64,000 bases of DNA from Cliona cf. orientalis (Eukaryota; Porifera; Demospongiae; Clionaida; Clionaidae), in the NCBI GenBank assembly GCA_963930775.1, contig OZ005696.1, positions 6,510,001 through 6,574,000 of the forward strand, read 5' to 3'. The notes beneath the pieces were generated by a model. The model ran no database searches and was not told the origin of the DNA. It saw only the letters and a program-made list of their open reading frames with translations. Shown in pieces: positions 1 through 64,000 of this stretch (the first letter of the stretch is position 1; each line of letters opens with the position of its first letter). The position numbers and the translations under genes are program-made.

Positions 1-429
1 AGCAAGCCATTTAAGATGGCATTAATAAATAATTATGCTAAGAGCAATAAAAAAGAACAGAAACAAGTATAAAAAACAATAAAATTGAAGGATGAAGTAG
101 GGATGGCAGGATCAAAAAGTACACAAACAAGATTTATAAGGCATAAGCATCTGCTATACATCCCTACGCTTGCTTTTTGAGTGGGTGCAAAAATTATGCA
201 ACAGAATCAAACTGACTATCCTGAACCACCGTGACAACCAGAGAACAACCTGAATGTCTCCCACATGCCACACTCATATCAACATTAATAGCTAGGTGCA
301 TAATAATCAAGAAAAGCAAGCGAAGGGATGTACTGCAGATGCTTATGCCTTATAAATCTTGTTTGTGTACTTTTTGATCTTGACATCCCTACTTCATCCT
401 TCAATTTTATACTTGTTATTATTATTATC
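1..429. repeat. Fold-back (MITE-like) element, copy 1
   Basis: Two arms of about 110 bp, at roughly 64-180 and 309-416, are inverted copies of each other. Each carries the core AGTAGGGATGGCAGGATCAA or its complement with small differences. The left end may lie outside the window. The family recurs at 433-925 and 4021-4545. There is no coding capacity, and open frames across it are arm translations. Confidence 0.8.
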
Positions 430-432
430 GGA

Positions 433-925
433 ACGCAAGTTAATGAGGGGCATGGCAAAGAATTTTGCGCCTTCCACTTAATCAGAAGTTGTGAGCAAAT
501 CACGTAAGATGGCATTGATAAATTACACTAAGTACAATAAAAAAAGAACAGAAACAAGTATAAAAACTATTGAATAAAATTGAAGAATGAAGTAGGGATG
601 GCAGGATCAAAAAGTACAAGGGATAATCGCATCTACTATACATCCCTATGCTTGCTTTTTGAGGGGTGCAAAAATAACCAGTAAATGAATCAAACCGATA
701 AACCCAAAACACCATGACAAATAGGGAACAACCTGCACGAATATCTCCCACATACCGTACTCAACAAACACGTCAACCACGATTAATAGGTGCACAATAG
801 TCGGGAAAAGCAAGCGTAGGGATGTATAGTAGATGCGATTATCCCTTGTTTGTGTACTTCTTGATCCTACCATTCCTACTTCATTCTTCAATTTTATTCA
901 ATTGTTTCTTTACTTGTTATTATTA
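433..925. repeat. Fold-back (MITE-like) element, copy 2
   Basis: Same family and orientation as the copy at 1-429. The arms lie near 554-660 and 807-917, and an asymmetric extra segment from 433 begins GCAAGTTAATGAGGGGC. That segment is also found, inverted, at the right end of the copy at 4021-4545, so it belongs to the element. Confidence 0.8.
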
Positions 926-1227
926 GTCATCGGCACTATGTTAGCAGTTACCATAGCAACATAATTTTCAACCCCAAATTGTTGGATAGCTAGAGGTAAT
1001 AGAGGGTCATTAGCAGGTTAGCTGATCAGTAGTGACTGCTACTAAAGATATTGGATTTTGCAATTCTACTCGCAGTGAAAATATGCACCTAACTATCATG
1101 ACACTGGTACTTGGATGTTTCATACACAATGTCAGAACTCCATCATGTGCATGGCAGGTCAGCAGTGATAACCATTACCAAATTTGAGGCTTCTTGGATC
1201 TAGATATTATGAAAGCATAAAGCATAC

Positions 1228-1500
1228 CTTGAATGTAGGTGTTCTCAACCACAGCAGACTGTTGGGGTAGTCTACACCTACTAAGAACTTGAGCAATCCC
1301 TGTCCAAGATGCTAGTGGATGGTTGTGGACATAGTAGTCCAAATAAGCCTCCTTCCTCTGGGCAGGGTCCTGGTAGTTCATCTGAAATTCCTCTTCTTTG
1401 GATGATGGAGTGTCAAGGTGGTAGCGACCCATAAGATCAACATCTCCATCATCCATTGATGCAAACAGCTCCACTAGACGCTCAGTGGTTAGTGTGAGGT
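1228..1500 (-). CDS. Death-like-domain gene 1, exon 6
   Basis: This 273 bp minus-strand exon sits between an acceptor (TTCCTCATACAG before position 1500) and a donor (AAG|GTATGC after 1228). It encodes about 91 residues with the spacing of a Death-like helical bundle: an N-terminal LTLTTERLVELF helix, and a late aspartate/proline-rich loop followed by ASWTGIAQVLSRC. That last piece matches the 'SW..l...Ly' core of the sister exons at 2947-3216, 6880-7155 and 7479-7754. Both splice sites are phase 1, so it reads in frame with the upstream exons. It is the last recognisable exon before the left edge; whether the gene ends here or continues outside is unknown. Death-like domains mediate homotypic protein contacts in the cytoplasm; the partner is unknown. 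Confidence 0.65.
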
Positions 1501-1782
1501 CTGTATGAGGAAGCATGAATAATACCATGAATAACAGTTGTTACATTGATTGATAAGCATAACACATCCTTTCAAGGGACCTGATTTTGGAAAATACACG
1601 TAATTATGTTTTGAGTATGTGCACCATCACTCTTAAAATCCACCTTATGCATGCATGGCTATGATATTGAACATTAGAGCGCTAATTAAAGTATAGCTTT
1701 TCCACCAAAAACTGAATTTATGAAACTTAGCTTACAAGGAGCCAAATCTCAAACTTAAAGTCAAATCCATGTTCTGGTAAAT

Positions 1783-2095
1783 TTAGAAGGGCCGAATTTT
1801 TAGAAGAAATACGGTAGGTGGTGAAATTGACAAAATTTTCTCCTGGCGAAAATTCCCTGCCATACGATTTAGTTTGCTGGTGTAGCTATAGCCAACCTGT
1901 ATACCAACTGCAAATTCTTTTTAATTTACCAGAACATGGATTTGACTTTAAGTTTGAGATTTGGCTCCTTATACAGGTTGGCTATATTATATCAGCAAAC
2001 TAAATCGTATGGCAGGGAATTTTCGCCAGGAGAAAATTTTGTCAATTTCACCATGCACCTACCGTATTTCTTCTAAAAATTCGGCCCTTCTAATT
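1783..2095. repeat. Nested fold-back element
   Basis: Arms at about 1783-1905 and 1972-2095 are near-perfect inverted copies, sharing GGGCCGAATTTTTAGAAGAA and the run through CCCTGCCATACGATTTAG. The loop (about 1920-1972) is itself the inverse of the flank at 1743-1788, giving an A-B-A'-B' structure. A piece of the arm recurs alone at 2243-2275. It lies in the intron between Death-like exons 5 and 6. Confidence 0.8.
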
Positions 2096-2946
2096 ATTCA
2101 GCACCCTTTACCGAATGATTGAAAATAGTCTCTAATTTTCGGCAAAGGTCGTCACACGCATATGTTGTAAGTGGGAATAGAATGTGCACGCACACAGAAT
2201 GTTGAATATTAACCTCTAAAAATTCAGCGAAGCTAATATTTTCATGCCGAATTTTTAGAAGAAATACGGTACTCTCCAAATTCACATCCATAAATTTTTA
2301 TCTAGTAGCTTAGAACATAATATTATGCTAAACTTTACTGCACTGGCAAAATATATACCATCGAACATTTCTGTAATACTAAGGTAGCTGGGCTCGGTGA
2401 AATTTTGTCCAGCGACAGTATTCATGTAAACTTCGAATCAGTATCATACTTGAGATCTGGAATCTCTACCAGGTTAAGTGTTTGAAAAAAATGGTTGTGA
2501 TTGTGGCTGATGACAGCTCATCTAATGTTATATTGCATGTCTGTTCTCAAAACAATGAATCCCATACCAATCCGCCAAATTTAAATCTGCTAATATTCTT
2601 GCACTAGTGATTTTGGGCTTATTAACTGCCGAATTTAATTCCCGCCAATATTTCCAGCTATACGGTAAACCATTTCTGGAAAGAAACTTGGACAAATAAC
2701 ATTAGTCTAAGGTAGAAGAATATTTTATGATGAAGATGTCAAAACAGTTGGCCACGTACGCTTCCATGTTTTGACCATGCCCCTCTATATACTCATTACT
2801 CATACATGTATCTACTATAGACACTAATTTTTGTTGGTGGAAATTTTCGTTATTGCCAAGTCAACCACAAAAATAATGAAAATTAGCACCCCACAAAAAT
2901 TACTAGCCATACAGTATCACAAACCACACCCACTGAGGGAACCTAC

Positions 2947-3216
2947 CTCTAGGATTGAGATAGGATCGTACTTCCTCCACTGCAGCTGTCTCCCCCACAC
3001 GGTACAGTCGACTGGCAACCTCTTCCCAGCTGGAGTTAGGGTTACAGTTAACATAGATGTCTACATATGCATTGACCAGCTCTCTCTCTGTGGAGCACTT
3101 GCTACTGACATCCTTCAACATAATGTAGTCGATCAGCCACCACCAAACCTCCTCAGCCCTACCATCAGTCACCTTCTCCATCACTCCAAATAAATTCTTA
3201 ATTGTCATAGTGGGTT
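2947..3216 (-). CDS. Death-like-domain gene 1, exon 5
   Basis: A 270 bp minus-strand exon, with acceptor CCCCTCCAG above 3216 and donor AGAG|GTAGGT below 2947, both phase 1. It encodes the same module as exons 3 and 4 but is more diverged. The entry motif is PTMTIKNLFGVMEKV, then STERELVNAYVDIYVN, then PNSSWEEVASRLYRVGETAA. The conserved tryptophan after SS and the 'LYR..E..AA' helix are kept. The domain is about 90 residues, the normal size for a Death-fold bundle. It lies 3.7 kb downstream of exon 4, the distance being filled by fold-back repeats. Confidence 0.7.
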
Positions 3217-3414
3217 CTGGAGGGGAATAATTACATACACAGACGTAACAAAATTTATCTTATGCATAACGTTTCAGTGAAGCCTTCACAAAGCTTTGGC
3301 CCTGCCCCCTTCCCACATCAAAGAAAAAAACAGTACCAAAGGCATATACGACTATCCTTTAAGTGTACCGGAGTAAATACAGCATATAAGCAACAATAAA
3401 TTATTATGATATGA

Positions 3415-3995
3415 ACCCTTGACCATCTCCTCAGTAGCTGCATAGTGTAATGGTGCATGTGGTAAAAGGTCGTCAATAGAATGCGTACACATCGATCGAT
3501 GCTGGCCCCAGAAATCATGGAGATGGCGTCTAAGATCGACTCTCAACCTTGATAGCGACAAGTTTCGATGCTTCAATCACAGAGACGAACTCGACAGCAC
3601 CGTATTCCTTCCGAATTTCAGGTTGGTCACGCTGCTGCAGTCTTGCGCGGGCCAGCCCCTTGTGACAGTCGACAATGATGCGTGCTATATATAGCGCAAG
3701 GCTAGCTTTATTTATCCACGGCATTTAACGTAAGCCAAGAAAACGCGTGAAGTTCAACCAACAGTACTTCTCAGAGAAAGTAGCGCTCAGCTTGTAATGT
3801 ATTCACTGGATACACGCATAAGATACTCTACATATTTACTGATTTTCAAGTCCCAGAAAGGCTCCAGCGAGGCCCTGGATTTTCTTATAGTTACCTCATA
3901 GGTTGCATCATAATTTCATCATAATTTCGTCATAATTTCATCAAAGGTTACACCACAATTACCTCGTAACCACAGAAAAGTAAATTGCTACTGGG
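3415..3995. repeat. Interspersed repeat, long copy
   Basis: The block is an inverted, longer copy of the element at 43454-43804. Shared landmarks are the end containing CTCAGTAGCTGCATAGT, the GGTAAAAGGTCGTCAA segment, the TATTCACTGGATACACGC segment and the other end GTAAATTGCTACTGGGG. Short internal repeats of ATAATTTCATC lie near 3910-3945. Open frames inside are not credible genes. Confidence 0.65.
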
Positions 3996-4020
3996 GAGAT
4001 AATATACCCTATACCAAATT

Positions 4021-4545
4021 ATACAAGTATAAAAACAATTGAATAAAATTGAAGAATAAAGTAGGGATGGCAGGATCAAAAAGTACACAAACAAGAGATA
4101 ATCACATCTACTATACATCCCTACGCTTGCTTTTCTCGACTATTGTGCACCTATTAATCATGGTTGACGTGTTTGTCGAGTGTGGTATGTGGGAGACATT
4201 CATGCAGGCAGGTTGTTCCCTAGTTGTCACGATGGTTCAGTTTATCAGTTTTGATTCAATCGCTTCATAGTTATTACTGGCTATTTTTGCACCCCTCAAA
4301 AAGCAAGCGTAGGGATGTATAGTAGATGTGATTATCTCTTGTTTGTGTACTTTTTGATCCTGCCATCCCTACTTCATTCTTCAATTTTATTCAATTGTTT
4401 TTATACTTGTTTCTGTTCTTTTTTATTGCACTTAGTGTAATTTATCAATGCCATCTTACATGGTTTGCTCACAACTTCTGATCAAGTGGAAGATGGGAGG
4501 TGGATAAAATTCTTTGCTACGCCCCTCATTAACTTGCGTTAATAT
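4021..4545. repeat. Fold-back (MITE-like) element, copy 3
   Basis: The best-preserved copy of the family at 1-925, in the opposite orientation. The arms at 4021-4135 and 4296-4411 are near-identical inverted repeats with a 160 bp loop. The extra tail extends to about 4545 and ends with the complement of GCAAGTTAATGAGGGGC. Confidence 0.85.
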
Positions 4546-4649
4546 TCATATAATTATCTAATAGCGGCCCAAGTAGTGATGAGACTTTTCCGCTTAGGGA
4601 GAAAACCAAGTTCTATATTATTTTACTGTTGGCAGCAGCTAGCTATCCG

Positions 4650-6062
4650 GCATAATAATTAGGCCGTGGCTATTGACACCGACAAAACGGTGGCAATAAC
4701 AGCCACAAAGTGACTATTACCACTGGTCGGTGGTACGAAGAGCCACAAATTGACTAATGACACCGACAGTGGGCGGGGACGTAGGCGCGGCGCGGCGGCA
4801 TACGCGAGGTCGAGGTCCAAGAAGTGACAAGGACGTTGTTGAAGTGGCCAGTTCAGCTCCATGGTGAGCCTACGACCGATGATAGGACTCTGACGTAGGG
4901 AAAATTACTTGACGAGTGTCCTGCCATGCCTGCTCTAGAAGCTATCATGGGTACAGATCTATATGATCCTGATCACACTCTAGGCTCAGCATACCTGTGG
5001 AGAACCACAGTTATCACCCTGTGATACAGCTCATTGTAGGACAACATGTATACATGTGCAGTGTACATGCATACATGCTTTAGTAAGTTATTTTATGGTT
5101 AAACCAACTAATTTGTGAATGCCCCTTACGCATATATGGTTCTCAAAGAGTGCTCACGGGTTAATCTCTATTGGCAGGGGCAAATATAAACTCTCTGGCC
5201 CTCAAAGAAAGGAAGAAACAACCTCATGGAAGACAAGAACATGCACCACTGCAGAGGCTGTCTAACCTTTACCACTTTGTAGTCAAGGAACTCCAGTATG
5301 TGTGCACCATACCATGGGCACTGATCGAGAGAGTGAAAGAGGTAACCAGTAGTAGAACACAAAACACTAAACTGGTGATTATTACTAACGACACAAATTA
5401 TGCCCAAGAGTGACAAAGTTGTACGTGTTTCAGGTGTTGGATATTGAACAGTATAATAATATGTGTTCCAACTGACCAGTACACTACTGTGAGTTAGGTG
5501 CTGATAAAGGAAATGTACCATTCACTCCAGGACACTTGCATTTCAGCCTGAAGTGTTAAAGTTCTAAACTGTAGTGTTAGTCCTGGTGTGTGCTACTAAC
5601 ATTGACTGTTACAGTAAAGTCAAGATATGAGAACTGGTGACGTAACTGTTCTTTCTCTCTCTTTAATAGTGCCGTCTCAGGCTTTCGGCCTCACTCTCCC
5701 CGTGATTGTGTACATGTATTGTTGTGTATCGATGTATATGTTCATGCAGTCACACATTCTGTACAGTATATATGTATGTTAGTACATTTGATGAGCGCTC
5801 AAGCACCGTCAAGAGTTAATTAATGATGGGCGGAGCTGCACCGGCGTCCAACTCACTGCATGATATCAATTGAATGCTGGAGGACGAGGCTAACTGTAAG
5901 TCAGAGTACTACAATTAAGTTGATGATTGAACGCTGACCCGTGTCGGTAGCCAGTAAGTGGTTGTACATGCGTCACCGATTTGTCGGTGTCAATAGACGC
6001 TTCGTGGCTGTTATTGCCACCGGTTTGTCGGTGTCAATAGCCACTCCGTAATAATCATTATT
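4650..6062. repeat. 1.4 kb fold-back element with internal cargo
   Basis: The left end (4655 onward, GGCTATTGACACCGACAAAA) is the inverse of the right end (about 5940-6055, with TTTGTCGGTGTCAATAGCC). Each end repeats the CACCGACA/TGTCGGTG motif twice. The interior includes a possible plus-strand exon at 5178-5340. Such a long loop suggests a non-autonomous DNA transposon; no transposase was recognised. Confidence 0.65.
5178..5340 (+). other. Possible exon inside fold-back element
   Basis: An open plus-strand stretch lies between an acceptor-like CTATTGGCAG and a donor-like AAAGAG|GTAACC. It can encode a basic peptide ending LYHFVVKELQYVCTIPWAL. I do not recognise it. It lies in the interior of the fold-back at 4650-6062, so it may be captured host sequence or chance. 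Confidence 0.2.
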
Positions 6063-6087
6063 TTTATGATTTGAGTACGTTTTAATA

Positions 6088-6228
6088 CCGCTGCTCGAGC
6101 CTTGTTCCTTCATATCTATGACCGATCCAGCGTAGCACTAGTGCTGCAAGCGCTAGCGAGTAGCTCGCCTATACCTAGGCTTACCGCTCCTCGAGCCTTG
6201 AACCTTCATATCCATGATCGGCCCAGCG
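6088..6228. repeat. Direct repeat, about 96 bp period
   Basis: The block starting CGAGCCTTGTTCCTTCATAT near 6098 is repeated near 6194 with a few changes. Both copies continue into GATCGGCCCAGCG-like sequence followed by CGCTAGCG motifs. Confidence 0.55.
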
Positions 6229-6879
6229 CGCCGTTGCACGCGCTAGCGATGTACGAGCTAGTAATAGCTAGCTCACCTAGCGCCTACGTCCAGGCGCTGT
6301 CACATGACTTCACCATGGCAACATATTCCGAGCATGCGCATTATATCATAAAATGGCGTATTAGACACACCCATTCGATAATGCGCCGTACACACCCACT
6401 ATTACGTAACTGTCGAGATAATGCCAAACTAGCGTGCCACTGCACTGCGCGCTACAAAATAGAGTGGATTTATACTCAAAGTAAGATGAGCGGTGGAGGC
6501 AGTCTTGAGTTAGCCCTGATAATGAAAAAGAAAGAAAGAAAGAAGAAAGATTGACAAATGGCCTATTTTTTGAACGTCTGGTTCTGACGTGTACAATTGT
6601 TTTGATGAATGATCTTGGTCTTGTTAGATGCACAATCTGCTGGAGATTCTGATTTTCACACTTAGAAATTTCACAAAATTACCAATTTTGAGATATTTGG
6701 GTATTTGTAATGTATTACATATATGGCATATCCGGGCCATCCCTACTTATAGAGTCTACCGACTCTATGATTATGTTTAGTGTGAGATCACTCATTAGCC
6801 CATACAAAATTACATGATTGATTTACAGTAATGGCATCAGTCCTCAGAACAAGCCATTTACTGACTCTATACCACTCAC

Positions 6880-7155
6880 CAGTTTGTGGTATGAAAGTCT
6901 TTGCTTTCCTCGCTGCAGTCATCTCATTCCACTTATACAGTACCCGGCAAAGACGTGTCCATGAAGAGTCAGGGCGGCAGTTGACATAGAAGTCTGCACA
7001 TGCATGTATCCTCTGCTCCTCAGTAGAATACTTCTGATAAATCTCCTCTAGCTTTGGGTATGGAATAATATCCCCATCAGACCACACCTCCTTCCTTCTC
7101 TCCACTGCCACCTTCTCCATCACTCCAACTACATTCTCCACAGTCAGAGTGGGCT
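6880..7155 (-). CDS. Death-like-domain gene 1, exon 4
   Basis: A 276 bp minus-strand exon, with acceptor TTTCATCCAG above 7155 and donor CTG|GTGAGT below 6880, both phase 1. It encodes about 92 residues: PTLTVENVVGVMEKVAVERR, then YSTEEQRIHACADFYVN, then DSSWTRLCRVLYKWNEMTAA. It is a close duplicate of exon 3 at 7479-7754, with the same length and splice sites and mostly point differences, so it arose by recent tandem exon duplication. The function is inferred only from the Death-fold-like pattern (charged amphipathic helices, conserved SSW and LY). Confidence 0.75.
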
Positions 7156-7478
7156 CTGGATGAAATGGAACAGACAGAGTTAATGATGTGGTTACAGTAT
7201 GGTTTCAGACACCATTCCAGCAGGATTTCATACAGACGGTGAAATTTCTCCGCCTCCAGCCCACGTTTCCCCCACCAGAGTCATAGATTATCAAATGGTA
7301 ACAGTGTATACTTTGTATTAGTTGTATTAGTTCTCCCTCCGAAGAAGTTTGGGTTCCCATGCTTGAAACCCCCTCAAATTAGGTTCTGTATGACATACTG
7401 TCTGGTATTAGCTACTAGTTATATATATTATAAATGTCATGTATGTGAGGGTGCTAGCATTGTATCAAGTTCGCTCAC

Positions 7479-7754
7479 CAGTTTGTGGTATGAAAGTCTT
7501 TGTTTTCTTCGCTGCAGTCATCTCATTCTCCCTATACAGTCCCCAGCAAAGAAGTGTCCATGAAGAGTCAGGGCGGCAGTTGACATAGATGTCTGCACAT
7601 GCATGTATCCTCTGCTCCTCAGTAGAATACTTCTGATAAATTTCCTTTAGCTGTGGGTATGGAACAATATCCCATCTAGACCACACCTCCTTCCTTCTCT
7701 CCACTGCCACCTTCTCCATCACTCCAACTACGTTCTCCACAGTCAGAGTGGGCT
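7479..7754 (-). CDS. Death-like-domain gene 1, exon 3
   Basis: A 276 bp minus-strand exon, with acceptor ATGTTTTAG above 7754 and donor CTG|GTGAGC below 7479, both phase 1. It encodes the module PTLTVENVVGVMEKVAVERR ... DSSWTLLCWGLYRENEMTAA ... FIPQTG. Its closest relatives are exon 4 of the same gene and the exon at 16993-17280 of the neighbouring paralogue. Introns on both sides interrupt a codon after its first base, so the exon can be duplicated, lost or moved without breaking the frame. Confidence 0.75.
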
Positions 7755-7786
7755 CTAAAACATCAAAATATTATAATATTATTATG

Positions 7787-8243
7787 TACCGTATAGCACA
7801 AAATTTTTGCTGGATAAAAATTTCGCTCAATGCTCATGCTTTGTATTGGCATAAAAATTTCGCCGAATTTAATTTCGCCCACAGCGCGAGTTGCTTACCA
7901 GGAAGTAGTGGGTGGAGCTCTCGAATGAACACGCCACGCCCGAATATCTGTTCGCATGCGCGCGATCCTTAGCACGATCGATCTCTGAAGGTGTAGAAAC
8001 GCAATCTTATGGAGACACAAGAAATCGAGTGTTGCATTCGTGGCTACCATATTTACCAAGATATTTGTGAGGCTGCTGTTGATGAAGAGCTAGTAAAAAC
8101 CTGTGCGTGTACGTAAAAATTTCAGCCTGCCAAAAATTAATTTTCATTGGGTAAAATAATTCGCCGAAAAAATTTTCGCCCACGATGCGCCTGGGCGAAA
8201 AAGGCGAAAATTTCTCTAGGCGAAAATTTCCGGCTATACGGTA
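7787..8243. repeat. Fold-back repeat with TACCGTATAGC ends
   Basis: The block begins TACCGTATAGC and ends with the complement GCTATACGGTA. Next to both ends are AT-rich AAAATTTTCGCC-type segments, also inverted. Related single ends occur near 2667 and 36190-36280, so this is a dispersed MITE family. Confidence 0.65.
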
Positions 8244-8631
8244 TACTGTAAATTCAGCATACATATAATAATAATATTATTAGGCCACTCCAATATGATT
8301 CACTGTTTCCACTTTCATCAGAAAGCCTGGGGCATGCGGGCGGGCGGTTCATTATTCATTATTCATTATAACTATAATAATTATGTATTAGAGCGCCAGC
8401 AACATTGACGACCTATGCCAAAGCTACTGTTAGACAACGAGATAAGAGCGGGTATACTAATACACTATAATGAATAAAATCTGGAAATAGTGGAAAGGAT
8501 GCGGGCGGGAAATGGGAAACAACTAATCATATTCGAGTGGCCTTATTGTATAGCACATCTGATGTGTTATACAATAATACATGACATTATATGATCATCA
8601 CTGTCATGCATACATAGCTTCCAACATCTAC

Positions 8632-8916
8632 CTTGCACTGGTTCAGCAAAGCTTCTGACATTATCTGCCAACTGGATCTCATTTGCTCTGTACAGAGACC
8701 AGATTAGTGCTCTCCACGATGGCTGCTTGTAGTGACCTTTGCCACTGAGAAAGTGTTCAATCACAGCTTTAAGGCAAGCCTCATCAGAGACATACCATAG
8801 CAGTAGAGCATCCAGTTCATATACAGAGTGAAAGGAATATATATGTTCACCCAGTGTATGCCAGCTCCGTACACTCTTCACAATATCCAACACGTTAGCT
8901 AGCGTGAGAGGTGGAA
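8632..8916 (-). CDS. Death-domain exon 2 of gene 1
   Basis: A 285 bp minus-strand exon, with acceptor TTTCCTCTCCAG above 8916 and donor CAAG|GTAGATG below 8632, both phase 1. It encodes about 95 residues with the clearest Death-domain features of the array. RSWHTLGEHIY is the W-x-x-LG helix-1/2 motif. SDEACLKAVIEHFLS is a central helix. PSWRALIWSLYRANEIQLA is the P-x-W..L...L....lA end typical of Death domains. The paralogue is at 17414-17699. Expected role: homotypic Death-domain interaction in cytoplasmic signalling; the partner is not determinable. Confidence 0.75.
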
Positions 8917-9086
8917 CTGGAGAGGAAAGACAGAGAATCTCATCATTGTTAACCGACTAGTTAGCGCAGGAAGGTCATGCATGATCGCGATGATCAAAAC
9001 AAATCATAGTAAACCGCGTACTGATACTAGAAAATTTACTCTGTATTCAGTGACCGTCACCGCATGAGAAATAGAATTTGAAATAC

Positions 9087-9120
9087 CTTGAAATTGTCTG
9101 TCCGCTGCCCGTGCCTCCAT
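9087..9120 (-). CDS. Death-like-domain gene 1, exon 1 (start)
   Basis: A 34 bp first coding exon: ATG at 9120, peptide MEARAADRQFQ, donor CAAG|GTATTT below 9087, ending in phase 1 and so joining exon 2 in frame. The start is supported by a near-identical exon in the paralogue (17863-17896, MEAQAADRQFE) with the same donor. An alternative in-frame ATG lies two codons upstream. The flank above it is also duplicated between the two genes (9660-9760 and 18030-18125). Confidence 0.65.
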
Positions 9121-9271
9121 TTTCATAATCGTACCACGCCCACAAATATAATCTACTAAGGTCAGCGACGAGCACATTAATGAGACTACAGTACATGAAT
9201 AACTGTACAAATTGATTATTATGTATGTATATCATGTCGCCTCGTATCATGTTCTGTTGCGCGTAGTGACC

Positions 9272-9635
9272 CATAGGCGGCGGAAGGAAGCTTTGACTGG
9301 GGGGGGGCAAACAGTAACAATTGCGCGCAAAGCGCGCGCGAAATTTTTGGGGACACACCCCCTTAATTGAAGTTCAAAGGTCACTCGTGTCGATCGGTGG
9401 TGCTGCTACTGCCAGAAACAAAGAAATGGTGGAAATTGTGCACCGTGATCGATTCTTGAAGCTATTTTAGGCAGCTTTTGTAGGTATTTTGGTATATTTG
9501 TTGTGAAAAGTAGCTACTTTATGATATCTCTGGCTTGGATTTTGGGGGGGCAATGCCCCCCATCTCTGAAAGTGGGGGGGGGGGGGGGGGGGGGGGGGGA
9601 GTGCCCCCCCTGCCCCCCCTGTTCCGCCGCCTATG
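9272..9635. repeat. Fold-back repeat with long G tract
   Basis: The ends CATAGGCGGCGGA and TCCGCCGCCTATG are inverted copies, followed inward by G-rich and C-rich blocks. A run of about 23 G lies near 9577-9599. It interrupts the flank shared by the two Death-domain genes, so it inserted after their duplication. A similar G/C-rich fold-back is at 61039-61438. Confidence 0.75.
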
Positions 9636-9783
9636 AGTGTAGTATTATAATATTATATACAAATAGCTAGTGTATTGTCTTGTGTGAGTGCAGGTATGAG
9701 TGTAGCTAGCCAAGCGTACAAATCAAATCGGCTGTGGAGAACAAGTGTGTGTGTATGTATTAATTGTGCAGCAATCCTATTCT

Positions 9784-10400
9784 TTACTGATATTCATGAA
9801 GGATGCAGCTATGTAGTTGCCTCTTTGGCTTCTTGGAGGGAGAATGAAAAATTAAAGGTGATGATGCTTCAACTGCCTCTACAGCAGCTGCCTTACTCCC
9901 CTCACCACTCTGCTGCTCTCCATCACCCCCTTCTTTTGAGCCCTGGACCTCCACTGCACTGTCTCGTTGAGAAGGCTTGGCAGCTGCGGGCATATCACCA
10001 ACTCTTTCATCGCCCGATTCGCGAGTAGTTTGTCCAATCAGATCATCAGATTCACTACACTCTAGCTTGGGGTCTACTGCTGTACGTAGCTTCACTAGCT
10101 GCTGGGTGCATGTCTTCCTCTGGGATTGACTTTGAAGGGACAATTTGAGCTCCTCCCACTATCTCTCCGACAATGACAATGCTATTTGGGTCAGTTTCCA
10201 ACACTTGCAGCTACTGGTCCATGATCTCACCAGCTTCCTCCTGCTGAGAAACCTGGCAGAGGTAGTATCGATAGTTGTCGTTCTTTCCTTTATACTAGTC
10301 AGAAGGGCTGCCTGTGTGATGGGGTCTATGTCTCCAGTCATCGCTGAAGTACCACTCCTGCTCCCCCCAGTCACACCAATATCATCAACAGCATACTTGA
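9784..10400 (-). other. Undeciphered coding-like region
   Basis: Minus-strand frames here have coding-like composition but no single intact frame. One frame gives a Ser/Glu/Gly-rich acidic stretch (QRKTCTQQLVKL ... SGEGSKAAAVEAVEAS). Another frame over 10090-10300 gives NDNYRYYLCQVSQQEEAGEI, then one in-frame TAG, then VLETDPNSIVIVGEIVGGAQ. I do not recognise either. It may be a pseudogene, or exons whose splice sites I cannot place. Confidence 0.3.
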
Positions 10401-10832
10401 CATTGTATACTCACTTTTAATAGATGCATGCATACATGCACACACACGTACATAAACATAATATGCATACACACATACTCAATTTAAGTGTGATAGCTCT
10501 TACCTGGAGAGGCACAAACTGAGGACTGGTAAATCTGACGAGTAGGGCGAACTGGAGGGGAAGGCCTGGTACCAGGGGGCCCTGGAAAGTGAGTGGGTCA
10601 GAATAGCTGAGTGTGTCAAAGGAGCACATCAGTTTTGATTACGTGAACGTGGCTAAACTAGAGGAATTTGTGGGAATGTTTGGAAATGTTCCTAACAGCC
10701 TCAAAAGGCGTGAAGATGGAAGGAAAAACAGACCCGTAGCCTAGTGATTAATATTAATTTTGTAGAAGATGAGGAATTAATGAAAGGGAGTCTGAGACGG
10801 AAAGAGCTAGAGAGAAGAAAGAGAGAGAGGTT

Positions 10833-10848
10833 GGGGGGGGGGGGGGGA
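10833..10848. repeat. Poly-G tract
   Basis: An uninterrupted run of about 16 G follows an AGAGAGAGAGG purine stretch. No gene was assigned to 10400-11600. That interval holds (CA)n-like sequence near 10435-10480 and otherwise nothing I recognise. Confidence 0.8.
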
Positions 10849-11621
10849 GAATTTTATAATTCACCACTTATAGGTCATCATCCTCAAGAGACTCTCCAGC
10901 CAGCAGGTCAGTCAGGTTTGACTGGTATGACCAGTTCTGTGGGACAGTTGGTGACACTGAAACACTGCTAAATCACATGCCAAATCAACTGAAGAGAACA
11001 GCCTTCATGTCTAACCTACTGGATAAGGAAGCTCCAGTAATTATGACTATTAATTTTTATGAGTTATGAATGATGCTAGTGACTAGTTGTTTTCTGCTAC
11101 AGGGATGGTTTGTGAACAGAGAGTAGTAGTAGTTTTACTATGATATGATGGACTTCATCGATACAGAGTCTGATCTGTAACTAATGTTAAAAATATTAAT
11201 GATGACCATACCAGGTCCTACGTATTGATCTGATCACTATGCAAATGATGTCAGTTGATATGTAGCTAATTTTCTGGGACTGTACTGGTGTATAGGACTC
11301 ATTTCTGGAGGACCGGTACCATGCCATGAAAATTATCACTCGTTGGCATTGAACTTGCTACAGTTAATGCTACATGAAAATTCAGTAGCTAGGACTCTAT
11401 CTTCTACCACCAATCTCAAGCCCATGGGGAAACACTGATAATATTGCCTGCTCAGGCACTAATACCACTAATAGGGCCACCTTTAGTACATTGTACTATA
11501 ATATACATGTAGGTTGCATGCATGACTGTGTACTCCTTTCCTCCCCCAGCCCTGGTATCTTACAGGTCACGCCACCATTCTAGACATGCTCACAACCAAC
11601 TCTGGCTATAGACAGAGATAG

Positions 11622-12275
11622 CAGTGCAGCACTCCACCCCGACTACAAGGGTCCCCACAGAGGAGGAGAGCCCCTGTTCATTATCTAGACTCCAACACAT
11701 ACGTAAATCTGGTCCAGGCCGCCCCCAAAGGTCAACTCTTGGTGATACTGCTGCTCAATACACACGACTCTACCCACAGCAAGCCCCTGGCCCAGAACTT
11801 CTGGAAAATAATGGAAAGCTATAGCACATCACACGTCAAAGTGTGCTTTCTCTGCTACAGAGCTTACCCCGAGATTCTGGGCAGCATTCTCTCTCGGTGT
11901 GAGGACATGAGCGATGAAGAAAGAGACAGTTGTGTCAAGACAACTCTATCAGGAAAGGATGTCACTGTTCTGGCCATTATTGGGGCAAAGAAGCAACTGT
12001 CAATATTTCCAGAAACACTCGATGCAGGTCATCATAGAAATGGAGCTGTGGTGGGGGCCGAGGTAAGAAGAAGTGTGGGACAGATACGGGGTAATTCCCT
12101 GGGATTTGACGATGATAATGAGGGTGATGGAGAACAGTCACAGAACCAAGCACAGCCATCATCTCAAGGTGATAGAATATCAGAGTGTACTGGTCAAATG
12201 GAGGGTGCCCCTACTAATCATAAGGACACTGCGACGGCAGCTGCTTCCAGTGCTAGTGGAGGTGATGGTAGCTAG
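11622..12275 (+). CDS. 3' exon of plus-strand gene (DNAJC16-like?)
   Basis: The open plus-strand frame starts after a TAG at 11619; a likely acceptor is CCCCACAG just before 11661. It encodes HYLDSNTYVNLVQAAPKGQL, a hydrophobic strand LLVILLLNTHD, KPLAQNFWKIMESYS, and VKVCFLCYRAYPEIL. Then comes a low-complexity acidic/Gln/Ser tail ending GGDGS and TAG. The alternating strand/helix pattern resembles a thioredoxin-like fold. With the conserved tail in the next frame (12254-12400) it recalls the C-terminal half of DNAJC16-type proteins, but that is from memory and uncertain. No J domain was found upstream, so the gene is partial here or its 5' exons are unrecognised. Confidence 0.4.
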   Translation, partial: QCSTPPRLQGSPQRRRAPVHYLDSNTYVNLVQAAPKGQLLVILLLNTHDSTHSKPLAQNFWKIMESYSTSHVKVCFLCYRAYPEILGSILSRCEDMSDEERDSCVKTTLSGKDVTVLAIIGAKKQLSIFPETLDAGHHRNGAVVGAEVRRSVGQIRGNSLGFDDDNEGDGEQSQNQAQPSSQGDRISECTGQMEGAPTNHKDTATAAASSASGGDGS

Positions 12276-12400
12276 CGACCCTCGACTGGTGCAGATCAAG
12301 CGGCTTGGAATGTGGATGGAGAGATTCTTTGATGGGTCTCTCCAATGCTATAGGGTCAAGGAGTGGCCTGACTGGAACACTAGTATTAATTTTTCTCAAA
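12247..12400 (+). CDS. Conserved C-terminal tail of same gene
   Basis: In the frame +2 relative to the preceding exon, this encodes DPRLVQIKRLGMWMERFFDG followed by SLQCYRVKEWPDW, a strongly coding-like and probably conserved tail. The preceding frame stops at 12275, so either an intron joins the frames (acceptor candidate CTGCTTCCAG ending 12251) or there is a frameshift. Downstream of about 12400 the frame runs into hydrophobic AT-rich sequence that I would not call coding. Confidence 0.4.
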
Positions 12401-12793
12401 TAATATTTCTTCTACTTTTACAATTAACCAGAAATTTTACTTACTGTTTTAACTTGACATACTTCAGTATTCATGTACTTCCTGTATTTATTTCTACACC
12501 CCTTCAGTATTATGTTTTATTACCAGTTTAAAATTAAAAGGTCACTTTTGTCACCCTTCAAAACTCTGAAATGTAATATAGCTAGCTTGTAAACAGTATG
12601 ACATTATTATAATTATACTAAACACTTTGAGGGGAGGAATTTCCCATGGCACTGGTTTCGCATAATAACCAAAATAGCTAGCTGAAAAACAGATCTCGGA
12701 AAATTTTGTTGCCTGCACACATCGGAATTGAAACTTTTAATAATTAAACAAGCTCACGAAAAAGAAAAAATTGGTTTAGCTATATACAAAATA

Positions 12794-12799
12794 TTTATT
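12794..12799 (-). terminator. Polyadenylation signal candidate
   Basis: AATAAA reads on the minus strand about 90 bp after the stop of the Roc/Death gene at 12888. The position fits a 3' end signal. Confidence 0.45.
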
Positions 12800-12887
12800 G
12801 GAAAAACATTAGCTACACACAAATTCTTTTAAAGTTGCATGAGAAATAGCAACTGAAAATTTCTGATTTGGTTACGAAATCTCAATG

Positions 12888-13901
12888 TTATGGAGGCAGC
12901 ATACAACGTTTAGGGAGTTCTTCACACCCAACAGTGGGTGATCGAAGTGCTTCGGCTAATGCTTCCCTAGGGTCGACCATCCTCAGCCAAGTAGTGAGCA
13001 TGATTCGAAATCGATCATTAATGTCCATGTTATTTCGTTCAATAACGTCCAATGTTCCTGGATTGATATTCAGCTCCAGACCGATATTGTACCACTTTGC
13101 TCTGGCATTCCAAGCTGCTCTTTGCACCTTGGAAAGGTCCTTGATATCAAGTTTTTTGGCTGCTGTATCACAAGCATAGGTACCACCAGAAGATGATGAT
13201 TGCACAGTTGGTTCTCCTAGCCAAATCTTGTGTTTGTCAGTCAGTTCACTGAAGACTGATCGAAGATGTGTGGTGCAGGTCAAGAGTCCAATCCTAGATA
13301 TGACTGCTGAATGTAGAGCAGTAGATTCATCATGCTTTGAGCAAAGAAAAGCTGCTTCTGGAATGGAATAATTATTTAGCTTGCAGGATGCTTTACGAAT
13401 GTTGGCAAGTATTTCTTCTCGAATTGAAGGGCAAACTTCCTTGCAGACCTCTAGTGCCTGTTCTTCAGTGATGTCCTCTGGAAATTCAATGCTGACATGG
13501 AAGAATGTTGAGAAGGAATCAGTGATGGTGATGCATCCTGGATTGTTTCCGGGAACAGCAAATCGAACTCTGTTACGTGAGAGTTGGACAGGGCTGTTGT
13601 TCTCCATGAGAAGCTCCCACTTGGCATCAGTCATGAGAGAGGCGAGGAGAAAGCAATAGACTCCAAGCTTGGGACCATTTTTACTAAAGTAGAAAAGAAA
13701 GGCAGGAATGACTGAACTAGAAAGAATTTTTACTTTCTCTGATTCTAGGAGACATGGCATTAAGTATTTTCCTTTTCCAATTTCAGCTATAATCAGGAGC
13801 TTTTTGAAAAGAATAATAAGATGCTTTTCTTCGAACAGACCTGGGACACAGCCGGAGGTGAACTGTGACAGAATCTCAGTGGTTATAATCATAGCGGCCA
13901 C
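12888..13901 (-). CDS. COR-like C-terminal half with Death domain
   Basis: The C-terminal part of the protein begun at 15300-13876. It starts with FTSGCVPGLFEEKHLIILFK, typical of the module after a COR-like winged helix. A beta-rich region follows, then GITI-like strands, and the part ends in a Death domain. The Death domain is at about residues 255-335 of this part: LSKVQRAAWNARAKWYNIGL, PGTLDVIERNN, DRFRIMLTTWLRMVDP, ALAEALRSPTVG. This order of helices (W..ig..L.i.pg.LdvIe.nn....d.f...L..WL......w..L..AL..p.vg) is diagnostic of Death domains. The stop is at 12888. It is offset by one frame from the upstream half near 13885, so the encoded chain is interrupted as sequenced. Confidence 0.75.
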   Translation of the reverse strand: MAAMIITTEILSQFTSGCVPGLFEEKHLIILFKKLLIIAEIGKGKYLMPCLLESEKVKILSSSVIPAFLFYFSKNGPKLGVYCFLLASLMTDAKWELLMENNSPVQLSRNRVRFAVPGNNPGCITITDSFSTFFHVSIEFPEDITEEQALEVCKEVCPSIREEILANIRKASCKLNNYSIPEAAFLCSKHDESTALHSAVISRIGLLTCTTHLRSVFSELTDKHKIWLGEPTVQSSSSGGTYACDTAAKKLDIKDLSKVQRAAWNARAKWYNIGLELNINPGTLDVIERNNMDINDRFRIMLTTWLRMVDPREALAEALRSPTVGCEELPKRCMLPP

Positions 13902-15300
13902 AGGTTTTGAATTTCTCTAAACTCCCGCCCACCACCACCTGACTATCGGAAATTTCTTGTAACTCCATGTGCTCATCTGCTATAGCTGCTTTAGCTCGCA
14001 ACTCTACGCTATAAACTACAAGCTCAGTTATCTTGTCAAGGAGAACTTGGGCATCGATAAACACTACATCTGGAAGGATATCTTTGTAGTACATGATGAG
14101 CTTGAGGTTGTGAAGGTACCGTAGCACGTCATCGAGTGACTCCCTTGTGAAGTGGTAGGCTGTGGCTTCCTTCAGGCATTCGTCAATACTCAGTATAGCT
14201 TTTCCTTGATACTTTGCCAGTCGTTGGAAGGCATTTTCGAGTGAGAAGTATCGAAGTGGAATCTTTACCTTTGGTAGCTTCTGTAGCTCCTTGATCATCA
14301 ACAGCCTCAAATCATCCATCATCTTACGATCGTCATTTCCAGGAGCTTTGGCATTAATAGCAAACAGCAGTGATTCCCCATTGTAGACGATGTTGTCCTT
14401 CATCTCTGGAGGGATGATGCTCTGAAGCTTTCGATTTTTCCCTTTCCTATCCTCATGCTGACATTCACGTTCGAGATCCTTATGAGTGCCAACAAATATA
14501 ATCTTTGGACACGTGTCTGGTTTACAGGTTGACTGTAAGACCCTCAAGCAGTGGCGAAAGGTCTCCAGGTGTGTGAAGGGTGAATGGAATGGATTTCCTA
14601 TGCGGCTGCCATTGATGTAGTACTCCACTAGTGGACGGCTGTCTAAGGACTCATTAAGCTTCACTATGAGTATACCAAACAAAATGTTGGTGACAAAAGC
14701 AGGGAGAACTTCGTGAAACATCGGCTGGCCTGCTGAATCCTTGACATGCATCAGATCCTTGTCATGGAGTTGCTCTGATGTTTTCGACTTGGCTTGCATT
14801 CGACACTGTAGCTCTCGTTTCAGACCAGATTTAGCTACAGGTAGTGGACCCTCGATGACACTGGTCTCTTCAGCCGCTTGTGGTACTATTTCTGGTGAAC
14901 TAAAATTTGAAGGTGCTTCTGGTATCTCAAGAGATGAACTAGAAGGTGCAGTGATAGGTCTTTTAGTACCAAGTGGTAGGGAACCTGCAATGGGAGCAAT
15001 ACTCACGGGATACTGTTCAGCTGAATTTGCCAGCATCTCTGAATAGTGGTCGTCGGTTATTCTGATGAAGTGAGCTATGCCCCTCACTCCAAGCTTGAAT
15101 TGGGCTACTGCTCTAATGGGCTTCTTTACACATGCAGTGCTCTCTCGTATCGCTGGAGGATCTTCTTCAAGAAGGGCAAGAAGTGTGTGGGTCTTTCCAG
15201 ACCCACCAGGACCCAGGAAGAAAGTGCTGCCATTTCGTATCCATACCGCTCCTTCCTTCATGGCAGCCTCAAAGTTGAGTCTCGTTCTTTCACTCACTGT
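13876..15300 (-). CDS. P-loop/Roc-like GTPase with COR-like region
   Basis: The exon begins at acceptor CTGCTTTACAG above 15300, not at the in-frame ATG at 15315, which lies in the intron. It encodes about 470 residues. A Walker A motif GPGGSGKTHTLLALL lies about 30 residues in. A switch-like RESTACVKKPIRAV follows, then a Ser/Pro-rich linker (about 110-170). Next are a G4-like FVGTHKDLE and LLFAINAKAP, and a COR-like stretch (FSLENAFQRLAKY, LSIDECLKEA, DVLRYLHNLKLIMYY, VVFIDAQVLLDKI). The order P-loop, THKD, COR is that of ROCO/MFHAS1-type proteins, which are cytoplasmic signalling GTPases. Upstream exons are probably those at 16993-17896. The frame is lost near 13885 by one base. Confidence 0.75.
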   Translation of the reverse strand, partial: TVSERTRLNFEAAMKEGAVWIRNGSTFFLGPGGSGKTHTLLALLEEDPPAIRESTACVKKPIRAVAQFKLGVRGIAHFIRITDDHYSEMLANSAEQYPVSIAPIAGSLPLGTKRPITAPSSSSLEIPEAPSNFSSPEIVPQAAEETSVIEGPLPVAKSGLKRELQCRMQAKSKTSEQLHDKDLMHVKDSAGQPMFHEVLPAFVTNILFGILIVKLNESLDSRPLVEYYINGSRIGNPFHSPFTHLETFRHCLRVLQSTCKPDTCPKIIFVGTHKDLERECQHEDRKGKNRKLQSIIPPEMKDNIVYNGESLLFAINAKAPGNDDRKMMDDLRLLMIKELQKLPKVKIPLRYFSLENAFQRLAKYQGKAILSIDECLKEATAYHFTRESLDDVLRYLHNLKLIMYYKDILPDVVFIDAQVLLDKITELVVYSVELRAKAAIADEHMELQEISDSQVVVGGSLEKFKTCGRYDYNH

Positions 15301-15319
15301 AAAGCAGCACGACACTTAT

Positions 15320-16992
15320 TAATATTCGTATGTATCAGGCTAGCTGTAATAATAACATTAGCCATACCCTACTGTATTTAAACAATGAACAATCTCTAGA
15401 TTCATCTTCATGCCCTCTTTCTCTCCATCTATAATTCTTTCCAGGTAGACACACCCACACCCACACTCACACACATACACCATCTAGTTTCGATTTCATT
15501 ATTACAATATAATGTATACCAATCTGGTGTTATTTGTACACAAACCACTGTACAGTTGTGAAACTACAGTAGTATTCTGGGTAAGCACCCATTAGCACTT
15601 AATATATGTTTTCTGCTCATGTGTACACCTGGTAAAGGTCGTCAAAACCTACTGCTCATCTCTAAATGCAAATTACCTTGATAGACAAAACTTACTGTGT
15701 TGAGGCTTATACATAAGATCTCACTTTTAAATCAATGGATAAGTGAGGGAACTAAGCAATCACTCGTATTCAACACACACTGTCAGACAGCCATTACCAT
15801 AATAATAATAATATTATACATGTAGGTACTTGATCATGGTTGTTGTAGCAATAGCATAAACAGACATAATTACTATTGTCTAAGAATTTAGCCAAATACC
15901 CGTATACTAAATTAATGGGGGTAGTGTATCAGCCGTGCACACACAAGCAGGAAATTATAATTATATTATGAGATCTTTATGGAAGGATGAAGTGATTGAT
16001 GACCTTTTTCAAATTACTTTTTTCCGATGCATTACATTAGATTAAGTATGGTATCTCCAAAATCAGGTCCCTTGAAAGCATTGTGTTATGCTTATCAATC
16101 TAACAACTGTTGCTATGGTAACTGCTACCAAATTGCCAATAACTAATAGTACATTCTCCACAGTCAGAGTGGACTCTGAGGGAGTGAGGGAGTATACAGG
16201 TAAAATAATACCTACACTATTATTGTCCTCCATAAGCATAAGTGCATGGCTTTTTAGCTCTTAATTCTATGGCCAGGATAATTCTGGAATTTGGCCCTAT
16301 GACCCGGTTGTGTCCTGGATTGCCCGAATATCCTGGAATACAGCTCGATTGCACAAATGGGGGTGTGGCATATGCATGAACTCAGTATACTAGCTAGTTT
16401 TGGTCAATATTTAGTGGTAGGAATATTAGCACGGTTGCCAAAATATTAGATCTGGCCAATCAAAGTAGGTGCACTTCAAAAATTTGCATTGTGCACAAGA
16501 TGTACATTTTTATTAAATTTTGTCCGGGGCTCTCTTCTCATAACTTTGGCAACTATGGAAGTGTCAGCCATACTGGGAGGCTAGGGTATGGCTTGAGTAA
16601 AGCCTACAATCACATCAAAGCTTTGGCACTACCCCCTTCCCACATCAAAGAAAAAACAGTACCAAAGGCAGGGTTTCATTTAGGATTTTCATCAATGGGG
16701 AACAAACATGACAATTGTGGAGTTAAGGGGGCAAGGACTGTAGTAATGAAACCCTAAAAAGTATAATATTATACGGCCACTGTCCTTCAAGGATAAACAC
16801 CAATTATGATGTCTAAACGCATCACAGACTCCACAGCATAAGCAACAATACTATGACACCCACAAAATAATAATTACACATTGGCCAATACAAATAACAT
16901 GTGATAAAGATTGTCATCCACAAACGATTCATGACCTATGGTAATGGCATTAGTCCTTAGAACAAGCCATTTACTGACTCTATACCCCTTAC
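15320..16992. other. Intron of Roc/Death gene 2
   Basis: Contains no intact coding exon. Blocks 16010-16140 and 16620-16665 resemble introns of gene 1 (1530-1650 and 3295-3350), supporting duplication of the whole locus. A truncated Death-like exon is listed separately. Other parts hold AT-rich low-complexity sequence. Confidence 0.5.
16143..16173 (-). pseudogene. Truncated Death-like exon remnant
   Basis: An intact acceptor (CTCCCTCAG) is followed by only the first ten or so codons of the exon-3/4 type module (STLTVENV). After that the sequence switches to intron-like DNA homologous to 1530-1650 and soon reaches a stop. It is a deletion remnant of a further Death-like exon. Confidence 0.6.
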
Positions 16993-17280
16993 CAGTTTGT
17001 GGCATGAAAGTCTTTGCTTTCTTTGCTGCAGTCATCTCATTCTCCCTATACAGTCCCCAGCAAAGAAGTGTCCATGAAGAGTTAGGGGGGTAGTTGACAT
17101 AGATGTCTGCACATGCACTGTGTATCCTCTGCTCCTCAGTAGAATACTTCTCATAAATCTCTTCTAGTTGTGGGTATGGAACAATATTATATCCGCTATA
17201 GCTAGACCACACCTCCTTCCTTCTCTCCACTGCCACCTTCTCCAACACTCCAACTACATTCTCAACAGTCAGAGTGGGCT
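16993..17280 (-). CDS. Death-like-domain gene 2, exon 3
   Basis: A 288 bp minus-strand exon, with acceptor AATGTTCCAG above 17280 and donor CTG|GTAAGG below 16993, both phase 1. It encodes PTLTVENVVGVLEKVAVERR, a short extra YSGYN segment, KYSTEEQRIHSACADIYVN, SSWTLLCWGLYRENEMTAA and FMPQTG. It is longer than the sister exon 7479-7754 by in-frame insertions, one of which contains TATAGCTA. Probably spliced in frame to the Roc exon. Confidence 0.7.
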
Positions 17281-17413
17281 CTGGAACATTAAAATAAATT
17301 ATGTAATCAGCATACATGTAGCTACTATTAATTTTATAGTATATGCACATCAGTAGGCCTAGTAAAGTTAGCACCATGTTCATTATGGTGTCCTCTATGA
17401 TCCCCACATCTAC

Positions 17414-17699
17414 CTTGCACTGGTTCAGCATAGCTTCTGATATTATCTGCAAGCTGGGTCTCATTTGCCTTGTATAGAGACCAGATTACTTCCCTCCACG
17501 ACGGCTGTTTGCAGTGACCTTTGCTACTGAGAAAGTGTTCAATCACATCCTTAAGGCAAGCCTCATCAGAGACATGCCGTCGCTGTATGTCATCCAGGTT
17601 AGATCGCAAAGAGGAATATAGCTATATGTTCACCCAGTGTACGCCAGCTCCGTACATTCTTTATAACATTAAATATGTTGTCTAATGTGAGAGGTGGAG
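17414..17699 (-). pseudogene. Death-domain exon 2 of gene 2, frameshifted
   Basis: Paralogue of 8632-8916 with the same splice sites (CCTCTCCAG acceptor, CAAG|GTAGATG donor). It begins LTLDNIFNVIKNVRSWRTLG, then loses frame at 17621-17624, where four bases GCTA are inserted relative to gene 1. The rest continues in another frame: DDIQRRHVSDEACLKDVIEH, PSWREVIWSLYKANETQLA. The net length is 286 bp, one base more than gene 1. Either this allele is broken, the exon is skipped (its phase-1 neighbours would still join), or the assembly has an error. Confidence 0.65.
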
Positions 17700-17862
17700 C
17701 TGGAGAGGAGAAAGAAAAATTATGTTGACCAACTAGACCAGTAAATTTTTGCGCAGGAAGGTCATGATCGCATGATCAAAACAAACAAACCACATACTGG
17801 TACTAGAATATTTACTTTGTATTCAGTGATCGTCACCGTATGAGAAATGCAGTAAGAAATAC

Positions 17863-17896
17863 CTTCAAATTGTCTGTCCGCTGCCTGTGCCTCCAT
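17863..17896 (-). CDS. Death-like-domain gene 2, exon 1 (start)
   Basis: A 34 bp first exon from ATG at 17896, peptide MEAQAADRQFE, donor GAAG|GTATTT. It differs from the gene 1 start exon (9087-9120) at two residues and keeps its splice site. It ends in phase 1, as needed for every downstream exon. Confidence 0.65.
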
Positions 17897-18029
17897 TTTT
17901 TAATTGTACCACGCCCACAAAATTAGTACTCGAGTACATTCTGCGCATGCCCACCATCACAAAATACAGCGTACCAAATCATGTTGTGCATACGAATCAG
18001 TGTAGTGTACAAAATTAATAAACCCTATG

Positions 18030-18690
18030 CTAGCTATTGTCTTGTGTGAGTGCAGGCATGAGTGTAGTGCAAGTGTACAAATCAAATCAGCTATGGAGAA
18101 CAAAAGCAACAAGTGTGTATGCATATTAATAATAGGGAAGTGAAGTCAGAAGCAGTACTACTGCCATTTCTCCAGAAACCACGTGCTCTTTGGAGGGTCA
18201 AAGTGCAATGTGACGCGCATTTGGACCCTCCCACAGCAAGAGCTAATTGCGGGGTCAAAGTGCATCATTTTGCTCGCAAAATCTCAATTTCCACCCGGAA
18301 GTGTTTAAATGTCCTTTTTGACCGGAGGCCTTCAATTATTTATGGACTTGTCAACTGTTTCACTTTCTTTTAAAGCATTTGACATTAATAATAATGTTAT
18401 ATAACTTAAGTATGCTTCTAGTCTTAACTTACATGCGCAGTGACCCTTTACCATACATATAAATTTAACATCAAAATAACATACTATCATTCAACAAAAT
18501 GCTACCATATATTGCTGCATGCATGTATACAGTACAAATTTTAAATTAGTCATTCTTGTTAATTTCACCATTGATACCATGACCCTAAATTTGATGAAAA
18601 TTAAAATTAATGTTCGTTATCACACAAAATATTTTCCATGAATAACTGACACACATGTATGTGCATACTATTTATATTATTATTATATAC
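18030..18690. other. Intergenic region with duplicated flank
   Basis: 18030-18125 matches 9660-9760 (upstream of the Death-domain gene starts). From 18130 to 18690 I see no gene, only AT-rich sequence. The last exon of the receptor gene may hide here, since exon 15 ends in a good donor. Confidence 0.4.
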
Positions 18691-18897
18691 CTTCATTGTT
18701 TCTATTTGATCTCTCAATTGAACTATTGTGTCATCTCTCTCCTTGAGCATCCTCTGTAGGGATGTCACTTTGCTTTCCAGATCAGAATCTGCCTTGAATG
18801 TCGTCACTTTGGTTCCGGCTTTTCCGTCCATTGAAGATCCACGACGACTTTTCTCAAAAACACTATCTCCATTGGGATCTTTATACAGTAACACCAT
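18691..18897 (-). CDS. Receptor exon 15: coiled-coil tail
   Basis: A 207 bp exon, acceptor TATGACAG and donor AAG|GTATAT. It encodes MVLLYKDPNGD, then a basic/Ser linker, then a heptad-patterned helix (LQRMLKERDDTIVQLRDQI). In GABA-B receptors this position carries the coiled coil that pairs the two subunits. Read-through past the donor gives 28 further codons to a stop, which I consider intronic. Confidence 0.75.
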
Positions 18898-21800
18898 CTG
18901 TCATATCAGTTCCAAAGATAATCACCCATACAACAGATTTATTAGCTATTTAATTAGAAGCGATCAATATACTATTATCAACCTCTTTAATTAGCTAGCC
19001 TACAGATTTTATGACAACAGATGATGCCCTGATTGACAGATTCTAAACCGTCCTTGTTATAGGATTCCTCAATATAGACCTCCATATCCGACTGTACCTG
19101 CATGGGTCCAATGGCTATATACACTAGCAGTTATTTTTAAATTAAAATGATCGTAACCTCAATCATACAAGGCCTATAGTTGACCATGCAAGAGCTCAAC
19201 TCCAGACCCACAGTGTTGTTATAATACTACCATCAGGATTCAGCAATATAGCTTAATAATAATACCGTATTATTATTACCTTTATAGCTCTCTACCAAAG
19301 AACTTAGTAATTAAGGAAGGACTTTTCTTAGACTATTGATTAGAATGCTACCAACTGTCCATAATGAGTTGTGCAGTACCTTAGGGACAAAGACAAGTGC
19401 CAAGAAGATAGTGGTAAGGATGAATATTCCTGCCACAAATATCCCAGTTCCAATGTTGATGTAAGTCCTCAGGGAGAATGTCACCAGTGCCAGCACCACA
19501 ATAACAATACTTGAGATGTAGACGATAGTGGCGATGTACTTTGAATCATTTAGGCCTTGGAGTTTCACCTTCCTTGTTTGGAACGATAGAATGATCCCAA
19601 TTATTTGAAGCACGACTAGGTAAGCAAAGATGAAAATTTGCCAGAAGAAGTTTGGGGAAGATGCTTCATAGCACACCAATACGAAGAACTGCTCCCTGAT
19701 TCCAAGAGGCTATAAAAACAGACGAGAATAACTGTAAATTTATGGGGTACTTTATAGTAAACTAATACTAATTAACCGTCATTCCAGAGGGATTTTCTTG
19801 GTCTACTTCCTGCGTCACCTTTCCTCTCAGCTGTGGGATGGCTGTCTCAAGTAACAGAAGGAGAATGCTTGTTCCAGTTACTACCATTGTGGCAACAAGC
19901 AAGTGCCAATCTCTTAGAACCTGTGGTAGATGGTAAATTGTTTTAATAATGTGGATCCATAAGAAGTGACAGTGTTGATGTCATAGTTAACTAACACGTG
20001 ATGAACTACTATTAACAGCTCTGGTTTAAACCTAGCAAAATTATAATATAGCACATAACTTACTTTCTTATTTGGTGTTGGGTTATGGAAGATCTGATAA
20101 ACCCTCCACATTTTGGCTAGCACCATGCCAAATGCAAGTGAGTATCCAATAGTAAATAGCCAATGCTGCAACTATTCAATATCGGGGAAAAAGTTATATT
20201 ATTATAATAATATTATAGCTAGCAATGCCATGCATACCTAAAAAAATTAACACTAAGTCTTACTATGCAACTTGCCAGAACAACATCTGTGTTTGTGACT
20301 GGTAGGATGTAGAAGAATATGGAAATGTACATAAGCACAGCCCCAATTATGATGAAATAGTTTAGATTTGGACTCGAGAGCTTCACAAGCCTATATATAC
20401 ACAAACAACAACCAGAGCTCATTTTAGCATGTACACACCCTATAGCTATGCTGCATCTGCATAGAGACAATTTAAGGCTTGTTTTGTCTTCTTTATCCAG
20501 GCTAGTTGTATGCATGAGCAGAAAGCAAATGGCCTGCAGTAGCCTAGATACAGTCAATGCCACAGTGTGTGGCCAACAAAACAGTATAGTTATGACATTC
20601 ATGGACCTTGCCAAATGGTTTGAAGCTTACGGAAGCCATTTTCACATTGATATCATAGGTCACTCAGAATCCTATATATCATAGTATGTTGAGATTGGGC
20701 AATTTTTGCGCTGATGACGATAGATAGTGACAGATAATAGACAAAATAAATTGCTTGACCCCTAGTGCATGCTTGATGAGTAACCTCTATTGCAGATATG
20801 CAGCTATCGGTATTACTTAATCAGACTTACTTTCTCTTTCTAAAGATGAAGTTAAACAGCAGACACCCAATGGCAAATACAATCCCTACTGTTGCCAGAA
20901 CATAAAATACTATCACTAATCCAATCTCAAATGTATGAATGCTGACTTCAGGACTTCCATCCAATGGAATACCATCTAGCACAACAATAAGGAATTAGCT
21001 ACTTTAAGGTAAGCCGTCACATAATGATACTATATAACACACCTGGAAAGACTCTATTGTCATCATATCCAGCCTCAAAAGTGAATGTATAATTGTCTGT
21101 TCTGTCCAGATAGGCAAACCACTGCCTAGTTAGATTCCCGCTCTCTGAATAATTATGGTAATGAAAATCTTTACCCAGCGAGCAGTTATGATACTGGCAA
21201 GCTTACCGTCGAACAAGTACTGGCGTAGCCGAACTATGTGATGGATTCGTGTGCCATTCTTATCCAAAAGTATATGACCCTATAACACAAAAATTAATAA
21301 TCACAATCAGAGCAGTATCATAATTAATTTTGCTTTGTTGCACTACGTGTGAAACTTACCGATACTCCTGTATAGTCGGTAGTTTGTAAATTCCACTGAA
21401 TGAGGCAGCCCATTCTCTCGTTTGTGTAGTTAAACTCCTCCAGAGGCACCAGTGAGCCTGGTACATTGTCACACCCTGTTTCACTGATATCACCACTCCT
21501 AACCATTGACATTGTGTTGTTGAGTGCTATTGCTAGCATCCACATGATGTCATAAAGTCTAACACCAACATCCAAAATTTCAAACCCTCCTTCATTGGCT
21601 CGCTTCGTATATTCCACTTCAAATGCATCAGGAGTCTGAAACATTAATGCTCTGCTTAGATAATAATTAAGTAGTTCTATTAAGTTTAACAGCAACAAGT
21701 TATCCCTCAAGTACAATATTGTAGGATATGCTATCCCAAAGCTTGCTCGATCATATTAGATTAAATTTAATTGTCTTGTGCAAATGAACAGTAGCTAACT

Positions 21801-24800
21801 TACAAAGATGCCTACAATTAAGGGTGAAATTCTACTTACAATTCCAGCTTCTGTTTTCTTGGTGTTGTCATCAGGAGTAGGGTACCTTCTCAAAGATATT
21901 GCTCTTTCCAGAAATCTCTGTAATTGTTCAGTATCACAATCCACCATATCATTTCCCTCAGACTGTTTCCACCATTCACGAGGGTACCAATCGTACGCCA
22001 TCCATACATATCTAGGATAAGTAAGTCCCCTCTTGGCGGCCTGTAACCAAATTTAAGGTCGAAATAGTCTTATTATAAGACATCAGATTCTATGCACTAA
22101 GCTCTCCCTCATTGCATTTATAATATAATAGTTCTTTCAGGCAAGATGCTGAAAGAACACGTAATATTATAGAGGGGGAGATCTGGCACACTAAACTAGT
22201 GGAATGTGCTAATTAATACATACCTCGCAAATAATTTTCTTAGCAGGTTCTGAGTAACAATTTAGAATGAATATACGATAATCATCATTCTCCAGCTGCA
22301 TTGATAATTATTATTATTATGGCTATCATAGTAAATTGTGTACAATAATTATTATTATGCTTACAAATAAGTCGACAGTTTCAAGTGGATCATCCTGAGT
22401 CTTGAACAGACGGCTCATGACAGTGATATTTGCTGGCTCTAGCTCCCTTCGAAAATTCCCTTCTGCCTAATCATGCATGCATGTAATGATGGCATATAAT
22501 CTGGAATCATGCTGTGCATTAATTTTTAGCTGAACACAATAATTGACTGATTCTGATTGCATGCATGTATACTGACAGTAAATTAAATCTCATGCAATTG
22601 ATATGCACAGATCATTAATTATTATTATTATTGCAGAGTTACTCTGAGGAGAGGGAGAGAGAGAGAGAGCTAGAGAGAGACAGTGAGAGAGAGAGAAAGA
22701 GAGAGATGGGAGAGGAAGGAAAGGACCCGACACGAGCCAACAACTTCATGTCTAGTCAAGGATCTTACCCCTGTAAATATTGACTCATCCTGAGTTAAAA
22801 GCGCTATCCTTTTCCAATTAAAATGCTCCATAGTTGCGCGAAGACCTGGAGATACAATTGCAAATGTTGGACTGTTTCGAAAGTATCTGAGAAATCTCGA
22901 TCGGTCGCTGAGTGCTGCCAATCCAGATGAATAGGATATCTATAAGCGTGAAAGTAGCAAACAATAATTTTATTACCATGCATGATATGTGAAACAATTC
23001 AAGTGGAGGATCATTATTCATAATAGTGTGAGGTTCTGCCCCCCTGCATAAAAATAGGAGCCTGAGAGGCTAGGGCAGCAATAGCTGCCACACAATTCAA
23101 GTAAAAGCTTCTCCATGACTTTCTATGATATCATGCAGAAACCATTTAAGAGGTGCATTGCATTGCCCACACAAGTTGCCTTGATACCATCATTATAGCT
23201 ACACCTCGTTGACTTGTAAGCCACATGGGAGCTGTTGCTTGTCTCCTGCATGCAGTGGAGCTGGCCTCATGTTTAATGGGTAACTTAAAGTTATGTAGTC
23301 CTTGTACTAACAGTTAAGTAACTATCATATCTGACTATATGGCACCAATTAACTGTGATATTATGCATTGCCATCCTCACACTTGTTTATTTGAGTACAG
23401 TTTTGATAGTAATGGATGTTTATATAAGCGTTCTTCCATTAATACATATAACGATGTTATGTTGTTGTCCCCCTCTACATACTTGTTGTAGGAGTAAGTT
23501 ATTATTATGTGCGTTCCATGCAAACAGCTGTATATACGTATAAAATAGGCGTTCTACACTCGAGTAAATTAAGTTTGTTCTAAGTGTCCCCTTCCAAAAA
23601 GTATTATGATTTTCCATATATCTATAAGTATGCATGTATCAGTCCGCCAATGATTGTTGCATTGTAGTGTAGCATTTCACTCAAAAAATACAGTGTCACG
23701 TCAATGTTTAAATTAATTTTAGCAGATCACCTGAGAGATGTTCCATCGATGACTGATTTCTGCAACGGGTTCAGTGGCAACTGAACAGCCACAGCCAACC
23801 AGAGCTAGTTTCACAGGTTGAGACTGGATGCCATTGAAGAATTGATCCAACGATTCACTTCGAAGACACTGCAAGGACACAGTATATTCAATGATGTTAG
23901 TATTTGCTGCCAGTATTATCAGTAAACATGCTGTAAGCATCCTAGAAGATTAAGTAAGCCACTGGTACTATGATACACATACTCCCAGGAAACACCTAGA
24001 CAAAATAAAGATAATGTAACTGAATGCCATCTATGATGATGCAAGCTGATAATATAATTATGGTGGCCTTGAAGGTCAGCCCTCAGGGTCAAGTCTCATG
24101 CATACATGTTCTCAGTCCCCAGGGTCAAGTCTCAATAGAAGGTTTTAGCCACGGTCCTCAGGGTGATTATATATTGTGACTGTGATGGCAGTCACCACTG
24201 GAGGATCTTGAGTAGGGACAGGCACAGGCTGGCATTATTTTGGGCATAATAGGTGGTTTTGTTAATTAATGCAGGTAATGCATGCATGGGGTGTCGCTTG
24301 TGTCATTATTGGCAAGAAAAGTTTGGGGATTTACGAAAGTACTGCATGATGGACATTTATGTAAATCACAGTGGAAATTTGACATGAATCATTTAGAGAT
24401 GCTACAACTGTGGGGATTTATGAATTTCAAGTAGTGGATATATACATATAAATTTAATCTCATTGGTAGATATTGTATAAACTGCAGCAAGACTATAATT
24501 AAATTTTTATACAGTTTATGATACTGTGTAAACAGGTGCTGATCCAGAAATTAAATTTTGCATGGAAGGTGGCTGATGGGGTGACTATCCATAGTAAACT
24601 ATACTGGTGCAAGGGGGTGGCTGGTTAACAATGGTGGACATCTCCTATACTACGTTGCATAAAGAACTAGAGTAGGGGGGTGGTTATATAGCCACCCTAT
24701 CCACCCCCCTGGTAAATATCTGCTGCAATTTGCACAATGTCTACCAGTGAGATTTACGTACATATCAACTACTTTCAAAAATCCCCACAGTTGTAGCATC

Positions 24801-26195
24801 TCTAAAATTAATGTCTTCTGTGATTCACATCAATTTCCACTGTGATTTACAAAAATGTCCACTACTTTCGTAAATACCCTAAATTCCTTTGCCAATAATG
24901 AATTTTGACATAAATGGTATAGCTACCCCATATATGCCATCATTATGTTGGAACGACAAAACCACCTATTAGCTATGCCCAAAGCAATGCCAGCATATTG
25001 TTCCTGTCCCTACTGTGTCAAGCCCCTCCAGTGGTGACTGCCATGTACAGCATTCACACCGTTGTACATCAACAACAGTAGGACAAAGGTCACCATGCGA
25101 TGATGATGACCATTACCAGCGATTCAATAGACTATGTCTCACTAGCCACACTCTTGCAAATAAACAACCCTGGAGATGATGTCTCTACAAGAGCCATAAA
25201 TGCTCCATGAACTTTATAATACTATAGGTTCTTTGGATAATGATCATAATATTATCTAATGGGTGGGGTGTCTACCACTGTATGTATACATTACCAAATA
25301 CGCAGATAAGGTAAAAGACCTAGACCTACTTATGAGGCTATGACGTATATATACATACATCAAAGCACCGTAATCACCTATATATAGCTATAGCCCGTAG
25401 TATAATTATTATACTATATTATAGTTGGAGAAATATATACCATGACATTATATATATTGCTCTGTGGTGATCATGAGGGCAATGTTGTGATATTTCATGG
25501 TCATACATTCACACAAACATTAATTATAGTTACTGCATCACCGCACATAATGTTATAGCTACACTGATGGCCCTTGTGCTAGAGAAGACTGCACCATGAT
25601 CAGATTGATGACTGTAATGCAGTTAAGTGTAACATAATACTTATAGGAGACCAAATTTCTTGCATGTAAGTAGTGAAGTGTTGTTTGTCAACAGGTCATT
25701 CCGGTAGCTACTTGTCAGGAATAGATTATGAATATCTTGCTCCAATTAATCTTCACAATCGACCATCTTTAATGAAAATTCAGTATGCTTATCTTCAAAC
25801 CTCATTCCATTGCCTGCTCAAGCACACCTAATCCATCAAAAGGCAGAGCCATAATTTTAAGCACCTATAGCCGCAATCAAGGCTAAAACAACCGTCATAA
25901 TAATTATCATTGTCTATAGCTGCATCAATCCTGTATTATTATTACAGAGTATAGTTTGCTGTCGTACCATTGAATCTCTAACTTTATCATATATCAGGTT
26001 GTATCCTGTCAGTATATCAGGATCACTGTTGATGTCTTCCAGTGCCATGTCAGCTGCTGGTAAGGCTCCTGAAGAATTGTAGCCATATTGTCCATAGGAT
26101 ATGATCAGCATGAATGTCAAGTTGTGAGGCTGAGAAACAGCTGAATCCCACATCATAAAGAGCACGCAGCCAACCAGCAGCCGTGCTATGATCAT
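18691..26195 (-). CDS. GABA-B-like class C receptor, 15 exons
   Basis: A spliced minus-strand gene decoded from GT-AG sites. Exons: 26195-25968, 23868-23731, 22939-22769, 22466-22365, 22295-22224, 22040-21840, 21635-21360, 21279-21207, 21144-21043, 20975-20831, 20390-20264, 20165-20064, 19920-19777, 19709-19380, 18897-18691. The product is about 806 residues with no frame breaks. Order: signal peptide (1-20); bilobed Venus-flytrap ligand-binding domain (about 22-440, with LALVGCGCSV, NISQISYSSG, PTFAIVSPGLRATMEHFNWK); TM1 (exon 10), TM2 (exon 11), TM3 (exon 12), TM4 (exon 13), TM5-7 (exon 14, with FQTRKVKLQGLNDSKYI); and a C-terminal coiled coil. No cysteine-rich domain precedes TM1, which distinguishes GABA-B from mGlu receptors. 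Family role: plasma-membrane G-protein-coupled receptor, usually an obligate dimer. The natural ligand is not predictable here. A final small exon may be missing. Confidence 0.85.
19380..19709 (-). CDS. Receptor exon 14: TM5 to TM7
   Basis: A 330 bp exon, acceptor GTTTTTATAG and donor CTAAG|GTACTG. It encodes the end of extracellular loop 2 (with a cysteine, VCYEAS), TM5, the family-typical intracellular loop 3 motif FQTRKVKLQGLNDSK, TM6, TM7 and the closing FVPK. The open frame continues to a stop at 19311, but joining at FVPK to exon 15 restores the normal family order. Confidence 0.8.
22626..22712. repeat. GA-rich microsatellite in receptor intron
   Basis: An imperfect (GA)n purine tract on the plus strand, broken by GAGCTAGAG and GACAGTGAG, lies between receptor exons 3 and 4. 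Confidence 0.85.
24187..25044. repeat. 860 bp fold-back in receptor intron 1
   Basis: The ends GGCAGTCACCACTGGAGG and CCTCCAGTGGTGACTGCC are inverted copies. Inverted similarity continues inward through AGTAGGGACAGG / CCTGTCCCTACT, ATAGGTGGTTTTG / CAAAACCACCTAT and GATGCTACAACTGTGGGG / CCCCACAGTTGTAGCATC. No transposase was seen. The rest of 23870-25967 is AT-rich, with nothing else recognised. Confidence 0.8.
25968..26195 (-). CDS. Receptor exon 1: signal peptide and lobe 1 start
   Basis: ATG at 26195 opens a hydrophobic leader (MIIARLLVGCVLFMM ... AVSQ). The first strand of a periplasmic-binding-protein fold follows (LTFMLIISYGQYGYNSSG, ALPAADMALEDINSD), which is typical of GABA-B and receptor-cyclase ligand domains. 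The donor is AATG|GTACGA. Intron 1 is over 2 kb and holds a fold-back. Confidence 0.8.
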
Positions 26196-26446
26196 CTTGC
26201 CACCGTAGTTTGAGGATTTGACTAGATACTGGGCGTGGCACAGCGTGCGTTATTCATTGGTACCGCGCGGTTTTGTGCGGAGGAGTGCCCGCATAAATTT
26301 TGCGCATGCGCAATGCATCGGGAACGACTCGATGTCTGGCGTATACGTATTGCAGTATTCATGAGGCTGCCATGTCCCATCTATAGACCCAATCCCTCTC
26401 CGGCTATTCCAAACATTAGATTGCTCTATGGCTAGTTTTGTTGTTA

Positions 26447-26707
26447 TGCACCTATCAATGTATTGCCCCCACCTACCACCCCACTGGCAAAAGGTGGGGA
26501 TTTGATCGTATTTGACCATGCAATAAATATGCCCTGGATCAGAGGGATTTGATCAATATTTACAGATAATAAGGGGAAATATACAGTCTTAATGGGGACA
26601 TTTGATCCTAGCATTCGCTCCAGGGGAGAGGCAATTGATTTCACATAGGTCAAATCCCCCACCCTTGCCCGTGGGGTGGCACCTGGGGCAATACACTGAT
26701 AGGTGCA
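26447..26707. repeat. MITE with TTA target duplication
   Basis: A 261 bp fold-back with ends TGCACCTATCA and TGATAGGTGCA and inverted similarity over about 60 bp. The flanking trinucleotide is TTA on both sides, the TWA duplication typical of PIF/Harbinger elements. That class assignment is an inference; a Tc1-type TA site is the alternative. Confidence 0.75.
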
Positions 26708-27617
26708 TTACAGTAGCTAGGTGAAGCTAGGTGACAAATGACCAGATCCACACTGCCCAAACTCGGAGGTCAAAGTGCAATCATAAACAATGGGGGGAAG
26801 CTTGTAGCTAACTAGCTAGCTACAAGTTCAAAAAAAAGAACCCACATACTCGCATATTATCCATGCTGTCACCTGTGGCACTCAATACAAGGGCCACTGC
26901 CATTGAATTTTGGGCCTGATGATCATGAGTGGCTAGAGCATCTAGCTAGTTAGCACTGCAGTATGCTGAGAGCACATCATTCCTATACTATTAGTGGACT
27001 AGAATCAATTAGCTAATGTGTATAGCTACATGGATAACTATTGCACTTATGTAGTACCGTAGGTCTATTAGTTATACAGCATCATGCAGGTAATATGCAA
27101 TTATATATAATTATTATCAGAAACCATAACAATTATCTTGTCTAAACACCAGACTTGAGTACTAAACTGTGAAAGGTATCGTACCGCCTTATACATCTGC
27201 AAAGTCCACAGACAGACAGTGGATTTATGGAAACAAGCAAATTATACTATAAACATCATGAATTGTGAATTTTTCAATATAATAAGAGAGAGGAGAGTAT
27301 AGCTATCACATTTGTAGCAAATCCCTCTGAAAAAATTATTTTAATAATAATTATGCTCAACACGTAGCTACTGGACAACACGGAGGAGTGTGTGTCCCAA
27401 CACACATGGTTTCCCAACTATCCCAACCTAAGGCAAGTACACCTACCATGTACCATTTGGAGTACTCACACCTAACCAATTCTGCTATCATTATCACTGT
27501 AGGTGATTTCCCAACCAAAACTAAAACTGATTGTTTCATAAATATTTATAGATAAGAGCATGTACACAAGTCTAGCAGCTAACTTAAAACTATAGTATAG
27601 CTATCAATATCAATGCC
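26708..27617. other. Intergenic region
   Basis: Lies between the receptor's 5' end and the first membrane-family gene. AT-rich, with several TAGCTA/AGCTAGC runs and short AATAATTATT palindromes. No gene recognised. Confidence 0.5.
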
Positions 27618-29480
27618 ATGGCTATGACCTATTCAGTGTTAGGCACCAAGAAACTGGGTTTGATTTTGCTAAATGCATTATGGGTAACAAGAGCTTTGGT
27701 CATCTATGTTGACCCTGAGAATGGAACTGAAGATCACAGGTGTTGGACTGGAGGGATCTCCCTGCCATGTAAGGACTATGAACTGGCCAAAGAAGGTGCT
27801 CTGTATCTAAATATATCCACATATGACATTATCGATGCATCTTTTGAACTGAATTCGAATCAAACTTGTCAACCAAAAAACCTGCAAAATACTCTACAAA
27901 ATCTTCTATGTAAAAAACACAGGCACAAACTTTATAACGGTGGAACTGTGAAGTGTGACAAAAATGTGATTTCTGTCCGAAATTGTGACTGTGTGACATA
28001 TAACAATGATGAGTGTAGTGTCCTACTAGGAGCATGCCCATATGGGTGTGGATTTACAACAAGTAAGTTAAGTAGTTGGGCAGCACAAATTTTTCATCCT
28101 TTGCCAGAAAACTTAAGTGAATACAATTATGCAGTGTGTGGATGGCTCAACCGTGATGGTCCAATGTGTAGCAAGTGTAGAAAAGATTTCAGCCCCCAGG
28201 TGTACTCGTATGATCTGAAGTGTGTACCTTGTAAAAATAGTCAATACAATTGGTTGAAGTTCACAGCTGTAGCTTTCGTTCCACTCACCTTCTTTTATTT
28301 CATTGTAATTCTGTTTAGAATCGATGCCACCAGTCCATATCTCTATGGATTCATTAATTTAAACCAAGCCTTGGCTTCACCCATAAATTTACGAGGAATC
28401 TTTCTAACCCTTAAAAGGGATTATTTACTTGGAGCAAGGATACTGGCAATCCCTTACACTATATGGAACCTCGACTTTTTTCGATCCCTCCCACTGAATA
28501 TTTGTCTTGATCTAACAACACTTCAGACATTAGCAATGGAATATGCCATAGCCATTTACCCACTCCTACTGGTCGTAATCACTTATATAGTGATAGAGCT
28601 TCATGCCAGAGGCTGTCGAGTGTTAGTTTGGTTGTGGAGACCATTTCACAGATGCTGTGTACGATTCACTAGAGCTATGGATATCCAATCATCCATTGTC
28701 AAGGCCTTCGCTACTTTTCTGCTCCTCTCGTATGTGAAGCTACTCAATACAACATTGGATATCCTTTTACCAGTCCAACTTTATCATATTAGTCCAAATG
28801 AAGATGGTTCTGGTTGGTATGTCTACTATGATGCCTCATACCACTATTTCAGCTATAATCATCTGCCATATTCCATAATGAGTATCACCCTCTTCCTTAT
28901 CTTCGGCCTTTCTCCATTAATTCTCCTCATTGTCTACCCAATGAGCTGCTTTCAAAAATGTTGCTGTGGAGCCAATAATTATGCACTACGTACGTTTGTT
29001 GATGCATTCCAAGGTCACTACAAGGATGGCACTGAACCTGGAACTCGTGACTGCCGCTGGTTTGCTGGAATCTACTTTCTTGGTCGAATTATGATACTGT
29101 ATGTAATCTTTGGAGTTGTAAAGAATGCTGTATGCTATGCTCTTGTAGGATTCACTTTTATGGTCGTTGGAATGCTGATTATAATTCTACAACCATTTAA
29201 ATCATCCAAGGTCAACACCTATCACACGCTACTACTATTTTTCATGGCAGTTTGTTGCTTTTCTATCACAACGGTTAATCAAGCAGAAAGCAAAGCTCAC
29301 TGGATGATCAAGTTCCTGACACCTCTAGTTTGGATTATCTACATGTCACCCATACTGGCCATGATGGCCTATGCTATATGCAAGTCCTATTGCAGGTGTC
29401 GAGTACTCTGGTTGAAAGTTCATCAAAGAAATCCAGAGCTGGAGAATTTATTGATTGTGAACGGAAATAGTGAAAAGTAA
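27618..29480 (+). CDS. Cys-rich multi-pass membrane protein A
   Basis: An intact single-exon frame of 620 residues. A hydrophobic leader (about 12-28, LGLILLNALWVTRALVIYV) precedes an extracellular part (about 30-205) with CWTGGISLPCKDYELAKEG, a conserved block CDCVTYNNDECSVLLGACP then YGCGF, and GPMCSKCRKDFSP..CVPC just before the first membrane span. About seven to eight hydrophobic spans follow. Conserved loops include FFRSLPLNICLDLTTLQTL, MDIQSSIVKAFATFLLLSYV and FVDAFQGHYKDGTEPGTRD. The tail is short and basic. Paralogues are at 30342-32177, 45866-47677 and 51886-60740. I do not know the function; the layout (Cys-rich ectodomain plus constant multi-pass core) suggests a surface receptor or channel-like protein. 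The start is ATG at 27618. Confidence 0.8.
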   Translation: MAMTYSVLGTKKLGLILLNALWVTRALVIYVDPENGTEDHRCWTGGISLPCKDYELAKEGALYLNISTYDIIDASFELNSNQTCQPKNLQNTLQNLLCKKHRHKLYNGGTVKCDKNVISVRNCDCVTYNNDECSVLLGACPYGCGFTTSKLSSWAAQIFHPLPENLSEYNYAVCGWLNRDGPMCSKCRKDFSPQVYSYDLKCVPCKNSQYNWLKFTAVAFVPLTFFYFIVILFRIDATSPYLYGFINLNQALASPINLRGIFLTLKRDYLLGARILAIPYTIWNLDFFRSLPLNICLDLTTLQTLAMEYAIAIYPLLLVVITYIVIELHARGCRVLVWLWRPFHRCCVRFTRAMDIQSSIVKAFATFLLLSYVKLLNTTLDILLPVQLYHISPNEDGSGWYVYYDASYHYFSYNHLPYSIMSITLFLIFGLSPLILLIVYPMSCFQKCCCGANNYALRTFVDAFQGHYKDGTEPGTRDCRWFAGIYFLGRIMILYVIFGVVKNAVCYALVGFTFMVVGMLIIILQPFKSSKVNTYHTLLLFFMAVCCFSITTVNQAESKAHWMIKFLTPLVWIIYMSPILAMMAYAICKSYCRCRVLWLKVHQRNPELENLLIVNGNSEK

Positions 29481-29860
29481 CAATTAAGCCGAGTCTATAG
29501 ATGAGTAGAGCTAATAGCTATAAGCCATGAAAGGCATTTGCCAAACTCATGGTATAACTCAACCATAAATCAAACAAACATTAATTTTAACAATGGTGCT
29601 TATGAAAGTGCTAACTTTAGTGTTTTAATTTGTAATGAATCAATTTTTTTTCTCCCCTATTACACTCTTCACTGGCCTTCCTACAGCTCAGCGGGCCATG
29701 GCCTTGATGGGGTACCTCCTCTGGGTATGTTGCTTCAACTGCCGATGTGGTGCCATTGAGTGTACATGTACCGTAAGCACTCTCATCCGTGTAGCTAATT
29801 CAGTAACTTCATGTCAACCATCTCCCTACAGCACATAGCTAGCTATAGGGCATAATAATA
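29481..29860 (+). repeat. Duplicated 3' flank of membrane gene A
   Basis: This block recurs at 33675-34060 with the same orientation relative to family sequence. It includes a short segment between acceptor-like TTCCTACAG and donor-like TGG|GTATGT in both copies, possibly a small exon or only 3' flank. The copy at 33675 carries extra TAGCTA-type insertions. Confidence 0.65.
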
Positions 29861-29864
29861 TAAA

Positions 29865-30110
29865 TTTTTTATGGTAACTTGTTGCTTTTCTATCACAATG
29901 ATTGATCAATGAAAGCAAAGCTCACTGGATGATTAGGTTCCTGACACCTGTAGTAGTTGGAATTATCTACATGTCATCCATACTGGCCATAATGGCCTAT
30001 GCTGTATGCAAATCCTATTGCAGGTGTCGAATACTGTATTTTTGTTGAACTTGAAGCTGGAGAATTTTAATTTAGTGATTGCAAATAGATCGAAATAGAG
30101 AAACTAACAG
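29865..30110 (+). pseudogene. 3' fragment of membrane-family gene
   Basis: Homologous to the last 80 codons of gene A (VTCCFSIT-like start, HWMIRFLTP, ILAIMAYAVCKSYCRC), with stop codons and small indels. No other part of the gene is nearby. Confidence 0.75.
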
Positions 30111-30341
30111 TACTACTAAGCTGAGTCTATAGATAAGTATAGAGCTATAGTAAATTGAATCGTATACAAAAGTAAAGCTAACAATAATAATAATAGCTAG
30201 AAATTGCATAAAAACTTTAAGTAAAATTAATCAAATTCAATCAGCATAAATTATTATGCTAGAGTATATAGGATTGTGCATGTGGCTATTCAGAATCTTT
30301 GCTGATAATTTTGTCAATGATAGCATTTCCTATTTCTATAG

Positions 30342-32177
30342 CTATTGCCGATCGGCGATCATCAAGTTCTGCAGCTCTGGATTTTGTTTTCTCCAAATTT
30401 TGCGACATCTTCTTCTTTGGCAGCATTTGTGTACGGCATAAAGTATTGCAGCCAATATAGGTGACACATAGAAAATTCCAACCAGTGGTACCATTATCCT
30501 GATCATCCAATGAGCATTGTTTTCTGCTTGAACAATTAATGTAACAACAAAGCAGCCAGTTGCCATAATGAATAGTAATAATGTGTGATAAGTATTGACT
30601 TTTGTCGATTTAAACGGCTGCAGGAGTATGATCAGCATTCCAATAGCCATGAAAGTGAGCCCAACAAAAGTGTAGCATATACTGTACTTTATTGCTCCAA
30701 AGATAACATACAATATCATAATTCGACCAAGAAAGTAGACTCCAGCAAACCAGCGGCAGTCACGAGTTCCAGGTTCAGTGCCATCCTTGTAGTGACCTTG
30801 GAATGTATCAACAAACATACGTAGTGCATAATTATTGGCTCCACAGCAACATTTTTGAAAGCAGCTCATTGGGTAGACAATTAGGAGAACTAATGGGCAA
30901 AGGCCAAACATAAGGAAAAGAAAACTGCTGATTAGAGCATACGGTAGGTGATCTTCGCTAAAGTATTGGTATGAGGCATCATAGTAGACATACCAACTGT
31001 CAGTGTATCCAGGTAGCTTTGGATTAATGTAAAAAATTTTGACTGGAAGAAGGATGTCTAATGTTGCATTCAGTAGCTTCAAGTATGAAAGAAGTAGAAA
31101 TGTGGCAAAGGCCTTGATAATGGATGACTGGATATCCATAGCTCTGGAGAATCGTACACAGCATCTGTGAAATGGCCTCCACAACCAAACTAACACTCGA
31201 CAGCCTCTGGCATGAAGCTCTATCACTATGTAGGTGATTACGACCAGCAGGAGTGGGTAAATGGCTATGGCATAGTCCAGTGCTAACGTCTGAAGTGTTG
31301 TTAAATCAAGGCAAATATTCAGTGGGAGGGAGCGAAAAAAGTCAAGATTCCATATGGTATAAGGGATCGCAAGTAGCCTTACTCCAAGTACATAATGTCC
31401 TTTAAGGGTCAGAAAGAATGCTCGTAAACTTATGGGTGAAGCCACGGCTTGGTTTAGAGTGATAAAGCCATAGAGATACGGACTAGTGGCATCAATTCGG
31501 AACAGAACTACCATAAAATAAAAGAAGGTGAGAGGAATGAATGCTACAGCTGCAAATTTCAACCAATTATGCTTACTGTCTTTGCAAGCTACACACTTTA
31601 ACTCATATGAGTAGACAAGTGGGCTGAAACCTTTTCTACATTTGCTACACATTGGACCATCTCGGTTCAGCCGTCCACACATTTCAAGATTGTATTCACT
31701 AACATTTTTTGGCATTTGATGATAAATTTGCTGGCTCCAGCTGGAATTGTCAGTTATATATCCACACCCATATGGACAGTCTCCAATTAGAACACTGCAC
31801 GTGTCATTATCGTATGTCATACATTCACAGTTTCGTATAGAAACTCCATTATTATCACAAAATGTCTTTTCACGATAATATTCATGAAGTACACACACAA
31901 TATTTTGTACGGTATCTTGCAGATTTTGCTGACAGGTTTGATTTGAAGATGATGTTAATTTGACAATGTTCTGCTTTGATATATTCAGATACAGAGCACC
32001 TTCTTTGGCCAGTTCATAGTTCTTACATGGCAGGGAGATCCCTCCAGTCCAACACTTGTGATCTTCAGTTCCATTCTCACGGTCAACATAGATGACCAAA
32101 GCTCTTGTTGTGCATAATAAATTTAGCAGAATCACACTCATGGTATAAACCGTTAACATTCTAGCGATCATCATCAT
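30342..32177 (-). CDS. Cys-rich multi-pass membrane protein B
   Basis: An intact 611-residue single-exon frame, convergent to gene A. It has an N-terminal hydrophobic leader (MLTVYTMSVILLNLLCTTRA) and the family blocks CWTGGISLPCKNYELAKEG, CMTYDNDTCSVLIGDCPYGC, GPMCSKCRKGFSPLVYSYEL and SLPLNICLDLTTLQTLALDY. TDSWYVYYDASYQYF and FVDTFQGHYKDGTEPGTRD come next, followed by spans up to a basic C-terminus. It is the only intact minus-strand member; two decayed minus-strand relatives lie at 43100-45200 and 48060-50230. Expected location: plasma membrane. Function unknown. Confidence 0.8.
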   Translation of the reverse strand: MMMIARMLTVYTMSVILLNLLCTTRALVIYVDRENGTEDHKCWTGGISLPCKNYELAKEGALYLNISKQNIVKLTSSSNQTCQQNLQDTVQNIVCVLHEYYREKTFCDNNGVSIRNCECMTYDNDTCSVLIGDCPYGCGYITDNSSWSQQIYHQMPKNVSEYNLEMCGRLNRDGPMCSKCRKGFSPLVYSYELKCVACKDSKHNWLKFAAVAFIPLTFFYFMVVLFRIDATSPYLYGFITLNQAVASPISLRAFFLTLKGHYVLGVRLLAIPYTIWNLDFFRSLPLNICLDLTTLQTLALDYAIAIYPLLLVVITYIVIELHARGCRVLVWLWRPFHRCCVRFSRAMDIQSSIIKAFATFLLLSYLKLLNATLDILLPVKIFYINPKLPGYTDSWYVYYDASYQYFSEDHLPYALISSFLFLMFGLCPLVLLIVYPMSCFQKCCCGANNYALRMFVDTFQGHYKDGTEPGTRDCRWFAGVYFLGRIMILYVIFGAIKYSICYTFVGLTFMAIGMLIILLQPFKSTKVNTYHTLLLFIMATGCFVVTLIVQAENNAHWMIRIMVPLVGIFYVSPILAAILYAVHKCCQRRRCRKIWRKQNPELQNLMIADRQ

Positions 32178-32339
32178 TGATTCTTGATGACAGCTGTACT
32201 GAAACTCCAGAGATCTTGCTGCAGTCTACAGGTAGCTACAGTCTGTAATGACTCTGCTCTACAGGATATTTTCACATGTGATCAACAGAACTAATAAATT
32301 CTTACGCCTACGGCATAAATAACGTTATTGTTTACCGAA

Positions 32340-32880
32340 CAATGATCTTTTATGGCAGAAATGAAACAATAATTGTTGATTTTAAATGGATTAAATTAGT
32401 CAAGCAAGCAATCATGTATAATACTTTCACCATCCAAGCATAACTGCTACAGCTGCCAGCTGTAGATCATTATCATTCTATGGTATGCATATTAATTTGA
32501 CCTTTGGGGTGACTGCATGGCCTAGCTTTGGGGCTACTGGACGAGTGGTATATATTGGATATCTCAACAGCATTTGCAATGGGGTGACCAGCCTAAAATT
32601 GGAATTATAAGAACCTTGGGGTAAATAATATGCATGGTTTGAATGTAAGGATTATTATAGCTACAGGCTCATTGAGGTGCTTGAAATTTAAATTTGATAC
32701 CCGTCACTGGGACAGTCATAAAACATGTTCAACTTCAAGTTGAAATAAGGGCTTTGAAAAATTGCTATCATTGTGCTTGTCATACCAGACCTGGTCTTTA
32801 ACATCTCCAATATCATTGGATCAGTTGAGTTTTTAAGTCATGAAGAATGCTGCATGTTAGCTATATACCCTGGCTGGATT
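32340..32880. repeat. Duplicated spacer upstream of gene B
   Basis: Matches 50585-51460, the region upstream of the decayed minus-strand relative at 48060-50230, with shared blocks such as AATGATCTTTTATGGCAGAA and TTTTTAAGTCATGAAGAATG. The second copy carries a G-rich insertion at about 50895-51225. The match shows that gene plus upstream DNA were copied together. Confidence 0.75.
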
Positions 32881-33010
32881 GAGTTTGATGGCTATATATT
32901 GGAATGCTGATCATTATTATTCTTACAACTATTTAAATTATACCAAAGTCAATACTTATTACCATTTATTACAGCAATTGGCTGCTTTACCGTTAGATAT
33001 CATTGCACTA
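32866..33010 (+). pseudogene. Membrane-family fragment
   Basis: Plus-strand sequence matching 60430-60560 of the interrupted gene (TLAGFS..IGMLIILLQPFK region), with several small insertions and frame breaks. Confidence 0.65.
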
Positions 33011-33499
33011 TGTCAAAAGGTAATGAGTAAATAGCAACAACTGATCAACAAGACGTAATTATATAATATGCGAGCTGTGAGCGCTTGGCCATGCATAGCC
33101 ATTCATGAGCTGTGCATGGGTATTAATTAAATTTAGGACCCATGCATAAAGCTATAGTTAGGAATCATAAATCTTTGTAAACAGTTACTGGTAAAAACTT
33201 CATTGGTCCTGCATTATGAAACTGCATAATATTAAAATTAATGTGTAAACACACTGAACACTGCATGGTACACTGTAAAAATAATTGTAACACGCATGTA
33301 CCGTGTAGCATGTGTGCTAAATGGTGTGATGTGTGTTAAATTAGCTAACACACTAGCACCTACAAGTGTGTTATTATTGCACGCAAAACACTATTTAACA
33401 TGTGTGCAGATGTGTCACTGTGTTATAATAACCCACCAAGCATGTACAAGTGAGTTGCTAGTCAGTACCCAATCGATATGTCAAACTTGCCCACTAAGC

Positions 33500-33705
33500 A
33501 ATAGGGAATATTTACTTGGAGTAAGGATACTGGCAATCCCTTACACCATTTGGACTTGCATACAACATAAGCCATGATGGCCTATTGCAGGTGTTGAGTA
33601 CTTTGGTTGAAAGTTCATCAAAGAAATCCAGAGCTGGAGAATTTAGTGATTAGGAACGGAAATAGAGAAATTAACAAGCTGAGTCTATAGATGAGTAGAG
33701 CAATT
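33500..33705 (+). pseudogene. Membrane-family fragment, internally deleted
   Basis: Starts in the YLLGVRILAIPYTIW block and jumps directly to the C-terminal CRCRVLWLKVHQRNPELENL region, so about 300 internal codons are deleted. It is followed by the 3' flank block shared with gene A. Confidence 0.75.
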
Positions 33706-34559
33706 ATAATAAATATGATATAAGCCATGAAAGGCACTCCCACTAATGGTATAACTCAGCCACAAATCAAACAAATATTTAACCAATGATGCTTATGAAA
33801 GTGTTAACATTAGTGTTTTAAGTTGTAATGAAACAAATTTTATTTTCTCTCCTATTATCTACACTCTTCACTGGCCTTCCTACAGCTCAGCGGGCCATGG
33901 CCTTGATGGGGTACCTCCTCTGGGTATATTGCTTCAACTGCCAATGTGGTGCCATTGAGTGTAAATGTACCGTAAGCACTCTCATCCGTGTCTAGCTACA
34001 CGTAGCTAATTCAGTAGCTAACTTTATGTCAACCATTTCCCTACAGTACGAATTAAGCGCATAGCTAATAAAAGTATTGTAGAACAATTAAGAAGTATAA
34101 TAATATTATTATAATGAAACTTATAATTCATTGCACTGCATCTTCAATTGGGAGCCCACAAACCTTTGACCACGCCCCCTATATCATCACTGGGTGCACT
34201 ATATCAGGATCATGATGGCAAAGTGCACAGTGGGTGGAGTTTTGAATAATGATAATCATTCTTGCATATGTCAGGGTTATTTTTAGCAAAAATGGAATGT
34301 GCACCTTCAGTTGCCATGGGAACACAGTAGGTGTGGCCCTACGGTATTGGAGTCCTGTGGGCTCAATTTATATATATCAGCTAGAGGAACTTATGAACTC
34401 AGAAAAATAAATCATTACTTAACAATTATTGCAAGTATTTAATATGGTAACCCTATAGGTAATAAGTTCATTCATATCTCGATTCAAACATTCACCATAA
34501 ATTTTGGCGTTTGTGCAAGCTAATACAATAGTTTTATCACCTGCTTCTATAGCTATAGA

Positions 34560-35430
34560 ATTTATGAATTAGCTAGAGCATGGAGTAATCTTCATCATGA
34601 TGATGAAATCTTAAGCATGCAAGGATCCAGCTATTAGAAAAGCAATCTGCTCATTTTGGGACTTTTTTGATATTCACGGTAACTTATTGTATATTATGCA
34701 TGTGCTGTACTGCAATCTGCATTATATTTTTTTGGCTATACACTGCTGATGTGATATACACTGACAGCTGCATTCGTAGAAAGCAAGTTGGATATTCATC
34801 TATCATGATAAAGGTATCGTACCACCATCTTCCTCAAATTGTTTGTAGTATGTAGCTAGCTACATAGCCTCCCCTGTTTGTTGTATGCATGAACAAATGT
34901 GTACTGTATTGTAATCTGCTCTATGTGCTTAGTATACACCGCTGATGCATATATACTGACAGCCACATTCGTAGAAAGCAAGTTGGACATAAATATTATA
35001 ATATTATTATCATGACAAAAATTGATTTAGTTTGATGCTACCACCCGATCTCTTTCTCGTGATTATAGCAGGTCACATAGAAAATTTCTCCAATGAAATA
35101 TAGCACTATAGCAGTGGTATAATAGCTATCATCCAGTGTGCAATGGGTCCTTGGAGATGATGTTCTATCGAAGACTAGTGATATCAGAGGAGATGTTAGC
35201 ACAGTTCTTAATGATGTAGTGCTCGTATATAGGATTTGTGGGACAAGGTGGTTGGAGATGAAGGAAGTGGGAAGGGCCTCTATGAATTTTAGGTGTGTCC
35301 TTACAGAGGGGTTCCACTGTAGTTGTTATAGCTACCTTTCCACTTTATTCTTGGTTAAGGCACCTGCCATAATCCCACAACACATAACTGTCTTCACCAG
35401 GTGCTGCTAGTCTCTTATATCATTGTACAA
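34560..35430. repeat. Long direct repeat, left of beta-helix gene
   Basis: Matches 42130-42960 in the same orientation (shared AGCATGGAG.AATCTTCATC, GAAGGAAGTGGGAAGGGCCT, CACCAGGTGCTGCTAGTCTC). The two copies flank the beta-helix gene. No coding function recognised. Confidence 0.7.
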
Positions 35431-36744
35431 GACATGGCACTAGGTGAGACTCCTAGATTCTGACATAAAGGATTTTTATCTAGAGCATGCATGCTTACAA
35501 AATAGAAACACAAGAAGTGCCAAGCTACTCCCAGGTAAATTAACACTGCACATTTCAAGGGGATCAATGCGTGTAGCATATTATATTATGACCAAAATCA
35601 AGAATTATGAATGTACTTAAGCGTCCATGGATGCTTACCTGGGACACTATGGTAATTATTATTCATTAGTTGTTTGAAAATACTTACCAGCTACGAGAAA
35701 ATGGGGAAGATGGTAGTATCTATGAAACAAATCAATTTTTTATTATGAAAACATCCAATTTGCTTTCTACAAAGTTGATCAGCTATGAGAAAAGGGACCA
35801 TTTGGGACTTTTTATTCTGCCATAGTATAATAATTATTATGTTTGTGTCCATACACTGATAATCATGTATATATATACTCTTCGTAGAAAGTAAGTTGGA
35901 TATTGTGTGAGAAAAGAGATCATTTGGGAAAGATGATTACCATGGTATGAAATCTTTATCGTGATCGTACATGCTGTCTAGGGACTACCAATTAACCCTC
36001 AGTAATAACCCATGTGACTTGTACATACCAGAATTATATAGAGAGATCACTATACAATACTGTAAATTACTTATCAAGAGTAGCTATGATGTGCTAACTC
36101 GTGAAATTTTCATTTTTATTTTGCGGAACAAAGTGACGAGTATTTATATGAAAATAGTGAATATATTATACAAATTTATACAGCGAATATATGGCCCACA
36201 ATAATACTGACGAAAATATTATTACACGAAAATTTCTAGCAAAAATTTGCTAACGAAATTAATGCGAATTACGGTAATAATTATTATAGCTACTGCATGA
36301 CTCATACCATACATACCTGGTATCCCAATCCATAATAATAATATTATTGATTATGCTACTAGCTACATATCCAGTAACCACTGGTCTAGAATTTTCTGTA
36401 GTAACAATCCGTACAACTGATCCATATCTGATTCATGACAGCTCTGATATCACTAGGTTTCCTAGAAGTGATGTAGACAGGCTCAGCGAGGCTGCATGGC
36501 TATTTAAGTGCCTCGCAAGTTCAACCAAGCTAGGACTCAGTGAAGACTTGGCTAATTTTTCGATAACCTATTTCAAGATAAGCAATCAGATTTTGCTATA
36601 GCTGTATTACTGTGGACACTCCTCTACAGTGACATAGCTAAATAGGTTCGAGTAGCTAATACAGAGAAGGTATTGGCTAAAGTAGGTTGTCTAAAACTCG
36701 ATCTGCTACTAAGTCTAGCAGTGTTTAACTTAGCCATTACAGCA
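35431..36744. other. Intergenic region before beta-helix gene
   Basis: AT-rich. 36090-36280 looks like a decayed end of the ACCGTATAGC fold-back family. No gene recognised before the start at 36745. Confidence 0.45.
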
Positions 36745-37789
36745 ATGATTAACGATCGTTTTGCTCTCACTCTGCATCTGTTACTGTTCCTCTTAGTGTA
36801 TGCTGACTCAGCAGCAAACAGCCAGGTACACTACTACATCACACCCTCACAGAGTATTCTCTGTCCTAGAGATCCCTGCCTCACTCTAGCACAGTTTGCT
36901 GCTAATTCCATCAGCTACCTCAGCAATGAAACTAACGCATCTCTCTCCTTTCTGCCAGGAAATCATAGTCTTGATGGAGAGCTCTCGCTGTCTCATGCAG
37001 ACAACTTCTTGATGACAAAGGTCATAGGAGGCAATGGAACTGTGTTTGTAGAATGTGGCAGTCAATCAGGAAGATTCAATATCAGAAAGACAACATTCGC
37101 TATGATAAAGGATCTGCACTTTGTTGGCTGTGGAGGTAACAGAGTTAGCCAAGTGGGGCGGTTTATAGTTGAAGACACCATCTTTGAGGGCGTGCAAGGC
37201 AGAGGTAGATCTCAGCACTAGTGCTGAATGAAGTGACTGATGCTAGTGTTGCAAAAAGTTCATTCTTTTCCAATACACAACGTAGCACATTTTACTCAAA
37301 CTTTAGATACCTTGAAGATCTACTGAAATATCTCTATCTAAATCGAAACTTATCGCTTGCAGTTGGTGGTGCAGTGTACACAACCTTCAGTAATGTTTCA
37401 ATTGTTAATAGCAAGTTCACAGACAATAGAGCCGATATAGGAGGAGCACTGTTTGCTCACAATAGCAGTCTTTATGTTGTTGGAAGCACTTACAGCTACA
37501 ATAAAGCTAGTTTTGCTGGAGCCACGATCACATTGGAATCCTCGATCAGCATCAAACATAGTAATTTTATTGAAAATACGGCCATAATCAAAGGTGGCGT
37601 GATGATAGCAAATAGAGACACATTCAGTATCCATTGTACTATTTTTACTAACAATAGTGCTGGTCATGTTGCAGGAGTAATGCTGACATATGACTCAATG
37701 TTCGGTATCACAGATAGCACTTTTAGTGATAATACAGCTAAATGGTATGGTGGAGTCATTCATGCAATTAATGGCTCATTCACTATTAC

Positions 37790-39060
37790 TGGCAGTACTT
37801 TTACTAACAACAGTGCTGGTGTCATGTACATGCATAATTCATCATTTAATGTTACCAACAGTAATTTTACTAACAGTAGTGCAGCTGACGATGGTGGTGT
37901 CATGATCACATCTGCTTCGTCATTTAGTATCACGAGCAGTACTTTTACTAACAGCAGTGCACCTTATCGTGGTGGTGTCATGTTCACATCTGATTCTTTA
38001 TTTAATATTACCAACAGTACTTTTACTAACAACAGTGCAGGTAACGATGGTGTCATGATCATATTTGATTCGTCATTTAATACTACCAGCAGTACTTTTA
38101 CTAACAACAGTGCAGCAAATCATGGTGGTGTCATGTACACACATAATTCGTCATTTAATGTTACCAATAGTACTTTTACTAACAACAGTGCAGCTGACGA
38201 TGGTGGTGTCATGGAAACATCTAATTTGTCATTTAATATTATATTACCAACAGTACTTTTACTAACAGCAGTGCAGCTGACGTTGGTGGTGTCATGTACA
38301 CACGTAATTCATCATTTAATGTTATCAGCAGTACTTTTACTAACAGCAGTGCAGCTGGTAGTGGTGGTGTCATGATCACATTTGATTCGTCGTTTAATGT
38401 TACCCACAGTACTTTTACTAACAGCAGTGCAGCTGACGATGGTGGTGTCATGATCACATCGGCTTCATCATTTAGTATCACCAGCAGTACGTTTACTAAC
38501 AGCAGTGCACCTTATCGTGGTGGTGTCATGTCCACATATAATTCATTATTTAATATTACCAGCAGTAACTTTGCCAACAACACTGCAGCTGTTGGCGGTG
38601 TCATGGAAATATCTAATTCGACATTTAATGTTACCAACAGTACTTTTACTAACAACAGAGCATCTAACATTGGTGGTGTCATGGAAACATCTAATTCGTC
38701 ATTTAATGTTACCAATAGTAGCTACTTTTATTAACAACAGTGCAGCTAACTTTGGTGGTGTCATGATCACATTTGATTCATCATTTAATATTACCAGCAG
38801 TACTTTTACTAACAGTGCAGCTAACATTAATGGTGTCATGTACACACGTTACTCATCATTTAATGTTACCAATAGTACTTTTACTAATAACAGTGCAGCT
38901 GGCAATGGTGGTGTCATGATCACATCCGATTCATCAATTAATATTACCAGCAGTACTTTTACAAACAGCAGTGCAGCTTATCGTGGTGGTGTCATGTACA
39001 CAGTGCATTCGTTTGTTAATATTACCTGCAGTATTTTCACTAACAACAGTGCAGGTGATA
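37790..39060 (+). repeat. 78 bp coding repeat array (beta-helix rungs)
   Basis: About 16 tandem units of 78 bp, each encoding one 26-residue rung with core ACTTTTACTAACAACAGTGC (TFTNNSA) and GGTGGTGTCATG (GGVM). Some units are shorter by whole codons. Two units carry frame-changing insertions, 5 bp near 38236 and 4 bp at 38721-38724, which together restore the original frame modulo three. Confidence 0.9.
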
Positions 39061-40639
39061 TTGGCGGTGTTGCATATGCAACTCATGCTTCGTCGTTTAA
39101 CATTATTGAAAGTAATTTTTATGCTAACAGATATGGAGGAATAATGATAACTGTAGAAAGCTCAACATATATTACTAATGGTACATTTGATTATAATTCA
39201 GGATGTTTCTATATTATCTGTTGCAACCTGACTTTCAGTGGCTACACAAGATTAGAGAACTGTGCAAAACGGTCGAATGAAATAGCAGATGCAAGAGAAG
39301 AAGGAGGGGCAATTACTAGTTTCTTGTCAACCATGATCTTCACTGGAGTAAGTAATTTATCAAACAATCAAGCAAGGAGTGGTGGAGCAATATCAGCCAC
39401 CGAGAGTAAAATCATGACGTATGGTGAACTAATAATAGCCAACAACACAGCCACAGTCAGCAGTGGAGGTGGTATTTCTCTACATCAAATCTTGAAGTCA
39501 GGGGAAACTGTATCATCTCTGGTAACTATGCTATGACGAGGGGTGGAGGAATCCATGCCACTAGTTCAACTGTTGCTGTATATCAATTAGGGACTCTTCA
39601 ATTCATCAACAATGAAGCAAAACATGGAAGTGGGCTTTATCTAGAATTTAATGCAAAATTGTATGTGCAAAAACCTACATCGGAAATTGTAAGTTTTGAA
39701 CGTCTACTAATACTATTTCAAGCTAACCATGTCAACTATGGAGGAGCCATATATGTGGCAGACAATACCAACGCTGGTGCATGCTCACCTGATAATGAAT
39801 GCTTTATCCAAACACTTGGACTTTATCCAAATTCTATAGCATCTACAAACATATTCTTCTCTGGAAACACTGCAAGTGAGCAAGGAGCCAATATCTTTGG
39901 AGGACTACTGGATAGATGCATCCCAAGTCCATTTGCTGAAGTTTCGTGGCAACTAGAGACACTACCATCATACTATAATGGTGTCGGTTACATTAATGAC
40001 ATCACCAACATAACAGCATTAGATACATACAGCATATCCTCTCTGCCTGTTCGAATTTGTTTTTGTAAGGGTGAGAGTGAGCCCGATTGTGGCTATCTGC
40101 CACCAACCATCAAAGTCAAGAAAGGAGAAACTTTCACTGTGCCACTTGTTGCAGTGGATCAGGTCAATCATTCTGTAGATGCAAACATCATCAGTTCTCT
40201 ATCTTTTCAAGATGGTGGTTTTAGTGAAGGACAGCAAACTCAGAGTGTAGGGAGAAACTGTAGCAATGTAACATTCAACGTGTTCTCTCCTCATAACTTG
40301 GAAATAATTAAACTCTTTGCTGATGGTCCCTGTGGAAGTTCCCCACTTTTCACACGACAACTTTATATCCAGTTCACTGACTGCACTTGCCCAGTTGGTT
40401 TTGAGCTCGGTTTTGAGTCTTTAAAAACCGCTACAAGGTGCCAATGCTTTTGTGATGCACGATTGTCTCCCCACATCATTAGCTGTGATCCAATAACTGA
40501 ATCTCTTGTGAGAGTGAACACTAATTCATGGATCACTCACATCAATGACACTGACCCACCTGGCTACGTCATTCATCCTAATTGCCCTTTTGACTACTGC
40601 CGACCTCCAACTGAAAATATCAGCATGAATCTCAACCTT

Positions 40640-41938
40640 CCTGGTGGAGCAGATGCACAGTGTGCCTACAATCGCAGTGGAGTTTTATGTGGAGGTTGTC
40701 AGGAACACCTCAGCCTCTCTCTAGGTAGTTCACGTTGCTCATCTTGTCACAGCCACTGGCCTGCAGTACTTATTGCAATTCTCCTAGCTGCCATCGTAGC
40801 AGGAATCTTGCATGGTGACTGCACTGTTAGCCCTCAATATGACCGTGGCTGTTGGACTGATCAATGGCTTCATCTTTCATGCCAACATCATAGCAGCTAA
40901 CAGTGCCATCTTCTTTCCATTGTCAGAGCTTAGCTTTCCCACTGTGTTTGTAGCTTGGCTTAATCTGGACATAGGAATTGATGTCTGCTTCTTTGATGGT
41001 CTTGATACATACACCAAAACCTGGCTTCAACTGTCTTTTCCCACTTACATCATCTCTCTAGTGATTATCGTAATCATCATCAGTGAGTACTCCCCTCGAT
41101 TTGCTAGACTAATTGGAAAGAGAGACCCAATTGCAACTCTAGCTACTCTAATCCTGCTATCTTATGCCAAACTCCTCTCAGTGACTATCACAGCTTTGTC
41201 GTTTGCTGTCCTTGACTATCCTGATGGCTCACGAGAGACTGTATGGCTTTCTGATGGAAATGTGTCATACTTTCAAGGGAAGCATGTAGCTCTTGTCCTC
41301 ATTGCCATACTGATAATTCTAGTTGGTGTCCCCTATACACTCCTTCTCTTTCTCTGGCAGTGGATTGTTTGTGCTCCAGAGTGGAAGATTTTCAAATGGA
41401 CAAGGAACACTATAAGCTAATTGTCTTCATCTCTGTCCATCATGCTCCATACAACAGTAAGTATTGCTACTGGACTGGCTTGCTACTGCTCGTGAGGGTG
41501 GTCTTGTGTATCACTGCTTCAGTCACAACGTCCGGAAATCCTCAAACTTCACTTTTAGTGACAATCATCTTGGTTGGAAGCCTCTTTCTTATAAAAGAAA
41601 TTAATGGAGCGAGGATGTACAAAAAATCATTGTTGAACATCACAGAGACAGGGCTCTACTTCAATCTTCTTGCTTTATCTGCTTTTAGTTTGTACCACTT
41701 CAAGATTGACATTGAGAAGCAGACAGCTGTTGCCTACACTTCTACCATCATTACCTTCATCCTTTTGGTTGGAGTGATTATCTATCATGTGTATTTGCTG
41801 GTTAGAAAGGATCAGCTCCGGCCGGGAGATCTGGAGGAGTTGAATGAGTATCTCCTGGCTCCAGTTCAAGCTGCTAAAGATATTACAGTGACTAGCTCTA
41901 GTATCGAAATCCCCAAGCCTCAAGACCACCAAATGTGA
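40640..41938 (+). CDS. Membrane core of beta-helix protein
   Basis: The 3' part, in three frames (to 40900, from about 40812, from about 41360). CGGCQEHLSLSLGSSRCSSC corresponds to the MCSKC....CVPC motif of genes A-D. It is followed by a first span (VLIAILLAAIVAGIL), a second block NGFIFHANIIAANSAIFFPL, then LLSYAKLL and a final set of spans. The tail ends in a Ser/Pro/Gln-rich cytosolic stretch. The equivalent part in genes A-D has the same span order, which supports homology rather than chance. Confidence 0.65.
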
Positions 41939-42129
41939 ACACTGATCAGATTGAAAATACAATGTCATACATAGTAACAGCTGACAGTGTGTATACTCAG
42001 TAACTTCAGTTAACTTGTTTAGAGTGTGTCCCCCGCATAACATTTCTTAATAGCACTTATTAATTTGAATTTTTGCAATGATTGTTACGTTAATTACAAA
42101 AACCGACTAGTTTATCATTGTATAAATTT

Positions 42130-42960
42130 ATGATTAATTATTAGAGCATGGAGCAATCTTCATCATGATGGTGAAATCTAAAAAAAATTAAGCATGCAAG
42201 GATTCAGCTATTTGAAAAGCAACCCGATCATTTTGGGACTTTAATTTTGTGTTTATAGACTGACATTGTAGCTAGTTGTATGCATGAAGAAAAATCTGTA
42301 CTGTATTGTAATTTGCTCTATATTAATTTTGTCGCTATACACTGCTGATGCATGCAGCTGCATTCATAAAAGTCATGTTCGATGTTGTCATGATAAGTTT
42401 CATGCTACCATCTGGTCTCTTTTCTTATGATCATGGCAAGTCACATAATTATATATGATAGCCAAGTTAGGAATTTTCTCCAATGAAATAATCATTTGCC
42501 GTTCATACTATCTCACTAACTTAAGCTATAGGTACCTCTCATTTCCTCTCACGTACCCTTCCATTCCTCTGCTGTTGTCGCTATAGCAGTGATATTATAA
42601 TCGTCCAACGACCAGTGGCTGTGACTGGACACAATGAGTCTTTGGAGATCCATTGAAGACTGGTGATTCAGAAGAAGATGGACATCTGTCAGCACAGTCC
42701 TCACTCAATGATTCAGTGCTTGTAGGAGGATTTATGGGATAAGGTGGATGGAGATGAAGGAAGTGGGAAGGGCCTCCATGAATTTTAGGGGTGTTCTTAC
42801 AGAGGGGTTCCCACTAAAGTCATAATTGTCTAGGATTACCATCACTATAGTTGTTATAGCTAGCTTTCCACTTTATTCTTGGTTGAGGCACCTGCCATAA
42901 TCCCACAGCACATATTAACAGTCTTCACCAGGTGCTGCTAGTCTCTTATGTCAGTGACAT
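42130..42960. repeat. Long direct repeat, right of beta-helix gene
   Basis: Partner of 34560-35430, same orientation, with several short insertions and deletions between the copies. No gene recognised. Confidence 0.7.
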
Positions 42961-43099
42961 GGTGAACAATGTTATAATTAATTGCCACACGTATGCGGCT
43001 AATTTGCATAAGAACTCTAAGATTAGTAAGAATTATCAAATTCTATCAGCATAATGTTATACAATAAGATATTGCTATAAATATTCTTATTATACATGT

Positions 43100-45200
43100 G
43101 GCTATATTATTCAGAATTGTTGATAGCTTGATAGTATACGATAGTATTTCTATTTCCTTCACCAAGTTCTGCAGCTCGAGATTTCATTTCCTCCAAACTT
43201 TGCGATACCTTCTGCAGCATTAAATTTTATATACGGCATAAAGTATTACAGCCAATATTATACAAGCATTGCTTTCTGCTTAATAAATTAATATAATAGT
43301 AAAGCAGCCAGTTGCCATAATAAATGGTAGTAATGTGTGATACGTATTGACTCTTGTTGATTTAAAGAGTATGATCAGCATTCCAATAGCCATGAAAGTG
43401 AGCCCAACAAAAGTGTAGAATATACCATAACTTACAACTCTAAAGATAACATTATGCACTCAGTAGCAATTTACTTTTTTGCGGTTATTAGGTAATTATG
43501 CGTTAATTATGATGAAACCTATGGTGTAATCTCTTAGGTAATCTATGAGATAATTATGAGAAAATTCAGGGCCCCGGACTTGAAATTCAGTGAAATATAT
43601 AGAGTATCTTGCGCGTGTATCCAGCGAATACCTTTACAAGCAGCGTGTTGCCTTCTCTGACAAGCAGCAGAGACACTCAGATTCCCGATGATCCGAGGCT
43701 AGTCTGCGACTGAGGCGCCGGCATCGTACTGTACAGTGAAGTGAACCCACTATATTGACGACCTTTACCACATACACCATTTCAACTATGCAGCTACTGA
43801 GTGCATGGTCAAGTTTTCATACAATATCATAATTCAACCAGATTCCAGCAAACCTGCAGCAGTCACGAGTTCCAGGTTCAGTGCCATCTTTGTAGTGACC
43901 TTGGAATGCATCACATCAATAATCAATTGTTTGCTCCAAAACAATATCTTTGAAAGCAGCTCATTGGATAGACAATGCATGAGGAGAATTAACGGACAAA
44001 AAAGGCCAAACACAAGGAAGAAGGTGACACTCATTATGGCATATGGCAGATGATTATAGTGGTATGATCGAGGCATCATAGTAGACATACCAATTATTAT
44101 CAGTGTATCCTGGTATCTTTGGATTAATGTGATAGAGTTTGACTGGAAGAAGGATGTCTAATGTTGCATTGAGTAGCTTCACGTATGAAAGAAGTAGAAA
44201 TGTGGCAAAGAACTTGATGATGGATGACTGAATATCCATAGCTCTAGTGATCATGAATCGTACACAGCATCTGTGAAATGGCCTCCACTACCAAATTAGC
44301 ATGCACTCGATACCATCTGGAATGAAGCTCTATCACTATGTAGGTGATTATGACCAGTAGGAGTGGGTAAATGGCTATGGCATAGTCCAGTGCTAATATC
44401 TGAAGTGTTGTTAAATCAAGGCAAATGTTTAGTGGGAGCAAGCGAAAAAATCAAGATTCTATTATGGTGTAAGGGATTGTAGCTCTGCTCCAAGAACATA
44501 CTATTAGTGCCTTTTAAAGGTTAGAAGGAGTCCTCGCTTGGTTTAGCCTGGGTGATATAGCCATAGAGATACAGACTAGTGGAGTCAATTCAGAACAGAA
44601 TTAAACAAAAGAAGGTGAGCATGCATGAAGAATGAATGCTACAGTTGTAAATTATATTATTGTACTTACTATCTTTGCAAGCTAAATGCTTTAGCTCAAA
44701 ATAATAATATGAGTAGACAAGTGGGCTGAAACCTTTTCTATATACACTTGCTACACATTGGACCATCTCGGTTGTATTCAGTATAATATTTTTTGGCATT
44801 ATTGATGATAAATTTGCCGGCTCCAATGCAACTAGCATAATATTACATGTATATCGTATCAGTTATAAATCCACACCCATATTATGGACAGTCTCCAATT
44901 AGAACACTGCACTTGTCATTACTGTATGTCATACAGTTACAGGTTTGTATAGAAACTCTATTTATCACAAAATAGCTTGTCATGATTATATTCATGAAGT
45001 ACACACAGTATCTTATATTAGTTGGACAATGTTCTGCTTTGATATATATAGAGCACCATTTTTGGCCGGTTTATAGTCCTTGCATGGCAGGGAGATCCCT
45101 CCAGTCCAACACCTGTGATCTTCAGTTCCATTCTCAGGGTCAATATAGATGACCAAAGCTCTTGTTATTGTACATAACGAATTCTAATCACTGTGCACAG
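43100..45200 (-). pseudogene. Decayed membrane-family gene (minus strand)
   Basis: Aligns along its length with gene B: start region near 45180 (CWTGGISLPCKDYK-like), YGCGF block near 44880, MCSKC-like block near 44750, NICLDLTTLQILALDYAIAI near 44400, MDIQSSIIKFFATFLLLSYV near 44200, C-terminus near 43170. Numerous stops and small insertions, and a fold-back repeat inserted at 43454-43804. It is head-to-head with the intact gene at 45866. Confidence 0.8.
43454..43804. repeat. Inverted-repeat element inserted in pseudogene
   Basis: The ends TGCACTCAGTAG and CTACTGAGTGCA are inverted copies. The element separates two parts of the pseudogene that are contiguous in gene B (AAAGATAACAT and ACAATATCATAATTC). 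A longer inverted relative is at 3415-3995. Confidence 0.75.
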
Positions 45201-45720
45201 ATAAGTCATGTTGATCAGTTGATGCTACTTACTCATAATAGTCTTATAATATACCTTATAACATTATGACATTGTTATGAAACTTCATATTAAACTTATT
45301 ATAATTAAGCATGCTGATGGTAGCTACTTACACATTCAAGCCATTTAAGTTAAAAATAAACATGACAGTTCTTCACGGCCGATAGCATCAACAACTAGCA
45401 AAAACACAGAATCGGGGCTTATAGATGATCAAAGCTCTTGTTATTGTACGCATGCGCAATGAATTCTAATCACACTGATAAGTCCTGTTGATCAGTTGAT
45501 GCTACTTACTCATAATAGTCTTATATACCTTATATGACATTGTTATGAAACTTCATATTAAATGTTACAAGCATGCTGATGGTAGCTAACTTACACAAGC
45601 CATTCAAGTTAAAATAAACATGACAGTATCATCAGGGCCGATAGCATCAATAACTAGCAAAAACATGAATCTCTAAGTCATTCAGTTTCCTGACTGCAAG
45701 TCAGCTTGAAATTAAGAGGA
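45183..45720. repeat. Tandem-duplicated 5' flank
   Basis: The block starting GAATTCTAATCAC near 45179 and again near 45459 is repeated with about 280 bp period. A third copy is at 51497-51720, upstream of gene D. It is likely the promoter-side spacer of the plus-strand genes. Copies differ mostly by short AT-rich or GCTA insertions. Confidence 0.7.
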
Positions 45721-45865
45721 GGAACAAGCCAGACTGAATCGTATGTATAACTAGTACCTACATAATATTGAGTACAATTAGTTGTGGTACATGTATGTTG
45801 GCTAGCCTTGTCCCCGTGGACCCAATCTTTTGCAATTCAGTAGAAGAACTTTTGTGGCTAAAAAC

Positions 45866-47677
45866 ATGCAGGTAATAGTCTACTTAGTGCTAGCTTCAAT
45901 AGTTTATACCAAAGATGAAAATATAACTAAAAATCCAAATCCTGAACATCAGATTAGTAACATCAATGGACTACACAAAGGAAAGGAATTGGCCAAGCAA
46001 GTTGTTCTAGAATCTGATGCATTCACGGGCGAGCATGTCAAGATAAAGTCACCCCAAGGTTGTCAGCAAGACCTGGTCCAGCTAGATGCTTTGCAAAAGA
46101 GGATGTGTAAACATACACATCTATCTGGATTTGGTAACAGAGGAGCAATAATATGTCTGGACAATGTAACTTATGTGCTAGACTGCAATTGTGTGACATA
46201 CGATAGTGATAAATGCAATGTTCTACTAGGAGTATGCCCATATGGGTGTGGATTTACAATAAGCAAGTCGAGTTTGAGGGAGCCATTTTTTCATCATTTA
46301 CCAGAAAACTTAAGCGAATACAATTATGCGATATGTGGATGGCTCAACCGTGATGGTCCAATGTGTAGCAAGTGTAGAAAAGATTTCAGCCCCCAGGTGT
46401 ACTCATATGATCTGAAGTGTGTACCTTGTAAAAATAATCGATACAATTGGTTGAAGTTCACAGCTGTAGCTTTTATTCCACTCACCTTCTTTTACTTCAT
46501 TGTAATTCTGTTTAGAATCGATGCCACTAGTCCGTATCTCTATGGCTTCATTAATCTAAACCAAGCCCTGGCTTCACCCATAAGTTTACGAGGACTCATT
46601 TTAACCCTTAAAAGGGATTATTTACTTGGAGCAAGGATACTGGCAATCCCTTACGCCATATGGAACCTTGACTTTTTTCGATCCCTCCCACTGAATATTT
46701 GTCTTGACCTAACAACACTTCAAACATTAGCACTGGACTATGCCATAGCCATTTACCCACTCCTGCTAGTTGTAATCACCTATATAGTGATAGAGCTTCA
46801 TGCCAGAGGCTGTCGAGTGTTAGTTTGGTTGTCGAGGCCATTTCACAGATGCTGTGTACGATTCACTAGAGCTATGGATATCCAATCATCCATTGTCAAG
46901 TCCTTCGCTACTTTTCTGCTCCTCTCGTATGTGAAGCTACTCAATACAACATTGGATATTTTGATGCCCGTTCAACTTTATCAGGTTAGTCCAAACGAAG
47001 ATGGTTCTGGTTGGTATGTCTACTATGATGCCTCATACCACTATTTCAGCTATAATCATCTGCCATATGCCATAATGAGTGTCACCCTCTTCCTTATCTT
47101 CGGCCTTTGTCCATTAATTCTCCTCATTGTTTACCCAATGAGCTGCTTTCAAAGATATTGCTATGGAGCCAATAATTATGCACTACGTACATTTGTTGAT
47201 GCATTCCAAGGTCACTACAAGGATGGCACTGAACCTGGAACTCGTGACTGCCGCTGGTTTGCTGGAATCTACTTTCTTGGTCGAATTATGATATTGTATG
47301 TAATCTTCGGAGTTGTAAAGAATGCCGTATGCTATGCTCTTGTAGGATTCACTTTTATGAGCATTGGAATGCTGATTGTAATTCTACAACCATTTAAATC
47401 ATCCAAGGTCAACAACTATCATACGCTACTATTATTTTTCATTGCAATTTGTTGCTTTTCCACCACAACGATTGATCAAGCAGAAAGCAAAGCTCACTGG
47501 ATGATTAGGTTCCTGAAACCTTTAGTTGGGATTATCTACCTGTCACCCATACTGGCCATGATGGCCTATGCTATATGCAAATGCTATTGCAGGTGTCGAG
47601 TACTTTGGTTGAAAGTTCATCAAAGAAATCCAGAGCTGGAGAATTTATTGATTGTGAACAGAAATAGTGAAAATTAG
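45866..47677 (+). CDS. Cys-rich multi-pass membrane protein C
   Basis: An intact single-exon gene, 603 residues from ATG at 45866. The open frame extends upstream, but only from a TTG. It has a signal peptide (MQVIVYLVLASIVYT), a distinct N-terminal part (SNINGLHKGKELAKQVVLES) unlike genes A and B, then CVTYDSDKCNVLLGVCPYGC, GPMCSKCRKDFSPQVYSYDL and the same multi-pass core as gene A, almost identical over its last 430 residues. The difference between a variable N-terminus and a constant core suggests domain exchange or gene conversion between paralogues. It is head-to-head with the pseudogene at 43100-45200. Confidence 0.8.
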   Translation: MQVIVYLVLASIVYTKDENITKNPNPEHQISNINGLHKGKELAKQVVLESDAFTGEHVKIKSPQGCQQDLVQLDALQKRMCKHTHLSGFGNRGAIICLDNVTYVLDCNCVTYDSDKCNVLLGVCPYGCGFTISKSSLREPFFHHLPENLSEYNYAICGWLNRDGPMCSKCRKDFSPQVYSYDLKCVPCKNNRYNWLKFTAVAFIPLTFFYFIVILFRIDATSPYLYGFINLNQALASPISLRGLILTLKRDYLLGARILAIPYAIWNLDFFRSLPLNICLDLTTLQTLALDYAIAIYPLLLVVITYIVIELHARGCRVLVWLSRPFHRCCVRFTRAMDIQSSIVKSFATFLLLSYVKLLNTTLDILMPVQLYQVSPNEDGSGWYVYYDASYHYFSYNHLPYAIMSVTLFLIFGLCPLILLIVYPMSCFQRYCYGANNYALRTFVDAFQGHYKDGTEPGTRDCRWFAGIYFLGRIMILYVIFGVVKNAVCYALVGFTFMSIGMLIVILQPFKSSKVNNYHTLLLFFIAICCFSTTTIDQAESKAHWMIRFLKPLVGIIYLSPILAMMAYAICKCYCRCRVLWLKVHQRNPELENLLIVNRNSEN

Positions 47678-48059
47678 CCGAGTCTATAGATGAGTAGAGC
47701 TGTAGTAGATCGAATCATACATACAAAAGTAAAGTTGACAATTATTATAGCTACAGTAGCTATAATAATAATATGGATGTAGTATACGTATGTACACAAC
47801 AATAATATTATTAGGAAAGCTCTTTTAATGACTCTCATGCATACATGGTGTTATTTTTTTTTACCTGTAATAATATGTTATGAAAAACTTGTAATATGTT
47901 ATGATCATAGTAATAATATTATGATGATTCAGCATAAAGTATGACATTGCATTATTATCATTATGCACAATGACAATAATAATATTAATTGCCACATGTA
48001 TATAGGAATTTGCATAAGAACTCTAAGTAAATTCAAGAGTCAGTATAAATTATTATGCT
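47678..48059. other. AT-rich spacer
   Basis: Dominated by AATAATATTATT-type short palindromes. No gene recognised. Confidence 0.5.
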
Positions 48060-49502
48060 ACAGTAGGATTGTGCTTATTATGCATGTGGCTATTCAGAAT
48101 CTTTATTGATAGCTTGTCAATGATAGCATTTCCTATTTCTATTGTAGATCAGCAAACATCAAGTTTTACGACATCTTCTGCAGAATTTATATGTGGCATA
48201 AAGTATATATTACAGCCAGTACAGCTAGGGGACACATAAAAAATTCCAACCAGTGGTACCACTTTCTTGATCATCCAACGAGCATTGTTTTCTGCTTTAA
48301 CAATTATAATAGTATTATAACCATAAAGCAAACAGTTGACGTGATAAATGGTAATAATGTGTGATACGTATTGACTATTAATAATTGTTGATTTAAATGG
48401 CTGTAAGAGTATGATCAGCATTCCAATAGCCATGAAAGAGAATCCAACAAAAGTGTATAGAATATACCATACTTTACTGCTCCAAAGATAACATAGACTC
48501 AAGGATCATATAATTCGACCTAAGAAGTATATAGATTCCAGCAAACCAGTGGCAGTCACGAGTTCCAGGTTCAGTGCCATCCTTGTAGTTACCTTGGAAT
48601 GCATCAACAAGCGTACGTAGTGCATAATTGTTTGCTCTAATATATCTTTGAAAGCAGAGCATTGGGTAGACTATGAGAAGAGTTATTGGACAAAGGCTGA
48701 ATACAAAAAAAAGTAAACTGCTGTTTAGAGCATACAGTAGGTGATCTTTGCTAAAGTAGTGATATGAGGCGTCATAGTAGACAAACCAACTGTCAGTATG
48801 TCCAGGTATCTTTGAATTAATGTGATAGAGTTTGACTGGGAGAAGGATGTCTAATGTTGCATTGAGTACACTCGACAGCCTCTGACATGAAGCTCTATCA
48901 CTATGTAGGTGATTATGCATATGACCAGTAGGAGTGGGTAAATGGCTATGGCATAGTCCTGTGCTAACATCTGAAGTGTTGTTAAATCAATTAAGGTAAA
49001 TATTCAGTGGGACCTAGGGAGCGAAAAAAGTCAAGGTGTAAGGGATTGCGAGTATGTATATATATATAGCCTTGCTCCAAGACTTAGTAGGTAGTATCCT
49101 TCAAGGGTCAGAAAGAGTCCTTGTAAACTTATGCCACCTGGCTTCAGCTCAAAGGTTTTCACCTCACCCTGCACCTCATAATTTTATTTCAACAGACTTC
49201 CTCGTCTCTGGAATTCATTACCTCCTATTGATCTGAACTTATCTTTCGCAACAATCAGAAAGCAACTAATAGACATTTTTTGGAAATCCTTTCTCGCCAA
49301 ATTTAATTCTGACAATACTTGCACCTATTACTTCGCATGTCCTTGCTCGAGGTGTTTCTCCCAGCCAAAGTTCTTCCTTCATCTGATGTATACTATATAC
49401 ACAACTTAGTCTAACAATCACCAAACTAATTTTTTATTATATTCTGTACATGTCAGGCTGTTACAACCCCGTAACAGACCCTCAGCTATGGAAGCTGTAA
49501 AG

Positions 49503-49534
<32 letters not shown>

Positions 49535-50230
49535 TAATAATGCTTTGCAAAGTATAACACAAGGCCCAAACTCTCCAAATTATTCTCCCTATGTGTGTGT
49601 TTGTGAACCAGTTATCACTTAGGTGGATTACTGTATGATAACTTATTCTCACAAGAGTGCTGCAGAAGTCTGGATCAATAGACTCCAAATCCGTGAAGCC
49701 AGGGCTGGCTACACATTGGACCATTTCGATTCAGCCATACACAAATTTTAAGATTGTATTCACTATAATATCATTAATTTTTATGGCATTTGATGACAAA
49801 TTTGCTGGCTCCAACTAGCATAGTAATATTATATCGTATCAGTTACACTAATATGGATACTGCACTCTTCAATATTGTACGTCATAATTATAGTTACAGT
49901 TTCATATAGAAACTTTACAAATAACTTGTCATGATTATATATTCATGAAGTAACACGGTATCTTCCTGATAGGTTTGATTTGAAGATGATATTGTTTGGA
50001 CAATGTTCTGCTTGATACTATTCAGATATATAGCTAAGAGCACCTTCGTTGGCCAGTTCATAGTCCTTGCATGGCAGGGAGATCCCTCCAGTCCAACACC
50101 TGTGATCTTCAATTTCATTCCCAGGGTCAACATAGATGACCAAAACTCTTATTATTGTACACAATGAATTTAGCAGAATCACACTGATAATAAATTATAA
50201 AATATTAACGTTGTAGAGATCGATCATCAT
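48060..50230 (-). pseudogene. Decayed membrane-family gene with LINE insertion
   Basis: Minus-strand relative of gene B: N-terminal block near 50080, CxxC region near 49710, core near 48900-48500 (SFVYYDASYHYF-like, GNYKDGTEPGTRDCHWFAGI), C-terminus near 48180. Multiple stops. About 220 bp corresponding to 31426-31650 is missing and replaced by a LINE fragment and unknown DNA (49134-49705). It is head-to-head with gene D. Confidence 0.8.
49134..49540 (+). mobile_element. 5'-truncated non-LTR retrotransposon 3' end
   Basis: A plus-strand frame at 49194-49409 encodes LPRLWNSLPPIDLNLSFATI, then LIDIFWKSFLAKF and a C-terminal CTYYFACPCSRC, the typical end of LINE reverse-transcriptase ORFs. After the stop the element ends in a (TAA)n tail (49507-49540), the 3' tail type seen in several LINE clades. 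A frameshift separates an upstream piece (49150-49190). Confidence 0.75.
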
Positions 50231-50894
50231 TGTTGATTCTCAATGATCATGACAGCTGTACTGAAATTCTAATTGACTAAGAGATCTTGCTGCAGTATGC
50301 AGCTACGTAGATCAAGTACCCATGCATGTGTATAGTACAGGATCAGCAGAACTATTTATTTTATGCCTAACGAATAGTTTCACTGTTCAACAAACTAGGT
50401 TGCTAGGTTAGAACGGTTGTTGCTATATGATGTAGACTATGGTGCGCGTGACTTTTAGCCAATCAGGTGGGATGATAGTTATAGCACGGTTGCCAGGGAT
50501 TTATGGCGACGTAAACCGCCCTCGGACTCGGGTTGGTTTACTGCCATAAATCCCTGGCCCCGTGCTATAACTATAACATGTATACCGAGCAATGATCTTT
50601 TATGGCAGAAACGAACCTAAAAAAAACAATTAATTTTGATTACAATTGAGCTGAAAATTAGTCAATTAAGCAAGCAATCATGTATATACTTTCACCATCA
50701 AAAGCACGACAGCTGCTAGCCATAGATCATGCATATTAATTCCATGGTGTGTACATTTGTATTGACCTTTGGGGTGCTGCATGGCTTAGCTTTGGGGCTA
50801 CTGGACGAATGCCTTGGTACTAATAATATAGGAAATCTCAACAGCCTCGGAGTTTACAATGGGGTGACTGGCCTATAATAATAATAATAATGAA

Positions 50895-51225
50895 ATTGGT
50901 GGCAGAGAAACTGGGGGGGGGGGGGGGGGGGGGGGGGGGGGAGGCAAGGGGAGGCTGAGACCCCTCAGATTTCCAAATGTCTATAGTTTTATTATATTTT
51001 TAGTCTACGCTATAAATGGCATCACAGGCCACTAGCTAACATTGGTTAGATACTCAGTAGATGAGATATAATACTAATTGGGTCCAAAACAATTTAGAAA
51101 TGTTTTCAGAGAGTCTAAATTTCTAAAGTTTCGAGTCTGGGAGAGCACGCCCAAGACCTCCCCTAGTAGGTGGCCATGGGCTAAAGCCTATATGGCATAC
51201 ATGCAATGGTCATCGCTCTTGAATC
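50895..51225. repeat. G-rich insertion in duplicated spacer
   Basis: Absent from the matching spacer at 32340-32880. Starts near a run of 29 G (50913-50941) and ends near GGTCATCGCTC. Probably an inserted repeat; its class is unknown. Confidence 0.55.
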
Positions 51226-51885
51226 TTTAAGGGTATAATTCATGGTTTGAATGTAAGGATGCATGCATATTAGCTACGGGCTTATTGATTTTTTAAGGTG
51301 TTTGAATTATTTGGTACCACTGGGCCAGTCATAAAACGTGTTGACATAAGGGCTTTGAAAATAGCTATCACTGTGCTTGTCACACCAGAGGTCTTTAATA
51401 TCATCGGACCAGTTGAATTTTTAAGTCATGAAGAATGCTGTATGCTATACACTAGTTGGGTAACAGCTTGCATAATAATAATATTACTATAGTCCTGTTG
51501 ATCAGTTGTTGCTACTTACTTATAACAGTCCTATACCTTGTGACATTGTGTGTTTATGAAACTGCATATATAAACATGCCGATGGTAACGAATTTACACA
51601 AGCCATTTAAGTTAAAAAGAAACTTTGTGACATGACAATCATGATACCGTCAGGGCCAATAGCATCAACAACTAGCAAAAACACAGAATCTCTAAGTAAA
51701 TCAGCTTGAAGAGGAGAAGCAGCAGACAGAATTGTATGTATAGCTATAATAATTATTATAGTACTTACATAAAGTTGTGGTAAATAAATGTAGAATGTAC
51801 ACATATATATTTGGCTAGCCTCGTCCCTGGGAATTGGATCTTTGCAATTCAGTATAAGAATCAAAGAATTTTTGTGGCTAAAAAC

Positions 51886-52830
51886 ATGCAGGTAATAATC
51901 TACATAGTGCTTAGCCTAGCTTTAATATCAATAGTTTATACCAAAGTTGAAAATGAAAGTAGTAAAGGTCCCGAAGATCAGATTGGTAACATTAACGGAC
52001 AACACAAAGACACTGTCAGTGAATTGGCCAAGCAAAGTGTTCTAGAATCTGATGCATTCACGGGCGAGCATATCAGCACAAAGTCACCCCAAAGTTGTCA
52101 GCAAGACCAGCTAGATGCTATGCAAAAGAGGATGTGTAACCGTTCACATCTAGCTGGATTTGGTAACAGAGGAGCAATAAGTTGCATTGATAATGTAATT
52201 TCTGTTCTAGACTGCAATTGTGTGACATACGATAGTAATAAATGCAGTGTTCTACTTGGAGCATGCCCATACGGGTGTGGGTTCAAACCTAAAAGATGGA
52301 GAAGGCAGGCATTCCATCCTTTGACACACAACTTAAGTGATAATACAACTAATGATATGTGTGGGCGGCTCAACCGTGATGGTCCAATGTGTAGCAAATG
52401 TAAGACTGGCTTCAGCCCCCTGGTCTACTCATACGATTTAAAGTGTATCGCATGTACTGTAACAGATAATCACTACAACTGGTTGAAATTTGTAGCCGCA
52501 GCTTTGATTCCACTCACCTTTTTTTATTTTGTGGTGCTTCTGTTCCGAATCGATGCCACTAGTCCGTATCTCTATGGCTTTATTACTTTCAATCAAGCGC
52601 TGGCTTCACCTCTTAGTTTGCGAGCAATGTTATTAACCATAAAAAGAAATACTTTACTGGCAGGAAGGTTAATAGCAATCCCTTACACCATATGGAACCT
52701 TGACTTTTTTCGATCCCTCCCACTGAATATTTGCCTTGATTTAACAACACTTCAGACGTTAGCACTGGACTATGCCATAGCCATTTACCCACTCTTGCTG
52801 GTCGTAATCACCTACATAGTGATAGAGCTT
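51886..52830 (+). CDS. Membrane protein D, 5' half
   Basis: From ATG at 51886 (signal peptide MQVIIYIVLSLALISIVYT), 315 codons without interruption: SNINGQHK-like N-terminus as in gene C, CVTYDSNKCSVLLGACPYGC, GPMCSKCKTGFSPLVYSYDL, the first spans, FFRSLPLNICLDLTTLQTLA, and a last host residue block YIVIEL. At 52831 the sequence switches to the left end of a retrotransposon; genes A and C continue there with HARGC, which is found at 59895. Together the halves give about 596 residues, close to gene C at 603. Confidence 0.85.
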
Positions 52831-53298
52831 AACACTCCTTACAGGGTTTAACAATAGCAGCTGCCACACCATGCACTAAGTCTTATGTCTTACTCTACTG
52901 CTTCCCCAAAAGGGGAATGAGTGGTTGGTAGTACTGCAGGAGCCACTCCCCCATTAGTGCCAAACAGCAATGGGGCCGCACGGCCCCAGCAAATAATAAA
53001 GCAGCCAAAATACAGCCAATACAGATAATACAGCCAATACAGCTAATACAGCCAATACAGCCAATACAGCCAATACAGATAATACAGCCAATACAGCTAA
53101 TACAGCCAATACAGATAATACAGCCAATACAGCCAATACAGCCAATACACAATATTATTGATATTCAGCACATTGCCAGCCAGCAACATAACATTGTACT
53201 GCTTACAGGAACCCGTTTGCATGAGCATTCATGAAGGCAATCATATAGATACAGCTATGCTTGCATAGAACTGGGAGTGTATGTCAGCGACATCCCCA
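52831..53298 (-). repeat. Split direct repeat B2 (outer)
   Basis: Begins AACACTCCTTACAGGG and matches 53728-54222 over its whole length. Contains a 9 bp tandem array (CAGCCAATA with CAGATAATA and CAGCTAATA variants) at about 53002-53152, which is 27 bp shorter than in the other copy. Confidence 0.85.
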
Positions 53299-53454
53299 GA
53301 GTGGCCAAGAGAAAAAAAATAAATAAATAAATAAAATTAATAAAAAGAATGGGGGAGTGAGTGCAATGCCCCTGCAGTTGTCACGCCCGAAGGCGGAGAA
53401 TAAGAAACATAAATCAGAAACGACATAAAAAAAAATAAAATACTAGTGTATACT

Positions 53455-53520
53455 ACATATCAACTCACCTGTGTCCAGGTCCTAGTACATATCAACTCAC
53501 CTGTGTCCAGGTCCTAGTAA
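53455..53520. repeat. 32 bp tandem duplication
   Basis: Two adjacent copies of a unit containing ATCAACTCACCTGTGTCC, within the segment between B2 and A2 of the retrotransposon. Confidence 0.85.
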
Positions 53521-53548
53521 TCATGAGATCATGGGTGGGTGGGCTGGG

Positions 53549-53727
53549 GAAGAAGACTCAAAAATTCACTCACTGCACAGTAACTCAGTCAGTAGTAGCA
53601 CGAGGCAGTTATGATGCCACGCATGCGCAGCAGTCCTTGACTAACTCCACCTAGTTACCGCCTACCACGGGGAGTGGCCCCTTCCAGTACGTGTTAACTG
53701 TATCTAAAGATGCTTTAAATACTATTT
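53549..53727 (-). repeat. Split direct repeat A2
   Basis: 179 bp matching 59716-59894 at a constant offset of 6,167 bp. Ends GATGCTTTAAATACTATTT directly against the start of the next repeat. Confidence 0.9.
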
Positions 53728-54222
53728 AACACTCCTTACAGGGTTTAACAATAGCAGCTGCCACACCATGCACTAAGTCTTATGTCTTACTCTACTGCTT
53801 CCCCAAAAGGGGAATGAGTGGTTGGTAGTACTGCAGGAGCCACTCCCCCATTAGTGCCAAACAGCAATGGGGCCGCACGGCCCCAGCAAATAATAAAGCA
53901 GCCAAAATACAGCCAATACAGATAATACAGCCAATACAGCTAATACAGCCAATACAGCCAATACAGCCAATACAGATAATACAGCCAATACAGCTAATAC
54001 AGCCAATACAGCCAATACAGATAATACAGCCAATACAGCTAATACAGCCAATACAGCCAATACAGCCAATACACAATATTATTGATATTCAGCACATTGC
54101 CAGCCAGCAACATAACATTGTACTGCTTACAGGAACCCGTTTGCATGAGCATTCATGAAGGCAATCATATAGATACAGCTATGCTTGCATAGAACTGGGA
54201 GTGTATGTCAGCGACATCCCCA
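53728..54222 (-). repeat. Split direct repeat B1 (inner)
   Basis: Inner copy of the repeat at 52831-53298. Its 9 bp array (about 53899-54075) has three more units than the outer copy. Similarity stops at GCGACATCCCCA. Confidence 0.85.
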
Positions 54223-54239
54223 AAGTGTAGTATACACTA

Positions 54240-54860
54240 CACTCCCAGATGACATAAGAGTACTAAAGAATACAGTATGACTTACTGAGTACCTCAATAT
54301 GGATCACGTATTAACATAATATCATAAAAGAACAAATAAACCAAAAGAGACGCTAGTAGACAGAATAGCATATATGTACGTGAATGAACTCCCCTGATCA
54401 CATGAACCCGAAAAAAAAAAAAAAAAAAAAAAAACAACCCAAGCAAGATGCTACCCAAAGCATGGTTTTGTCGAAGGACAATTGATCTTTTGACCACAGG
54501 GCGTGAATCCCCTCGAGCAGGTGTGGTGTGATAGGGAGACGCTTTGATTTACTGGGACCAGGTGATGTCCTCTGAATTCCCTTCAACACATAACTGAGCC
54601 GAGGAGAACTCCCTGCAGGCTATGGTAGACCAGCTCATATGTGGAAAAAATCTGACAGCGCAGAGGTAAGACTGGACAGTTTATGGACTTTCTGACTGAG
54701 AAAGGTGAGCAGCGAAAGCAGTTTATGACACCTCGCTTGCTGGTAGGGGTGTTATGTGGTACTGGTTGCAGACTTATGTACTGCCTCCACTCTGAATCGT
54801 AGACTGCTCTTGTTGCTGGGGAGATACCCCCGTCAAAGAGCGTCTGAACAAGCTTGTCCA
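54240..54860 (-). pseudogene. Tyrosine recombinase remnant
   Basis: Minus-strand pieces: an N-terminal core-binding-like segment (GGISPATRAVYDSEWRQYI near 54800), and the start of the catalytic region with RLPITPHLLEGIHALW and MLWVASCLGCFF near 54560-54430. The latter resembles the LPIT...MLWAA motif of DIRS/Ngaro recombinases. It is interrupted by frameshifts and an A/T homopolymer at 54411-54434. The catalytic Arg-His-Arg-Tyr set could not be followed. Confidence 0.65.
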
Positions 54861-55830
54861 GGAGTCTGGCCTGCTGTGAACTAGCAGGTCCAATATTGCT
54901 GATGGAATGAGGAACTGTTGGCCCTGTGGTACAGCAGAGTTAAGGCGTAACATGTTGTTGCGAGATAATGCATCACCCGCTGCATTTTGGATGCCTGGGA
55001 CCTGGGTTGCGCAAAACTGGAATCTGAAATAGGCGGCGTAAATGACAAACAGAGCAGAAAATGCATCAGCAGTTGATCCTGTGATGTCCGGAACTTGAGT
55101 AGCTCGATTACAGCCATATTATCACATCTGCAACAACTCCGTTGTTGGCTCCAGCGGGAGCCCCAGATAGCGGCCGCAACAACCATTGGAGGGAGCTCCT
55201 CAGCCGTAAAGTGGATTGGCTGCCAGTCTTCTGGCCATGTGATTTGGAACCACTGGTGGGTAGAAGTGACTGGAAAGAATGATGTTCCATTCCAATCCTG
55301 CAAGAATGCCTGCCATCACAACAAGTCAGTCCGGGCGCCAAGGTTGAGAGAGATGTAGTGGCAGGGAGCTCGGCCATGTGATAGAATTGGGAACAGTTGA
55401 TGGAGAAAAACACGACCCTGAGGGGTTACAGTGGCCGCATGGGATAAGTGGCCTAGAAGAGACTCGAGATCCCTTTGTATGCATGCATGCTTACATGAAT
55501 GCCCATTGCTGTATTGCATGTTGGAGGCGCGTGAGCTGGTCACCTGGGAGGTGTAGCTCGAACGTACTCGCGTTGACCAATATCCCCAAGAAAGTTAGTG
55601 CTGTGGACGGGTCTCCATGTAGCGGTAGTGGTCCTGATACTAAATTGCGGACGGGAGGGGTAGTGCCAATGCTGGGTGAGTGTGTGGACCTGTGGCCAGA
55701 AAAGGACGGTGGTGCAGCAGGGGAAGTGGTAAAATACACAGTGCGCGCAGTAAATACCCCAATGTAATAGCATACAATACAACATGGTAAGCTGCCATAA
55801 GGCACCCAGGTACACATACGCATGCAACAG
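54861..55830 (-). pseudogene. Reverse transcriptase / RNase H remnant
   Basis: Minus-strand fragments in adjacent frames. The RT end is LTFLGILVNASTFELHLPGD (near 55600). The connection is DLESLLGHLSHAATVTPQGR and ISLNLGARTDLLWWQAF (near 55400). The RNase H-like region is HFTAEELPPMVVAAAIWGSR then CRCDNMAVIELL (near 55150). These are the typical blocks of DIRS-order elements. At least three frame changes; not functional. Confidence 0.75.
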
Positions 55831-55949
55831 ACATTCTGCACTAAAGGCTGCACCATGCCACAGTAATTGAGAAAGAAGCCTATCACAAATTAATTGTGTA
55901 TGAGTAGATATGCAGCGTAGAAATAAGATGCTAAGTCCTGACGTATACT

Positions 55950-57750
55950 GTTTATGCAGCAACGAAATTGCATGGGGTCATAATCAACGAAGCCGGGTGA
56001 AATGCGAATAGCCACAAACACAAAAAAAAGCAAAATGGGGAGTAAATGCACGCAGTAAACATACAACCAATACAAAGTTATGCAGCAATGAAATCGCATG
56101 GGGTCACAATCAACAAAGCCAGGTAAAATGCAAGCGAACAGCCACACACACAGGCAAAGCAAAATGGGGAGTAAATGCACGCATGCAGCAATGATGCAAT
56201 CAATACAAATTTTATGCGGCAATGAAATCGCATGGGGTCATAATCAATAAAGCCAGGTAAAATGCAAGCGAACAGCCACATACGCAGGCAAAGCAAAATG
56301 GGGAGTAAATGCACGCAGCAATGATGCACTCAATACAAATTTTATGCGGCAATGAAATCGCATGGGGTCATAATCAACAAAGCCAGGTAAAATGCAAGCG
56401 AACAGCCACATACACAGGCAGAGCAAAATGGGAAGTAAATGCATGCAGCAATGATGCAATCAATACAAATTTTATGCAGCAATGAAATTGCATGGGGTCA
56501 TAATCAACAAAGCCAGGTAAAATGCAAGCGAACAGCCACACACACAAAAAGCAAAATGGGGAGTAGAGGCACGCAGCAATGATACAACCAATACAAATTT
56601 ATGCAGCAATGAAATTGCATTGGGTCATAATCAACCAAGCCAGGTAAAATGCAAACAGCCACCCACACAAAAAAAAAACAAAAAAAACAGCAGAACGGGG
56701 AATAAATGCAAGCAGCAATGATATAAATTTATGCAGCAATGACAGTGCATTGGGTCATAATCAACCAAGCCAGGTAAAATGCAAACAGCCACCCACACAA
56801 AAAAAAAAAAACAGCAGAACGGGGAATAAACGCAAGCCGCAATGATATAAATTTATGCAGCAATGACAGTGCATGGGGTCATAATGAACCCAGTCCGGTA
56901 AAATGCAAACAGCCACACACACAGCAAAAGCAAATGGGGGGTAAATGCACGCAGCAATGATACAACTAATACAAATTTATGCAGCATTGAAATTGCATGG
57001 GGTCATAGTCAACAAAACCAGGTAAAATGCGAACAGCCACACACACAAAGCAAATGGGGAGTAGATGCACGCAGCAGTGATACAACCAATATAAATTTTA
57101 TGCAGCAGTGAAATTGCACTGGGTCATCATCAACCAAGCCAGGTAACTTGCAAATAGCCACACACACACACACAAAAAAAAAAACAACAAAAAAACAAAA
57201 AAACAAAAAAACAAAACAGAACGGGGAATAAATGCAAGCAGCAAAGATACAAATTTATGCAGCAAGGACATTGCGTGGGGTCATAATGAACCAAGTTACG
57301 TAAAATGCGAACAGCCACACACGCAGCAAAAGCAAAATGGGGAGTAAATGCCCGCAGCAGTGATACAACTAATACAAATTTATGCAGCATGAAATTGCAT
57401 GGGGTCATAATCAACAAAGCCAGGTAAAATGCGAACAGCTACACACACAGCAAAAGCAACATGGGGAGTAAATGCCTGCAGCAATGATCCAACTAATGCG
57501 AATTTATGCAGCATTGAAATTGCATAGGGTCATACTCAACCACGCCAGGTAAATGCAAACAGCCACACACACAAAAACAGCAGAACGGGGAGTAAATGCA
57601 AGCAGCAATAATACAACTAATACAACTTTATGCTGCATTGAAAATTGCATGGGGTCGTAAACAACTAAGCCAGGTAACATGCAAACAGCCACACACACCG
57701 CCAAAAAAAGGAAGCAAAATGAGGAGGAAATGCACGCAGCGGCGATACAA
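55950..57750. repeat. Satellite array, about 128 bp x 14
   Basis: Units recur every 122-156 bp with the landmark GCATGGGGTCATAATCAAC, then CCAGGTAAAATGC, AACAGCCACACACAC, a variable A-rich stretch and GGGGAGTAAATGC. There are about 14 copies between the RT remnant and gag-like region of the retrotransposon. Long open frames across it are repeat translations. Confidence 0.85.
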
Positions 57751-57759
57751 CCAATACTA

Positions 57760-59690
57760 ATATGGATGTATGGCCATAAGCAAACAGACTGAGGCTAAGG
57801 GTAATGACGCCTAATAGTTAGCCAGGTAGCAGAGTTACGACGTAGCGGTGGCTAGGATCGCATTACGCCAGTAGACTGGTTACTGGCTGGGGTTCATGGG
57901 CGGTCGTTGGTTTGGACGTTTATAGATAGAGCTTCCAGGGTGTGCGGGGGAAGTCTTTGCCTTGTGCTGAAGCTGACAGGTAGCGCATATGTGCCTATAG
58001 GAGTAGCTGGAGGGAAAGATGCACGCACATTTGCTCCAGGACATACAAATGGTCCGCTCGGTGCCCGCGACAGGATCAGGAGGTGTGGTCCCGCTAGGAA
58101 GTGGCTGAAGGTAGAGCGAGGCACACTGGGACCAAATGTGATCAATACCTTGCCTGCGGTCCGGGGAGGAGGGTATTCCATGGGAGGGTGTGGTCCGCTG
58201 CTTTCTGTTGGTGCATAGATATTATAGACTACGTAAACGGGATTGGAAACTGCTCACGTGAGCAATAGAACTTGTACGCGCACTCCGTGTTATGGTTTGC
58301 ATTCTTGGATAGACCTGTTGCTATGACAATTTGAGCAAAAAATGGCCGAAAATGGCGACCGCAGTGCACTTATCGATTAATAGCAGTGAAGCAACAGTAG
58401 TTTCGAACTTGAACAGGTCTTATTCCAGTGAAGGAGTCCCTACTCTAAACGTGGCCAGCAAGTTCGAGTTTCCGAAGTCTCTCTGGTCTACCCTACAGTC
58501 CCACAAAGTCCAAGAAGCAAAAATGGCTGGTCAAGAACTGTTGAAAACTGTTTATTTCAGTGTATCGGTGCAGTGGCTTTGCCCTTTCCACAATCTTGGG
58601 ATGCGCTGTCTTACTTGTGACAGTTTTGACACTTGATGCGCTGTCTTCTGAGAGTGAGCAGGTCGTGAAAAGGCCCAAAAATCGGCCATTTTTTGCTTCT
58701 TGGACTTTGTGGGACTGTAGCGTAGACTAGATAGACTTCAGAAACTCGAACTTGCTGGCCACATTTAGAGTAGGGACTCCTTCACTGGAATAAGCCTTGT
58801 TCAAGTTCGAAACTACTGTTATTTCGCTGCTATTAATCGATAAGTGCACTGTAGTCGCCATTTTCGGCCATTTTTTGCTCAAATTGTCATAGCAACGGGT
58901 CTATCCAAGAATGCAAACCATAACACGGAGTGCGCGTTCGCGTATACGTACGTTCTATTGCTCACGTGAGCAGTTTCCAATCCCGTTTACGTAGTCTATA
59001 ATATCTATGGTTGGTGGAAGGCACGGTCATAATCTCGCCAACCTTGTCCACCGTAGCGTAAAGCCTCCCTGATGATGAGCCAGGCATATGCGAGCTGATC
59101 TCTTGTTGTGGGGCAGGTGAGATGCTGAAGGAGCGGCCTGAGTGCCAGCCAGAAGTGCCACCGAGGTCAGCAGACTAGGCGGGGGAAGTGCGCCAAGCTG
59201 CGCCACCAGGTAGATGTTAGATGGGACATGGGGTCACAAACAATAGGGTGTGTGTATGTGCATGAGGGGGTTGAGGTGCGCAAAAGGGACCGTTACCGGG
59301 CAGGGTGCATGCTTGCCAGCTCTACCCACATAATAAGTATTTACCGAAACAAATATAGCATATAACTTGCTGTTGGCCTGGCTCCGGATTGGTAGCAGCG
59401 GTCAGTGGCGTACCTCCAGGGGCAGTGTTGGGCGTCGTAGTGGCGTCAGCGGTTGTGGCGTTGGTGGATTGGCCGGCTAATTGCTGTGCCTGCAGGACTC
59501 GCCGACAGATGATAGCTGAGGGTCGGCAGGGGTAGAGGACGAAGGAGGTAGCTGCTGGGAAGAATTGGAGCCAGCGGCAGCGGCCGTGGAAGATCAGGCC
59601 GATCGCCGAACAGAGGAGGTGGAAGGCCCAGCCGCTCGCCGCGCAGTGGTAGTTGAGCGACACGTAGACTTGGTTTTGGGCATGTCTACA
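57760..59690 (-). pseudogene. Gag-like region of retrotransposon
   Basis: On the minus strand an ATG at about 59684, just inside repeat A1, opens a basic Ser/Thr-rich start (MPKTKSTCRSTTTARRAAG) that stops soon. Further downstream are Ala/Thr/Pro-rich frames. The position fits gag, but the sequence has no domain I recognise. It is split by the fold-back at 58214-59009. Confidence 0.4.
58214..59009. mobile_element. 796 bp fold-back transposon with 7 bp TSD
   Basis: Arms of about 320 bp begin CATAGATATTATAGACTACG and are near-perfect inverted copies, separated by about 150 bp. The flanking 7 bp GTTGGTG is duplicated exactly (58207-58213 and 59010-59016). Non-autonomous; no transposase. It inserted into the retrotransposon after that element arrived. 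Confidence 0.9.
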
Positions 59691-59715
59691 AGCTGATGAG
59701 CAGGTAGGAAGCGTA

Positions 59716-59894
59716 GAAGAAGACTCAAAAATTCACTCACTGCACAGTAACTCAGTCAGTAGTAGCACGAGGCAGTTATGATGCCACGCATGCGCAGCAG
59801 TCCTTGACTAACTCCACCTAGTTACCGCCTACCACGGGGAGTGGCCCCTTCCAGTACGTGTTAACTGTATCTAAAGATGCTTTAAATACTATTT
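59716..59894 (-). repeat. Split direct repeat A1 (outer end)
   Basis: The outer 179 bp of the retrotransposon, matching A2 at 53549-53727. Directly abuts the resumed host frame (CATGCCAGAGGC) at 59895. Confidence 0.9.
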
Positions 59895-60740
59895 CATGCC
59901 AGAGGCTGTCAAGTGTTAGTTTGGTTGTGGAGGCCATTTCACAGATGCTGTGTACGATTCACTAGAGCTATGGATATCCAGTCATCGATTATCAAGGTAT
60001 TTGCTACTTTTCTGCTCCTCTCATATGTGAAGCTACTCAATACAACATTGGATATTTTGATGCCTGTCCAACTTTATCATATCAATCCAAACGAAGATGG
60101 TTCCGGTTGGTACGTCTACTGTGATGCATCGTACCAATACTTCAGCAAAGATCATCTACCATATGCTGTAATGAGTATCACCCTCTTCCTTGTGTTTGGC
60201 CTTTGTCCATTAATTCTCCTCATTGTCTATCCAATGAGCTGCTTTCAAAAATGTTGCTGTGGAGCCAATAATTATGCACTACGTACGTTTGTTGATGCAT
60301 TCCAAGGTCACTACAAGGATGGCACTGAACCTGGAACTCGTGACTGCCGCTGGTTTGCTGGAATTTACTTTCTTGGTCGAATTATGATACTATTTGTAAT
60401 CTTTGGAGTTGTAAAGAATGGTGTATGCTATACCCTGGCTGGGTTCAGTTACATATCTATTGGAATGCTGATCATACTCTTACAGCCATTTAAATTAACC
60501 AAAATCAATACTTATCACACATTATTACCATTTACTATGGCAACTGGTTGCTTTACCATTGCATTTATTGATCAAGCAGAAAGCAGTGCCTTTTGGATGA
60601 TCAGGATAGTGATACCCCTGATTGAAATTTTCTACATATCACCTATACTAGCAGTGATTGTTTATGCTGCATATAGATTGTTTAGGAGGTATCGCACAAC
60701 TAATTTATCAAGGGAATTCAGAGTTAGTGATTGGGAATAG
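59895..60740 (+). CDS. Membrane protein D, 3' half
   Basis: Resumes exactly where the 5' half stops: HARGCQVLVWLWRPFHRCCV, MDIQSSIIKVFATFLLLSYV, GWYVYCDASYQYFSKDH, FVDAFQGHYKDGTEPGTRD, and a C-terminus diverging from genes A and C (YRLFRRYRTTNLSREFRVSD). 281 codons with no stop or frameshift. The join with 52830 is in frame if the retrotransposon is removed. Whether it is removed in RNA is unknown. Confidence 0.85.
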   Translation, partial: HARGCQVLVWLWRPFHRCCVRFTRAMDIQSSIIKVFATFLLLSYVKLLNTTLDILMPVQLYHINPNEDGSGWYVYCDASYQYFSKDHLPYAVMSITLFLVFGLCPLILLIVYPMSCFQKCCCGANNYALRTFVDAFQGHYKDGTEPGTRDCRWFAGIYFLGRIMILFVIFGVVKNGVCYTLAGFSYISIGMLIILLQPFKLTKINTYHTLLPFTMATGCFTIAFIDQAESSAFWMIRIVIPLIEIFYISPILAVIVYAAYRLFRRYRTTNLSREFRVSDWE

Positions 60741-61038
60741 AAACAGAAAAAGCTGTCAAGGCATAAACACATTAGACATGAAAATGGACTTTAAGCATAA
60801 ATTATTATAAACAGCATGCATATGGTAGCCGCTATAATATTATAATGAACAATAATACGATGATTATGAACTCATGATTCAAATGCTGTGTTATTAACCA
60901 CAATCAGATGAACATTAATTTTTATAAGTGCTGACTTAATTATTACCCTGCGCGCATGCGCAAATGGTAAAGTAATCGGTCGTGTCGTTGTTGTCGTTAG
61001 CAGAATAATAGCCATATCTCGAGGTGTAGGCACCTGAA
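60741..61038. other. 3' flank of gene D
   Basis: AT-rich, with TGCGCGCATGCGCA near 60950. Nothing else recognised. Confidence 0.5.
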
Positions 61039-61438
61039 CGACTCAGAGGGGTAGGAAGCAATATAAAAGTGGGGGGCATATAAAGCGACGCAGAATAGGT
61101 TTGGGCCAAAGGCCCAGCTTTCCTAGGGGGTCGGGGGGCATGCTTCCCCAGAAAATTTTGAGATTTTAGGTATTAGCTACCAGGTGCTTTCTGAGGCATT
61201 TTTGGGACTAAAATTTGAATCAGTTTTTTCTGTGTAAGTAGGCTCGTTCAGGCAGTAAGAAAATTTACTTCAACAGTGCATGGTATAAAATACACAATGA
61301 ATTCCTAAATTAGTTAATTAGTATAAGAAAGTGGTTCAGACTCAAAAAGTGGAGGGGCTATGCCCCCCCCCCCTCCTAGAAAAGTGGGGGGCAATCGCCC
61401 CCCCCCCTGCCCCCCCCCTGCTCCTACCCCTCTGCGAC
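61039..61438. repeat. Fold-back repeat with G/C-rich arms
   Basis: The ends CAGAGGGGTAGGAAGCA and TGCTCCTACCCCTCTGC are inverted copies, with GGGGGGCAT-type and poly-C blocks inside. Organisation resembles 9272-9635. Confidence 0.7.
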
Positions 61439-62690
61439 TAGTAAGCACAATGAATCAGTCGAATTTGACGAAAAACGGGCTTCAGTGCAGTGACAAATTC
61501 AGGGTGGTTCCTAGGGTTCCAAGGAACCCCCCTTTGGGCTGCACCTAGCACTGATAATAGGCTATGAAGTACTGATTGATAGGCTAAAATGGAACCCCCC
61601 TCTCTGTCTACAGAACTAAGAAAACTACTGCTATGGCTCACCTTAGCATGCTTTAGCAGAAAACTCGTTCAAAAACAGATCAATTGGACAAGTAGGATTG
61701 ATAGTTTCTCTCAAAAACGATCGAAATGGGCGCGGTTTTGGCCCAAAGTGGGCGTGGCTTTAAAATTTCGCGCGCAACAACTCCCTTCAGGAAATCCTGG
61801 ATCCGCCACTGCAGTGTGCTTTGAATCGAGGGATATGGTCCACGAGCGTCACAAATAGTGCCTTTTGTTAGCCTTCGTAACCACGCCTATCGACAGTGAT
61901 CACTCAATGAATGCATTATGCATACAGGCCTTATGCTTTCTGCTCATGCGCAAGACATCGAATATTATAATTATGGACTGGTAAATGCTAATGGCACACG
62001 TTTGGCTGCAGCAACAAAAGCATATCTATAGATTGCGCAAATGTGCGCGCGGGGTATGTGCTCTATAGAGCTCTAGTTATGATAATATTACTAGGAAGAT
62101 GATATCATCAGGCGGGGCGAGCCTTCGCTCGTGGATCAGCTTTACTCCACAGTTTTTATTTGTAGAGTTGTACTGTGGCTATATTTTACAGGTAGAGCTG
62201 TACCTTTCTCTACTGTACTCAAGGATGTCATGAATGATGGCCAAACTGAGAGCCTGGCTGCTTCAATTCGATCATTTGGTTGTGCCAAATATATATAGCC
62301 TGCCCAGTTAGTGACTCAAAACCAAGGTATTTTATTGACACCTGAAACTGTGCCAACCGTGAATGACTTCCACTGCCATGGCTACAACTCGAGATGAATA
62401 AGGTCAAAAGTTACCCAATAGCACGCTCCACGACGCAGATTTGTATCCGCCTAAGGCCCTTGAGCTCGAGCCACCACGAATCGCGGATTTGACCTTCGAT
62501 CTGCGTTGGTGACGACCTTTACCTCTCACGGTAAGGTCTACCACGTGGTGTCTGAGCATGCGCATTGAGTCGTTGCCCTGCAAGATCACGCACAAATAAA
62601 TAAATAAATATATATATATATAACACCGCTTCCGGTTTCTCGTGTATTCGGGGCTCGCTCAGGCTCGTCCCGAATTAACCCTCGCCGCAA
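61439..62690. other. Repeat-rich intergenic DNA
   Basis: Contains a TTCCAAGGAACCCCCCTTT palindrome-like block near 61530 and short GACGACCTTTACC-type motifs (62512) seen in other repeats of the window. No gene recognised. Confidence 0.4.
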
Positions 62691-62785
62691 AGCGTAGGCG
62701 GAGGGTTACTGCAATCGTTTGGCGATTTTTGTCCGTCCGTCCGTCCGTCCGTTTGTCCGTTTGTCCGTTTATCCGTCTGGTAAGG
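62690..62785. repeat. (GTCC)n tetranucleotide tract
   Basis: GTCCGTCCGTCCGTCCGTTT and variants, following the block GGAGGGTTACTGCAATCG. Simple repeat. Confidence 0.85.
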
Positions 62786-63254
62786 GTCGTCTGAGAGAAA
62801 GTACGCATCTGAGGATTACCAAGCATCAAAGGAAGAGTGGTCAGGTTAAGTCCTGCCCAGTGGTATAATAGTGTGCAGCTGAGCCTGTGGTTGCCATTCT
62901 GTGCCTTGCTGGTCAGTTGTCAGTGCAGTGACAGTGTAAACAGGCAGTGGCTCTCAAGTGCATAATTGAGTTTAAGTAGTCACAGAGGCTTTCAGTTATT
63001 ATAGTGACATAGGCAGGTGCCTTCCCCCAGCCTATATCATGCACTGACTCTGCTGGAGTACCTCAGGTGCAGGGTATGTATATAGTATTGAACTAGATAC
63101 ATACTACCATGTTATGGTAGTATGTATCTACTCCTTATTATTGAGCAGGCATACACAATGAGATATGCTAGCTATTATATATAGATCTACATGTGCATGA
63201 GTCATGCATGCGTGTAGCGGTGAGGGTTTTGCACTCCTGTGCATTCATTATAAT

Positions 63255-63350
63255 ATGAGTAGATAAGTGGGCTGAAACCCTTTTCTACACTTGCTACACA
63301 TTGGACCACCTCGGTTCAGCCATCCACAAATTTCAAGATTGTATTCACTA
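63255..63350 (-). pseudogene. Membrane-family fragment
   Basis: About 95 bp on the minus strand matching gene B at 31600-31710 (the MCSKCRKGFSPLVYS region), ending at a T-run. It shows the family extends past the cluster as debris. Confidence 0.7.
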
Positions 63351-63371
63351 TTTTTTTTTTCAAGGGGACCA

Positions 63372-64000
63372 CACACTAAGCAGAAAAAAATGGTCCGAAA
63401 ACCACCTCACAGTCAGCATAGTAGAGCCATAAAATGCAAGCAGGCATCCAAATAGCCATATATACAATGTTTGGTAAAGGGTCGTCAACGTACCCCGCGC
63501 GCCCGTGAAATTTATATTCCGCGTGCCTGTAAAATTTTTTTGGCAAACATTGCAAGTGAATGGCTTCCTATACAAACTTCAAAGAGCCATAACTTTAATT
63601 CTAGGGCGTAAATCAAAAAAGTCTCTCGATCAAAGTTCGTAATTTGAGCCATTCTGCGTGCCCATATAAATTTTACAGTCTCAACCACTCCCCAGAGTCC
63701 CAATAATTAAAAAAATTTTTTTCTACTTAGTGTGTAACAAGGAGACCAGAACACTAAGCAGAAAAAATTTTTGTCTGGAAACAGCCACATAGTCAAGCTG
63801 AATGCTTAGTAGAGCCATACAATGCAAGCAGACAGCTTATATTCCAATTTTGGCCAGGGTAAAGGTTCGTCACATCTCTGTGCGCGTGGGCGGAAAACAT
63901 TGCAAATGCATGGCTTCCTATACAAACATATGGGGAAACTTCAAAGGGCCGTAACTTTAATTCTAAGGCGTGAATCAAAATTTTCTCATGTCAAATCTTG
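63372..64000. repeat. Tandem repeat, about 360 bp period
   Basis: Two head-to-tail units, starting ACTAAGCAGAAAAAA at about 63377 and 63752, share GCCATA.AATGCAAGCAG, GGTAAAGG.TCGTCA, ATTGCAA.TG.ATGGCTTCC and TAACTTTAATTCTA.GGCGT. The second unit runs off the window. Confidence 0.75.

Follow-up and report, generated by a model that had tools for sequence, protein, structure and literature searches.

Palindromic 4-bp insertions that duplicate pyrimidine-purine steps in the Cliona cf. orientalis genome

The main outcome of our analysis is a rule for small insertions, L-YR-R to L-YR-nn-YR-R, in which a pyrimidine-purine (YR) step, a flexible kind of two-base step, is duplicated around a 2-bp filler to give a palindromic tetramer. 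TA is the step used most, followed by CA/TG and perhaps CG. The original prediction had described a recurrent gain of GCTA at TA, giving TAGCTA, in the window, by which we mean the whole 64,000-nucleotide stretch of DNA that was analyzed (all coordinates below refer to its forward, +, strand). That observation is real but was drawn too narrowly, as the process extends beyond GCTA. The idea of GCTA as a privileged sequence was rejected, since CATG, AATT, TATA and ATCG-class insertions share the same pattern.

The polarity of the indels was determined from five dispersed repeat families of this 217-Mb genome, with 129 copies in all, including the window copies of fam1 (3411..4003), fam2 (432..918) and fam4 (62674..63157). 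An indel was called rare if it was present in two copies or fewer, or in at most one fifth of the family, and indels with fewer than ten flanking columns or with less than 7/8 matching bases on either side were excluded. The analyses of microhomology, 4-bp events and inverted repeats also excluded rows next to a GACG array or to five G or C in a row. In the 129 copies, rare insertions of 1 to 6 bp numbered 26, 18, 14, 40, 11 and 11, with the mode at 4 bp, while rare deletions of the same lengths numbered 31, 6, 6, 4, 2 and 3, with the mode elsewhere. Self-complementary tetramers made up 31 of the 40 rare 4-bp insertions and 0 of the 4 rare 4-bp deletions in these copies, and we are therefore dealing with an insertion process; the reverse polarity, in which TAGCTA is shortened to TA by deletion, was rejected by this polarization. 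Across four gap penalties, 27-29 of 32-35 4-bp insertions were palindromic, and among the 4-bp insertions with microhomology of at least 2 bp the palindromic share was 25-27 of 27-29, where about 6 would be expected (p = 1e-15 to 4e-17, based on order-2 word frequencies and on events assumed to be independent, some copies being close kin). Set against the 923 rare substitution types, the 29 palindromic 4-bp insertions amount to roughly 3 per 100. Their polarity and their recurrence at separate sites in the repeat families support the earlier suggestion of a repeated mutational process.

After filtering, all 18 of the unambiguous insertion events lie at YR steps, or 18 of 20 if one includes two non-YR events that were lost to the filters (AATTAA in L084, which still counts in the length tally above, and AGCTAG in L076). 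At TA, which accounts for 12 of the 18, the outcomes were TAGCTA (8), TAATTA (2), TATATA (1) and TATTTA (1); at CA/TG, with the other 6, they were CATGCA (4) and TGCATG (2). In CATGCA, TGCATG and TATATA the filler is the neighboring end in reverse complement; in TAGCTA, TAATTA and TATTTA it is not. Mixed fillers at TA, such as TAGTTA, are barely enriched (1.16 and 1.31 in two counts), and it therefore seems that the two ends are not extended independently; independent addition of one base at each end was rejected for this scarcity. Correction of longer quasi-palindromes was also set aside, as the listed flanks, judged by eye, have no common wider palindrome.

Within the window, re-alignment gave a clean difference at three of the five places where extra GCTA had been claimed. 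The TAGCTA at 17619..17624 (extra bases at 17621-17624) differs by a 4-bp indel, TA<->TAGCTA, from the 8840 region, and the one at 34015..34020 (34017-34020) by a 4-bp indel from the 29806 region, while the one at 38719..38724 (38721-38724) lies in one unit of a 78-bp tandem array and aligns cleanly with the neighboring unit; all three indels are of the TAGC class at TA. The TAGCTA at 9703..9708 (9705-9708) is ambiguous, showing a complex difference from the 18060 region, with a net change of 3 bp and a best alignment that contains several single-base gaps, and at 45583..45588 (45585-45588) re-alignment with the 51586 region gave substitutions only and no indel. The TAGCTA at 38719..38724 falls where open frames overlap, and a gain or loss of 4 bp there is a frameshift. 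Comparison of paralogues revealed further 4-bp indels, namely a TAGCTA at 289..294 (vs the 494-897 paralogue), a TAGCTA at 24970..24975 (vs the inverted paralogue 24185-24489) and CATG at 43978..43981 (TG<->TGCATG type, vs several paralogues). Others lie at non-YR steps: TCGA at 44068..44071 (GA<->GATCGA type) and AATT at 48989..48992 (AA<->AATTAA type), both vs several paralogues, and TTAA at 50666..50669 (AA<->AATTAA type). These GA and AA indels, like the events in L084 and L076, count against the YR rule. One indel tally of the window omitted three tandem-array zones.

The word TAGCTA occurs 85 times in the window, whereas 100 dinucleotide-preserving shuffles gave a mean of 22.28 (sd 4.49) and never as many as 85. 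The excess shrinks to 85 vs 61.6 under an order-4 Markov model, because shorter sub-words of the motif are also over-represented. With tandem repeats masked, TAGCTA was above its locus-specific order-1 expectation in every one of 21 regions, comprising the window and 20 sampled 10-kb stretches of the same genome, for a total of 289 vs 84.3. The word had been called very common in intergenic DNA, which agrees with the 8 of 85 starts found inside ORF intervals where 22.7 were expected from length; this count used 17 of 19 ORFs, which are not proven genes, and one of the two left out (6075-6554) has one additional TAGCTA. The original prediction withstands its own refuting test, both an excess of TAGCTA and a GCTA-at-TA insertion class being present, and holds at three of its five sites. 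In an alignment-free count, strict YR-nn-YR hexamers with palindromic units were enriched (1440 vs 749, a ratio of 1.92), and YR-flanked non-palindromic hexamers were not (0.95); palindromic units gave 1.09 at RY steps and 1.20 at RR/YY steps. Also enriched were GCATGC, GTACGT and some words that are not palindromic, CCGCCC and TCCTTC among them, which counts against the YR rule. An excess of CAGCCA may stem from AATACAGCC repeats at 53009-54073, and this word fell outside the top list once tandem repeats were masked.

Longer insertions have related properties. With tandem duplications counted in, 21 of the 30 insertions of 5-8 bp have microhomology of at least 2 bp (about 5 expected); rare deletions of 5-8 bp have it too (6 of 13 vs about 2.2), which counts against a repair-scar explanation. 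The inverted repeats that non-tandem insertions of 5-8 bp (n=26) make with their flanks exceed those of random inserts in length, with 0 of 500 random sets matching them, and for the non-tandem 4-bp insertions (n=29) 0 of 500 random sets attained the observed mean arm; the random inserts were unmatched to the real insertions in microhomology. Arms were unremarkable against 500 random sets for insertions of 9-14 bp (n=4) and deletions of 5-8 bp (n=13). There are also 3-base versions of the pattern, AGA-TCT-AGA and CT-AAG-CTT among them.

Our tentative preference, held at somewhat below even odds, is to read the palindromic insertions as scars left where end joining mended breaks that had 2-nt 5' overhangs, by way of a short self-complementary filler. 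A break would leave such overhangs at a YR step and the recessed 3' ends would be filled in, producing the 2-bp duplication. The ends would then gain a very short extension, which at CA/TG would be the reverse complement of the end, resembling P nucleotides, and at TA would mostly be GC or AT, and joining would occur when both extensions pair with each other. The self-complementary filler and the dominance of +4 would arise because joining needs this pairing; longer fillers would be fold-back copies of the end. Against this mechanism, the P-nucleotide rule predicts TATATA at TA, where TAGCTA dominates instead. The preference for a GC filler at TA lies beyond the proposed mechanism. Of the two interpretations offered originally, the better one is templated repair producing a palindrome.

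Replication template switching, which we consider somewhat unlikely, would have the growing strand copy XY, switch to the complementary strand to copy two bases there, switch back and recopy XY to give XY-rc(XY)-XY, with longer hops giving longer inverted insertions. It accounts for CATGCA, TGCATG and TATATA, for the 3-base versions and for the inverted repeats formed by 5-8 bp insertions, and template switching with palindrome extension is described in the available text on rad27 yeast (PMC5677150); however, it fails to yield the GC and AT fillers at TA, the commonest outcomes, and predicts neither the YR steps nor the sharp 4-bp peak. The sharp mode at 4 would also suit fill-in of 4-nt 5' overhangs of the topoisomerase II type, giving 4-bp duplications. 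TOP2 has been linked to short duplications, but such fill-in predicts tandem copies of arbitrary tetramers, whereas most of the insertions are non-tandem palindromes in which 2 bp are duplicated, and we regard it as extremely improbable. Microsatellite slippage, or the spread of tetranucleotide repeats with palindromic units, appears very improbable: arrays of at least 10 bp often have palindromic units (6 of 33 unit classes, holding 55 of 174 arrays), but 29 of 34 4-bp insertions (standard gap penalty) had no adjoining full unit beforehand, and the arrays may be a consequence of the insertions. Slippage and 4-nt fill-in were both set aside on the non-tandem events and the 2-bp microhomology.

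The other original interpretation, excision scars of TA-targeting transposons, would make the insertions footprints of excised TA-duplicating Tc1/mariner-type elements and their non-autonomous relatives, and we judge it rather improbable. In its favor, the genome yielded 548 first-look candidates for DDE_3 transposase, with 150 scored, over the cut-off and listed, most with long open frames, and TACATGTA, which we take to be a Tc1 footprint, is enriched at dispersed sites (50 vs 10.7, 4.67-fold). A possible TA to TACATGTA insertion in L030 was dropped, as adjacent bases also differ. Tc1/mariner footprints are 2-4 bp long in the available text of PMC7913693. The explanation is opposed by the duplication of CA or TG in 6 of the 18 unambiguous events, TA being duplicated in only 12, and by one Tc1-like copy pair whose left end, interpreted as TA-CAGT, predicts TACATGTA and not TAGCTA, and whose short footprints TACATA/TATGTA are not enriched (1.07). 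Save for GACG and G-run length changes, no element of at least 15 bp was found inside the aligned repeat copies, which had been chosen by near-full-length match.

Returning to end joining of 2-nt 5' overhangs, the events are inherited and would therefore have occurred in the germ line. In the germ line, the enzyme known to make 2-nt 5' overhangs is SPO11, and this genome has a TP6A_N exon. The 2-bp duplication fits the geometry of the overhangs left by SPO11 (PMC12918824, available text) but lacks SPO11 specificity; according to the available text of PMC11922745, mouse SPO11 favors A at -1 and T at +1, not TA, and yeast Spo11 has little central base preference. SPO11 as the break source is speculative, and a transposase or other staggered cutter is possible. 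The fuller account, which reads the scars as a lasting record of germ-line 2-nt 5'-overhang breaks, probably made by SPO11 and joined non-homologously via self-complementary two-base fillers, seems rather doubtful. If true, every TAGCTA or CATGCA scar would record a past break together with the exact bases of its overhang, and the lineage would use an end-joining polymerase or a hairpin opener whose short product is fixed.

In well-studied genomes, most short insertions are duplications that arise by slippage. In the repeats examined here, a palindrome at YR steps, for the most part non-tandem, is the commonest small insertion, which suggests a pathway of repair or replication that in other genomes is silent or has been overlooked. 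Such a process would mold word composition genome-wide, could give rise to palindromic microsatellites and is able to shift reading frames, as at 38721. If it is linked to meiotic breaks, old break positions would be legible from the sequence.

Several known systems share part of this pattern, as far as the available text of each source goes. Indels at human meiotic hotspots show an excess of insertions, microhomology and template switching, as here, but the insertions are mostly flank-matching duplications and no palindromic 4-bp class is described in that text (PMC7615360). The rad27 yeast strain likewise has palindrome-enlarging insertions and more insertions than deletions, but it is a mutant with 21 such events among 455 changes and longer repeats, the available text describing no 4-bp class (PMC5677150). 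Fold-back insertions in yeast are very short, inverted, templated and caught by end joining, as proposed for ours, with a median junction microhomology of 2 bp and lengths that the authors suggest reach down to 2 nt; there, longer inverted microhomologies close to a single HO break usually provide the priming, and no fixed 4-bp palindrome or YR rule is described in the text available (PMC11724301). Tc1/mariner and Stowaway footprints also duplicate TA around a few bases, but use TA only and take their fillers from element ends (PMC7913693, PMC1925063), whereas the insertions here use CA and TG as well and have self-complementary fillers. In the P nucleotides of V(D)J joining, the added bases, mainly two, are the reverse complement of the adjoining end; the likeness covers CA to CATGCA and TG to TGCATG, whereas TA here takes GC or AT instead (PMC3528771). 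Those P nucleotides arise in lymphocytes, where RAG creates the hairpin ends, and involve no 2-bp duplication (PMC3528771), while the insertions described here are germ-line and genome-wide and carry a 2-bp duplication.

The genome of Cliona cf. orientalis (217 Mb, 149 contigs) carries a real, recurrent and genome-wide class of short insertions that is wider than the original prediction, a recurrent insertion of GCTA at TA. The window (G000:C8:6510001-6574000) contains 85 copies of TAGCTA, where dinucleotide-preserving shuffles predict 22.3, but under an order-4 model the excess shrinks to 85 against 61.6. Re-alignment of the five sites at which GCTA was said to be added gave clean cases at 17621, 34017 and 38721, an ambiguous case at 9705 and no indel at 45585. 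A scan within the window found 4-bp indels to be frequent between paralogous pairs, and many of them consist of a palindromic tetramer different from GCTA. AA and GA indels, which depart from the YR preference described below, are also present there.

The palindromic tetramers arise as insertions. We called indel polarity against the family majority in five dispersed repeat families (129 copies, 64.7 kb), two of which, fam3 and fam4, are related because one end is common to both. Rare insertions of 1 to 6 bp, those in at most 2 copies or one fifth of a family, numbered 26, 18, 14, 40, 11 and 11, and rare deletions 31, 6, 6, 4, 2 and 3. Palindromes made up 31 of the 40 rare 4-bp insertions, 11 of them of the TAGC class, and none of the four rare 4-bp deletions. 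Of the other nine insertions, AACG, GACA and GACG lie in a GACG array, and the rest are one G run, a tandem CACT, ATAG, ATTG, TATT and TTAT; visual inspection suggests that ATAG and ATTG, too, make an inverted repeat with the adjoining sequence. When the families were re-aligned under four gap penalties after microsatellite rows had been taken out, the palindromic share was 28/35, 29/34, 29/34 and 27/32 for 4-bp insertions and 1/4, 0/5, 0/3 and 0/4 for deletions. In a genome sample of twenty 10-kb stretches from ten contigs, period-4 hexamers whose unit is self-complementary (the TAGC, CATG, AATT and ACGT classes) are among the highest ranked, together with runs of G and repeats of GA and GT type. 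Pairwise comparison of the sampled sequence and the window, three tandem arrays excluded, gave 59 distinct, unpolarised 4-bp indels against 51 of 3 bp and 22 of 5 bp; if any equivalent placement is allowed to count, 23 of the 52 non-tandem 4-bp indels and 4 of the 7 tandem ones were palindromic.

These palindromes contain a 2-bp duplication, preferentially of a pyrimidine-purine (YR) step. Eighteen of the 4-bp insertions have a microhomology of exactly 2 bp, namely TAGCTA (8), CATGCA (4), TAATTA (2), TGCATG (2), TATATA (1) and TATTTA (1); all 18 duplicate a YR step and one is not palindromic, our filters having removed two non-YR events, AATTAA (L084) and AGCTAG (L076). With YR steps at about 0.256 of all dinucleotides, we calculate a chance near 2e-11 for 18 of 18 if the events are independent. 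Alignment-free word counts agree with this preference: strict YR-nn-YR hexamers with palindromic units reach 1.92 times expectation, and like units 1.09 at RY and 1.20 at RR/YY steps. GCATGC and GTACGT are enriched as exceptions to the rule, and so are some non-palindromic words (CCGCCC, CCTCCC, TCCTTC).

Among insertions of 5-8 bp, 21 of 30 have at least 2 bp of microhomology, tandem ones counted (about 5 expected), as do 6 of 13 deletions (about 2.2 expected). The inverted repeats that the 26 non-tandem insertions make with flanking sequence are longer than those of random inserts, which were unmatched for microhomology (0/500); in the same comparison deletions of 5-8 bp do not exceed random. 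Insertions of this kind include CT-AAG-CT(T), TG-CCA-TG(G) and AGA-TCT-AGA. Perfect palindromes of 8 bp are over-represented as a whole, 1.6-fold against an order-2 model and 1.38-fold against an order-4 model. Individual octamers over-represented in 200 kb of sampled stretches plus the window are TACATGTA (50 against 10.7) and TAATATTA (107 against 11.9) under order 2, and CGCATGCG (21 against 1.1) under order 4.

The window has other repeated features. ORFs of one family, about 620-630 aa, lie at 27588-29480, 30342-32225 and 45806-47677; in the two scanned, 30342-32225 and 45806-47677, no Pfam family was matched at E 0.001, and the first of the two matches no PDB chain. A 78-bp tandem array of about 16 copies (37810-39070) codes for NSSFNITNSTFTNNSA-like repeats, and the ORF downstream matches the Chlam_PMP repeat weakly. 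At 52830-59893 there seems to be an interruption in one member of a multi-copy, membrane-protein-like family: similarity to 27963-28601 ends at 52830 and restarts about 7 kb on at 59893, and the segments 53549-53727 and 59716-59894 are 100% identical over 179 bp.

Part of the TA scars may be transposon footprints, since DDE_3 transposase genes are abundant (548 first-look candidates, at least 150 scored over the cut-off) and TACATGTA, the scar left by Tc1, is enriched 4.67-fold in masked sequence, at 50 dispersed places. The left end of one transposon copy pair was interpreted as TA-CAGT. Footprints leave unexplained the GC fillers and the CA/TG events. These DDE_3 genes are of Tc1/mariner type and occur genome-wide (for example at L146 and L147), many with long open frames. 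A separate short repeat, at L012:2001-2357 and L119-L124, has terminal inverted repeats CATAGGCGGCGG...CCGCCGCCTATG and, by eye, what look like 5-bp target duplications.

The simplest account we have found is a staggered break at a YR step followed by fill-in, short 3' extension and joining by paired extensions. The flexible YR step would be broken to leave a 2-nt 5' overhang, both ends would be filled in, the 3' ends would be extended very briefly, and joining would follow once the extensions pair; the break, the overhang, the fill-in and a germ-line setting are inferred. In TA duplications, where TA is read at both ends, the fillers GC, AT, CG and TA reach 3.28, 2.13, 2.02 and 1.40 times expectation. 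For the mixed filler GT/AC at TA the enrichment is slight (1.16 times; 1.31 in the unmasked strict count), and pairing between the two ends therefore seems to be needed for joining. The mechanism does not account for the GC preference at TA. A TP6A_N exon and DNA polymerase X thumb exons are present in the genome; SPO11 as the source of the break is speculative. By analogy with the mouse structure model outlined in PMC11922745, in which two base pairs are unwound at the dyad, such unwinding could favour YR steps, but mouse SPO11 is described there as favouring A at -1 with T at +1, and its yeast counterpart as having little preference at this place.

Titles and abstracts of the open-licence literature, which make for a weak negative, gave no description of palindromic insertions as a mutational class; the nearest reports are of human meiotic indels (PMC7615360) and, in yeast, of fold-back insertions (PMC11724301) and of template switching in a rad27 strain (PMC5677150). 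No named class is established as the home of these insertions, which work like the error-prone joining of staggered breaks. The CA/TG fillers repeat the adjoining end as its reverse complement and in this resemble P nucleotides, which in human T-cell receptors are predominantly two bases long (PMC3528771).
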